A stretch of DNA of 64,000 nt, taken from the NCBI GenBank assembly GCA_020002185.1, contig CM034538.1, forward strand, positions 67,616,211-67,680,210, in the 5' to 3' direction. The position numbers were made by a program, and so were the translations under genes. The notes beneath the pieces were generated by a model. It was given only the letters and a program-made list of their open reading frames with translations, was not told the DNA's origin and ran no database searches. Of this stretch, positions 1-64,000 are shown in pieces. The first letter of the stretch is position 1, and the number at the start of each line of letters is the position of its first letter. Origin of the DNA: Paraescarpia echinospica. Lineage: Eukaryota; Annelida; Polychaeta; Sabellida; Siboglinidae.

Positions 1-1607
1 CAGTGTTGACGCCCGCCGTTCGCTGTTGAATATACTTTCAATATACGCAGCTTACTACAGTGTTGACGCCCGCCGTTCGCTGTCGAATATACTTTCAATA
101 TACGCAGCTTACTACAGTGTTGACGCCCGCCGTTCGCTGTCGAATATACTTTCAATATACGCAGCTTACTACAGTGTTGACGCCCGCCGTTCGCTGTCGA
201 ATATACTTTCAATATACGCAGCTTACTACAGTGTTGACGCCCGCCGTTCGCTGTCGAATATACTTTCAATATACGCAGCTTACTACAGTGTTGACGCCCG
301 CCGTTCGCTGTCGAATATACTTTCAATATACGCAGCTTACTACAGTGTTGACGCCCGCCGTTCGCTGTCAAATATACTTTCAATACACGCAGCTTACTAC
401 AGTGTTGACGCCCGCCGTTCGCTGTCAAATATACTTTCAATATACGCAGCTTACTACAGTGTTGACGTCCGCAGTTCGCTGTCAAATATACTTTCAATAT
501 ACGCAGCTTACTACAGTGTTGACGCCCGCCGTTCGCTGTCGAATATACTTTCAATATACGCAGCTTCCTACAGTGTTGACGCCCGCCGTTCGCTGTCAAA
601 TATACTTTCAATATATGCAGCTTACTACAGTGTTGACGCCCGCCGTTCGCTGTCAAATATACTTTCAATATACGCAGCTTACTACAGTGTTGACGCCCGC
701 CGTTCGCTGTTGAATATACTTTCAATATACGCAGCTTACTACAGTGTTGACGCCCGCCGTTCGCTGTCGAATATACTTTCAATATACGGAGCTTACTACA
801 GTGTTGACGCCCGCCGTTCGCTGTCCAATATACTTTCAATATACGCAGCTTACTACAGTGTTGACGCCCGCCGTTCGCTGTCAAATATACTTTCAATATA
901 CGCAGCTTACTACAGTGTTGACGCCCGCCGTTCGCTGTCGAATATACTTTCAATATACGCAGCTTACTACAGTGTTGACGCCCGCCGTTCGCTGTCAAAT
1001 ATACTTTCAATATACGCAGCTTCCTACAGTGTTGACGCCCGCCGTTCGCTGTCAAATATACTTTCAATATACGCAGCTTACTACAGTGTTGACGCCCGCC
1101 GTTCGCTGTCAAATATACTTTCAATATACGCAACTTCCTACAGTGTTGACGCCCGCCGTTCGCTGTCAAATATACTTTCAATATACGCATCTTCCTACAG
1201 TGTTGACGCCCGCCGTTCGCTGTCAAATATACTTTTAATATACGCAGCTTACTACAGTGTTGACGCCCGCCGTTCGCTGTCAAATATACTTTCAATATAC
1301 GCAACTTACTACAGTGTTGACGCCCGCCGTTCGCTGTCAAATATACTTTCAATATACGCAGCTTACTACAGTGTTGACGCTCGCCGTTCGCTGTCAAATA
1401 TACTTTCAATATACGCAGCTTACTACAGTGTTGACGCCCGCCGTTCGCTGTCGAATATACTTTTAATATACGCAGCTTACTACAGTGTTGACGCCCGCCG
1501 TTCGCTGTCAAATATACTTTCTATATACGCAGCTTCCTACAGTGTTGACGCCCGCCGTTCGCTGTCAAATATACTTTCAATATACGCAGCTTACTACAGT
1601 GTTTACG
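1..1607. repeat. 57-bp minisatellite array, about 28 copies
   Basis: A tandem array with a 57-bp unit containing GTTGACGCCCGCCGTTCGCT and CTTTCAATATACGCAGC. It runs off the left edge, so the true array is longer. Units differ mainly at a G/A site (TCGAAT or TCAAAT) and at TTACTA or TTCCTA. Because 57 is divisible by three, all three + frames stay open over long stretches. Those frames are by-products of the repeat and not genes. The last unit decays at GTGTTTACGC. Confidence 0.97.
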
Positions 1608-2409
1608 CAATCGCGAACTGGAATAAGTGGAATATGATATTAGCCTCAACCAAGTTTTACCGCGTTTGTTTATTAAATCTTGTTCGTCTTTTAATACCAT
1701 GTAAATTTGTTATTGACGTTTTAGATGTAGGTTTATCGTATGCGATGTTCTAACTAGACGAACACGCTCACACAGTGTATGTACGGTGCAACATAGTAAA
1801 TAAAGGCTAATATATTTTAGAAAAAATCTGATGTGTAGACGGTTCAAGAAAACGAAAGATATTACGACATAATATATGGTTAAAGATATTAACGGGAGTT
1901 AACAGGAGGACACTGGTGGAAAGACTAAACTGTAATCTGACAGAGTTTGGTGCATTTGTAATGGTGGTTACGTGAGGAAAATATCATCAGTAATTCTATA
2001 TCATTAATGTTATTAATATTGGCCCATTGTATGCGTCTACCTACGTCTTTAGCCCTAGTGTAGATTTATATATTTAAATAAGGATATATTATGTGTAATG
2101 CTTGCTTTAGTACACTTGTTTGAGCACAACACCTGGTCATGTAGACTTGTGTCCACGATCTATTTCTAACCCAGTCGTACTTAAATACGTCGTAGTGACG
2201 TCACGCAATATGCAATGGAATCTTGTTGTTTTGATCGCTGTGGTCCCCTGAGGCTGTCCGTTAAATGACGTCCGGACGTCAACGTTTCCGGATTATCGAA
2301 GTCCGGTTTATCGGGGTATTGATTATACGGTGTAGAGTAACGAGGTTCCACAGTAAACATTCGTTGCCCTGCTTCCTGTCCCCGGTTACGCAGTCATTGT
2401 CTCCTGCAG
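1608..2409. other. Non-repetitive AT-rich interval
   Basis: No gene, RNA or repeat is recognised here. The interval ends in a plausible 3' splice site: a pyrimidine-rich stretch followed by CTCCTGCAG at 2401-2409. Confidence 0.5.
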
Positions 2410-2503
2410 GTACAGCATACAGAGGAAGCGACGACGCCGAGGACAACCCGACGTCTTGTCCTCTTACACGGAGCCAGGGCCGGAGAGGGTGTGTACTGTG
2501 TAG
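2410..2503 (+). CDS. Possible terminal exon of an unidentified upstream gene
   Basis: A good 3' splice site ends at 2409. From 2411 the frame gives 30 residues, beginning YSIQRKRRRRGQPDV and ending PGPERVCTV, then TAG at 2501-2503. A consensus polyadenylation signal AATAAA lies at 2531-2536, only 28 nt after the stop. Acceptor, short basic C-terminus, stop and AATAAA together resemble a last exon. However, a second + frame is also open here (2265-2531), no domain is recognised, and the upstream exons would lie beyond the 57-bp array or outside the window. It could be chance. Confidence 0.25.
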
Positions 2504-2530
2504 TCCTTCTCGTTACCACATCGTCAGCTA

Positions 2531-2536
2531 AATAAA
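2531..2536 (+). promoter_or_regulatory. Candidate polyadenylation signal
   Basis: AATAAA lies 28 nt after the stop codon of the candidate terminal exon. It is only meaningful if that exon is real. Confidence 0.3.
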
Positions 2537-2983
2537 ACATGCAACTGTAACAACTCTGTTAAGAAGCGAAACTTGGACTGTATTTAGTGTACAACACTAC
2601 AACGATCGCACCCACACGCGCGTATCAGTTTAAAGAGAATATCTACATCAGTTAAAGGTGTAACGTCATGGAACTCACCCGACTGCTCCGTAATATATTG
2701 TGATAACGTTCATTGTTTAAATAAATACACCACTAACTGTTTGGGTAGCTATACAGTAAATACGTCACGTGATTGTGTAAACATTGTTTTATTCTACCTA
2801 CTAAAAACTTATTCTTTACGTTCTCCACCACTCGTTGTTATCCTTTTGCACAAATGGATATAGTGATAATCTAGTCGAAAATAATATATATTTTTTATAT
2901 AACTATCCGTATATTAGATCTAAAAATGTATATTTTGTAAGCACTGTATGCAGTAGTTTTGGATTGTAAATTATATTTATGGT
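2537..2983. other. AT-rich spacer without recognised features
   Basis: No frame, RNA or repeat is supported between the possible upstream gene end and the 38-bp array. Confidence 0.5.
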
Positions 2984-4363
2984 AAAATATCGTACTTGTA
3001 CTGGTTGGGGTGAACCATTGATAAATATCGTACTTGTACTGGTTGGGGTGAACCATTGATAAATATCGTACTTGTACTGGTTGGGGTGAACCATTGATAA
3101 ATATCGTACTTGTACTGGTTGGGGTGAACCATTGATAAATATCGTACTTGTACTGGTTGGGGTGAACCATTGATAAATATCGTACTTGTACTGGTTGGGG
3201 TGAACCATTGATACATATCGTACTTGTACTGGTTGGGGTGAACCATTAATAAATATCGTACTTGTACTGGTTGGGGTGAACCATTGATAAATATCGTACT
3301 TGTACTGGTTGGGATGAACCATTGATAAATATCGTACTTGTACTGGTTGGGGTGAACCATTGATAAATATCGTACTTGTACTGGTTGGGGTGAACCATTG
3401 ATAAATATCGTACTTGTACTGGTTGGGGTGAACCATTGATAAATATCGTACTTGTACTGGTTGGGGTGAACCATTGATAAATATCGTACTTGTACTGGTT
3501 GGGGTGAACCATTGATAAATATCGTACTTGTACTGGTTGGGGTGAACCATTGATAAATCGTACTTGTACTGGTTGGGGTGAACCATTGATAAATATCGTA
3601 CTTGTACTGGTTGGGGTGAACCATTGATAAATATCGTACTTGTACTGGTTGGGGTGAACCATTGATAAATATCGTACTTGTACTGGTTGGGGTGAACCAT
3701 TGATAAATATCGTACTTGTACTGGTTGGGGTGAACCATTGATAAATATCGTACTTGTACTGGTTGGGGTGAACCATTGATAAATATCGTACTTGTACTGG
3801 TTGGGGTGAACCATTGATAAATATCGTACTTGTACTGGTTGGGGTGAACCATTGATAAATATCGTACTTGTACTGGTTGGGGTGAACCATTGATAAATAT
3901 CGTACTTGTACTGGTTGGGGTGAACCATTGATAAATATCGTACTTGTACTGGTTGGGGTGAACCATTGATAAATATCGTACTTGTACTGGTTGGGGTGAA
4001 CCATTGATAAATATCGTACTTGTACTGGTTGGGGTGAACCATTGATAAATATCGTACTTGTACTGGTTGGGGTGAACCATTGATAAATATCGTACTTGTA
4101 CTGGTTGGGGTGAACCATTGATAATTATCGTACTTGTACTGGTTGGGGTGAACCATTGATAAATATCGTACTTGTACTGGTTGGGGTGAACCATTGATAA
4201 ATATCGTACTTGTACTGGTTGGGGTGAACCATTGATAAATATCGTACTTGTACTGGTTGGGGTGAACCATTGATAAATATCGTACTTGTACTGGTTGGGG
4301 TGAACTATTGATAAATATCGTACTTGTATTGGTTGGGGTGAACCATTGATAAATATCGTACTT
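2984..4363. repeat. 38-bp minisatellite array, about 36 copies
   Basis: The unit contains ATCGTACTTGTACTGGTTGG followed by GGTGAACCATTGATAAAT. Copies are almost identical. A 2-bp deletion in one copy near 3555 shifts the phase of all frames. The long minus-strand open frames (Asn-Gln-Tyr-Lys-Tyr-Asp repeats) arise because the stop-free unit cycles through all three frames, and they are not genes. Confidence 0.97.
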
Positions 4364-4630
4364 TTGTTCACTCCCTTTCCGCCAACTCCTTAGTTTACTT
4401 TCGTGTGCACATCTTGCAAATGGTGCATATTGTTATATTGGAATGTGTATTCATGGGTGTTGTTGGAAAGCAAATTACTTACATTCGCCAGAATCAGTCG
4501 ACATATACACTCTTGTATGACATAACAGCAAGGAAGAGAAGGTTTTTCAACAATTACAGTCCTAGTTAACTGGAGATGTGACGATTGTTGTCCCGCCAAA
4601 TATGATGTTGTAAATGGACCCTGGTTGTAT
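4364..4630. other. Unassigned spacer
   Basis: Nothing is recognised between the 38-bp array and the hairpin at 4631. An 89-codon minus frame here has no recognisable domain. Confidence 0.4.
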
Positions 4631-4679
4631 ATGGACCGGGGGTCTATTTTCCGCGCCATGAAAAATGGACCCCCTCCAT
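4631..4679. repeat. Imperfect 49-nt inverted repeat (hairpin)
   Basis: The arms ATGGA...GGGGGTCTATTTTCC and GAAAAATGGACCCCC...TCCAT can pair around a loop of about 7 nt, with a CC bulge and one internal mismatch. The sequence ATGGACC occurs several times between 4610 and 4680. Confidence 0.6.
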
Positions 4680-4698
4680 GTGATATAATAACTTTTCA

Positions 4699-5019
4699 AC
4701 GTATTGAGTGAATCAGAAGCGGTTCACTGGTGTACGTGTTGTATGAATCAGAAGCAGTTCACTGGTGTACGTGTTGAGTGAATCAGAAGCGGTTCACTGG
4801 TGTACGTGTTGAGTGAATCAGAAGCGGTTCACTGGTGTACGTGTTGAGTGAGTCATAAGTGGTTCACTGGTGTACGTGTTGAGAGAATCAGAAGCGGTTC
4901 ACTGGTGTACGTGTTGAGTGAATCAGAAGCTGTTCACTGGTGTACATGTTGAGTGAGTCAGAAGTGGTTTACTGGTGTACGTGTTGAGTGAGTCACAAGC
5001 GGTTCACTGGTGTACGTGC
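4699..5019. repeat. 35-bp minisatellite, nine copies
   Basis: The unit contains GAGTGAATCAGAAGCGGTTC followed by ACTGGTGTACGTGTT. Nine copies can be counted at regular 35-bp steps, with a few substitutions such as GGTTTACTGG in the eighth. Confidence 0.93.
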
Positions 5020-5439
5020 TGTAACGAAAACCTATGCACAAATGTGTCCAGACATTACTGGCATAACTCAACAAAGTCCATTTCAATATCTTTTATGGTT
5101 GTTAACATTGTTTTGATAATTTTAATGATATAATTTTGCTTTTCATAATTATATACTTTTAATATCTAAAATATCAGTAAACCATGTCTATAATTTTGAA
5201 ATCACTAAAAACATAAATAGTCCAATTTTTGTCACAGGGGATCCATATACAATGCCATGGTAACTGGACCGCCGGTTCATTTACCACGGTGGTATATTTA
5301 CCATATCACACCGGCAGACCAATGGTCTATGTGGCCTATAGGCGTAATGGTGGCGACACCTTTCGAATGCACGAAACATTAATCAAGTATAGTTTATCAA
5401 GATGAGATGATTCAGTCCTACCCTGTTTACTTTTAATCG
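5020..5439. other. AT-rich spacer with a second hairpin near 5251-5290
   Basis: No gene is visible. Around 5254-5290 the arms CCATGGTAA and TTTACCACGG, with an inner TGGACCG/CCGGTTCA pairing, form an imperfect hairpin. A 13-nt palindrome AGACCAATGGTCT follows near 5316. Confidence 0.45.
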
Positions 5440-6068
5440 ATGACTGCGGTGACGATGGTCGTAATTTCGATGGTGATAATGACATGACGATGGTGATAAT
5501 AATGATGATGGTTGTTATGATGCTTATGATTATATATGTGATGACGATGATGGTAATAATGGCGGTGATATCGGTGATTATTATTGGTTATTAAGATGTT
5601 GGTGGTGATGATGATGATGATGTTGACGATGATTCTGATGATGATAATCGTGATGGTGAATTTGTTATGATCATGATTAATGTCATTATATGATGATGGT
5701 GACCGTGGCGATTATAATGGTTCTTATGGTGTTATTGGTGGCGGTGGTGATGATGATGATGATTTCGTTGGTGATGATACTGATGATTATAATGATAATG
5801 GTTGTCATAATGTTGGTGATTATACTGCTGCTGCCGATAATGTTTGTAATGATGACGATGACACTGATGATGATAATACTGATTGTGCTATGTTTATGGT
5901 GGTGATGATGATATGATGTTGATGATGTTGGTGATAGTTATAGTGATTGTGATACTGGTGACGGTGGCTATGACGACGACGATGATCACAGCGATAGGTG
6001 ATGATGATAACGATGAAGCGGTGGTGATTTTTTATGATGGGGTGATGATTGGTGTGATGATTATTTGC
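5440..6068. repeat. Cryptic GAT/GGT-rich trinucleotide tract
   Basis: An imperfect low-complexity tract dominated by GATGAT, GGTGAT and GATAAT. It lies about 240 bp upstream of the bZIP basic exon. Several short frames here (Asp-rich on +, His-rich on -) are composition artefacts. Confidence 0.85.
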
Positions 6069-6308
6069 TCCTGACAATGACACAGATTATGACGTGATGA
6101 TGATGATTTTGAAAACTGACAACTGAGTAACAACTGACACAGATGACTACCAAAGACGACCATCAACACCACAATCATAATTGTCACCGTCACTAATCAC
6201 CATCATTACCGCCATCACCTTGTTGTTGAGTTTGTCAGTTATGGTAATGTTCCTCTTGTAATGGCCAGTCACCACCCCGGCATCCTTGACCATTGCCGTC
6301 TGTTGCAG

Positions 6309-6416
6309 CTGATGCGTCGAGACATCGAGCGGCAGCAGAACAGGAGGGCGAGCAATCGGCGCGCGGCCAACAAGTGTCGGCTCAAGAAGAAGGCCCTGGA
6401 AAAACTGTTGCAGGAG
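6309..6416 (+). CDS. bZIP gene A, basic-region exon (Fos/ATF3-like)
   Basis: This 108-bp exon encodes 36 residues containing the bZIP DNA-contact signature RASNRRAANKCRLKKK (Asn-x2-Ala-Ala-x2-Cys-Arg). It is bounded by an acceptor (CCGTCTGTTGCAG, ending 6308) and a donor (GAG/GTGGGT at 6416/6417), both phase 0. From family knowledge, Fos-type genes have a 108-bp exon that ends 12 residues after the Cys-Arg, which is what is seen here. When joined to the exon at 8856, leucines fall at +10, +24, +31 and +38 after the Arg, with Gln at +17, so the heptad register survives splicing. The expected product is a nuclear, DNA-binding dimeric transcription factor. Exons upstream of 6309 are not identified. 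An in-frame ATG at 6261 would give an alternative start by read-through of the acceptor. Confidence 0.86.
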
Positions 6417-7094
6417 GTGGGTGGTCGTGGCTTGGGCAAGGACTCGTTGAGGGAGGAGGTGGGTTGTCATGGGATGGGCAAGGACTCATTGAGGGAAGAG
6501 GTGGGTTTCCGTGACTTGGGCAAGGACTCATTCAGGGAAGAGATGTGTTGTCGTGACTCGGGCAAGGACTCATTGAGGGAGGAGGTGGGTTGTCGTGGCT
6601 CGGGCAAGGACTCATTGAGAGAAGAGGTGGGTTGTCGTGGCTCGGGCAAGGACTCATTGAGGGAAGAGGTGGGTTGTTTTGGCTCGGGCAAAGACTCATT
6701 GAGGGAGGAGGTGGGTTGTCGTGGCTTGGGCAAAGACTCATTGAGGGAGGAGGTGGGTTGTCGTGGCTCGGGCAAGGACTCATTGAGAGAAGAGGTGGGT
6801 TGTCGTGGCTCGGGCAAGGACTCATTGAGGGAGGAGGTGGGTTGTCGTGGCTTTGGTAAGGACTCATTGAGGGAAGAGGTGGGTTGTTTTGGCTCGGGCA
6901 AAGACTCATTGAGGGAGGAGGTGGGTTGTCATGGCTTGGGCAAGGGCTCATTGAGGAAGGAGGTGGGTTATCATGGCTTGGGCAAGGATTCATTGAGGGA
7001 AGAGGTTGGTTGTCGTGGCTTTGGCAAAGATTCATTGAGGGAAGAGGTTGGTTGTCGTGGCTCGGGCAAGGACTCATTGAGTGAGGAGGTGGGT
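6414..7094. repeat. 42-bp minisatellite starting on the splice donor of bZIP gene A
   Basis: There are 16 complete 42-bp units from 6414 to 7085, then the start of another at 7086. Each unit begins with GAGGTGGGT or a close variant, so the exon's own donor is the first instance. Thirteen later copies keep GAGGTGGGT exactly: 6456, 6498, 6582, 6624, 6666, 6708, 6750, 6792, 6834, 6876, 6918, 6960 and 7086. The copy at 6540 has lost the GT, and those at 7002 and 7044 read GAGGTTGGT. The unit is 14 codons long and stays in frame with the bZIP exon until a stop at 7119-7121. Confidence 0.95.
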
Positions 7095-7783
7095 TGGGCC
7101 CATTGTAGTGTCAGAGTTTAGAGCGAGTATATTATGATGGTAGATTGAATCCTCTTGCAGTTGGCCGAAGTGAGACTTTATTATGACGGTAGAGTGAATC
7201 CTCTTGCAGTTGATCGAAGTCGGATTTTATGCACCTTCCTCAAAAACCAATGTTGATGGAACATTCAATATTCTGTGAGCGGTTGTTTAATGCACTCAAA
7301 AATGTTTAGAATCTTGCAGATCATTATGTTCAAAGTCGCCATTACAGATTAAAACTGAACAATGCGAAGTCAACCCAACTGTGTCCCCAGAAGGGATGTG
7401 TACGGCTGTCTCTGTATGACCCCGACAAGTGGTAGAACGGTTGCGTGAAGTGCTGTCACTTATCGGCGTCTCCCAGAGACTCCCTTGGCATCGTCAGCTG
7501 GCAGCCGATTGTCTGAAGTCTCGTTCGTACACATTTAAATCAGCCGAAGTATCAATACGACGACGTCGGCTCGTTGGTGCAAATGTGTTATTTTGTTTTG
7601 ATGAAACCATCAGACAGACTCAAATAGAAATATTTGGAGTGGTCTATTTCACGCTCCGATAGGTGGCAGCACTGTTTTATCCGAGGTGTCACCTATGGAA
7701 GCCGCTAGATCCTGGAGCGTTCCCGTATTCTTTCATGGGGATACACACTGTGTGAGCCTGTGCACATAAGGGGCCAGGACACT
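7095..7783. other. Intron sequence of bZIP gene A, unassigned
   Basis: Two diverged copies of a roughly 60-bp segment (GTGAATCCTCTTGCAGTTG-like) lie at 7125-7225. No exon is recognised. The 77-codon frame at 7429-7662 shows no domain. Confidence 0.4.
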
Positions 7784-8210
7784 GTTGGACTTCCTGCTTG
7801 GTTAGGAGAAAGTGCAATTTATTTTTGAGAAATTATTTTTTTACACAATTCACCTGCTCTGACATAAGTGCATTTGTGAAGTCAGATTTTCCGGTGTGAT
7901 TGTAGAAGCTGTTGACAGTAAAATGGTGCATTGGTAGCTAATTTTACTAAGCGGAAGGGTATTTGGCAGCAATTTGGCTAGTTGACCCTTTAGCAGGGTT
8001 ACTGCCTGCATCCATTCGTAAATATTGACGGGTGTCACACATACAGGCATTTTATGAGAGCTAGAAATATTAGATTTTGACTAAACTCGACCAGCATGTC
8101 CATGAGATGATAATAACAGCAGGTGAGAAGTTTAAGAAATTTTGTAGGTCACGTTTTCTTATAATCACACAAAACGTTAACATGGTCGCCAATGGGAAAA
8201 CTAACAGTGT
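7784..8210 (+). repeat. Dispersed repeat, copy 1 of an inverted pair
   Basis: This interval of about 430 bp matches the reverse complement of 22387-22818 with scattered substitutions and small indels. Shared blocks include CATAAGTGCATTTG-like and CAATATT...GACGGGTGTCACAC-like segments, and AAAACGTTAACATGGTCGCC. Similarity stops near GGACTTC on the left and AACAGTG on the right. It has no coding capacity and lies in the intron between the basic and zipper exons of gene A. It is probably an old non-autonomous transposon or SINE-like family. Confidence 0.75.
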
Positions 8211-8363
8211 GCAAAGCCCATAACGTGCACGCTTTCGCCATCTCAAAGCCATACAAATTGCAGCGAGAACCTATCCATCCGCTCAAGGTTAGACTACAAG
8301 ACTTTGTGTACGCTATCATGGAAGGTTGAGAAACAGACAACGTGCACTTGTGGCAATGTCCTT

Positions 8364-8525
8364 GTCAGTGACCTGGTCAGTGATATGGTCAGTGCCCTGG
8401 TCAGTGATATGGTCAGTGACCTGGTCAGTGATATGGTCAGTGCCCTGGTCAGTGATATGGTCAGTGCCCTGGTCAGTGATATGGTCAGTGACCTGGTCAG
8501 TGATATGGTCAGTGCCCTGGTCAGG
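8364..8525. repeat. 12-bp minisatellite (alternating variants), about 13 copies
   Basis: Alternating units GTCAGTGATATG, GTCAGTGACCTG and GTCAGTGCCCTG form an array inside the gene A intron. Because 12 is divisible by three, + and - frames stay open, but these are not genes. Confidence 0.93.
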
Positions 8526-8659
8526 ATCAGCGCCTCGAGTCACAGTTTGGTCATTGTCGTGATGCCAGGAGATTGGAGTATTCGTTGTTCGTATGTAATG
8601 TCAGTACTACAGAGAACCGGCCAAGTCGTCGACATCTGATGTGTTGTGTAGGCCTAACG

Positions 8660-8865
8660 TTGTTTCAGGAGATGGTGCGGTCAGGTCGTTGAGATATGAC
8701 GTGTTGTGTCCCTGTGTTTCATGATATGGCGAGGTCAGGTCGTTGAGGGTCACGTCGTTGATATATGACGTTGTGTCGCTGTGTTTTAGGAGATGGCGAG
8801 GTCAGGTCGTTGAGGTCAGGTCGTTGAAATATGACATTGTGTCGCTGTGTTTCAGGAGATGGCGC
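8660..8865. repeat. Tandem duplications of the 3' splice-site region of bZIP gene A
   Basis: The real acceptor context GTGTTTCAGGAGATGGCG at 8848-8865 is preceded by three related copies: GTTTCAGGAGATGGTGCG near 8664, GTTTCATGATATGGCG near 8717 and GTTTTAGGAGATGGCG near 8783. They are linked by repeated AGGTCAGGTCGTTGAG and ATATGACGT-type sequence. The second has lost the AG acceptor dinucleotide. The first and third keep AG. Confidence 0.8.
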
Positions 8866-9032
8866 AGCAGGTGGCGGAGATTAAAGAACTGAAGGCGGAA
8901 AACGAACACTTGAAGAAGTCAGTGGATGGACTGACGGACATGCTGAAGAAGAAACAATGCATTGGATGCGCTCTGACGGAGGCGGCCGACCTACTGCCAA
9001 CCTTGCTGGTGGGTGGACGACTAATACCTTGA
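8856..9032 (+). CDS. bZIP gene A, leucine-zipper exon
   Basis: The exon starts after the acceptor TTTCAG at 8850-8855 in phase 0 and runs to TGA at 9030-9032. It begins EMAQQVAEIKELKAENEHLK, a charged amphipathic helix. Joined to 6309-6416, it places leucines at +24, +31 and +38 after the basic-region Arg, with Leu +10 contributed by the previous exon and Gln at the +17 heptad position. The C-terminus after the zipper is short and contains Cys-x2-Cys (CIGC). This gives a much shorter protein end than vertebrate Fos. A possible donor (CTG/GTGGGT at 9008/9009) could instead splice to a further exon. The zipper mediates dimerisation with Jun/ATF-type partners (family knowledge). Confidence 0.8.
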   Translation, partial: EMAQQVAEIKELKAENEHLKKSVDGLTDMLKKKQCIGCALTEAADLLPTLLVGGRLIP

Positions 9033-9078
9033 GGGGTGCAATGTTTTATGTAACTGTGTCAAGTGTGGGTGTTTTAAG

Positions 9079-10783
9079 CACATGCATACCCCAACACATG
9101 CATACCCCAACACATGCATACCCCAACACATGCATACCCCAACACATGCATACCCCAACACATGCATACCCCAACACATGCATACCCCAACACATGCATA
9201 CCCCAACACATGCATACCCCAACATGCATACCCCAACACATGCATACCCCAACACATGCATACCCCAACACATGCATACCCCAACACATGCATACCCCAA
9301 CACATGCATACCCCAACACATGCATACCCCAACACATGCATACCTCAACACATGCATACCCCAACACATGCATACCCCAACATGCATACCCAAACACATG
9401 CATACCCCAACACATGCATACCTCAACACATGCATACCCCAACACATGCATACCCCAACACATGCATACCCCAACACATGCATACCCCAACACATGCATA
9501 CCCCAACACATGCATACCCCAACACATGCATACCCCAACACATGCATACCCCAACACATGCATACCCCAACACATGCATACCCCAACACATGCATACCCC
9601 AACACATGCATACCCCAACACATGCATACCTCAACACATGCATACCCCAACACATGCATACCTCAACACATGCATACCCAAACACATGCATACCTCAACA
9701 CATGCATACCTCAACACATGCATACCCCAACACATGCATACCCCAACACATGCATACCTCAACACATGCATACCCCAACACATGCATACCCAAACACATG
9801 CATACAACACATGCATACCCCAACACATGCATACCCCAACACATGCATACCCCAACACATGCATACCCCAACACATGCATACCCCAACACATGCATACCC
9901 CAACACACATGCATACCCCAACACATGCATACCTCAACACATGCATACCCCAACACATGCATACCCCAACACATGCATACCCCAACACATGCATACCCCA
10001 ACACATGCATACCCCAACACATGCATACCCCAACATGCATACCCCAACACATGCATACCCCAACACATGCATACCCCAACACATGCATACCTCCAACACA
10101 TGCATACCCCAACACATGCATACCTCCAACACATGCATACCCCAACACATGCATACCCCAACACATGCATACCCCAACATGCATACCCCAACACATGCAT
10201 ACCCCAACACATGCATACCCCAACACATGCATACCTCAACACATGCATACCCCAACACATGCATACCTCAACACATGCATACCCCAACACATGCATACCC
10301 CAACACATGCATACCCCAACACATGCATACCCCAACACATGCATACCCCAACACATGCATACCCCAACACATGCATACCCCAACACATGCATACCCCAAC
10401 ACATGCATACCCCAACATGCATACCCCAACACATGCATACCCCAACACATGCATACCCCAACACATGCATACCTCAACACATGCATACCCCAACACATGC
10501 ATACCTCAACACATGCATACCCAAACACATGCATACCTCAACACATGCATACCTCAACACATGCATACCCCAACACATGCATACCCCAACACATGCATAC
10601 CTCAACACATGCATACCCCAACACATGCATACCCCAACACATGCATACCTCAACACATGCATACCTCAACACATGCATACCCCAACACATGCATACCCCA
10701 ACACATGCATACCCCAACACATGCATACCCCAACACATGCATACCCCAACACATGTATACCCCAACACATGCATACCCCCAAA
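9079..10783. repeat. 16-bp minisatellite, about 106 copies
   Basis: The unit is CACATGCATACCCCAA, with variants CCTCAA, CCCAAA and several 11- to 18-bp units. It starts 47 bp after the zipper stop codon of bZIP gene A, so it may form part of the 3' UTR. Since 16 is not divisible by three and the unit has no stop, all frames remain open for over 500 codons on both strands. None is a gene. Confidence 0.97.
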
Positions 10784-13229
10784 ACTTCCAATTCACATTT
10801 GGTTTTGTTCTACAGTATTTATGTCTCATATTCGTATTTCGTATTTCTAATGTATTGATGCTTTTTATTCGTATTTCGTATTTCAAGTCGTTGTGTTTAT
10901 ATAATACGGGCTCTGCCCACGTCTCTTGTCAAACGCTTTTGTTGCCTGAGTGCTCGGTCGTCAGTAAAGTAGTTATACTTTGTAGTTCATCTGAATCGTG
11001 TTGTAAGCTGTCTAATAGTATGTGAGCTTTTAAATATATGAAACCATACGTGGCCATCCTTGCATTTTCTTGACGGATGACGCTGATTTCAGGATGACGC
11101 AGCGTTGCTACATCAAGGCGAATAATCACGAGATTCTCTGCCCAAGTGAACGAAAACGCTTTAATTTATGTGTTTAAATGCTAAATGAAATAATTTATTT
11201 GTCACCTACGAAGCTACATTTCAATCGCTACATTATATGCGGTGCATATATTGTTTTACGTAAGTGAACTTTTAATCCTTTTATTCATGTTTGCAAAGTA
11301 CAAATTTATTGTTAGCAAATAACACATACCACGTGATATTAACATTTCCGATTCGGTTATCTCGTCAATAGCTTTTGATGGTGCACCTGTCCTCGCCGTG
11401 TTCATATACATTGCTCAAACATAGCGTTTGTACTGGAATCAATACAGTCAAATTATAGAATTATAAATACGTATTTTAGCAACACGGTACATTATAGTAT
11501 GGTAATTTCAGGTGGAGTCAACGTGACTTTAGCGAGGTGCAGGTTGGCAATGTCTGTTTGATATGTTTACACGGGTCTTGCGGGTAGAGTAAAACAGTGA
11601 AACAGCAAGTTTCAGTATTGTAAGCGCATGTTCCGGTTTAAATTTTCGTCGGGCAACAGTATGAAATTAGTTAGTTTTACGTATACACGTAGTATTATCG
11701 TGCTCGATTGGCCTGTCGTGTAGAGAACTGGTGACGTGACGGCGTCTCCGACAGACTGGTGTGCCATCTATCGAGTATGTGAGTATAGCATAATGCGGGC
11801 ATTAAGCAACTGTTATCGAAAAGCGCGGGAGTTGGCCCTATTAGCAGGGATTTCTTTCTCCAGTGAATAATGTTTATGATTGTTGAAATACAACTAATGT
11901 ACATTGCAAGTGAAGCCTAGCGTTGACGGGCATGACTGCAATGATTGTTGGTTACAAAATAGCATAAATTTGTATTTTTCTACCATGCTTACTTTCACAT
12001 AATATGGTTGAGAGTTTTGAGGTGACGATCTAACTACGGTATTGCATGTATTGTTTGTAGGAATGTTGGTCTCATGTCCTCCCAATTTGTGTCGACAAGG
12101 TGGCTTAGTATATGTTTAGAAATGTAACTGTAGTTTAGCTAGATGGTTATTGAGTGTAGTCAGTAGTTAGTGAATGCTTCTTGTCAAAAGATTGTATCGT
12201 GCACACGAGAAACAATATACATTCCTATTACGTGTCCATTTATTTACAATATATTAAATGTATATGCCTTTGTTACTAGCGTATGTTTTTGTCTTTGGTC
12301 GTCGTCTTGAACGGGGTTTTTATGAGATCATGTGCACACACGGACGCACGACGCAAGCAATCACGCACACATGCACACACGCACGCACACACACGCGCAC
12401 ACTCTACAAGTACGCACGCACGCACTACATAAATTAAATGTTGTCAACCTAAACGTGTTGACTTAAATGCATCCAAAGTAACACGCTATTCTAAAATATA
12501 CAAGTGATTCTCAGATTAGAAGGAAATGCGACATTTGCTGAAGGATAGTTGAGATAGGTGAATAGTCTGATATAGTGTTCTCGCATACGTTCGACAGATG
12601 AACAAACTATCATGTTCAAGCGTCATGAGTCATCGCTTTATCTCCGTGTTGATCTGGCAATTAGACTGATTTCACCAATTGCCTGTGTACGATACTAGCC
12701 AAAGATCTTTCAACTTGCTGAACAGTTTATCGGGCGTCACGTAGAAGTGCACACGGCTGAATCACCGATCACACAGATACCAATAATTCAACGTAGTATA
12801 TTCTGTGATTGCCAACAACCATACTTATCATCTGTATCCGTAAGTTTACCTTGTCTGTTTGACTGGCGATCTTTTTCTTTCTCACCTGACCATGAAAATG
12901 ACCACCTCCCGCTGCCTAGCTTCACCTCGTATATCGGCCCTACATATACACTTGATCAGAAATACAATATCAAAAAAGTATATTTACTTTCTTATAATGA
13001 TAAACATTTAGGAAAAGTAAACGTGTTTGCGTTACGCCGATCGAGGCTTCTATAAAAAAAACCTGAATGGTAGCGTCACAACGGCTGGCAATAATTATTA
13101 AATGTTTACATATAGAATTGAGTAGAGAATATAAATATGTCAGCCAGCGCTCACAAACACACGCACGCACGCACACTACACACACGTGCAAACAACAGGC
13201 ATGTAGTGACGAGAATATCATCACCGACA
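10784..13229. other. 2.4-kb interval without recognised genes
   Basis: AT-rich single-copy-looking DNA. A CA/CG dinucleotide-rich patch (ACGCACACACACGCGCAC type) lies at 12340-12425 and another at 13150-13190. Frames of up to about 110 codons have no recognisable domain. Confidence 0.5.
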
Positions 13230-14310
13230 CGAACATTAATGTAGAAACGGTGGATAATACCGACCGTAAAAAGAAACAAATAGAATACGCAGAAATATGC
13301 AAGACCATCAAAACAGAAAGCGAAGGAGGACATCAGAAAGTACAAACAAGAGATCATATGAGAAACGATTATGGCGTCAAAGAGCCTGAAGAAAGCCAGA
13401 AGAACACAGGCACTAGGCCGAGACAGACTGATTACACTTCTAGACAAGCAGGGTAGAGAAATACATGACCAAGATATGATCATGGAACGAATAGAGGAAT
13501 TCTACACCCAGCTATACGACAGTGAACAGAGTACCATAATTCACACCGACCCGAAAGAAGTACCAGATATAACACCATGGGAAGTGGAAGCAGCGCTAAG
13601 AGATATGAAGTAAACATTGAAACAATAAAAGCCGGAGAATAGACCATCTCGAAGACATTGGCTAAGCTGTATACTAAATGCTTAACAGAAAGACGAATAC
13701 CCACCGCTTGGAAGAACGAAAAGATGGTGATAATCTTCAAGAAGGGAAATAAGAAAGATTTAAAGAACTACAGACCGATCTGTCTGTTATCAAACATCTA
13801 CAAATTACTCACAAAGATACTAACGAATAGGCCAGAGAAGACACACGACGAAAACCAACCACGAGAGCAAGCAAGATTCAGATGCAGGTTCTCAATGACA
13901 GACAACATACACGTCGTAAACCAACTGAAAGAGAAGTGCCGATAATATAATATCCCGCTCTGCATCGCTTTCGTCAACTACGAGAAGGCTTTCGACTCGG
14001 TGCAAACTCAAGCAATACTGACCTCCCTTCAAGAACAGGGGATAGAAGACGTGTACATTGAACTCCTGAAAGACATCTACACCAACAGCTCAGTGACAGT
14101 CCACCTACACAAAAAGAGCAACAAGGTCAACACCAAGAGAGGAGTATGATAGGGTGACACCTTATCGCCCAAGCTGTTCACGGCAACACTCGAAAGCATA
14201 ATCCGAAGACTGACCTGGGAAACCAGAGGCTTGAGGGTAGACGGAGAATATCTCAGTCATCTTCGCTTCGCCGACGACATACTCATATACGCATATAATT
14301 ATATATATAA
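13230..14310 (+). mobile_element. RTE-like LINE fragment, reverse transcriptase region, decayed
   Basis: Broken frames together give a reverse-transcriptase segment in the correct order. A linker (ARRTQALGRDRLITLLDKQG) is followed by IPTAWKNEKMVIIFKKG and NYRPICLLSNIYKLLTKI. Next comes motif A, FVNYEKAFDSVQ near 13970, then the catalytic box FADDILIYA near 14270. Stops or frameshifts occur near 13611, 13945 and 14150. The copy stops abruptly at a TATATATA tract near 14295, so the C-terminal part is missing. The YEKAFDSV and FADDILIY style fits the RTE clade (inference). It is not functional. Confidence 0.8.
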
Positions 14311-14456
14311 ACTCGTTCCCACAGTGGCGTTCTCTGGAGTTGAGTGGCCCTCTTGACAAGCTTAGTATTTCAAAACACGTAAGAAATTAGGTCTTAAATA
14401 ATTAAAGTTGTGGTTTCTGATTTACCGAACCATTTTGGTAGATCAGAGAGGAAGCG

Positions 14457-15337
14457 TATGCACACAGAGTGAGGGGGACGTGTATATATGGTAACGAATG
14501 CACACAGAGTGAGGGGGACGTGTAGATATGGTAACGAATGCACACAGAGTGAGGGGGACGTGTAGATATGGTAACGAATGCACACAGAGTGAGGGGGACG
14601 TGTAGATATGGTAACGAATGCACACAGAGTAAGGGGGACGTGTAGATATGGTAACGAATGCACACAGAGTGAGGGGGACGTGTAGATATGGTAACGAATG
14701 CCCACAGAGTAAGGGGGACGTGTAGATATGGTAACGAATGCTCACAGAGTGAGGGGGACGTGTAGATATGGTAACGAATGCACACAGAGTGAGGGGGACG
14801 TGTAGATATGGTAACGAATGCACACAGAGACAGGGGGACGTGTAGATATGGTAACGAATGCACACAGAGACAGGGGGACGTGTAGATATGGTAACGAATG
14901 CACACAGAGACAGGGGGACGTGTAGATGTGGTAACGAATGCACACAGAGTGAGGGGGACGTGTAGATATGGTAACGAATGCACACAGAGTGAGGGGGACG
15001 TGTAGATATGGTAACGAATGCACACAGAGACAGGGGGACGTGTAGATATGGTAACGAATGCACACAGAGACAGGGGGACGTGTAGATATGGTAACGAATG
15101 CACACAGAGTGAGGGGGACGTGTAGATACGGTAACGAATGCACACAGAGTGAGGGGGACGTGTAGATATGGTAACGAATGCACACAGAGACAGGGGGACG
15201 TGTAGATATGGTAACGAATGCACACACAGAGAGCGGGAGGTGTAGCTATGGTAACGAATGCACATACAGAGAGGGGGACGTGTAGATATGGTAGCGAATG
15301 CACACACAGAGAGGGGGACGTGTAGATATGGTAACGA
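14457..15337. repeat. 40-bp minisatellite, about 22 copies
   Basis: The unit contains GAATGCACACAGAGTGAGGG followed by GGACGTGTAGATATGGTAAC. Two sub-types alternate in blocks, GAGTGAGGGGG and GAGACAGGGGG. The minus-strand frames of about 300 codons are repeat artefacts. Confidence 0.96.
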
Positions 15338-15892
15338 GGAGGAGATGCACTTACAATTTTCCACAATTAGTTCATTCATAATGTCCTATACAGATTACGT
15401 AACATTGAATATATGATTTCACACCGCCCATCATGATATCTCACAGATATTGTGTAATGATTGATTACAACAGTTGGACTATAGGACAGAGCGCCACTCC
15501 ACTGATCAGCAAGACATAACTCTACAAAAATAAATATACAAGTTCACAAGCTTGCGAAATCTGCAGCACTTTGACTAGTAGGTAAATGTTGTGGTAGATT
15601 TACCCGGACCAGCATTCAATACACGACAGTAGTAGAGCAGTAAACCACAATGACTCATTGCCCGTGGCTACGGAGGGCACGTCCCGCTCATACACTACCA
15701 AAGTACATAATGTTTTACCTCAAGTACACAGTGATTGATGAGTGTGACGTCAAAACTTACTGTTCGAAGTTATATTTAGAAGATGCAGTCTTATACACGA
15801 GTACCTTATTTATAAATGTATCACAAAGAAACGAAATTAAGCAATGATTATTGTTATTCATATTTCAAGTATGCACCAAACGATAATTATTG
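15338..15892. other. Unassigned spacer
   Basis: Nothing recognised. A 65-codon + frame at 15650-15847 has no domain. Confidence 0.4.
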
Positions 15893-16069
15893 TAGCACGT
15901 TACTTGCCAGTCAATTAAATGATGTAAATAATACAGCACGTTACTTGCCAGTCAATGATATGATGTAAATAATATAGCACGTTACTTGCCAGTCAATGAT
16001 ATGATGTAAATAATACAGCACGTTACTTGCCAGTCAATGATATGATGTAAATAATACAGCACGTTACTT

Positions 16070-17572
16070 TTTAACAAGATTGCCACCCAGAGAATTAACT
16101 CTAGGTGGCAGGTGGACAAGGAAGCCCTTTGGCTTATCGAGAGTCCGACCCTTTTATCTATGTGTATCCCGCCCGTCTGAGGTATGTGTCGATTTTATTT
16201 TTAAACATATTCACGCTACTAGCACCCACACAATCAGCAGGTAATCTGTTCCATTCATTTACAGTCCTTTGTGAAAATGAAAACTTTCTTATATCCAATC
16301 TACTCTGCTCCTTTGCCAATGTAAGTTCATGTCCTCTAGTCCTTCTATCTTTCTTAACTGAGAAAAAAATATTTCTATCAATATTTTCATAACCCTTCAA
16401 TATTTTAAACACTTCTATCTGATCTCCTCTCAATCTCCTGGTCTCTAGTGTTGTTAAACCGCATTTTTTTAGGCGTATTTCGTAACTAAGATCCCTCAGT
16501 TTTGGTATCATTTTAGTTGCTCTCCTCTGCACTCTTTCTAGCATATATATGTCCTTCCTGCGATATGGCCTCCACGCTTGAATACAATATTCTAAATGAG
16601 GCCTAACTATTGTTTTGTACAGCGGTATTATTAGCTCTTTTTCCTTATACGTTATGTTTCGCCTAATTAATCCAAGGATTTGATTTCCCTTTGAAGCTGC
16701 AATTCCGCACTGCTCTGAAACCTTCATATCAGCACTAATGGTTAACCCTAAGTCCTTTTTTTTTACAGTAGTACTTAGTACAGTACCCCCCATTGTATAT
16801 TCTACCTCTTCGTTCCCATGTCCTGTGTGGAGGCATTTACATTTCCCAAAATTGAACAGCATTTGCCACTTTTCAGACCATTTGATCAACCTGTCAAGAT
16901 CATCTTGTAAATGCTGTCTATCTCCATCACTTTTAATCCTTCTAAACACTTTTGTATCATCCGCAAATTTCAACACCTTGCTTGTTATTTCATCATCCAA
17001 ATCGTTGATATATATTAAGAATAATATAGGACCTAATACTGATCCCTGTGGTACCCCACTCAATACTGATTTCCAGTTTGAAGCCTCCCCATCAACTACT
17101 ACACGTTGTCTTCTGTCAATCAACCATTGTTCTATCCAGTTTATTATACCATTTCCTATGCCATGGGCCTTTAGTTTAAGCAGTAATCTTTGATGTGGTA
17201 CTTTGTCGAAAGCTTTTTGAAAATCTAAGTAGACGATATCTACTGGTGATCCCTCATCTACCCACTTAGTGATGTCTTCCAAAAAACATAACATATTTGT
17301 TAAGCATGACCTCGCTTTAAAAAAACCATGTTGAGATGGGTTTATCAAGTTTTGTTTAACAAGAAAATCCACCATGTGATCTTTAATTAGTCTTTCTAAC
17401 AATTTACAAATCACTGATGTTAAACTCACTGGTCTATAGTTCTCTGACTTGTTTCTCGAACCTTTTTTGAATAACGGTATAATGTTTGCTTCTTTCCATT
17501 CTAAAGGAACCACTCCCTCTTCTAATGACAAATTGAAAACTGTTGCAAGCGGTATGCTAATTTGTTCTACAA
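16070..17572 (-). mobile_element. 5'-truncated CR1/Jockey-like LINE with open reverse transcriptase frame
   Basis: A minus-strand LINE copy inserted in the 41-bp array and flanked by GTTACTT on both sides (16063-16069 and 17573-17579), a likely target-site duplication. Its 3' end is a short UTR with CTCTAGGTGGCAGGTGGACA-type sequence (+ strand) and one TTAACAAGAT motif. The 5' end is cut inside the reverse transcriptase, which is usual for LINE insertion. Three other 3'-end copies are recognisable at 19688, 23825 and 28195. Confidence 0.9.
16158..17531 (-). CDS. LINE reverse transcriptase, N-terminally truncated
   Basis: A 457-residue open frame without internal stops. Visible in order are the finger motif (NYRPVSLTSVICKLLERLIK), motif A with catalytic Asp (VYLDFQKAFDKVPHQ), the [20 protein letters not shown] motif, the catalytic FADDTKVF box, a KKKDLGLTISADMKVS segment, and the C-terminal region (RIKS, YCIQAWRPYRRKD, ERVQRRATKMIPKLRDLSYE). 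The frame remains open past the first Met up to the truncation point near 17572. The endonuclease domain is missing, so the copy cannot move on its own. Its intact frame indicates a recent insertion (inference). The clade is CR1/Jockey-like by motif style. Confidence 0.88.
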   Translation of the reverse strand: MSLEEGVVPLEWKEANIIPLFKKGSRNKSENYRPVSLTSVICKLLERLIKDHMVDFLVKQNLINPSQHGFFKARSCLTNMLCFLEDITKWVDEGSPVDIVYLDFQKAFDKVPHQRLLLKLKAHGIGNGIINWIEQWLIDRRQRVVVDGEASNWKSVLSGVPQGSVLGPILFLIYINDLDDEITSKVLKFADDTKVFRRIKSDGDRQHLQDDLDRLIKWSEKWQMLFNFGKCKCLHTGHGNEEVEYTMGGTVLSTTVKKKDLGLTISADMKVSEQCGIAASKGNQILGLIRRNITYKEKELIIPLYKTIVRPHLEYCIQAWRPYRRKDIYMLERVQRRATKMIPKLRDLSYEIRLKKCGLTTLETRRLRGDQIEVFKILKGYENIDRNIFFSVKKDRRTRGHELTLAKEQSRLDIRKFSFSQRTVNEWNRLPADCVGASSVNMFKNKIDTYLRRAGYT

Positions 17573-17690
17573 GTTACTTGCCAGTCAATGATATGATGTA
17601 AATAATACAGCACGTTACTTGCCAGTCAATGATATGATGTAAATAATACAGCACGTTATTTGCCAGTCAATGATATGATGTAAATAACGT

Positions 17691-19378
17691 CCAGTGAATG
17701 CATACAAAGATGGACGTTTATTTACAAAACACTGGCAACAACCTTACATACAAGACAAACAAGTTTAACTGTAATACAAGTGAGAATTTACAACGTACTA
17801 TGTTTGAAGGGGTTAAATAGGCAATCGTTGACTTGAATGTTACTTTACCTCTGACATGTATATTTATATATTTGTGTTACGTTTATTGAACTAGCTATTC
17901 ATCGACCTTAGCAATACTAATTAATTATTACCTAAAAATAATGTAATGGAAGATATTCGTGTTTAGTATTTAAACTATATGCTACGTTCACATGTTAACA
18001 CATGTGATAGTTACCACGATGGCAGAATAAATTTTTTTGATGATTTTATTTAGATTTCCATAACCAGATATTTCTTTAATAAAAGGGTAATACTAGCAAT
18101 CCGTACACTACTCGGCGGGGCAATACCCAGTGATCACGTAGCAACGACCAGGTTTATGTTACTTGGCTGTGAGGAAATGGATGATGAATGAATCCACGGC
18201 AACCGACCCGGTGCAAAGAAGTGTCCGGCGATGACGTAGTTGTCGATGACGTAACCACGCAAATTGTTCTGTTGCAGAATCAATTATATCAACTTTTGGC
18301 AAATTTGGGCAGTTGAACGTTTTAGTCCAGTTGCCATTAGGCGAACTTATCAATGGTGTAGACTCTACAGTGTTTGACTTTTCGTGAATTTGTTATCCCA
18401 AGGGGTCCCCGATGCAATTCAGCTTAGTTGTCCTCGGTACAACCTTGGGCTTGTTTAAAATATGCAAATTAGGGCCGCCATTACTGAAAAAAACATACTT
18501 TCTTCAATATCTTTGCAACCATATATGATAATGTCACAAAATGTTGTCTATGCTAATTATGTTTTTATGGTCAGTGATTAAGAAAAAGGTTTGTATGCAA
18601 ATTAGTTGCATACAAATACATGCATAGATTTGTTTAATCTATGCATGAAAATGGTATTGGACATATGTATAAGATCCAACATATATCGATATCTGGATGC
18701 CTTGACAGTCGTGATAGTAATATTTACTAAATGCTAGAAAACACAGAGCATCGTTACATTTAAACACCATAACGCATTCGCAGATACTCGGTGTTTGTTC
18801 CAAATGACGAAGGTCGGAGAGAATGTGAAGTTCACGTCCATCGATAGGCACTAGTCATGACAGTGAAGAATTATCAAACACTATTCATATTCATATTGCT
18901 ATGCTATTGGCATGAGGATAGACATAAGCATTATTGTGTCAGTGTCTTAGTTTACTCCATGTTGCAAAGTCCATGACGCGGGGGCCGTTTCCCCAAAGTA
19001 TCTGCCACGTTCGCCTGTTTCTTTCCATTCCTAGGTTAAGTTTTACGTTCATTACGTTTTACGTTCCGAACAACTGATGTACCCCATGAAAGGTGAGAAT
19101 CTTGACATATATGGAGTATTTTGAGAATATTTTTATCTTACGTCCTATTCTAAGGGTCGTAGATTAATTTGTGAGAGTTCTAAGCGGAAAACGTCATCCT
19201 ACCCGCATGCATACGCAAGCTCGATTGTAGGTAGAACTGGTGATGTGTTTGTCTTAACCGTTGACGATGAAAACATTTAATAGACACATAATTTCTCACG
19301 TTGCTATGCTTCATTGCAACTATTTTGAGGAAAATAGATTATTCACTATTGGCGGCAACTAATTTGCATAGAAACAAA
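17691..19378. other. 1.7-kb interval without recognised features
   Basis: No gene or array is recognised. There is an A+T-rich patch with repeated TATGCAAATTAG-like text at 18465 and 18595. Frames are short and featureless. Confidence 0.45.
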
Positions 19379-19379
19379 G

Positions 19380-19416
<37 letters not shown>

Positions 19417-19418
19417 TG
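19379..19418. repeat. (TA)n microsatellite
   Basis: A TATATATA tract directly abutting the 45-bp array. Confidence 0.95.
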
Positions 19419-19419
19419 G

Positions 19420-20212
19420 AGCTTGGGTGAGCTGAGCCCGCCGGCAAAAAGCTTTGGGACGGGGAGCTTGGGTGAGCTGAGCCCGCCGGCAATAAGCTTT
19501 GGGACGGAGGGCTTGGGTGAGCTGAGCCCGCCGGCAATAAGCTTTGGGACGGAGGGCTTGGGTGAGCTGAGCCCGCCGGCAATAAGCTTTGGGACGGGGG
19601 GCTTGGGTGAGCTGAGCCCGCCGGCAATAAGCTTTGGGACGGGGGGCTTGGGTGAGCTGAGCCCGCCGACAATAAGCTTTGGGACGGTATTTAACAAGAT
19701 TTAACAAGATTTAACAAGATTTAACAAGATTTAACAAGATTTAACAAGATTTAACAAGATTGCCACCCAGAGAATTAACTCTAGGTGGCAGGTGGACAAG
19801 GAAGCCCTTTGGCTTATCGTGAGGCTGGTGAGCCGAGCCCGCCAGCAATAAGCTTTTGGACGGGGGGCTTGGGTTGGCGCATAGCCCGCCGGCAATAAGC
19901 TTTGGGACGGGGGGCTTGGGTGAGCTGAGCCCGCCGGCAATAAGCTTTGGGACGGGAGGCTTGGGTGAGTCATCCCGCCGGCAATAAGCTTTGGGACGGG
20001 GGGCTTGGGTGAGCTGAGCCCGCCGGCAATAAGCTTTGGGACGGGGGGCTTGGGGGAGCTGAGCCCGCCGGCAATAAGCTTTGGGACGGGGGGCTTGGGT
20101 GAGCTAAGCCCGCCGGCAATAAGCTTTGGGACGGGGGGCTTGGCTGAACTGAGCCCGCCGGCAATAAGCTTTGGGACGGGGGGCTTGGGTGAGCTGAGCC
20201 CGCCGGCAGTTA
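19420..20212. repeat. 45-bp minisatellite interrupted by a LINE 3' end
   Basis: Units of 45 bp containing GAGCCCGCCGGCAATAAGCT and TTGGGACGGGGGGCTTGGGT. About six copies lie at 19420-19687 and about nine at 19820-20212. The interruption is a LINE 3' end. The unit is GC-rich and holds G runs on the + strand. Pro/Ser-rich minus frames and Leu/Gly-rich plus frames are artefacts. Confidence 0.94.
19688..19819 (-). mobile_element. LINE 3'-end fragment with seven decamer tails
   Basis: The fragment carries the same 3' terminus as the LINE at 16070 (GCCACCCAGAGAATTAACTC and GGTGGACAAGGAAGCCCTTT). It is preceded on the + strand by seven perfect copies of TTAACAAGAT at 19691-19760, which is the element's 3' tail on the minus strand. 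Only about 60 bp of non-tail LINE sequence remains. Confidence 0.9.
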
Positions 20213-21338
20213 CAATGGAACTCAGTCCCCGCCCCAGTATTCTGAGAATGTTGCTGATGTTTTCGGTCTGTGTCCTCGGTAGTGCAGTTAGAGACTCCCG
20301 AACAAATGTCCAACACTACCCCCTCGAGCTGCGAAAAATTTCCAACACAAACCCCCCGTGCGTAGGCTCAAGTGATCAAGGATAAGATCCGGACACGTGA
20401 ACTACACCCCAAAATGAAACCAGTTGCGTATAGGACTACACAAATGAAACGTTTGAGACGACCTCCGGGCGACGTCATTCTTGCTACACCGCGTACATAT
20501 GCCAACCCCCGGGGGCTAAACAGCGGCTACGGTTTATAGGGCCTACTTCCTTGTTCAGAAAGGTTCTCGTAAAGAAAGGTGTTCATTTCATTCCGTTAGC
20601 GATGACGTAGCCGGCGTGGACTAAGGGATTGGCCGGGTGAGAGGTCACGCTCGGCGCCAACACTACATGCTGATGTGGCTCATTGAGACCGGACCGTGCA
20701 AGGGTAGCGACTTGTTCACCACAACCGTGCACAAGGTAGGGAGATATAACGCTGTAGTACACGTTCACTGGTCCTGTCATGTTCACTGCTCAAAGTATTA
20801 TTGTTATCAACGTGTTGTTGTTTTCTCGGCAACGACTTGTAACCGTCGAGTACTTCCGTTGGCGTTCTGGGTGCGCCGCTGGTGCTGCTTGCATGCGTAG
20901 AGGCATATGTCCAGATACCAAATTGATAATAATACTCTGCATTTTGACGTATTTTGTCTATTCTCCCATGCACAATTTACGCTATATGAATGTTATTTAT
21001 TTGCCAGGCTGGTGACACATACTGGATTCCCACACGAAACCCACGTTCGACAGGAAGATAGGTTGATAACAAAGCGACTGGACGAGTAACTTACTCCACC
21101 CGTTACTGTGGCCTGCTGACAGCCCAAACAAAACTGACCGAAGTACAGCGTGAGTCACGGAGTGGTAAGTGTAGCAACTAGGAGATAAATACTACCTTGT
21201 GTGTACTCATATGTGTGGTGTTTAGTATACACAATCTGTTGTAGGCTAGTTCAATAGCAGACAATGTATGTATTAAACAATATGTGTAGTAGACTGTGTT
21301 TATAATACGCACTTACTGAACTAGACAGACATGTACCA
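20213..21338. other. Unassigned 1.1-kb interval
   Basis: Relatively GC-rich, with several short frames on both strands. None shows a recognisable domain or convincing splice-site pair. Confidence 0.4.
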
Positions 21339-21339
21339 A

Positions 21340-21349
21340 AACAGATAGA

Positions 21350-21396
<47 letters not shown>

Positions 21397-21576
21397 GCAG
21401 ACAGACAGACAGGCAGACAGACAGACAGATAGGAGGGAGGGAGGGAGGGAGGGAGGGAGGGAGGGAGGGAGGGAGGGAGGGAGGGAGGGAGGGAGGGAGG
21501 GAGGGAGGGAGGGAGAAACAAACAGACAGACAGAGACACAAAGATACACTGACTGGCTGGCTGGCTGGCTGGCTGT
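21340..21576. repeat. Compound tetranucleotide microsatellite
   Basis: Successive tracts of GATA, GACA/GGCA, GGGA and, after a short break, GGCT. The GGGA block at about 21431-21513 is an uninterrupted run of GGGAGGGA, giving many closely spaced G triplets on the + strand. Confidence 0.97.
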
Positions 21577-21690
21577 ATACATGTTCTATAGTAAACATGA
21601 CGTGTAGTAGACATGTTCTGTAGTAAACATGATGTGTAGTAGACATGTTCTATAGTAAACACGACGTGTAGTAGACATGTTCTATAATAA
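21577..21690. repeat. Short 32-bp tandem repeat, about 3.5 copies
   Basis: Repeated GTAGTAGACATGTTCTATAG followed by TAAACATGACGT, with few differences. It lies directly after the tetranucleotide block. Confidence 0.85.
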
Positions 21691-21941
21691 TACGGGCCTG
21701 TGTGTTACGATACATGGCGTGATTCTGTGCGACTGGAGATGACTGGTAGTCTCAGCAACGAACGATTTTGGTTGGACAAAAATGGCAACAGGAAGTAATT
21801 CGGCGCCTGCCTAGAGAATAGGATGTGTTTTTTTGTTTTGTTTTTGTAATCACATGAACGGCATATAAAGACTGATAATAGTTCTGGTTTCTGACTGGTA
21901 AAATTAAACTGAAGCGACGGGTTAAGTTTTGTAAGAAAACA

Positions 21942-22262
21942 TTTACGGTAATCGTTTTAGCGGTGGTTATAGCTGGATACCTGCAGTACAGCCCGGGACA
22001 GCCCGGGTGACGACTTTACGTAAGGCTGATAAAACGCACGTTTACCGTGAACATAATTACCTACAACAGTTTCCCCTCCGCATTAACTGCCTATGAAAAC
22101 AGAACAGTGTTAATGAGATCGGTTGTATAGATCTCGTGTGGTTGTTATATCCCCTAATGTAACACACACTGCCTTACGTCAAGTTACGACATAAACACAT
22201 CGCCCGGGCAATATTACAGGTATCCAGTTATAGCCAACCCTAAACTCGATTACTGTAATATC
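21942..22262. mobile_element. MITE-like inverted-repeat element, about 320 bp
   Basis: The left end reads TACGGTAATCG then GGTTATAGCTGGATACCTGC and CAGCCCGGG. The right end, read on the minus strand, gives TACAGTAATCG, GGCTATAACTGGATACCTGT and TTGCCCGGGCG. The inverted ends extend about 55 bp. Inner ACTTTACGTAAGGC and ACTTGACGTAAGGC segments are also related. It has no coding capacity. The family is not identified. Confidence 0.7.
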
Positions 22263-22386
22263 GTTACTTACAAAACATCTCCCACCTGTTTGATTTATTT
22301 CCATCAGTCGGAAACAGGAACATTCATCAGTGTTCTGTGTCATTCCTGTGATTATACCCCGAAATGAAAATGTATATGGGGTCAGC

Positions 22387-22818
22387 CCACTGTTGGTTTT
22401 CCCATAGGCGACCATGTTAACGTTTTGTCTGATTATAAGAAAACGTGACCTATAAAATGTCTTAAACTTCTCACCTGCTGTTATCATCATCTCATTGACA
22501 TGCCGATAGATTTTAACAAAAATTGCATACTTCCAGCTCTCGTAAAATGCCTGTATGTGTGACACCCGTCAATATTTACAAATGCCGGCAAGAATTACTC
22601 CGCAAACAGGTCACACAGGCAAATTATTGCCAAATATACTTCCGCTTATTCAAATAATCTAGAAATCCACCATTTTATAGTCAACACCTTCTACAATCAC
22701 ACATGAAAATCTCCCTATTCAAATGCACTTATGTCACAGCATGTGAATTTTGTAAAAAAAAATCATTTCTAAAAAATACACTGCATTTTCTTCGTGTGCA
22801 ACGGACAAGAAGTCTAAC
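22387..22818 (-). repeat. Dispersed repeat, copy 2 of an inverted pair
   Basis: Reverse-complement relative of 7784-8210. Matching blocks include CGACCATGTTAACGTTTTGT, GACACCCGTCAATATTTACA and GCACTTATGTCACAGCATGT. It lies upstream of bZIP gene B, whereas copy 1 is within gene A. Confidence 0.75.
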
Positions 22819-24344
22819 TAGAACATGACCCCAGCTGCCCCGTCCTCAATGCACGATTGCCGTCAGTCTGGTGGCAGTGACCGCAACTAATGTTGACCGA
22901 ACCGGGCCGTGTGACGTCACAACATGTCCGTACCTCGGGGCTAATGTAGTGCTAAGCGAAGTTGTGGTGCGAACACTAGCAAACTGTTGTGAACAATTCT
23001 GTTCGCCGGCAAAGCTGGGCTCGCAACAGTGCATTATTTGCAATGTTTGGTGCACCTGTCGAAGTGACTGGCGTGACTAACCAGTATAGAGTATATCGGA
23101 GAATGTCGTGTTATCTGGAGCCATACAAAGTAGCACTGCTTCGACGTGGCATACTTGACGACCCCGGTGCCCGTTCCATATTGTCTACAGTCACTTGACA
23201 CTAATTAATTATGGGTGTGACATTCTCAGAGTCGAGCCTCTGTAGGCCATATACACAACTCTGTAGGCCATGCGCAAGACCGACACGGGTCTCTCTTGCC
23301 GAAAGGGACTTTCCGGCGTTTATTTCTTGAATGACGTCAAGTGTACATGATTAGCACACCGGCTTCAGGCAAGTAGGCTCGTTTTGCACAGGGCCTCAAG
23401 CAAGTAGGCTTGCAACGTGAATATGGGCCCGTTACGTAAGAAGGTAGAAGAAACGCGCTAGAAAGAATACACCATTATTCCTGAACTTGGAAACTTTAGT
23501 TATGAACGTATAAAGTGACGCGGTTGACAGCCGCAGATACAAGTAGATTAAGACGAGATCAAACAGAGTGTTTAAGATGTTGATTAGACATATAAACATT
23601 TGTTCTTAATTAAGAAACATAAAAGGACTATAGAACCCGAGGTAACGTTCGTGAAGGTGCAGCGAATCTATATAAATATCAGAAAGTATTCATTCTCACA
23701 AAGGACACACTATCTGCTGATTATACAAATGTTGGCAACCTGAACGCATGTAGATGAAACAAATCTAGAAATATCAGAGAATGCCGAGTTACACACATAT
23801 TTATATAACACGCTCAACTCTCGCTCGATAAGCCTAAGACGCCCTTGTCCACGTCACATGCACATGTGTGAGTTTGCTTTCGGTGGCAACCTTGTTAAAT
23901 CTTGTTAAATTCCGTTAATTCTTAAGTGTTAATTAATATAATTATTGAAAGGAAACTTTTCTTAGTGGTTGTTTGTGGGGGGAAAACGTAGTACCTTCTC
24001 AGTAGAAATTGCTGTAGAATTAATTAAAAGCCATAGCGAACTATGAAACTCTTCGCGCCCAATATTAAAAAATGTTCTTTTCACGAAAGATAACATTGTC
24101 TTATTAATATTATGATAGATGGGAGCGGAGATTCGACAGTGTTTCATGGTTTCTTCTTCTACGTGCCGTGTCTGTCGCAGGCGTTGGCGACCGTGGCCCA
24201 CCAAGCCGCTCGGTTGTTTGTCTTTTGTAGCAGTTCTGTTGTGCCTCTTATGACTTGCATGATTAAAGGAACATTTCTGTTAAAACAGATCATACCCTAG
24301 ATTGTGCATGCAGTAGACATATATCGGCCCCGCCCCGTGCACAC
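22819..24344. other. Upstream region of bZIP gene B, unassigned
   Basis: No exon is recognised. It contains a decayed LINE 3' end at 23825-23920, listed separately. Short frames at 22871-23198 have no domain. Confidence 0.4.
23825..23920 (+). mobile_element. Decayed LINE 3'-end fragment
   Basis: CTCGATAAGCCTAAGACGCC then CTTGTCCAC, and later GGTGGCAACCTTGTTAAATC and TTGTTAAAT, match the 3' end of the LINE at 28195-28738 with gaps. It includes two copies of the decamer tail in the + orientation. Confidence 0.65.
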
Positions 24345-24587
24345 ATGGCTGGCTTCTACGCCGACGCACTTGGCGGGTTAGAAGAGTTCGGCCAACCGTG
24401 TCGAACTCCGAATATTCCGGACTTCGACGTTCTGTGTGAGAACAACGTAGGGGAAAGGCTGCCCTGTCAAAGCTCTGCCACGGCAACGGGGTCGGAGGAG
24501 TCTTCTTGGTCGGGCGCGCCTCACGGATACGGCGGGAGGCGGGAAGGCAACCGTAGGACACGGTCGACATACAACATCTCAGCTTTG
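24345..24587 (+). CDS. Probable N-terminal exon of bZIP gene B
   Basis: This ATG-initiated frame of 81 codons starts MAGFYADALGGLEEFGQPCR and ends at a good donor (GCTTTG/GTAGGT at 24587/24588) in phase 0. The next recognised exon, 25970-26071, also begins in phase 0, so the two join in frame. The encoded segment is Ser/Gly/Arg-rich and acidic near the start. No domain is recognised, which is usual for the N-terminal regions of Fos/ATF3-type proteins. The link to the basic exon rests on position, phase and frame only. Confidence 0.5.
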
Positions 24588-25239
24588 GTAGGTTTTAACA
24601 GCGACACCCGGTGGAATGAATGGCTAAACCTAATTTTCTTTTTAAAAAAGGCTTGCTTGTGACGTTATAGGACGTACCGACTGTGCTCGATGGGAAGAAG
24701 GAAAACTCATATATACTGAATGGAGTGTTAAATATAAGTTGATATATAATCCACCTATTCTCCCCAACAACCGTGTGCCCTCAAAACATACACATGCGTA
24801 GGTAGCACTTTGTAATAACTATAAAATCCGCGCACACTGGCAGCCCCCACATACATATATATCCACACACGTATACGGGCACACGTGCAGTCGCGCACGC
24901 ACGTACCGACATGCGTGCACACATACACACACGTGCGATTGTAAGCAATTTCTCGAGTAGATCACAGAAGGAATGTTGCGCCGTCAAGGGATCCTCTCAA
25001 AAGTGGTGTATTCTGCAATGACATCTTGTCTGTCAGCATCGTGACTATGTCTGTGTTATTTTAAACATGCCTAAACGGAAGTGCCGTGTCTTGAACCAGT
25101 AAAGCGGAAGTACACGAAAGTGTGTGGTGATCATAGTCTTACGCGTAGCTGTAATGCCTTTCTATACGTTTCTCAGTAAAGAAATATATACAGGTTTATT
25201 GTTTATGTCGTCCACAAAGTGCGAATCATAGACCCTCAC
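24588..25239. other. Intron of bZIP gene B, proximal part
   Basis: No feature beyond a CA-rich patch of the ACACACGTGCG type at 24860-24935. Confidence 0.4.
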
Positions 25240-25640
25240 AGCAGAACTACAAAGAAAAAATACAGCAGTGGGAATGAAATGCTACAGAAGAATCCTCAGC
25301 ATCTCCTACACTGATCACATCACTATGGAGAAATCAGAAAAATCATCACTCAGCTCGTGGGTCACTATGAAGATCTTCTGACTACAGTGAAGAAGAGGAA
25401 GCTGAGATGGTATGGGCATGTAACACGATCAGGGGCTTACAAAAGCAATACTTCAAGGAACAGTGCCGGGGGAAGAAAATAGGGAAGGCAGAGGAAGAAA
25501 TGGTCAGATAACATTGAAGAATAGACTGGGAAGACCTTTGCTGAAACCCAGGCAGTAGCACACCACTGCAAAGACGGGAGTCGATTCGTGCAACATTCAT
25601 CGATGCAGTGTCAACATGAGCCAGGCCAGTTACAGGATCA
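25240..25640 (+). mobile_element. RTE-like LINE C-terminal fragment
   Basis: Broken + frames give MKCYRRILSISYTDHIT, then VKKRKLRWYGHVTRSGAYK, a GGRK-type Gly/Arg-rich stretch, and RKKWSDNIEE followed by a TGKTFAETQAVA-like end. This order (KRKLRWYGHVTRS, basic linker, W-x-DNI-x-EW, FAETQ) is characteristic of the C-terminus of RTE-type elements. Several stops interrupt it. It sits in the intron of bZIP gene B. Confidence 0.75.
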
Positions 25641-25969
25641 GTAAGCAGTCAGCAGTAAGAAGTCTACAAGAAGTCATATTTGGCCCGTTCCATCTTGGAA
25701 GACGTTGTCCCTTTCATTCCTGACTCCATTTATTTTATTTTAGTTGTTCCACAGTTCGCGTTTTTCACCGTGGGCCTATCCACGTTCAATGAGAAACGAA
25801 AGATACAATTCCAGGATAACTGCATTACTAAATATAGGAATTTAATGTATTGTAATGGTATACATGACAGATGAGTTTTCGGGGAAATGTTCTACGAGTA
25901 TTTTTATAAAGGAATTTTTGTTGTGTTGTACTTCCGCCTGGAGTTAGTCGTATCCTCTGACCTCTGCAG

Positions 25970-26071
25970 GGCGACCCGACTGACCTGTTGAGCGTACGGA
26001 GAGAGAAAAACAAGCTAGCAGCCAACAAATGTCGACAAAAGAAAAAGGTGCATGCGGACAAGATCACAAAG
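25970..26071 (+). CDS. bZIP gene B, basic-region exon (Fos/ATF3-like)
   Basis: A 102-bp exon encodes 34 residues with the bZIP signature RREKNKLAANKCRQKKK, closer to the Fos/ATF3 consensus than gene A. The acceptor CTGACCTCTGCAG ends at 25969 and the donor ACAAAG/GTGCGT is at 26071/26072, both in phase 0. The exon ends 12 residues after the Cys-Arg, at the same codon as in gene A, and Ile occupies the first heptad position (+10). It is predicted to be the DNA-binding half of a nuclear bZIP factor. The matching zipper exon is not seen downstream in this window. Gene B is either damaged, or its zipper exon is too diverged to recognise by eye. Confidence 0.85.
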
Positions 26072-26284
26072 GTGCGTTGTTTTGTGACGACTTTATCACG
26101 TAACGATATCGTAAAGTGTTCGATGACAGCTGCATACATGTATATATTGATAATTGAAAACAGCGGTTCTTCACGCTAGAGTCGAGACAAAAAAATGGGG
26201 TAACGAAGCCATTTTGAGTGGGTCGCCAAGACTCAGTGACAGTCTGAACTGTTTGTATCCCGCTCGCCCGCAAGAGATGGCACA

Positions 26285-26775
26285 AGATGACCTAATGACT
26301 GAGACACGAGGAGGGGAGGTATGACGGGACCCAATGACTGAGACACGGGGAGGGGAGGTATGACGGGACCCAATGACTGAGACACGGGGAGGGGAGGTAT
26401 GACGTGACCTAATGACTGAGACACGGGGAGGGGAGGTATGACGGGACCTAATGACTGAGACACGGGGAGGGGAGGTACGTCGGGACCTATTGACTGAGAC
26501 ACGGGGAGGGGAAGTATGACGGGACCCAATGACTGAGACACGGGGAGGGGAAGTATGACGGGACCTAATGACTGAGACACGGGGAGAAGAGGTATGACGG
26601 GACCTGGGGAGGTATGACGGGACCTAATGACTGAGACACGGTAGGGAGGAGGGGAGGTATGACGGGACCTAATGACTGAGACACGGGAGGGAGGAGGGGA
26701 GGTATGACGAGACCTAATGACTGAGACACGGGAGGGAGGAGGGGAGGTATGACTGGACCTAATGACTGAGACACA
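26285..26775. repeat. 40-bp minisatellite, about 12 copies
   Basis: The unit contains CTAATGACTGAGACACGGGG followed by AGGGGAGGTATGACGGGACC. One short unit lies near 26600, and the last three copies carry an extra GGGAGGAGG. It starts about 210 bp after the basic exon of gene B. Confidence 0.95.
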
Positions 26776-28194
26776 ATACTCCGTCTCAAGACGTATGCTG
26801 TAGTTGAGTGACACCTCAACGTTCCCGGTGAATCACCGATTTAGTATTTACTTAATCGGACACACAGAGAGCCTAAACACAGCTAACAATACTCCGGCTT
26901 TGCGTGTTTGCCAAAGTTATTTTTTGAATGATAGGCAATAGATATGTTGAAACATGGCTGGGATTTACGGCCGAAGTATCAAGTAGACTATGGATACAGT
27001 TTCTTCGTTGGGTGAACCCTTGTGTAATGATTGGAATAAACGAGGTATAGATAATAATCACATTGGATTATGTAGTAATAAAATGTAAATGTGTATGATG
27101 TTGTTTACAGTTGACATGTTTGACATCGGAACTTTTTGTAATTTAATTGTTATGTACTAAACACTTCCTTCGCCCTTTAATACACACTGTGATTTTGTGT
27201 AGGTTATCTTGATTTTATTTTTTTATAAATAAAACATGTCATCAATAAAAACGTTGTCCTCGTCCGTTTTCCATTGCATAACGTCGTCTTCTCCCATATG
27301 TAGTATTATATACATACATTTCAGGAAATAAAGAATTCCTGTTCAAATGAAGTTTAACGTACTTTTAAATGTGAGAAAATGTTCCAAAAATAAATTGTTT
27401 ACCCAAAATACTTTGTTTGCAACACCGTTCAAAGTTGGTTCTCAGATGTAACAAGTAATGTGACTTTGCCAAATAAGCTCTTCTAAAAATATACATATTT
27501 ATTTATTTATTTATTAATACGGTAATTTTTCCATTCATTCTCAATCGATTAAAGAAAATAAAAACAAGGCATTGGCTAAAATCCGTTTCCATGTGTACAC
27601 AAAGTTTAACATTATAATATTTATGTAACATTTGAGAACATTAAAAAATACAGAAAAATACATTTGTAGCATAAATTCGATTTTAAACTCGTCTGTGTAG
27701 CGATTCCCGCAGAAAATTAAAAGTTAATGAGCTAGGCGGTCACGTGGTATCGTGACGTCACATATGACATATTCGCATCGGGCCGACTCTTTCTATGCAT
27801 TCAGAGCATGTTTACAACGATAGCATTTGGGTAGAAACGAGCGTCTGAAAGAGTTATTGTGCGATATTCCGATGTAATACAAACACTAGTCATCATAGAG
27901 GAACAAGCAATTATCTTACCGTTCCACATGGATCCAATTTTATTCAAAACAATGAATGCGAATGGACCTACAAGTCGACCAGTCACCAGGTTTTGCTTTC
28001 GGCCAGTTTCGCAGAGCTTCGGCTCGTTTTCAGAATAATTATATCGGGAGATAATCTACACCAATACACATACATAGCAAATATATACTGTATCCAGCTA
28101 CAGAAAGTAACGTGTATAATCTCATAATATCACTAGAATATCGATATATGAAGGAGGAGTTGTACAATTTATTATAACAACTTAAATTAATTTA
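26776..28194. other. AT-rich interval without recognised genes
   Basis: Searched by eye for a leucine-zipper exon of gene B and none was found. A short TTTA tract lies near 27500. Confidence 0.45.
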
Positions 28195-28738
28195 GAATAT
28201 TGTATACAAGCGTGGAGGCCATACCACAAGAAGGACATAGATATGCTAGAAAGAGTACAGAGGAGAGCGACTAAAATGATACCAAAACTGAGGGATCATA
28301 GTTATGAAAAACGCCTAAAAGAATGTGGTTTAACAACACTAGAGACCAGGAGATTGAGATCAGATAAAAGTGTTTAAAATATTGAATGGTTATGAAAATA
28401 TTGATAGAAATATGTTTTTTTCAGTTAAGAAAGATAGAAAGACTAGAGGACATGAAGTTACATTAGTAAAGGAGCAGTGTAGATTAGACGTAAGAAAGTT
28501 CTCATTTTCACAAAGGACTGTGAAAGAATGGAACAGATTATCTGATGATTGTGTGGGTGCTAGTAGTGTGAATATGTTTAAAAATAAAATCGACACATAC
28601 CTCAGAAGGGCTGGATATATGTAGATAAAAGGGTTAGACTCTCGATAAGCCAAAGGGCTTCCTTGTCCACCTGCCATCTAGAGTTAATTCTCTGGATGGC
28701 AAACTTGTTCAAACTTGTTAAATCTTGTTAAATCAGTC
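28195..28738 (+). mobile_element. 5'-truncated CR1/Jockey-like LINE, + strand
   Basis: Encodes the C-terminal end of the same reverse transcriptase as 16158-17531 (AWRPYHKKDIDMLERVQRRA, then GYENIDRNMFFSVKKDRKTR). A frameshift lies near 28370. The UTR follows, with GCTTCCTTGTCCACCTGCC, ending in two TCTTGTTAAA-type decamers at 28715-28738. It is not functional. Confidence 0.9.
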
Positions 28739-28756
28739 AATGAATTTCCGTCGATG

Positions 28757-28850
28757 TCAGTACCTCAGATGGTAGACGCGTTGGTTTCTTGTCATTTATT
28801 TTGCAATCGGGCGTCGCCGGTTCAAGCCTGACACCAAACCATTGATTTTC
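28757..28850 (+). ncRNA. tRNA-like sequence, probably a SINE head or tRNA pseudogene
   Basis: CTCAGATGGTAGACGCG resembles a pol III A box. The perfect B box GGTTCAAGCC follows about 50 nt later (28819-28828). The acceptor and T stems pair poorly, so a working tRNA is unlikely. It begins just after the 3' tail of the LINE at 28738. Confidence 0.5.
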
Positions 28851-29633
28851 TTAAAACTTTTTTGTTTATGTTTTCACGAAAGTAATATAAAGAATCATTG
28901 TTATACTATGATGCACTGTTTATAAAAAAAATTGTAGTAATTATTGATTCGCCCCTAAAAATGAGAATGAGGTAATTATATATAACGATGTTTATTTATC
29001 CAGACAGATCACAATTTATTTTCATAAATATAATTACAATATATTACCGTACAGTATAAATACAAATTATTTGGTTTATATTACTTCGTGAAAACATAAA
29101 CAAAAATATTGGGTTGCAGTCGATATAATTATTCTGAAAACGTCAGCATCGATTTCATAGCTTACCATCCATGCGTTGAAATAATCAAAATACGAAATAA
29201 CAATCCATAGTTTCAGAGCAACTGCCCAACGTCCGCGCAATATAATCATCTCGACGTACAATACAGACACGAAACACTTTTACGCTTACAACCTCGGAAA
29301 CCAAGCTCACAGGCGCATTAAAACGGTTAGTCAATATCAAAATAGATAAGCAGTCTTAAAGTTGCCAACTGATGGGTTGATACGCCAGGAAACTAAGATG
29401 AATACGCAAGGTGATAAAAGTAAGCATTCAGATGAGGGCGGAATTGTGTAGCCTAATACAGTATACTATACAAGTGCAACTGCAGTAGTCGACTTGAACA
29501 CAAATTATCTTTTTAAAAGCTTGCCAACGTAGTCCTATACTTACTTTATTTAACACGTGCTGATCAGGCCCGTAGTGTATTTTTGAATTCGAATACACAA
29601 TACCGCTCAACTGCTCGTGCTAATGGATGAACG

Positions 29634-29667
<34 letters not shown>

Positions 29668-30053
29668 TATTTATTATTGGCATTCCCAGAAGTCGTTTAT
29701 CCGTCTTCAAATTGGGGTGGGTATTTGCGCTGTTCTCACGGGTGATGCAGTCGCGACTGGCGAAGTCAATTACTAGTTTGACTCAGCTAACTTCCGCACT
29801 TCGCGTAGGGGATCAACCAGGGCTAGTTTTGCATGGCAAACAGCCCTGGCTTGCGAGGATGTTATTATTAGTAAATGAAAATGGCTCACAGATCGAACCT
29901 CCCTACCAACGAATGACAGTGGCGCCATACGATGGGTCAAGCGGTACTACAATTGGCATTAAGTTCCTACCATATTCACTAGGAGGGATAATGCGCATTA
30001 TCGCAGGCGACGTTTCCGAATTTTGGCATTAACATTTTCTTATACATTCTACA
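28851..30053. other. Upstream region of POLR2I
   Basis: No gene is recognised apart from a (TA)n tract at 29637-29663. The last few hundred bases presumably hold the POLR2I promoter and 5' UTR, but no TATA box or other defined element can be pointed to. A 106-codon + frame at 29712-30032 has no domain. Confidence 0.4.
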
Positions 30054-30121
30054 ATGGATATAGACATCGAACAAAACGAAGGCGAGCCTTCGTTTATAGG
30101 CATTAAGTTCTGCCAAGAGTG
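30054..30121 (+). CDS. POLR2I: POLR2I (RPB9) exon 1
   Basis: The start codon is in a good context (ACAATGG). The exon encodes MDIDIEQNEGEPSFIGIKFC, then Gln-Glu and the first two bases of a Cys codon, and ends at the donor GAGTG/GTAAGT. It matches the N-terminus of the RNA polymerase II subunit RPB9: an acidic variable start, then F-x-G-I-x-F-C-x-E-C, where the two Cys begin the first zinc ribbon. RPB9 is a small (about 125 residue) core subunit acting in transcription fidelity, elongation and start-site choice in the nucleus. The split TG/T codon joins exactly to exon 2 at 37087. Intron 1 is 6965 bp and holds a decayed hAT element. Confidence 0.93.
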
Positions 30122-31793
30122 GTAAGTTTGAAATAAAAGAAGTTTAAGTGCGTTAATGATTTAATGTGGGCGATAAATAAGGATATTTTATGGGTTTGAT
30201 CAAATTCAAATGGGTGATAAAGAACGTGTATAGTCATCGGATTGGCGTAAGTTATCTACGCCGATAAAGGACATTCTTATATAATATTGTGTTTCCTGTA
30301 GTTTTAACATTGTTAAAATAAGAGTTTGAGTGTGCAATAGACTAATACTATAGTCTACACTATATCTATAACAAGTGGTCTGTATCAAGCAAGTCCAAAA
30401 GTCAATTAATTACTATTTAAAAAGTGCTATGGTTATATAATATCTTATGAAAACCTAACAGGCTAACAATCTTTACAAACCTGTACAAACGTGATTAATC
30501 AGGCTGTGTGTTTGTTAGGTGTCCAGTTCATGCGATGTATAGCCTAGGCAGGGGTAGAACTACCCACTAGTCCGCTAGTCCGTACACTAGTAGGGAGGTC
30601 GGAAGAAATCACGCAAACGCGTTTGCATTGGGACGCAATGCTAAATCGCCTATGTTAAAAAAATTGTAAGTCCTTTGATTTATAAAGACTAATCATATAT
30701 TTTATATCAAAAGAAACATAAATATGTCTTCTTTGTGATAAAAATACCTGCTTTTGCGAATTCATAATGCTTCATTCAGATACTCGTGATGAAACAACGA
30801 CACCCACCGAAATTTCGTTTCGTTGCGGCGCAGCCATATTTAATCTCACGGAAGGGCGGTGTTTTTCATAAAATCACGTACTCGCATTATTGCCCGCCAT
30901 GCTATGTTTGGCGATATGGTTGAAATCGCAAAATGTTGCTTTTTCTTTTGGCGTGTTTCTTGTACGAATTGAAATAAAATTATGAAAAATATGATATGTT
31001 GAACATTGGTCATATTTAGAGAGGATCTAAGGTATGAACAGCTTGCGGAAACTCTGGCAAACTACACCTGTGCTATTTAATAATGTATAAACGTAATATT
31101 AATGCAAATTTGGCGGAGATACACCTTTGCCCATTTTTGCCCCAAGCTCGAACGTAGCGGTACCTCATGTCCGGCAACGAATTTCTTCTATTATCGCTCA
31201 CATACCCGGCGTACACATTATTGCAATCGTGTATTCTGAAGTTGTGTTTTAGCCATGCATTTGTTATTCATGTTTACATATGCACATACATGCTATCAGG
31301 TATTACATGGTGGACGTTATATGAATATTTAAAGTTTATTTTCAAGTTATAATCATGCAAAATAAATAACAAATGACAACAAATATATGACAACCCCTCC
31401 ATAAATTAGACGTCTAATGTACTTCTAATTACACTGCATTGATCTTGCTGTAACTAACTGCATGTATAAACATTGGCTTGGTGGTGGTTTTTGGGGTTGT
31501 TTTTTACTGTATCTTCCTAGAAGTATTTAATTTGTAGATGAATATATGATTTCACATTTCCTGGTGTTGGTACAGTGCAACATTTTGCTTCAGCGGTGAT
31601 TGATATGCATGCTTTTTCAACATTTTATTTTCGAATGCTGCAAGCAATGAAATGCGGTGCTTTCTAAAAAAAAACAAGGTGCGTCAAACAGGTTGTTGAA
31701 ATCTGTTCTAAACGTCTTAGAAACGCCACAGTTTCTCGCTGGATGTAAAACACTTGGACTCATCAGCAAGCTTGTCACCTGCCCCTCTGATGC

Positions 31794-32141
31794 ATGATCG
31801 AAGACAAGAGTGTTCATATCTTGGACATGAATATTCACTACCAGCAACTCGTGTCATTCTGCCAGGAGTCATCCAGAAACATCAATGAGTTAATGAGTAG
31901 GACGAGTACGCCTATCTTTGGAGACTCTACTCACATCAAGAAGGACAATGTGTTTGAAATGCTGACAACGCTTTCTGATGTAGATGCAAATGCGGAAGTG
32001 ATTCTTCATATCCCACTTCCAGCCATTCCTGTTCTCTGCAAACGGATCTTTGCAGATACAACATTACATCAGATAATTCAAAGTTGCATAGCAATATATA
32101 TATATTATATATATATAATGTTGTACATGCATGCTGTGTAG
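31794..32141 (+). CDS. Unrecognised 115-codon frame inside the hAT-like element
   Basis: The frame starts MIEDKSVHILDMNIHYQQLV and contains a hydrophobic ILHIPLPAIPVLCKRIF segment. The codons from about 32090 on are AT microsatellite (Ile/Tyr repeats), so any real coding portion ends before that. Composition of the first 95 residues looks protein-like. It may be a captured or transposon-derived fragment, but no family is recognised. Confidence 0.25.
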   Translation: MIEDKSVHILDMNIHYQQLVSFCQESSRNINELMSRTSTPIFGDSTHIKKDNVFEMLTTLSDVDANAEVILHIPLPAIPVLCKRIFADTTLHQIIQSCIAIYIYYIYIMLYMHAV

Positions 32142-33229
32142 CGGAATGCTTATTGTTGCTTGCATTATTTGGCTATCCTTCTCACTTTACTAATTTTACG
32201 CACACGCACACATGCGGACACACACACAAACCTACATGTAAAATATGTTTACATAATTATATGGTGCAAGGCCAAAGCAGAATGTTTACATTAATGCATG
32301 CAATATCTGGCTATGTTTATACTGTCACACACATTTTATTAACTTTGCATACATGATATGCATGCACGTACTCACTAACGTCCACATGATTTTGCTGGTA
32401 TACCTGCCACTTCTAAAACATGTCAGATTTTTTTGATATCCACATAATGGAAACCATTAAAGCATATCCTCCAAACTGTGGGTAGCAGGCTTTCCAAGCT
32501 GGTTCAATGTGGAGTATGACAACGAGCCAGATATGTATATTGTGTAGACATACCTGTATATATATGGATGACGATTTGAAAGTGGGGGACCTGGAGACAC
32601 TTTTGTAAGCTTTTCCAAAAGGTTAGTAGCTTAGTTAATTAACTTAATTTAATGTATAATTCCTTTCGTAAATTATATTTAAAGGAAATACATAAAATAT
32701 CAAGTTTTAGCTAAGTTGTTTGTATTGTACAAGATAATTTTTTTCATATTTCCTTCAGATAAAAAAAACTGTCACACAAATTTATTCAATGGCCTTTACA
32801 TAATTGTCTATAACTTCGCCAATTTTCATCACAGAGAGTTAAAACTGGTATGGCTGTTTATCTCTTAAATAGACCTTTCCATTGGTGTGTCACATTTGTC
32901 AATATGATGAATTATTGCATTTTCACCGACCTCCCTAACACTAGTAAAGATTACGGCGGACTAGTAAACCTGCCTACCAACTAGTCCAGCTGTCTAGTAA
33001 AAATCAGCATGTTGTGTGGCGCCACCATCCGTACCATTAATAGACTAATTCTTTACCCAATGAGGCGACAGTGAAATGGTGCTTTTGATTGGCTGTGACA
33101 TAGAATTCTGAAATGACAGCATATCTGGTAGAGAGGTATGGCTAATGAATGCAATTGGTGGCCATTATCGAATGCACGGTTTTCGAATACGGTTTACATC
33201 TACATTGCTTGATTAGTCTATGTTTACGC

Positions 33230-33446
33230 ATGATGTATCGTAACTTGACTGGTGTTGCGAAACCAGCAGTAAAGCACAAGCTGGAAAAGTGTGAACGGGA
33301 CACACAGTACGACCAGCAGAAACGACAGCGTGGGTACTTGAAGGTTTGGGAGCGCGACCACACGTGGCTGTCCTACAATTAGGACAAGGGTTTGATGTTC
33401 TGCACAGTGTGCAGGACACACAACGTAATTGGTGTTCGACATTGAG
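33230..33446 (+). pseudogene. BED/TTF-like zinc-finger remnant of a hAT-type gene
   Basis: In one + frame: KHKLEKCERDTQYDQQKRQR, then YLKVWERDHTWLSYN, an in-frame TAG at 33380, then DKGLMFCTVCRTHNVIG. The W-x5-W-L-x-Y followed by G-x-MFC-x2-C pattern resembles the N-terminal zinc finger of ZNF862-type/hAT-derived proteins. The stop between the Trp motif and the Cys pair shows it is broken. Confidence 0.55.
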
Positions 33447-33644
33447 TGACACTGATTGACTGGCAGGCAGTGTTAGCACCAGGCCTGGATGACACTGTTT
33501 TTTGTGGTTGAAATAAAATTGTTGATTTAAATTTGTGTTATGTTTTGATATTTGCAGGACTAGTAAAACTTTTGGCGGACTAGTAAACTTTTGTCTTTAT
33601 TAGTCCTGCTGTCCAATAAAATAAATGCTGAATTTCTACCTCTG

Positions 33645-35640
33645 CTAGTAGGTCAGATCAGTTTCACACTTCTCACCATTTTAATGGTATTCCATAAAAT
33701 CAAACAGTACACCCATTTGATCAACGACTGATGCATCCAACTACATTACAACTTGACTGCCAGCTTCTGTCCTACAGAATAAACTGCACATGATTTTTAC
33801 TTATTCATGATGTCAAAACGCCACCCCCGGATTCTGTCACAACAAACCTCCAACTGGCCCCCCAGACCCCCGACTACAATCCGGGAAACTCTTAGAAAAT
33901 GTGTCATGCTCAAATTTGGCTCATTGAAATCTTGTGTTCTAAAGGCAATTTTAATGCATAGACAGTCTGATCTCATACTGACCACATGACACGTACTGAC
34001 CACATGACACGTTCTGGCCACATAACAAAAACACACAAGCATATTTACACAGGTAGAGCAGACAGGATTTGCGGTCTTGGGAAATAGCAACAAACGCAGT
34101 GACACATATCTTAGACAGGGGTTGATCTGGAAAAAGACATGCATGTGCCTTTCGGGCACATCAGAGATAAAACTATGTACCTTTTTGAAATTTGGTGTGC
34201 CCAAAATCAGTTGAAATTTTTTTTATTATTTAATTTGCATGATAGTATGATCGCTTAAATAACCTGGTAAATGTGAACATTACATTTCTTTAATACTAGG
34301 CATGTAATCATGTTATTATTTAACTTGTTTTGAGTTCTATTCAGGACTGCCTGCATGACATATTTCTGGGTACAAAACATATAACCATCAATATCAAAGT
34401 GCTCAGAAATGTTCAGGTTTTTAAAAAATCTGTAACATTACAAAACTAGATACATTCTGGGTAGGTGTGCCCCATTTTTGTGGACTGATCGTGCTACTAT
34501 AGTCTACTGCTCCAAGGATAGGGAGATTCTAACTGAGAGAACGATTCTAACTGAGAGAACGATTCACATACGAGAGAGCCCCAACAAAAACATTAAAAGA
34601 ACCATGTTGATTAAACATTAAAAAACTAATTGATACACCGAATCGATGAACAGATGTATGGAATAGAGTCACTCAATTTGTGGTTGAGATTGCATCGGTG
34701 CAGTCTTTTGAGAGGAAATGAGATTATAAGTTGTGGGAAAGTCACCCAATTAAATTAGCCCAATTAAATTATACTATACTGTAAGACTAGAACATAGCAT
34801 TGTCTTTTTTTTCAAAGTTTATGACCCAAGGTGACAGGGGCATTTGCAATGAATGTACTGTTTGTGAGCCTTGGTGACGGAGCCTGATTTATAAACATGC
34901 TTTTTAAATGTTTATTTTTTGTTTATAATGTACTCCACTTGTAATATTTAGCAAACATGCATATAGGGTACATGTATGGATGGATATTATTTTGTATAGA
35001 TATGAACGGATTGAATTTTGTTCGGCAAAAAAAGTTTGAAAGTTGACGATGGGTGATAATATGGTGTCGGCGACAACAAACACTGTTTACGGTGCTCGAG
35101 TAAAGCTTATAAACAATGGCAAGGGGTAGGCAAGGCACAATGGTATTGATTAGTCTGTTCTCAGTGACCAATCATCAATGTAAGAAGTGATTTATATAAG
35201 TACATTCAGGTCATTGTTCTCTTTATTGTCCGCGCAGCCGTTGTCTGTGTTCGGGCGCAGACTGGAGCAAACCGGAGTGCTATTTGGGCCTAAAAATGCG
35301 CTAAAGCCTAAGATGCAATATTTTTATAGCATATATATGCCTGGGTTGATGTGGAATGATTTAACTAGCGCATCGACATGTCAGATTTGGGCAAAACTAG
35401 AGTTAGTATATGCAATATCAAGGTGGGACCGGATTCTACACAAGTGCCCCTCAATTTTCTCAGACACGTTTTTGTATGCGCCTTTTGAGCACATGTGGCA
35501 AAAAAGGATGCAGCATTCCAGCATACAACGTGTCATTGACGCGTTTCTGTGCTCCAATGAAATCCCTGCTTTGGAATAATTTATATTGTTTTTAGTCCTT
35601 TGGGCCAAAGTTCCAACGGACTTATGCCATCACTCTGCAT
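33645..35640. other. POLR2I intron 1, unassigned 2-kb stretch
   Basis: A short duplicated CTGACCACATGACACGT motif lies near 33975-34010. The 130-codon + frame at 35187-35579 has no domain. No further feature is supported. Confidence 0.4.
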
Positions 35641-35659
35641 GTGCCGTCCACCGTTACCT

Positions 35660-35950
35660 GCCATATCTCAGAAACTGTTCAACTACTTTTTCTCTAAATT
35701 TGCATAGACGTATCTTAGGGCACTGCCACTATGCATGATAAATCTGTATTTGATTTAATCATTCTAAGGGCCCCCGGAACTGGTAAATTTTCACATTTTG
35801 TCTATTTTTTTAAAACCTCTTCAGTAACTTTTCTCTGATTTTGCATAGATATTTCATGTGGTGTATTGTCACAATATACAAGAAATCTGTATTTGATTGA
35901 ATCATTCTAAGGGCACCTCAGGCCCCCCAAAATGCTAAATTTTCCTACTA
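35660..35950. repeat. Two diverged tandem copies of a roughly 145-bp segment
   Basis: Both copies contain TTTTCTCT, TTTGCATAGA, AAATCTGTATTTGATT and AATCATTCTAAGGGC in the same order, at about 35690-35770 and 35830-35915. They are probably fragments of an old dispersed repeat. Confidence 0.7.
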
Positions 35951-37086
35951 TTTCCCTCCTGCAGTAGCCTTGGCCACTGATCTCTATTTATAACTGGATA
36001 GTGGACTTTGCCCTATCTCCGATCACTGGGGTGAGTGAGTGAAGCAGCCTGCAGAGATTATGCTGTAAGCCTGTGTATTGGACTAGACTGGGCTCACTGC
36101 CTGTCATTTTCCCATTGTCAAACAGAATGCCACCATGTGGACTGTAACTAATGTGTAATGGGAATCCCTACTGCACTGGCAGAACATGAGAAACTTTAAA
36201 ACAGCAATATACTTAATTATTTATGCAATATAAAGATATGATCTGGGATTAAAATCAAATAACTTAGGTATAAAATAATATATAAAATAACTTAGGTATA
36301 CTCGAAAAGGTTAAAGCATATTTAGCCAAAATTATTCAGATATTTTACTATATGTGTTGCAGTTATTACTTCACTCCAATTCAATCAGTATTATGTCATT
36401 AATTGCTACTGTTTTTAAGTCAAAACACATGCTATGTATATAGCATATAAATAAAGTCTTATCATAGTTCATCTCTTTCTTCTTTCCATTCTGGGGGAGG
36501 GTGGTAGGGGCAAAATGAGAACAGAACATGTGTGCACATTTTCTAATTCTTAAACAACTTTTAACTGTGCTACATGTGAGATTGCAGCTCACCAACTTTC
36601 CCGCAAGGTTTCTACAACCACTGGAAATCGGCCTACATAGCAGAGTATCGGGATAAAATTCTACAGTATTTTTAATAACACATTAATTAATATATACAAT
36701 CTTCACTAAACGGTCTATTCGAATATTTAATTTCCAGGTGAGTCTTCTCTGGCATGCATATAATCTCCACTAAACATGTCAACATTTTACTTCCATCATA
36801 ACCCTTAATGAACTGTAACTATGATTCACCAAAAATACATTTCATTAATAATTACAAACTTCAGGGCCTCTTGGCCCACTTGTTAAACAACATAAAACAT
36901 TGGATAGAATGATTTTTTACCAATGTATAGTAGTGTTGACTGTAATATCTAGACCTGGGCCCTAATTTAACGATTGGCATGCTCTTGCATGGTTGGTGAC
37001 ATATGCCAAAGGGAAAATCTTGTGTATAAACAACTTTATTTAAGTGGCTTAGAATTGTCATGTTATTTTGTGCTTTTTATTTCCAG
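35951..37086. other. POLR2I intron 1, distal part
   Basis: AT-rich, without recognised elements. It ends in the acceptor TTTTTATTTCCAG at 37074-37086. Confidence 0.5.
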
Positions 37087-37141
37087 TAATAACATGCTGT
37101 ATCCTAAAGAAGACAAAGAAAACAGGATTCTTCTGTATGCG
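37087..37141 (+). CDS. POLR2I: POLR2I (RPB9) exon 2
   Basis: A 55-bp exon between TATTTCCAG and GCG/GTAAGT. The first base completes the Cys codon begun in exon 1, then follows NNMLYPKEDKENRILLYA, essentially identical to the animal RPB9 sequence in the first zinc ribbon. The second Cys pair of that ribbon (C-R-N-C in most animals) and the whole second zinc ribbon must be encoded downstream. No such exon is present up to 64000. Intron 2 therefore exceeds 26.8 kb and contains the LINE/satellite complex. The exon ends in phase 0. Confidence 0.97.
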
Positions 37142-37594
37142 GTAAGTATTTTACAGTTACAGAAGCTTGTTGTATGTGTTACTGTTAGGAAATTTGTCAA
37201 GATAAATTGATGGCCATTTAATGTAACAAGACTTACATGTCACTGCCCTGGTCACTGAGCAGCAGAATTGTATGTGTGATTGTTTCAATATACAGCAAAA
37301 CTGTTATATATATATCATAATTATACATTCTATGGAAGTGCTGCAAAAGGCAATATCATGATATAAATATTAATTCAGTAGCGATTACTTCCCAGTTTAG
37401 TTAACATTTTTGGTAACATTAATGCAGGATGTTTATTTAATACACTATAAATATGTATCAAAGTATGTTCACAGCAGTTATTAACTTATTATTATGTTTG
37501 TTATTAATTTAATGTTTGTCTGTCACTGAGTCTGTCATTCTCTCTATTTATTTATATAATGTTTGTTTGTCACTAAGTCTGTCATTCTCTATAT
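37142..37594. other. Proximal part of POLR2I intron 2
   Basis: AT-rich. A diverged duplication of TTTGTCTGTCACTGAGTCTG / GTTTGTCACTAAGTCTGTC lies at 37515-37590. No gene. Confidence 0.45.
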
Positions 37595-38917
37595 TTATTA
37601 TTAATAATAATAATTATTTATTTTGTTAAGCGCACTTCCAATGTTGTTCACTGCGCTTTACAACAATATACAAATGTATGTTAAAAATAATGTATTTTAA
37701 TATAAACAATAGTTACTATATCATAGATAAAATTAACTAATAATAGTTGTAATTAAGTCAATAAATACAGAAGTATAAAAAAGGAATGTTATATAAAATA
37801 TGATAAACTAGTTAAGATCGTATTACTATTATTTTAATAAATAAATTAAGATTAATGTAAACATAAATCAATTAGGCTACAATTATATGAAAAATAAATG
37901 AATCATAAATAAACGTTAAACATCAAATGTACAGTCACCAGCTCTGCTGCGTGTTCTCGGGACACCTAGAGCATTGGAGTCAGCAGACCGAAGACGTCTG
38001 GCTGGCATGTAGACATGCACCAGTTTCTGCATGTAGACAGACGCCTTGTACATAAGCACAGCGATCTTGAATTTAATGCGCCATTGAAGAGGTAGCCAGT
38101 GCAGTTCGCGAAGAATAGTGGTCACACTTTCACAACAAGTCTGTCGAGTGTTAAAGCGAGCGGCAGCGTTCTGGAGTCGCTGCCATCGCCCAGTGTTATT
38201 GGTTGAGGTACCGAACAGTAGAGAGTTGCAGTAGTCCAAACGGGATGTAACCATGGCATTGACTGCCCGTTCCGCTGTCGGTTGAGTGAGGTAACGGTGA
38301 ATCAACCCGATGTTGCGCAGGTGCAACAAACAAGTGCTGATAGTCCGTGACACTTGCACAGGTCTATCAAGGAGGACGCAGAGATTTCTAACATGATCCT
38401 ACTTATGATAGCAGATGCCGATTTGGGGACAACCGGTAGAATTTCTGTTTTGGTGTCATTCATGAGCAGGTAATTCCAAGTTATCCACTCCTTCACGTCA
38501 TCAATACATCACTCGATCCGACCCAAAGCGGTCACCAGAGAAGATGCATCCAGGTCGAAGCGACAGAACAGTTGTAGATCATCGACGTAGTGGTGGTATT
38601 TTAAGCCGTGTTCGAATGATATCACCGATCGACTGCACGTATAGTGAAAATAATATTGGTCCCAACACTGACCCTTGTGGCACTCCCGTTAACAAAGTCA
38701 TCTCGCTGGATAGCACCTGGTCGATGATGACACTCTACTTGCGATTACTTAGGTAAGATTCCAGCCAATGGAGAACCATTCCAGTGATGCCGTAGCATCG
38801 TTGTAGGCGATCCAGTAGTATTGCGTGATCTACCTTGTAAAATGCGGCACTTAAATCGATGAGTATGACGATCGCACCTTGTCTACGGTCTAGCGCAGTC
38901 CTGATCTCTATAAACAC
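37595..38917 (-). mobile_element. 5'-truncated L2/CR1-like LINE, decayed
   Basis: The minus strand encodes reverse-transcriptase motif A as VILIDLSAAFYKVDH (the usual second Asp is Tyr) near 38850 and a YVDDLQLF catalytic box near 38590. The C-terminal region follows: RLDYCNSLLFG near 38240 and ILRELHWLPLQWRIKFKIAV near 38090, typical of L2/CR1-type elements. The 3' UTR has AAGCGCAGTGAAC-like sequence and ends in an ATT/ATA microsatellite at 37595-37620. Several frameshifts are present. Its truncated 5' end abuts the + strand LINE at 38918. Confidence 0.85.
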
Positions 38918-39278
38918 ATGGATAATGACAAACTTCTCTGTGACCTTTCCAAGATCCCATAGTCAGTTATCGAAATGTTTGATGACATCGAGGATGCATG
39001 GTCCACCTGGCAGTCCTTGTTTCTCAAAACAATTGACTCCCATGCTCCCATCAGAAAATTCCGAGCAAAATCCAAGCAATGCTTTTGGTACTCTGAGGAC
39101 ATCGAACATCTTAAAACCATCAGAGACGAGTACCACACTCAGGCTATAGACTCTCAAGATCCTCATGCCTGGGATATTATGAGAGTAATATAAGAAACTC
39201 AGGAATCATATTACTAACTTGTGTCATGAGGCCAAGAAGAATTACATCCAGAATAAGATACCAACCTCTAGTGGTAAC
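38918..39278 (+). mobile_element. LINE, upstream half: endonuclease-RT linker region
   Basis: The frame reads MDNDKLLCDLSKIP, then FDDIEDAWSTWQSLFLKTID, SHAPIRKFRAKSKQCFWYSE and DIEHLKTIRDEYHTQA. After a frameshift at a TAA near 39191 it continues RNHITNLCHEAKKNYIQNKI to PTSSGNSKD. This order is the normal segment between endonuclease and reverse transcriptase in Jockey/CR1-group elements (D-A-W, HAPI-x-K, W, EAKK-x-Y-x-x-KI, G-x-x-K-x-x-W). It leads directly into the 96-bp array, and the element resumes at 61507. Stops show it is inactive. The endonuclease itself is missing on the left. Confidence 0.85.
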
Positions 39279-41879
39279 TCCAAGGACATATGGGGGTGTA
39301 CTTAGGAACCTACTCCCACAGAAACCTCACAGTGACAACAGTGGGCTCGAGATAGGGGACCATATGGTGACCATAGCTAAGGACATGTGGGATGTACCTA
39401 AGAACCTACTCCCACAGAAACCTCGCAGTGACACCAGTGGGCTCGAGATAGGTGACCGTATGGTGACCATAGCTAAGGACATGTGGGAAGTACCTAAGAA
39501 CCTACTCCCACAGAAACCTCTCAGTGACATCAGTGGGCTCGAGATAGGTGACCGTATGGTGACCATAGCTAAGGACATGTGGGATGTACCTAAGAACCTA
39601 CTCCTACAGAAACCTCACAGTGACACCAGTGGGCTCGAGATAGGTGACCGTATGGTGACCATAGCTAAGGACATGTGGGATGTACCTACGAACCTACTCC
39701 CACAGAAACCTCTCAGTGACATTAGTGGGCTCGAGATAGGTGACCGTATGGTGACCATAGTTAAGGACATGTGGGGTGTACTTAAGAACCTACTCCCACA
39801 GAAACCTCGCAGTGACACCAGTGGGCTCGAGATACGTGACCATATGGTGACCATAGCTAAGGACATGTGGGATGTACCTAAGAACCTACTCCCACAGAAA
39901 CCTCGCAGTGACATCAGTGGGCTCGAGATAGGTGACCGTATGGTGACCATAGCTAAGGACATGTGGGATGTACCTAAGAACCTACTCCCACAGAAACCTC
40001 GCAGTGACACCAGTGGGCTCGAGATAGGGGACCATATGGTGACCATAGCTAAGGACATGTGGGATGTACCTAAGAACCTACTCCCACAGAAACCTCGCAG
40101 TGACACCAGTGGGCTCGACATAGGTGACCGTATGGTGACCATAGCTAAGGACATGTGGGATGTACTTAAGAACCTACTCCCACAGAAACCTCACAGTGAC
40201 AACAGTGGGCTCGAGATAGGGGACCATATGGTGACCATAGCTAAGGACATGTGGGATGTACCTAAGAACCTACTCCCACAGAAACCTCGCAGTGACACCA
40301 GTGGGCTCGAGATAGGGGACCATATGGTGACCATAGCTAAGGACATTTGGGATGTACTTAAGAACCTACTCCCACAGAAACCTCACAGTGACAACAGTGG
40401 GCTCGAGATAGGGGACCATATGGTGACCATAGCTAAGGACATGTGGGATGTACCTAAGAACCTACTCCCACAGAAACCTCGCAGTGACACCAGTGGGCTC
40501 GAGATAGGTGACCGTATGGTGACCATAGCTAAGGACATATGGGGTGTACTTAAGAACCTACTCCCACAGAAACCTCGCAGTGACACCAGTGGGCTCGAGA
40601 TAGGTGACCGTATCGTGACCATAGCTAAGGACATGTGGGATGTACTTAAGAACCTACTCCCACAGAAACCTCTCAGTGACACTAGTGGGCTCGAGATAGG
40701 TGACCGTAGGGTGACCATAGCTAAGGACATGTGGGATGTACTTAAGAACCTACTCCCACAGAAACCTCTCAGTGACACCAGTGGGCTTGAGATAGGTGAC
40801 CGTATGGTGACCATAGCTAAGGACACGTGGGATGTACTTAAGAACCTACTCCCATAGAAACCTCTCAGTGACATCAGTGGGCTCGAGATAGGGGACCGTA
40901 TGGTGACCATAGCTAAGGACATGTGGGGTGTACTTAGGAACCTACTCCCACAGAAACCTCGCAGTGACACCAGTGGGCTCGAGATAGGGGACCATATGGT
41001 GACCATAGCTAAGGACATGTGGGATGTACCTAAGAACCTACTCCCACAGAAACCTCGCAGTGACACCAGTGGGCTCGAGATAGGGGACCATATGGTGACC
41101 ATAGCTAAGGACATGTGGGATGTACCTAAGAACCTACTCCCACAGAAACCTCGCAGTGACACCAGTGGGCTCGAGATAGGTGACCGTATGGTGACCATAG
41201 CTAAGGACATGTGGGATGTACTTAAGAACCTACTCCCACAGAAACCTCGCAGTGACATCAGTGGGCTCGAGATAGGTGACCGTATGGTGACCATAGCTAA
41301 GGACATGTGGGATGTACTTAAGAACCTACTCCCACAGAAACCTCGCAGTGACATCAGTGGGCTCGAGATAGGTGACCGTATGGTGACCATAGCTAAGGAC
41401 ATGTGGGATGTACCTAGGAACACTACTCCCACAGAAACCTCGGTGACATCAGTGGGCTCGAGATAGGTGACCGTATGGTGACCATAGCTAAGGACATGTG
41501 GGATGTACCTTAAGAACCTACTCCCACAGAAACCTCGCAGTGACACCAGTGGGCTCGAGATAGGGGACCATATGGTGACCATAGCTAAGGACATGTGGGA
41601 TGTACCTAAGAACCTACTCCCACAGAAACCTCGCAGTGACACCAGTGGGCTCGAGATAGGTGACCGTATGGTGACCATAGCTAAGGACATGTGGGGTGTA
41701 CTTAAGAACCTACTCCCACAGAAACCTCGCAGTGACACCAGTGGGCTCGAGATAGGGGACCATATGGTGACCATAGCTAAGGACATGTGGGATGTACTTA
41801 AGAACCTACTCCCACAGAAGCCTCACAGTGACACCAGTGGGCTCGAGATAGGGGACCATATGGTGACCATAACTAAGGA

Positions 41880-43200
41880 CAGAGCTGTAACAAGTACATT
41901 TATTTTGTACTTGAGTAAAAGTACAAGTAACTTTGGAAAAAGTTACTCAAGTAAAAGTAAAAGTACTTTTTGAAAAATGTACTTGAAGTACAAGTAAAAA
42001 GTAAACAAATGTACTTGAAGTAAATGCAAAAGTACTTTTCTAAAAAACTGTTGACATGGTCACCCACTGCAAACAAACAAGTAAATTCAGTAGTGTGCAA
42101 AACAAACACTTTATTGAACAGGACAGGATCCTCAGCAGGATACAGTGACAGGCTGGCTCCTCAAACAAACTATACATACTATACAAGACAGTGACAAAAG
42201 AAATAAAATAATGGTAATACCCTATTCAGTAGTGTGTACAGTGAACACTAAATATTGTCAACGACCAGGCCTGAGGGTCAATATGTGAGACAAAATATTG
42301 AAAACATGAACCAAGAATACATATAAACAACATTTATAGGCCCTAACAATACTTATTTTATTATTAAGATAAATCTGAGTAACCATTAGCAGTTTAAATT
42401 GTCACAGCTAAGGGAATGTTTTGGGGCGATAATGTGTGAATTTCGACATGCGTTTATCACTAATGCAATTCGGGACGTTATTCAGGTCACTAATAGCTCA
42501 AACCTAAATCTAAGAACATATCTTGTTCATATTAAATGCACTTGCACCTTTTGTACAAATAACGACGTGTTATGGTGTAATATATTTGCACAGCAAAATT
42601 GAGGCAAGAATACCTTTTACCTGCGTAAGTCTAACACTAATAATTTACCGACCACGTGTGTAAGGAAGGTTCGAAGGTGATCAACAGATCTGGCATATCG
42701 GCGCACACAACAGACAGATCAACTTAACAGTAGCCCCGTGAACTGACTTAATCTCAAACATACTGGATAAGTATGGCAATGGATGCTGCAAATGATCGTT
42801 TTCAGCTGATCCTTCCATAATAAATCTTTGAACGCGAATGACATCATATAATCTTGGCAATATTCACGCCACCTGGTGATCATGCCTGGTAATGGCAATG
42901 ATAGGCCAATCAGAAAAGACTACCAGTTGTTGCTCCGGCTGATATCTATTTATAGATATATGCTGGGGAAAACCAGTTCCGGGCTTCAGGCATTATCGTT
43001 CGTTACTAATATTTTTGGAGCTCCAACTTTTTAACTTTAAATTATGGATACTTCGTTACATTTATGAAAAGTACACACATTTGTACTTCGTTACAAGTAA
43101 AAGTACTCCTAAAAAAATGTACTTCGTTACTCACGAAAAGTAAACTTTTCTACTCAAGTACAGTAACGAAGTACTTGTACTTCGTTACGTCCCAGCTCTG
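41880..43200. mobile_element. hAT-type non-autonomous element, copy 1 (1321 bp)
   Basis: Termini CAGAGCTG and CAGCTCTG. The flanks ACTAAGGA and GCTAAGGA form an 8-bp target duplication with one mismatch. The satellite unit elsewhere reads GCTAAGGA. Both ends are packed with GTACTT/AAGTAC motifs. No transposase is encoded: internal frames are under 100 codons and featureless. An 8-bp duplication and CAGAG-type ends are hAT hallmarks (family knowledge). Confidence 0.88.
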
Positions 43201-43592
43201 GCTAAGGACATGTGGGATGTACCTAAGAACCTACTCCCACAGAAACCTCTCAGTGACACCAGTGGGCTCGAGATAGGGGACCATATGGTGACCATAGCTA
43301 AGGACATGTGGGATGTACCTAAGAACCTACTCCCACAGAAACCTCGCAGTGACACCAGTGGGCTCGAGATAGGTGACCGTATGGTGACCATAGCTAAGGA
43401 CATGTGGGGTGTACTTAAGAACCTACTCCCACAGAAACCTCGCAGTGACACCAGTGGGCTCGAGATAGGGGACCATATGGTGACCATAGCTAAGGACATG
43501 TGGGATGTACTTAAGAACCTACTCCCACAGAAGCCTCACAGTGACACCAGTGGGCTCGAGATAGGGGACCATATGGTGACCATAACTAAGGA

Positions 43593-44913
43593 CAGAGCTG
43601 TAACAAGTACATTTATTTTGTACTTGAGTAAAAGTACAAGTAACTTTGGAAAAAGTTACTCAAGTAAAAGTAAAAGTACTTTTTGAAAAATGTACTTGAA
43701 GTACAAGTAAAAAGTAAACAAATGTACTTGAAGTAAATGCAAAAGTACTTTTCTAAAAAACTGTTGACATGGTCACCCACTGCAAACAAACAAGTAAATT
43801 CAGTAGTGTGCAAAACAAACACTTTATTGAACAGGACAGGATCCTCAGCAGGATACAGTGACAGGCTGGCTCCTCAAACAAACTATACATACTATACAAG
43901 ACAGTGACAAAAGAAATAAAATAATGGTAATACCCTATTCAGTAGTGTGTACAGTGAACACTAAATATTGTCAACGACCAGGCCTGAGGGTCAATATGTG
44001 AGACAAAATATTGAAAACATGAACCAAGAATACATATAAACAACATTTATAGGCCCTAACAATACTTATTTTATTATTAAGATAAATCTGAGTAACCATT
44101 AGCAGTTTAAATTGTCACAGCTAAGGGAATGTTTTGGGGCGATAATGTGTGAATTTCGACATGCGTTTATCACTAATGCAATTCGGGACGTTATTCAGGT
44201 CACTAATAGCTCAAACCTAAATCTAAGAACATATCTTGTTCATATTAAATGCACTTGCACCTTTTGTACAAATAACGACGTGTTATGGTGTAATATATTT
44301 GCACAGCAAAATTGAGGCAAGAATACCTTTTACCTGCGTAAGTCTAACACTAATAATTTACCGACCACGTGTGTAAGGAAGGTTCGAAGGTGATCAACAG
44401 ATCTGGCATATCGGCGCACACAACAGACAGATCAACTTAACAGTAGCCCCGTGAACTGACTTAATCTCAAACATACTGGATAAGTATGGCAATGGATGCT
44501 GCAAATGATCATTTTCAGCTGATCCTTCCATAATAAATCTTTGAACGCGAATGACATCATATAATCTTGGCAATATTCACGCCACTTGGTGATCATGCCT
44601 GGTAATGGCAATGATAGGCCAATCAGAAAAGACTACCAGTTGTTGCTCCGGCTGATATCTATTTATAGATATATGCTGGGGAAAACCAGTTCCGGGCTTC
44701 AGGCATTATCGTTCGTTACTAATATTTTTGGAGCTCCAACTTTTTAACTTTAAATTATGGATACTTCGTTACATTTATGAAAAGTACACACATTTGTACT
44801 TCGTTACAAGTAAAAGTACTCCTAAAAAAATGTACTTCGTTACTCACGAAAAGTAAACTTTTCTACTCAAGTACAGTAACGAAGTACTTGTACTTCGTTA
44901 CGTCCCAGCTCTG
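43593..44913. mobile_element. hAT-type element, copy 2
   Basis: 1321 bp, exactly 1713 bp after copy 1, with the same ends and the same flanking octamers. It carries the variants GATCATTTTC and CACTTGG, shared with copies 4 and 8. Confidence 0.88.
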
Positions 44914-45305
44914 GCTAAGGACATGTGGGATGTACCTAAGAACCTACTCCCACAGAAACCTCTCAGTGACACCAGTGGGCTCGAGATAGGGGACCATATG
45001 GTGACCATAGCTAAGGACATGTGGGATGTACCTAAGAACCTACTCCCACAGAAACCTCGCAGTGACACCAGTGGGCTCGAGATAGGTGACCGTATGGTGA
45101 CCATAGCTAAGGACATGTGGGGTGTACTTAAGAACCTACTCCCACAGAAACCTCGCAGTGACACCAGTGGGCTCGAGATAGGGGACCATATGGTGACCAT
45201 AGCTAAGGACATGTGGGATGTACTTAAGAACCTACTCCCACAGAAGCCTCACAGTGACACCAGTGGGCTCGAGATAGGGGACCATATGGTGACCATAACT
45301 AAGGA

Positions 45306-46626
45306 CAGAGCTGTAACAAGTACATTTATTTTGTACTTGAGTAAAAGTACAAGTAACTTTGGAAAAAGTTACTCAAGTAAAAGTAAAAGTACTTTTTGAA
45401 AAATGTACTTGAAGTACAAGTAAAAAGTAAACAAATGTACTTGAAGTAAATGCAAAAGTACTTTTCTAAAAAACTGTTGACATGGTCACCCACTGCAAAC
45501 AAACAAGTAAATTCAGTAGTGTGCAAAACAAACACTTTATTGAACAGGACAGGATCCTCAGCAGGATACAGTGACAGGCTGGCTCCTCAAACAAACTATA
45601 CATACTATACAAGACAGTGACAAAAGAAATAAAATAATGGTAATACCCTATTCAGTAGTGTGTACAGTGAACACTAAATATTGTCAACGACCAGGCCTGA
45701 GGGTCAATATGTGAGACAAAATATTGAAAACATGAACCAAGAATACATATAAACAACATTTATAGGCCCTAACAATACTTATTTTATTATTAAGATAAAT
45801 CTGAGTAACCATTAGCAGTTTAAATTGTCACAGCTAAGGGAATGTTTTGGGGCGATAATGTGTGAATTTCGACATGCGTTTATCACTAATGCAATTCGGG
45901 ACGTTATTCAGGTCACTAATAGCTCAAACCTAAATCTAAGAACATATCTTGTTCATATTAAATGCACTTGCACCTTTTGTACAAATAACGACGTGTTATG
46001 GTGTAATATATTTGCACAGCAAAATTGAGGCAAGAATACCTTTTACCTGCGTAAGTCTAACACTAATAATTTACCGACCACGTGTGTAAGGAAGGTTCGA
46101 AGGTGATCAACAGATCTGGCATATCGGCTCACACAACAGACAGATCAACTTAACAGTAGCCCCGTGAACTGACTTAATCTCAAACATACTGGATAAGTAT
46201 GGCAATGGATGCTGCAAATGATCGTTTTCAGCTGATCCTTCCATAATAAATCTTTGAACGCGAATGACATCATATAATCTTGGCAATATTCACGCCACCT
46301 GGTGATCATGCCTGGTAATGGCAATGATAGGCCAATCAGAAAAGACTACCAGTTGTTGCTCCGGCTGATATCTATTTATAGATATATGCTGGGGAAAACC
46401 AGTTCCGGGCTTCAGGCATTATCGTTCGTTACTAATATTTTTTGAGCTCCAACTTTTTAACTTTAAATTATGGATACTTCGTTACATTTATGAAAAGTAC
46501 ACACATTTGTACTTCGTTACAAGTAAAAGTACTCCTAAAAAAATGTACTTCGTTACTCACGAAAAGTAAACTTTTCTACTCAAGTACAGTAACGAAGTAC
46601 TTGTACTTCGTTACGTCCCAGCTCTG
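45306..46626. mobile_element. hAT-type element, copy 3
   Basis: 1321 bp, again 1713 bp on. It has GATCGTTTTC and CACCTGG like copy 1, and CGGCTCAC, which is shared only with copy 6. Confidence 0.88.
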
Positions 46627-47018
46627 GCTAAGGACATGTGGGATGTACCTAAGAACCTACTCCCACAGAAACCTCTCAGTGACACCAGTGGGCTCGAGAT
46701 AGGGGACCATATGGTGACCATAGCTAAGGACATGTGGGATGTACCTAAGAACCTACTCCCACAGAAACCTCGCAGTGACACCAGTGGGCTCGAGATAGGT
46801 GACCGTATGGTGACCATAGCTAAGGACATGTGGGGTGTACTTAAGAACCTACTCCCACAGAAACCTCGCAGTGACACCAGTGGGCTCGAGATAGGGGACC
46901 ATATGGTGACCATAGCTAAGGACATGTGGGATGTACTTAAGAACCTACTCCCACAGAAGCCTCACAGTGACACCAGTGGGCTCGAGATAGGGGACCATAT
47001 GGTGACCATAACTAAGGA

Positions 47019-48339
47019 CAGAGCTGTAACAAGTACATTTATTTTGTACTTGAGTAAAAGTACAAGTAACTTTGGAAAAAGTTACTCAAGTAAAAGTAAA
47101 AGTACTTTTTGAAAAATGTACTTGAAGTACAAGTAAAAAGTAAACAAATGTACTTGAAGTAAATGCAAAAGTACTTTTCTAAAAAACTGTTGACATGGTC
47201 ACCCACTGCAAACAAACAAGTAAATTCAGTAGTGTGCAAAACAAACACTTTATTGAACAGGACAGGATCCTCAGCAGGATACAGTGACAGGCTGGCTCCT
47301 CAAACAAACTATACATACTATACAAGACAGTGACAAAAGAAATAAAATAATGGTAATACCCTATTCAGTAGTGTGTACAGTGAACACTAAATATTGTCAA
47401 CGACCAGGCCTGAGGGTCAATATGTGAGACAAAATATTGAAAACATGAACCAAGAATACATATAAACAACATTTATAGGCCCTAACAATACTTATTTTAT
47501 TATTAAGATAAATCTGAGTAACCATTAGCAGTTTAAATTGTCACAGCTAAGGGAATGTTTTGGGGCGATAATGTGTGAATTTCGACATGCGTTTATCACT
47601 AATGCAATTCGGGACGTTATTCAGGTCACTAATAGCTCAAACCTAAATCTAAGAACATATCTTGTTCATATTAAATGCACTTGCACCTTTTGTACAAATA
47701 ACGACGTGTTATGGTGTAATACATTTGCACAGCAAAATTGAGGCAAGAATACCTTTTACCTGCGTAAGTCTAACACTAATAATTTACCGACCACGTGTGT
47801 AAGGAAGGTTCGAAGGTGATCAACAGATCTGGCATATCGGCGCACACAACAGACAGATCAACTTAACAGTAGCCCCGTGAACTGACTTAATCTCAAACAT
47901 ACTGGATAAGTATGGCAATGGATGCTGCAAATGATCATTTTCAGCTGATCCTTCCATAATAAATCTTTGAACGCGAATGACATCATATAATCTTGGCAAT
48001 ATTCACGCCACTTGGTGATCATGCCTGGTAATGGCAATGATAGGCCAATCAGAAAAGACTACCAGTTGTTGCTCCGGCTGATATCTATTTATAGATATAT
48101 GCTGGGGAAAACCAGTTCCGGGCTTCAGGCATTATCGTTCGTTACTAATATTTTTGGAGCTCCAACTTTTTAACTTTAAATTATGGATACTTCGTTACAT
48201 TTATGAAAAGTACACACATTTGTACTTCGTTACAAGTAAAAGTACTCCTAAAAAAATGTACTTCGTTACTCACGAAAAGTAAACTTTTCTACTCAAGTAC
48301 AGTAACGAAGTACTTGTACTTCGTTACGTCCCAGCTCTG
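47019..48339. mobile_element. hAT-type element, copy 4
   Basis: 1321 bp, 1713 bp after copy 3. Variants GATCATTTTC and CACTTGG as in copies 2 and 8, and TAATACATTT, shared only with copy 6. Confidence 0.88.
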
Positions 48340-50209
48340 GCTAAGGACATGTGGGATGTACCTAAGAACCTACTCCCACAGAAACCTCGCAGTGACACCA
48401 GTGGGCTCGAGATAGGGGACCATATGGTGTCCATAGCTAAGGACATGTGGGATGTACCTAAGAACCTACTCCCACAGAAACCTCGCAGTGACACCAGTGG
48501 GCTCGAGATAGGGGACCATATGGTGTCCATAGCTAAGGACATGTGGGATGTACCTAAGAACCTACTCCCACAGAAACCTCACATTAACACCAGTGGGCTC
48601 GAGATAGGTGACCGTATGGTGACCATAGCTAAGGACATGTGGGATGTACCTAAGAACCTACTCCCACAGAAACCTCACAGTGACACCAGTGGGTTCGAGA
48701 TAGGTGACCATATGGTGACCGTAGCTAAGGACATGTGGGGTGTACTTAAGAACCTACTCCCACAGAAACCTCGCAGTGACACCAGTGGGCTCGAGATAGG
48801 GGACCATATGGTGACCGTAGCTAAGGACATGTGGGATGTACCTAAGAACCTACTCCCACAGAAACCTCGCAGTGACACCAGTGGGCTCGAGATAGGTGAC
48901 CATATGGTGACCGTAGCTAAGGACATGTGGGGTGTACTTAAGAACCTACTCCCACAGAAACCTCGCAGTGACACCAGTGGGCTCGAGATAGGGGACCATA
49001 TGGTGACCATAGCTAAGGACATGTGGGATGTACCTAAGAACCTACTCCCACAGAAACCTCGCAGTGACACCAGTGGGCTCGAGATAGGGGACCATATGGT
49101 GACCATAGCTAAGGACATGTGGGATGTACCTAAGAACCTACTCCCACAGAAACCTCGCAGTGACACCAGTGGGCTCGAGATAGGTGACCGTATCGTGACC
49201 ATAGCTAAGGACATGTGGGATGTACTTAAGAACCTACTCCCACAGAAACCTCTCAGTGACACCAGTGGGCTTGAGATAGGTGACCATAGCTAAGGACACA
49301 TGGGATGTACTTAAGAACCTACTCCCATAGAAACCTCTCAGTGACATCAGTGGGCTCGAGATAGGGGACCGTACGGTGACCATAGCTAAGGACATGTGGG
49401 GTGTACTTAGGAACATACTCCCACAACAACCTCGCGGTGACACCAGTGGGCTCGAGATAGGGGACCATATGGTGACCATAGCTAAGGACATGTGGGATGT
49501 ACCTAAGAACCTACTCCCACAGAAACCTCGCAGTGACACCAGTGGGCTCGAGATAGGGGACCATATGGTGACCATAGCTAAGGACATGTGGGATGTACCT
49601 AAGAACCTACTCCCACAGAAACCTCGCAGTGACACCAGTGGGCTCGAAATAGGTGACCGTATGGTGACCATAGCTAAGGACATGTGGGATGTACTTAAGA
49701 ACCTACTCCCACAGAAACCTCGCAGTGACATCAGTGGGCTCGAGATAGGTGACCGTATGGTGACCATAGCTAAGGACATGTGGGATGTACCTAAGAACCT
49801 ACTCCCACAGAAACCTCGCAGTGACACCAGTGGGCTCGAGATAGGTGACCGTATGGTGACCATAGCTAAGGACGTGGGATGTACCTAAGAACCTACTCCC
49901 ACAGAAACCTCACGGTGACACCAGTGGGCTCGAGATAGGGGACCATATGGTGACCATAGCTAAGGACATGTGGGATGTACCTAAGAACCTACTCCCACAG
50001 AAACCTCACAGTGACACCAGTGGGCTCGAGATAGGTGACCGTATGGTGACCATAGCTAAGGACATGTGGGATGTACCTACGAACCTACTCCCACAGAAAC
50101 CTCTCAGTGACATTAGTGGGCTCGAGATAGGTGACCGTATGGTGACCATAGTTAAGGACATGTGGGGTGTACTTAAGAACCTACTCCCACAGAAACCTCG
50201 CAGTGACAC

Positions 50210-50363
50210 CAGTGGGCTCTCTAGATAGGACTATGGTGACCATATAGTCATGACATGTGGGATGTAATTTAAGAACTCCATCTCCCACAGAAGCCTCACA
50301 GTGACACCAGTGGGCTCAGGATAGGGACCAGTATGGTCTTACCCCAAATTGATGTCCTGCATG
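50210..50363. other. Irregular, indel-rich satellite patch 1
   Basis: Units lose phase through many single-base gains and losses (for example GGGCTCTCTAGATAGGACTA), unlike the clean neighbouring units. Similar patches occur at 53445-53645, 56855-57195 and 58190-58345. The pattern resembles uncorrected long-read consensus. Confidence 0.6.
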
Positions 50364-51690
50364 CAGAGCTGTAACAAGTACATTTATTTTGTACTTGAGT
50401 AAAAGTACAAGTAACTTTGGAAAAAGCTACTCAAGTAAAAGTAAAAGTACTTTTTGAAAAATGTACTTGAAGTACAAGTAAAAAGTAAACAAATGTACTT
50501 GAAGTAAATGCAAAAGTACTTTTCTAAAAAACTGTTGACATGGTCACCCACTGCAAACAAACAAGTAAATTCAGTAGTGTGCAAAACAAACACTTTATTG
50601 AACAGGACAGGATCCTCAGCAGGATACAGTGACAGGCTGGCTCCTCAAACAAACTATACATACTATACAAGACAGTGACAAAAGAAATAAAATAATGGTA
50701 ATACCCTATTCAGTAGTGTGTACAGTGAACACTAAATATTGTCTACGACCAGGCCTGAGGGTCAATATGTGACACAAAATATTGAAAACATGAACCAAGA
50801 ATACATATTAACAACATTTATAGGCCCTAACAATACTTATTTTATTATTAAGATAAATCTGAGTAACCATTAGCAGTTTAAATTGTCACAGCTAAGGGAA
50901 TGTTTTGGGGCGATAATGTGTGAATTTCGACATGCGTTTATCGCTAATGCAATTCGGGACGTTATTCAGGTCACTAATAGCTCAAACCTAAATCTAAGAA
51001 CATATCTTGTTCATATTAAATGCACTTGCACCTTTTGTACAAATAACGACGTGTTATGGTGTAATATATTTGCACAGCAAAATTGAGGCAAGAATACCTT
51101 TTACCTGCGTAAGTCTAACACTAATAATTTTCCGACCATGTGTGTAACTGTAAGGAAGGTTCGAAGGTGATCAACAGATCTGGCATATCGGCGCACACAA
51201 CAGACAGATCAACTTAACAGTAGCCCCGTGAACTGACTTAATCTCAAACATACTGGATAAGTATGGCAATGGATGCTGCAAATGATCATTTTCAGCTGAT
51301 CCTTCCATAATAAATCTTTGAACGCGAATGACATCATATAATCTTGGCAATATTCACGCCACCTGGTGATCATGCCTGGTAATGGCAATGATAGGCCAAT
51401 CAGAAAAGACTACCAGTTGTTGCTCCGGCTGATATCTATTTATATATATATGCTGGGGAAAACCAGTTCCGGGCTTCAGGCATTATCGTTCGTTACTAAT
51501 AGTTTTGGAGCTCCAACTATTTAACTTTAAATTATGGATACTTCGTTACATTTATGAAAAGTACACACATTTGTACTTCGTTACAAGTAAAAGTACTCCT
51601 AAAAAAATGTACTTCGTTACTCACGAAAAGTAAACTTTTCTACTCAAGTACAGTAACGAAGTACTTGTACTTCGTTACGTCCCAGCTCTG
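50364..51690. mobile_element. hAT-type element, copy 5
   Basis: 1327 bp, with a small insertion (ACTGTAAG-type) near 51147. Variants AAAGCTACTC, TTGTCTACG, GTGACACAAA and TTATCGCTAA are shared with copy 7. Its left flank is an irregular sequence instead of a clean satellite unit, and its right flank reads CCTAAGGA. Confidence 0.87.
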
Positions 51691-52082
51691 CCTAAGGACA
51701 TGTGGGATGTACCTAAGAACCTACTCCCACAGAAACCTCGCAGTGACACCAGTGGGCTCGAGATAGGGGACCATATGGTGACCATAGCTAAGGACATGTG
51801 GGATGTACCTAAGAACCTACTCCCACAGAAACCTCGCAGTGACACCAGTGGGCTCGACATAGGTGACCGTATGGTGACCATAGCTAAGGACATGTGGGAT
51901 GTACTTAAGAACCTACTCCCACAGAAACCTCACAGTGACAACAGTGGGCTCGAGATAGGGGACCATATGGTGACCATAGCTAAGGACATGTGGGATGTAC
52001 CTAAGAACCTACTCCCACAGAAGCCTCACAGTGACACCAGTGGGCTCGAGATAGGGGACCATATGGTGACCATAACTAAGGA

Positions 52083-53402
52083 CAGAGCTGTAACAAGTAC
52101 ATTTATTTTGTACTTGAGTAAAAGTACAAGTAACTTTGGAAAAAGTTACTCAAGTAAAAGTAAAAGTACTTTTTGAAAAATGTACTTGAAGTACAAGTAA
52201 AAAGTAAACAAATGTACTTGAAGTAAATGCAAAAGTACTTTTCTAAAAAAACTGTTGACATGGTCACCCACTGCAAACAAACAAGTAAATTCAGTAGTGT
52301 GCAAAACAAACACTTTATTGAACAGGACAGGATCCTCAGCAGGATACAGTGACAGGCTGGCTCCTCAAACAAACTATACATACTATACAAGACAGTGACA
52401 AAAGAAATAAAATAATGGTAATACCCTATTCAGTAGTGTGTACAGTGAACACTAAATATTGTCAACGACCAGGCCTGAGGGTCAATATGTGAGACAAAAT
52501 ATTGAAAACATGAACCAAGAATACATATAAACAACATTTATAGGCCCTAACAATACTTATTTTATTATTAAGATAAATCTGAGTAACCATTAGCAGTTTA
52601 AATTGTCACAGCTAAGGGAATGTTTTGGGGCGATAATGTGTGAATTTCGACATGCGTTTATCACTAATGCAATTCGGGACGTTATTCAGGTCACTAATAG
52701 CTCAAACCTAAATCTAAGAACATATCTTGTTCATATTAAATGCACTTGCACCTTTTGTACAAATAACGACGTGTTATGGTGTAATACATTTGCACAGCAA
52801 AATTGAGGCAAGAATACCTTTTACCTGCGTAAGTCTAACACTAATAATTTACCGACCACGTGTGTAAGGAAGGTTCGAAGGTGATCACAGATCTGGCATA
52901 TCGGCTCACACAACAGACAGATCAACTTAACAGTAGCCCCGTGAACTGACTTAATCTCAAACATACTGGATAAGTATGGCAATGGATGCTGCAAATGATC
53001 GTTTTCAGCTGATCCTTCCATAATAAATCTTTGAACGTGAATGACATCATATAATCTTGGCAATATTCACGCCACCTGGTGATCATGCCTGGTAATGGCA
53101 ATGATAGGCCAATCAGAAAAGACTACCAGTTGTTGCTCCGGCTGATATCTATTTATAGATATATGCTGTGGAAAACCAGTTCCGGGCTTCAGGCATTATC
53201 GTTCGTTACTAATATTTTTGGAGCTCCAACTTTTCAACTTTAAATTATGGATACTTCGTTACATTTATGAAAAGTACACACATTTGTACTTCGTTACAAG
53301 TAAAAGTACTTCTAAAAAATATACTTCGTTACTCACGAAAAGTAAACTTTTCTACTCAAGTACAGTAACGAAGTACTTGTACTTCGTTACGTCCCAGCTC
53401 TG
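52083..53402. mobile_element. hAT-type element, copy 6
   Basis: About 1320 bp. It combines CGGCTCAC (otherwise only copy 3) with TAATACATTT (otherwise only copy 4). The left 392-bp spacer (51691-52082) is regular, but the right spacer is scrambled. Confidence 0.87.
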
Positions 53403-53444
53403 GCTAAGGACATGTGGGATGTACCTAAGAACCTACTCCCACAG

Positions 53445-53645
53445 AAACCTCAGTGACACCAGTGGCTCGATAGGGACCATATATGACCATAGCCGGCGAC
53501 ATGTGGGATGTAACGGCGAACCTACTTCCCGAAACCCCATACACCAGTGGGCTCCTCGAGATAGGTGACCGATGGTGACCATAGCTAAGCGACATGTGGG
53601 GTGTGTACTAAAACCCACCCCACGAAACCCGCGACACCAGTGGGC
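53445..53645. other. Irregular, indel-rich satellite patch 2
   Basis: Scrambled units with dropped bases (for example CCCCACGAAACCC) between hAT copies 6 and 7. This makes the spacer 376 bp instead of 392 bp. Confidence 0.6.
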
Positions 53646-53778
53646 TCGAGATAGGGGACCATATGGTGACCATAGCTAAGGACATGTGGGATGTACTTAA
53701 GAACCTACTCCCACAGAAGCCTCACAGTGACACCAGTGGGCTCGAGATAGGGGACCATATGGTGACCATAACTAAGGA

Positions 53779-55099
53779 CAGAGCTGTAACAAGTACATTT
53801 ATTTTGTACTTGAGTAAAAGTACAAGTAACTTTGGAAAAAGCTACTCAAGTAAAAGTAAAAGTACTTTTTGAAAAATGTACTTGAAGTACAAGTAAAAAG
53901 TAAACAAATGTACTTGAAGTAAATGCAAAAGTACTTTTCTAAAAAACTGTTGACATGGTCACCCACTGCAAACAAACAAGTAAATTCAGTAGTGTGCAAA
54001 ACAAACACTTTATTGAACAGGACAGGATCCTCAGCAGGATACAGTGACAGGCTGGCTCCTCAAACAAACTATACATACTATACAAGACAGTGACAAAAGA
54101 AATAAAATAATGGTAATACCCTATTCAGTAGTGTGTACAGTGAACACTAAATATTGTCTACGGCCAGGCCTGAGGGTCAATATGTGACACAAAATATTGA
54201 AAACATGAACCAAGAATACATATTAACAACATTTATAGGCCCTAACAATACTTATTTTATTATTAAGATAAATCTGAGTAACCATTAGCAGTTTAAATTG
54301 TCACAGCTAAGGGAATGTTTTGGGGCGATAATGTGTGAATTTCGACATGCGTTTATCGCTAATGCAATTCGGGACGTTATTCAGGTCACTAATAGCTCAA
54401 ACCTAAATCTAAGAACATATCTTGTTCATATTAAATGCACTTGCACCTTTTGTACAAATAACGACGTGTTATGGTGTAATATATTTGCACAGCAAAATTG
54501 AGGCAAGAATACCTTTTACCTGCGTAAGTCTAACACTAATAATTTACCGACTACGTGTGTAAGGAAGGTTCGAAGGTGATCAACAGATCTGGCATATCGG
54601 CGCACACAACAGACAGATCAACTTAACAGTAGCCCCGTGAACTGACTTAATCTCAAACATACTGGATAAGTATGGCAATGGATGCTGCAAATGATCGTTT
54701 TCAGCTGATCCTTCCATAATAAATCTTTGAACACGAATGACATCATATAATCTTGGCAATGTTCACGCCACCTGGTGATCATGCCTGGTAATGGCAATGA
54801 TAGGCCAATCAGAAAAGACTACCAGTTGTTGCTCCGGCTGATATCTATTTATAGATATATGCTGGGGAAAACCAGTTCCGGGCTTCAGGCATTATCGTTC
54901 GTTACTAATATTTTTGGAGCTCCAACTTTTTAACTTAAAATTATAGATACTTCGTTACATTTATGAAAAGTACACACATTTGTACTTCGTTACAAGTAAA
55001 AGTACTCCTAAAAAAATGTACTTCGTTACTCACGAAAAGTAAACTTTTCTACTCAAGTACAGTAACGAAGTACTTGTACTTCGTTACGTCCCAGCTCTG
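53779..55099. mobile_element. hAT-type element, copy 7
   Basis: 1321 bp, with the copy-5 variant set (AAAGCTACTC, GTGACACAAA, TTATCGCTAA). Its left 376-bp spacer is irregular. It is 1713 bp before copy 8. Confidence 0.88.
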
Positions 55100-55491
55100 G
55101 CTAAGGACATGTGGGATGTACCTAAGAACCTACTCCCACAGAAACCTCTCAGTGACACCAGTGGGCTCGAGATAGGGGACCATATGGTGACCATAGCTAA
55201 GGACATGTGGGATGTACCTAAGAACCTACTCCCACAGAAACCTCGCAGTGACACCAGTGGGCTCGAGATAGGTGACCGTATGGTGACCATAGCTAAGGAC
55301 ATGTGGGGTGTACTTAAGAACCTACTCCCACAGAAACCTCGCAGTGACACCAGTGGGCTCGAGATAGGGGACCATATGGTGACCATAGCTAAGGACATGT
55401 GGGATGTACTTAAGAACCTACTCCCACAGAAGCCTCACAGTGACACCAGTGGGCTCGAGATAGGGGACCATATGGTGACCATAACTAAGGA

Positions 55492-56812
55492 CAGAGCTGT
55501 AACAAGTACATTTATTTTGTACTTGAGTAAAAGTACAAGTAACTTTGGAAAAAGTTACTCAAGTAAAAGTAAAAGTACTTTTTGAAAAATGTACTTGAAG
55601 TACAAGTAAAAAGTAAACAAATGTACTTGAAGTAAATGCAAAAGTACTTTTCTAAAAAACTGTTGACATGGTCACCCACTGCAAACAAACAAGTAAATTC
55701 AGTAGTGTGCAAAACAAACACTTTATTGAACAGGACAGGATCCTCAGCAGGATACAGTGACAGGCTGGCTCCTCAAACAAACTATACATACTATACAAGA
55801 CAGTGACAAAAGAAATAAAATAATGGTAATACCCTATTCAGTAGTGTGTACAGTGAACACTAAATATTGTCAACGACCAGGCCTGAGGGTCAATATGTGA
55901 GACAAAATATTGAAAACATGAACCAAGAATACATATAAACAACATTTATAGGCCCTAACAATACTTATTTTATTATTAAGATAAATCTGAGTAACCATTA
56001 GCAGTTTAAATTGTCACAGCTAAGGGAATGTTTTGGGGCGATAATGTGTGAATTTCAACATGCGTTTATCACTAATGCAATTCGGGACGTTATTCAGGTC
56101 ACTAATAGCTCGAACCTAAATCTAAGAACATATCTTGTTCATATTAAATGCACTTGCACCTTTTGTACAAATAACGACGTGTTATGGTGTAATATATTTG
56201 CACAGCAAAATTGAGGCAAGAATACCTTTTACCTGCGTAAGTCTAACACTAATAATTTACCGACCACGTGTGTAAGGAAGGTTCGAAGGTGATCAACAGA
56301 TCTGGCATATCGGCGCACACAACAGACAGATCAACTTAACAGTAGCCCCGTGAACTGACTTAATCTCAAACATACTGGATAAGTATGGCAATGGATGCTG
56401 CAAATGATCATTTTCAGCTGATCCTTCCATAATAAATCTTTGAACGCGAATGACATCATATAATCTTGGCAATATTCACGCCACTTGGTGATCATGCCTG
56501 GTAATGGCAATGATAGGCCAATCAGAAAAGACTACCAGTTGTTGCTCCGGCTGATATCTATTTATAGATATATGCTGGGGAAAACCAGTTCCGGGCTTCA
56601 GGCATTATCGTTCGTTACTAATATTTTTGGAGCTCCAACTTTTTAACTTTAAATTATGGATACTTCGTTACATTTATGAAAAGTACACACATTTGTACTT
56701 CGTTACAAGTAAAAGTACTCCTAAAAAAATGTACTTCGTTACTCACGAAAAGTAAACTTTTCTACTCAAGTACAGTAACGAAGTACTTGTACTTCGTTAC
56801 GTCCCAGCTCTG
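55492..56812. mobile_element. hAT-type element, copy 8
   Basis: 1321 bp, 1713 bp after copy 7, with the variants GATCATTTTC and CACTTGG of copies 2 and 4. It is the last copy. A long hAT-free satellite block follows. Confidence 0.88.
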
Positions 56813-56854
56813 GCTAAGGACATGTGGGATGTACCTAAGAACCTACTCCCACAG

Positions 56855-57195
56855 AAACCCTCAAGAAAGTGACACCCAGTGGGCCTCGAGATAGGACCAT
56901 ATGGTGTCCATAGCTATGACATGTGGGATGCACCTAAGAACCTACTCCCACAGAAAACCCCCGCAAGAGTGACACCAGTGGCCTGTGATGAGGACCATAT
57001 GGTGTCCATAGCCATGACATGGATGCACCTAAACTACTCCCCACAGAAACCCCACACATTAACACCACAGTGGCCTTAGATAGGTGACCGTGATGGTGAC
57101 ACTTACAGCTAAGGACATGTGGGATGTACCTGCAAGAACCTGCTACTCCCACAGAAACCCTGTTTGCATTTCTCACCCAGTGGGTCTTTCGAAGA
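56855..57195. other. Irregular, indel-rich satellite patch 3
   Basis: About 3.5 units with homopolymer-type gains such as CAGAAAACCCCCGC and lost segments, located just right of hAT copy 8. Clean units resume near 57196. Confidence 0.6.
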
Positions 57196-58189
57196 TAGGT
57201 GACCGTATGGTGACCATAGCTAAGGACATGTGGGATGTACCTAAGAACCTACTCCTACAGAAACCTCACAGTGACACCAGTGGGCTCGAGATAGGTGACC
57301 GTATGGTGACCATAGCTAAGGACATGTGGGATGTACCTACGAACCTACTCCCACAGAAACCTCTCAGTGACATTAGTGGGCTCGAGATAGGTGACCGTAT
57401 GGTGACCATAGTTAAGGACATGTGGGGTGTACTTAAGAACCTACTCCCACAGAAACCTCGCAGTGACACCAGTGGGCTCGAGATACGTGACCATATGGTG
57501 ACCATAGCTAAGGACATGTGGGATGTACCTAAGAACCTACTCCCACAGAAACCTCGCAGTGACACCAGTGGGCTCGAGATAGGGGACCATATGGTGACCA
57601 TAGCTAAGGACATGTGGGATGTACCTAAGAACCTACTTCCACAGAAACCTCGCAGTGACACCAGTGGGCTCGAGATAGGTGACCGTATGGTGACCATAGC
57701 TAAGGATATGTGGGATGTACTTAAGAACCTACTCCCACAGAAACCTCTCAGTGACACCAGTGGGCTTGAGATAGGTGACCATATGGTGACCATAGCTAAG
57801 GACACGTGGGATGTACTTAAGAACCTACTCCCATAGAAACCTCTCAGTGACATCAGTGGGCTCGAGATAGGGGACCGTATGGTGACCATAGCTAAGGACA
57901 TGTGGGGTGTACTTAGGAACCTACTCCCACAGAAACCTCGCAGTGACACCAGTGGGCTCGAGATAGGGGACCATATGGTGACCATAGCTAAGGACATGTG
58001 GGATGTACCTAAGAACCTACTCCCACAGAAACCTCGCAGTGACACCAGTGGGCTCGAGATAGGGGACCATATGGTGTCCATAGCTAAGGACATGTGGGAT
58101 GTACCTAAGAACCTACTCCCACAGAAACCTCGCAGTAACTCCAGTGGGCTCGAGATAGGTGACCATATGGTGACCGTAGCTAAGGACAT

Positions 58190-58345
58190 GTGGGGGCACT
58201 AGGAACATCAACAACCCTCAAGGTGACACCCAGTGGGCCTTAGATAGGACCATATGGTGACCATAGCCATGACATGTGGGATGTACCGCAACCTACTCCC
58301 ACAGAAACCCTCAAGAGTGACAATCTTGAAAATGGATAGGACCAT
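58190..58345. other. Irregular, indel-rich satellite patch 4
   Basis: Disordered units (GGGGGCACTAGGAACATC and following) between clean blocks. They occupy the place where the first 1329-bp repeat would otherwise continue leftwards. Confidence 0.6.
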
Positions 58346-61170
58346 ATGGTGACCATAGCTAAGGACATGTGGGATGTACCTAAGAACCTACTCCCACAGA
58401 AACCTCGCAATGACACCAGTGGGCTCGAGATGGGTGACCGTATGGTGACCATAGCTAAGGACATGTGGGGTGTACTTAAGAACCTACTCCCACAGAAACC
58501 TCGCAGTGATATCAGTGGGCTCGAGATAGGTGACCGTATGGTGACTATAGCTAAGGACATGTGGGATGTACCTTAGAACCTACTCCCACAGAAACCTCGC
58601 AGTGACACCAGTGGGCTCGAGATAGGGGACCATATGGTGACCATAGCTAAGGACATGTGGGATGTACCTAAGAACCTACTCCCACAGAAACCTCGCAGTG
58701 ACACTAGTGGGCTCGAGATAGGGGACCATATGGTGACCATAGCTAAGGACATGTGGGATGTACCTAAGAACCTACTCCCACAGAAACCTCGCAGTGACAC
58801 CAGTGGGCTCGAGATAGGGGACCATATGGTGACCATAGCTAAGGACATGTGGGATGTACTTAAGAACCTACTCCCACAGAAACCTCGCAGTGACATCAGT
58901 GGGCTCGAGATAGGTGACCGTATGGTGACCATAGCTAAGGACATGTGGGATGTACTTAAGAACCTACTCCCACAGAAACCTCGCAGTGACATCAGTGGGC
59001 TCGAGGACCATATGGTGACCATAGCTAAGGACATGTGGGATGTACCTAAGAACCTACTACTACAGAAACCTCGTAGTGACATCAGTGGGCTCGAGATAGG
59101 TGACCGTATGGTGACCATAGCTAAGGACATGTGGGATGTACTTAAGAACCTACTCCCACAGAAACCTCGCAGTGACAACAGTGGGCTCGAGATAGGTGAC
59201 CGTATGGTGACCATAGCTAAGGACATGTGGGGTGTACTTAGGAACATCAACAACCTCGCGGTGACACCAGTGGGCTCGAGATAGGTGACCGTATGGTGAC
59301 CATAGCTAAGGACATATGGGATGTACGTAAGAACCTACTCCCACAGAAACCTCGCGGTGACATCAGTGGGCTCGAGATAGGTGACCGTATGGTGACCATA
59401 GCTAAGGACATGTGGGATGTACCTAAGAACCTACTCCCACAGAAACCTCGCAGTGACACCAGTGGGCTCGAGATAGGTGACCGTATGGTGACCATAGCTA
59501 AGGACGTGGGATGTACCTAAGAACCTACTCCCACAGAAACCTCACGGTGACACCAGTGGGCTCGAGATAGGGGACCATATGGTGACCATAGCTAAGGACA
59601 TGTGGGATGTACCTAAGAACCTACTCCCACAGAAACCTCGCAGTGACACCAGTGGGCTCGAGATAGGGGACCATATGGTGACCATAGCTAAGGACATGTG
59701 GGATGTACCTAAGAACCTACTCCCACAGAAACCTCGCAATGACACCAGTGGGCTCGAGATGGGTGACCGTATGGTGACCATAGCTAAGGACATGTGGGGT
59801 GTACTTAAGAACCTACTCCCACAGAAACCTCGCAGTGATATCAGTGGGCTCGAGATAGGTGACCGTATGGTGACTATAGCTAAGGACATGTGGGATGTAC
59901 CTTAGAACCTACTCCCACAGAAACCTCGCAGTGACACCAGTGGGCTCGAGATAGGGGACCATATGGTGACCATAGCTAAGGACATGTGGGATGTACCTAA
60001 GAACCTACTCCCACAGAAACCTCGCAGTGACACTAGTGGGCTCGAGATAGGGGACCATATGGTGACCATAGCTAAGGACATGTGGGATGTACCTAAGAAC
60101 CTACTCCCACAGAAACCTCGCAGTGACACCAGTGGGCTCGAGATAGGGGACCATATGGTGACCATAGCTAAGGACATGTGGGATGTACTTAAGAACCTAC
60201 TCCCACAGAAACCTCGCAGTGACATCAGTGGGCTCGAGATAGGTGACCGTATGGTGACCATAGCTAAGGACATGTGGGATGTACTTAAGAACCTACTCCC
60301 ACAGAAACCTCGCAGTGACATCAGTGGGCTCGAGGACCATATGGTGACCATAGCTAAGGACATGTGGGATGTACCTAAGAACCTACTACTACAGAAACCT
60401 CGTAGTGACATCAGTGGGCTCGAGATAGGTGACCGTATGGTGACCATAGCTAAGGACATGTGGGATGTACTTAAGAACCTACTCCCACAGAAACCTCGCA
60501 GTGACAACAGTGGGCTCGAGATAGGTGACCGTATGGTGACCATAGCTAAGGACATGTGGGGTGTACTTAGGAACATCAACAACCTCGCGGTGACACCAGT
60601 GGGCTCGAGATAGGTGACCGTATGGTGACCATAGCTAAGGACATATGGGATGTACTTAAGAACCTACTCCCACAGAAACCTCGCGGTGACATCAGTGGGC
60701 TCGAGATAGGTGACCGTATGGTGACCATAGCTAAGGACATGTGGGATGTACCTAAGAACCTACTCCCACAGAAACCTCGCAGTGACACCAGTGGGCTCGA
60801 GATAGGTGACCGTATGGTGACCATAGCTAAGGACGTGGGATGTACCTAAGAACCTACTCCCACAGAAACCTCACGGTGACACCAGTGGGCTCGAGATAGG
60901 GGACCATATGGTGACCATAGCTAAGGACATGTGGGATGTACCTAAGAACCTACTCCCACAGAAACCTCGCAGTGAAACCAGTGGGCTAGAGATAGGGGAC
61001 CATATGGTGACCATAGCTAAGGACATGTGGGATGTACCTAAGAACCTACTCCCACAGAAACCTCGCAATGACACCAGTGGGCTCGAGATGGGTGACCGTA
61101 TGGTGACCATAGCTAAGGACATGTGGGGTGTACTTAAGAACCTACTCCCACAGAAACCTCGCAGTGATAC
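58250..61170. repeat. 1329-bp higher-order repeat inside the 96-bp satellite
   Basis: Blocks recur at an exact offset of 1329 bp, for example 58573-59253 with 59902-60582 and 59579 onward with 60908 onward. The length equals 14 units minus 15 bp. Three diagnostic deletions account for this: 6 bp at CTCGAGGACC, 7 bp at GGAACATCAACAACC and 2 bp at GGACGTGGGA. A little over two copies are present. Confidence 0.85.
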
Positions 61171-61506
61171 CAGTGGGCTCGAGATAGGGGACCATATGGT
61201 GACCATAGCTAAGGACATGTGGGATGTACTTAAGAACCTACTCCCACAGAAACCTCGCAGTGACATCAGTGGGCTCGAGATAGGTGACCGTATGGCGACT
61301 ATAGCTAAGGACATGTGGGATGTACTTAAGAACCTACTCCCACAGAAACCTCGCAGTGACATCAGTGGGCTCGAGATAGGTGACCGTATGGTGACCATAG
61401 CTAAGGACATGTGGGATGTACCTAAGAACCTACTCCTACAGAAACCTCGTAGTGACATCAGTGGACTAGAGATAGGTGACCGTATGGTGACCATAGCTAA
61501 GGACAT

Positions 61507-63122
61507 GGCCAATGAATTCAACTCATTCTTTGTGAACATTAGTAAGAAACTGGCGAATAAGATTCGTTCAACATTAAGTTACAAAACATACCTCATCAAG
61601 GCCAGGACAACATCAAACAAATTCCACTTTAACAACATTTCGCCAGAAGACGTCGGAAAACTTCTCAGGGGCCTCAAGACCAACAAGGCGACTGGTCTAG
61701 ATAACATCCCAGCTAGGATACTGAAGATAGCTGCACCAGCCATAAGTGACCGTATAGCGTATCGGTTCAATCCATCCCTCACATCTGGAAGGGTACCATC
61801 TGACTGGAAACGTGCTAAGGTGTCAGCTATATTCAAACAAGGGTCTAAGCTGGACTTTGGTAACTATAGGCCTATTTCTGTGCTCCTATTATCAGTAAAC
61901 TGTTAGAGAAACTTGTTCATCAACAGCTGTATACATTTCTTGCCGATAATAACATTCTCTGTTCCGACCAATCCGGATTCCGACAACGTCACTCGACTCA
62001 AACCAGGCTTCACAACATCATGGAGGATATTTATCAATCAACAAACTGTAGTGGTCTAGTTGGACTGATTGCTTTAGACCTAAGGAAGGCATTTCACTGT
62101 GAATCACAATATACTCATGGACAAATTATCATACTATGGAATTAATTCTGATTGGTTTAAATCATATCTTACAAACAGAACTCAAAGTGCCACCATAAAT
62201 GGACAGTCTTCAGAATAGCTGTATGTTGAAACAGGTGTACCTCAGGGCTCTATCCTTGGACCCTTGTTATTTCTTGTATATCTAAATGACCTGCCAGTAT
62301 CTCTAGATCACTGTAGAGTAAACGTGTATGCTGACGATACTGCATTCTATACTCCAGATAATCTTGCTAACAACATTCATGATATCACCCACATTCTTCA
62401 AACTGATCTATTCAATGTTAGTAACTGGTTAGATGCCAACAAACTCACTCTTCACATTAGTAAAACCTCATGTATGCTACTGTGTTCAAGACAAAAACGT
62501 AAATATGTAAATGCTTCAACTCTATCTCTACAAGGTCAAAAAATTGAACAGGCTGAATCCTATAAATATCTTGGTGTCACTATTGATCAGGATCTCACAT
62601 TTAAAACACATGTAGAAAATGTTATACATAAAATCAACAGGTCACTCGGTGTATTGAAACGTAGTAGTCCATTTATTCCTCTCTCGAGTTGGGTTACATT
62701 ATGTAACACTATGTTATTACCTCATTTGGATTATTATTGTACTCTATGGGATGTTTGCTCAGATTGTAACATAAGTAGACTTCTGAAATTACAGAATCGA
62801 GGAATGCGTATTATCCTGGGGTGCCATCACAGGACCCACGTCTCTGATATGTTAACATCTCTAAAATGGTTAAATGTTCGTCAAAGATTTATTCTTCTGA
62901 AATGTACTATTGTGTAAAACATTGTAAATGGTAAAACTCCAAATTATCTTAATAAGGTAACTCCTGGGATATCTCACAGTTATAGTACAAGATCTAAATC
63001 ATCCAATAATATCTTCCAAACCCATAGTCACCAAAAGTCTCTAAAATACACTGGCACATCATTGTGGAACAATCTACCATCTAAACTAAAAAATCAAAAA
63101 ACTTGCCAGTTTCAAAAATTAA
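61507..63122 (+). mobile_element. LINE, downstream half: reverse transcriptase and C-terminus, decayed
   Basis: Continues from the satellite frame as ANEFNSFFVNISKKLANKIR, then KTNKATGLDNIPARILK, DWKRAKVSAIFKQG and NYRPISVL. A frameshift lies near 61890, then SDQSGFRQRHSTQTRLHN and LIALDLRKAF. The next catalytic region is disturbed near 62095. A TAG lies near 62217, then TGVPQGSILGPLLFLVYLND and the catalytic YADDTAFY box near 62330. The C-terminal region YLGVTIDQDLTFKTHV, LPHLDYYCTLWD and LWNNLPSKLKN follows. The order matches CR1/Jockey-group reverse transcriptase. The element stops near 63122, where a GTACT-rich sequence begins. It is not functional. Confidence 0.9.
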
Positions 63123-64000
63123 TGTACTCAGTACGGGTTATGGACTCGTACTCGTACTCATACTCATTGTACTCAGATTTTACGAGTACATCTGAGTACT
63201 TTCTCAATATGTACTTGGGAAAATAAATATATTTGGTTATAAAATGAAATTTTTCTTAAATATTTAAATGTTCAACTATTGTTTAAATACTTTGTTAATT
63301 CTGATAGAATATCACTTTACCATCCCTCCACTTAGTACATCCTCATTCTCTGATAACCATGACTCATGATACCCAAACATGGCAACAGGCAGCACATTTT
63401 CCCAGTCAGAAACACCCTCTTCAGCAAACAATAATTGTAGGCTATCAGTTCAGGCCATAAACCTGTTTGTTTAATTGAGCCACCAGGATGACCATAAAGA
63501 GCCAATTAGCAGTTAACCCACCAGTTAGACAGGAAATGCCTTTGATGTAGTCTGGAGACCATGCCACTTGACAGTGGCTGACAGTGCTAACTGCTAAGAA
63601 TGAGAAATGCCAGTCTTCCTCTGTAGAAGTAAGGTGGCTCAAGTCAGACTGCCCACTACACTGGTATAATCCCATGGCAGCAGCCTGGCTAAAAAGTCCA
63701 AAGGGGATGCTGAGCCTGTTATGTGGACATGTGCTAACCCTCTCAACAATTAGTAGTCTACGATTACAAAATATAAACTGCAAACTTATAATATCAGCAA
63801 ATTGCTGATTGTAGAGGCGAACGAATACCTCAGTCAGCCATGTACATATCGTCACAGTGACTCACTGCAGTTCTGAGTTTTCCAACTCTGGCGCAGTTGG
63901 TCCCTCACCACCTCAGCATTCCAGCCTCATCAGGCCCAGTTAAAAGGGTATTTAGCATAGCTGAGAAAGTATTCTGCCTTGAACGGTGCAGCCTGAAAGA
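63123..64000. other. Distal POLR2I intron 2; possible terminus of another DNA transposon
   Basis: At 63123-63225 the sequence is packed with GTACTC/GAGTAC motifs (GACTCGTACTCGTACTCATA), resembling the subterminal repeats of the hAT-type element but of a different family. The rest shows no recognised feature. The 136-codon minus frame at 63445-63855 has no domain. Confidence 0.4.

What the first reader, a model, noticed from the sequence alone, without database searches (positions are those of the whole stretch)
38918..63122. A LINE split by a 22-kb satellite made from its own coding sequence
The LINE reads through its endonuclease-RT linker to SGNSKD, then about 121 copies of a 96-bp segment follow, then the same element resumes with MVTIAKDMANEFNSFFVNIS and the reverse transcriptase. 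The unit translates in the LINE frame to a normal-looking linker piece (KDMW...NLLPQKP...GLEIGDHMVTIAKD), and its length is exactly 32 codons. The simplest reading is that a single linker segment was duplicated and then expanded by unequal exchange, creating a satellite inside a retrotransposon. Retroelement-derived satellites are known in general. Expansion of a 32-codon linker that leaves the two halves of the element on either side is unusual. Whether the expansion preceded or followed loss of LINE function cannot be told here.
Basis: partly seen in the sequence, partly recalled or inferred. Interest (0 to 1): 0.82.

Follow-up and report, generated by a model that had tools for sequence, protein, structure and literature searches.

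The report
Satellite grown inside a dead LINE
A 96-base piece of a dead jumping gene's own protein code has been copied head to tail about 120 times, with both halves of the jumping gene still on either side, a clear snapshot of how a satellite can be born from a transposon, a process already known in outline.

Summary
A LINE fragment (38909-39281) is interrupted by a 96-bp array (39282-61507) and resumes at 61508. The closest relative found, P0001 (74% identity over 300 residues), carries the 32-residue segment once, collinear with both halves. Of 120 relatives, 91 span the segment; none has a second copy. So the unit is the LINE's own linker, not an older satellite. KDM at both ends of the segment matches a 9-bp direct repeat 96 bp apart, the probable seed of the first duplication (inferred).

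Corrections: the 22.2 kb holds eight copies of a 1.32-kb hAT-like element (10.6 kb) and 11.7 kb of unit DNA (121.5 unit-equivalents). The hAT probably inserted once, with an 8-bp target duplication, and was co-amplified, mostly with a 1,713-bp period. Four stretches look like uncorrected long-read sequence, so length and order are uncertain. Units vary without visible coding constraint. The locus follows RPB9 exon 2 in sense, probably in a siboglinid tubeworm.

LINE-ORF satellites are known. The own genome did not complete, so genome-wide tests were not run.

The parts
38909..39281 (+). Left half of the LINE: end of the endonuclease domain and start of the linker, with in-frame stops and one frameshift; 5'-truncated against an inverted LINE
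   Evidence: tblastn P0001 205-296 and 295-325 map here, 67% and 77% identity; translation
39282..61507 (+). Array of the 96-bp (32-codon) LINE-linker unit, mosaic with eight hAT-like copies; its last 9 bp (61499-61507) are the partial copy AAGGACATG
   Evidence: TRF, unit scan, partition into 11,661 bp unit DNA + 10,565 bp hAT
39282..39290 (+). Left copy of the 9-bp direct repeat that bounds the unit (here AAGGACATA; array consensus AAGGACATG)
   Evidence: read directly; KDM in relatives
61499..61507 (+). Right copy of the 9-bp direct repeat, AAGGACATG, followed by LINE sequence GCCAAT
   Evidence: read directly; KDMANEF in P0001 and P0121
61508..63122 (+). Right half of the LINE: rest of the linker and reverse transcriptase, with frameshifts and stops; 3' end followed by another repeat
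   Evidence: tblastn P0010 34-159, 160-212 and 231-571, 62-71% identity; PF00078 in 62219-62917, E 4.7e-15
41880..43200 (.). hAT-like element, copy 1 (ends CAGAGCTG...CAGCTCTG; 8-bp target duplication [A/G]CTAAGGA). Other copies start at 43593, 45306, 47019, 50364, 52083, 53779, 55492
41491..48339 (+). Four successive [4 units + hAT] blocks, period 1,713 bp
   Evidence: unit start spacing; hAT copies 2-4 are 99.77-99.85% identical to copy 1; haplotype string
58344..61001 (+). Two head-to-tail copies of a 1,329-bp block of units (offset identity 0.998 over 58361-59830; start taken from a 96-bp window table)
56813..57222 (.). One of four indel-rich stretches (also about 50215-50365, 53403-53600, 58160-58365) that look like uncorrected long-read consensus
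   Evidence: 82-87% identity with 9-29 gap openings; 8 of 98 control windows have four or more gap openings and all overlap these stretches
30054..30121 (+). Host gene RPB9 (POLR2I) exon 1, MDIDIEQNEGEPSFIGIKFCQE(C), followed by GTAAGT
   Evidence: tblastn with Ridgeia RPB9; sequence
37087..37141 (+). RPB9 exon 2, (C)NNMLYPKEDKENRILLYA, between AG and GTAAGT; the array lies downstream, in the intron that follows
   Evidence: PF02150 on the joined exons E 2.5e-10
37916..38908 (-). A different, 5'-truncated LINE in opposite orientation that abuts the left LINE half
   Evidence: translation; tblastn of P0001 and P0004 RT, best E 2.9e-15

Best explanation
A 5'-truncated, inactive CR1/L2-like LINE copy in an intron of RPB9 suffered a tandem duplication of exactly one 96-bp linker segment. 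The segment begins with, and is followed by, the same 9 bases (AAGGACATG, encoding KDM), so misaligned replication or unequal exchange at this short direct repeat would copy precisely one 96-bp unit (inferred). Once two units existed, unequal exchange and block duplication raised the number to over a hundred (block duplications are shown; the exchange mechanism is inferred). A hAT-like element then inserted, most simply once, into a unit, making an 8-bp target duplication (shared flanks shown, single insertion inferred), and blocks of about 4 units + hAT were amplified, mostly with a 1,713-bp period (shown). The array now varies without visible regard to the reading frame (shown), so it behaves as non-coding satellite DNA.
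For: P0001 has one copy, collinear with both halves, no indel in the segment. Of 120 relatives, 91 have an alignment that spans the segment with flanks; net length differences run from -8 to +6 residues, none near +32. KDM...KDM in P0001, KDM...KDI in P0008...KDM in P0121. The array ends with a 9-bp partial copy before single-copy LINE sequence. hAT: seven of eight copies have identical 30-bp flanks on both sides, and copies 2-8 are 98.7-99.8% identical to copy 1. Block duplications: recurring haplotype runs and the 1,329-bp offset. No visible coding constraint: 51 distinct changes split 14 synonymous / 35 non-synonymous / 2 stop (27/69/4%), against 23/74/3% expected with transitions weighted double; counting every occurrence gives 79/226/5 (no significance test was run).
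Against: The left copy of the 9-bp repeat now reads AAGGACATA (8 of 9). No relative's DNA was available, so the 9-bp identity in the ancestor is inferred from KDM, and synonymous differences are possible. By my own rough estimate a few chance 9-bp direct repeats are expected in a LINE, so the repeat fits the boundaries but does not prove the mechanism. 29 of 120 relatives have no alignment spanning the segment and say nothing; P0121 and P0010 begin inside the segment and cannot show an upstream copy. The own genome could not be searched, so the array may also exist elsewhere. Against a single 4-unit hAT block: copy 5 (50365) has a different left flank, beside a noisy stretch, and one changed base on the right; the start-to-start spacing of copies is 1713, 1713, 1713, 3345, 1719, 1696, 1713 (from the coordinates); and three of the four units before copy 6 (haplotypes 7, 8, 9, 35) belong to types found elsewhere in the array and none is among those before copies 1-4.
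Confidence: 0.88

Rival explanations
1. A LINE inserted into a pre-existing, unrelated 96-bp satellite.
For: Only the arrangement LINE-satellite-LINE as such.
Against: The unit is homologous to the linker of relatives and fills exactly the missing residues. An insertion would not split the LINE at its own matching segment.
Confidence: 0.01
2. The duplication arose earlier, in another copy of the LINE, and a LINE already carrying two or a few units retrotransposed here; the large expansion followed locally, or array DNA was copied in from another array.
For: Not excluded: the own genome could not be searched. Short internal arrays in mobile elements acting as seeds are reported for plants (PMC7004042, abstract) and for Tetris (PMC4079207, passages).
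Against: None of the 91 spanning relatives has a second unit. A search with ten units found one protein with one visible unit, but scored only the 7,996 candidates sharing most words. These proteins come from other, mostly unnamed sources.
Confidence: 0.1
3. Array size and internal order are partly an assembly product: collapsed, chained or unpolished repeats.
For: Four indel-rich stretches at 82-87% identity beside near-perfect units; hAT copies 2-4 of the 1,713-bp blocks are almost identical to copy 1.
Against: hAT copies differ by substitutions, and two (50365 and 53780) share several; both array edges join LINE sequence cleanly. Not exclusive with the best explanation.
Confidence: 0.35
4. 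The repeats are a functional, in-frame 32-residue protein repeat of an active element.
For: 96 = 32 codons, and the consensus unit is open.
Against: No excess of synonymous change, unit spacings of 85-95 bp occur, hAT insertions, stops and frameshifts in both LINE halves.
Confidence: 0.01

Closest known systems
LINE-ORF-derived satellites: HinfI/SCR1 of chicken (CR1 partial ORF2 + 3'UTR), PROsat of Phodopus (L1 ORF2), Pvc20 of seal (L1 ORF2), as listed in review PMC9659126 (passages seen)
   Same: Satellite unit derived from LINE coding sequence, the CR1 case being the nearest element type
   Different: Here the single-copy source element still flanks the array on both sides and the unit is bounded by an identifiable short direct repeat; abundance elsewhere is unknown. 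Whether this also holds for any of those satellites was not checked
CR1-renegade of the trematode Himasthla elongata (PMC8392823, passages seen)
   Same: A CR1-like spacer/linker fragment with a career of its own, apart from the RT
   Different: Reported as not tandemly organised; here the linker piece is in tandem and in place
Satellites grown from tandem repeats inside LTR-retrotransposons of Lathyrus sativus (PMC7004042, abstract and section list seen)
   Same: Expansion of an array inside a retroelement
   Different: Those grow from short arrays that the elements already carry; here relatives carry one unit, in coding sequence
Tetris foldback transposon and TIR-220 satellite of Drosophila virilis (PMC4079207, abstract and passages seen)
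   Same: Transposon-internal repeat acting as seed for kb-size arrays
   Different: DNA transposon terminal repeats; amplification linked to beta-heterochromatin
Higher-order repeats with an embedded mobile element (recalled, from no call)
   Same: A transposon is co-amplified with satellite units
   Different: Host satellite is itself transposon-derived

Membership tests
LINE-ORF-derived satellite DNA | Unit homologous to single-copy LINE coding sequence | tested here: met
   91 of 120 relatives span the segment with one copy, P0001 and P0008 among the closest
LINE-ORF-derived satellite DNA | Long head-to-tail array of similar units | tested here: met
   112 scanned units, one strand; mean pairwise identity 95.2% among the 99 clean ones, 13 dropped from that figure
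LINE-ORF-derived satellite DNA | Abundant, at many loci or heterochromatic | not testable with these tools
CR1/L2-like LINE | Reverse transcriptase domain | tested here: met
   PF00078 in 62219-62917, E 4.7e-15
CR1/L2-like LINE | Apurinic-type endonuclease domain in the same ORF | tested here: inconclusive
   Truncated away here; in relative P0001 PF14529 E 6.8e-07 above cut-off, PF03372 E 0.00052 below cut-off
CR1/L2-like LINE | Clade placement by phylogeny | not tested
   The clade name is recalled; no tree was built
hAT transposon (non-autonomous) | 8-bp target-site duplication | tested here: met
   ACTAAGGA left, GCTAAGGA right (7 of 8 bases identical; unit consensus GCTAAGGA) in 7 of 8 copies
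hAT transposon (non-autonomous) | Short terminal inverted repeats starting CAGNG | tested here: met
   CAGAGCTG / CAGCTCTG in 8 of 8 copies; the CAGNG rule is recalled
hAT transposon (non-autonomous) | hAT transposase, or a transposase-bearing relative | not tested
   No library was searched with this element
RPB9 (POLR2I) gene | Conserved N-terminal Zn ribbon with matching splice sites | tested here: met
   PF02150 E 2.5e-10 on the joined exons; GTAAGT / AG / GTAAGT
RPB9 (POLR2I) gene | Remaining exon(s) | tested here: not met
   Ridgeia residues 41-128 give no match better than E 0.45 in the window; they would lie beyond 64000, or the gene is cut

The most novel reading that the evidence does not exclude
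A chance 9-bp direct repeat inside any sequence is enough, in this lineage, to trigger large tandem expansion. Minisatellites with ten different unit lengths lie left of this array and, with a few simple repeats, make up about 24% of that 39 kb (hand-picked TRF rows). The LINE array would be the one readable example, because its single-copy ancestor is known, of a genome-wide, microhomology-seeded expansion process that also runs inside introns of essential genes.
Probability: 0.2. Interest if true: 0.65.

Novelty: new member of a known kind. Interest (0 to 1): 0.45.

Why it matters
Many transposon-derived satellites are recognised only when source and array are apart (general knowledge). Here the array still sits between the two halves of its source element, so the ancestral single copy, the exact duplicated segment and its bounding short repeat can be read off. 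A later hAT-like insertion orders a second round of amplification after the first. It gives a concrete, testable model of the first step of satellite birth, in a gene intron.

Tried and rejected
LINE insertion into an older satellite: rejected. A functional protein repeat: rejected. Tandem units in relatives: of 121 proteins compared with a 43-residue linker query, 77 matched at E up to 10 and four had more than one piece; apart from P0002's true linker match (E 5e-15), all pieces of these four have E 1.8-9.4 and at most 54% identity over short stretches, so they are no second units. About 60 of the 91 spanning alignments were printed, all 91 were counted; P0121 was fetched later and does not span. 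Unit DNA patterns: 1 hit in viral contigs (L001) and 3 in genome contigs (L002-L004), the chance level by my own estimate; none of the four has a LINE match better than E 0.076. P0001 in viral contigs: 2 pattern hits, none confirmed. Rfam on the window at gathering threshold: 0 matches. Dating the expansion from the LINE's decay: dropped as uninformative, since an intact 96-bp seed is likely either way (own reasoning). A dimeric order of unit types: mean identity by lag is flat, 0.92-0.94 for lags 1-15. Reading the order of growth from array edges: the left edge unit has the relatives' residues at codons 5 and 7, the right edge unit has not; no conclusion. My first noise control was poor: two of its three control stretches matched themselves; it was replaced by the self-excluding test, with the same outcome. 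Paper searches. In the titles and abstract starts listed I saw no satellite still flanked by its LINE source, but the terms were narrow and the library holds open-licence papers only. One passage of the Ridgeia genome paper PMC9921365 was seen; the words satellite and tandem repeat do not occur in its main text.
Full report
WHAT IS THERE. The span 39282-61507 is a 96-bp tandem array. A consensus scan finds 112 units on the + strand. The left neighbour reads as a LINE up to ...TSSGNSKD, and the right neighbour resumes KDMANEFNSFFVNIS followed by reverse transcriptase. With the array masked, tblastn of the relative P0001 puts residues 205-325 on 38909-39281 and residues 361-596 from 61508. Only the 32-residue segment 326-357 and the KDM that follows it fall in the array.

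THE UNIT IS THE LINE'S OWN LINKER. A search with the LINE returned 125 proteins, of which 120 were listed. P0001 is 74% identical over the 300 residues compared and reads SGNSKDMWGVLKNLLPQKSHSDISGLEIGSKFVTLAKDMANEFNSFF, exactly one unit with no indel. Of the 120, 91 have an alignment that covers the segment with flanks; its length differs from one unit by -8 to +6 residues, and none has a second copy. The other 29 do not span it and say nothing. A search with ten units of the array, limited to the 7,996 candidates sharing most words, found a single protein, P0121, which begins inside the segment and shows one unit.

HOW IT PROBABLY STARTED. The segment begins with KDM and is followed by KDM in this element and in P0001; P0121 is followed by KDM; P0008 has KDM and KDI. 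At the DNA level the array consists of whole units plus a final 9 bases, AAGGACATG, before single-copy LINE sequence. This is what slippage or unequal exchange between two 9-bp direct repeats 96 bp apart leaves behind. The step is inferred: the left copy now reads AAGGACATA, and no relative's DNA was available.

HOW IT GREW. The 99 clean units are 95.2% alike on average, and 54 haplotypes occur among all 112. Runs of haplotypes recur in blocks at distant places. A 1,329-bp block from about 58344 is tandemly duplicated at 0.998 identity. Changes fall 14 synonymous, 35 non-synonymous and 2 stop among 51 distinct types, close to the 23/74/3% expected without constraint; no significance test was run. 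By codon position the minor variants are uneven (30, 187, 93), because a few common variants dominate. The array thus looks like non-coding DNA now. This says nothing firm about whether the LINE was dead before the first duplication.

A SECOND LAYER. Eight copies of a 1.32-kb element interrupt the array, 10,565 of 22,226 bp. Each ends in CAGAGCTG/CAGCTCTG. In seven of eight it is flanked by identical sequence, with ACTAAGGA on the left and GCTAAGGA on the right, an 8-bp target duplication with one change. That these are hAT hallmarks is recalled. Insertion once, followed by co-amplification with units, is the simplest account. Start-to-start distances are 1713, 1713, 1713, 3345, 1719, 1696 and 1713 bp (coordinates). 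It does not run smoothly everywhere: copy 5 has another left flank and lies beside a noisy stretch, and the four units before copy 6 are of other haplotypes than those before copies 1-4, so exchange or assembly error has shuffled the blocks.

ASSEMBLY CAUTION. Four stretches match other array DNA at 82-87% with 9-29 gap openings each. Of 98 windows of 200 bp compared with the rest of the array, self-matches excluded, 83 have no gap opening and 90 fewer than four; the 8 others all overlap these stretches. They look like uncorrected long-read sequence. Length and order should be treated as provisional; the two outer junctions and the unit are not affected.

CONTEXT. Two exons of RPB9 lie upstream on the same strand, 30054-30121 and 37087-37141, with matching splice sites. 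The rest of RPB9 was not found in the window, so the LINE and its array lie in intron 2, at least 26.8 kb long in this assembly, unless the gene is broken. The best-scoring RPB9 is that of the tubeworm Ridgeia piscesae, with 3 differences in the 41 residues read from the window, which suggests a siboglinid annelid. The query ends in recalled human residues, which favours vertebrates in its listing. Left of the array lie many other tandem repeats, about 24% of 39 kb by hand-picked TRF rows.

KNOWN OR NEW. Review PMC9659126 (passages seen) lists satellites from LINE ORF2 in chicken (CR1), Phodopus and seal. A CR1-like spacer fragment of a trematode lies apart from its RT but is reported as not tandem (PMC8392823, passages). 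Lathyrus satellites grow from arrays inside LTR elements (PMC7004042, abstract), and Tetris seeded a satellite in Drosophila virilis (PMC4079207, passages). The kind is known. What I did not see in these passages is a single-copy source still bracketing its array, so that the first step can be read, with a later transposon insertion recording a second round of amplification.

Noticed in passing
30054-30121 and 37087-37141: Exons 1 and 2 of RNA polymerase II subunit RPB9; the LINE/satellite complex sits in sense downstream, in the following intron.
   Followed up: yes
15894-16069 and 17573-17687: The same 41-bp tandem repeat (4.3 and 2.8 copies) flanks both ends of a minus-strand LINE (16158-17573), as if the LINE inserted into a minisatellite or carries it at its 3' end; a copy of that LINE's end at 28190-28713 matches at 91%.
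   Followed up: partly
1-34027: Minisatellites with ten different unit lengths (16, 24, 35, 38, 39, 40, 41, 42, 45, 57 bp) lie left of the array; whether any are related was not tested.
   Followed up: partly
37916-38908: Another 5'-truncated LINE in opposite orientation meets the left LINE half head to head.
   Followed up: partly
63123-63250: Repeats like GTACTC at the cut 3' end of the LINE, similar in flavour to the hAT-like ends, suggest another insertion there.
   Followed up: no
50365-51690 and 53780-55099: hAT copies 5 and 7 share several substitutions, so at least two lineages of the hAT-bearing block exist.
   Followed up: partly
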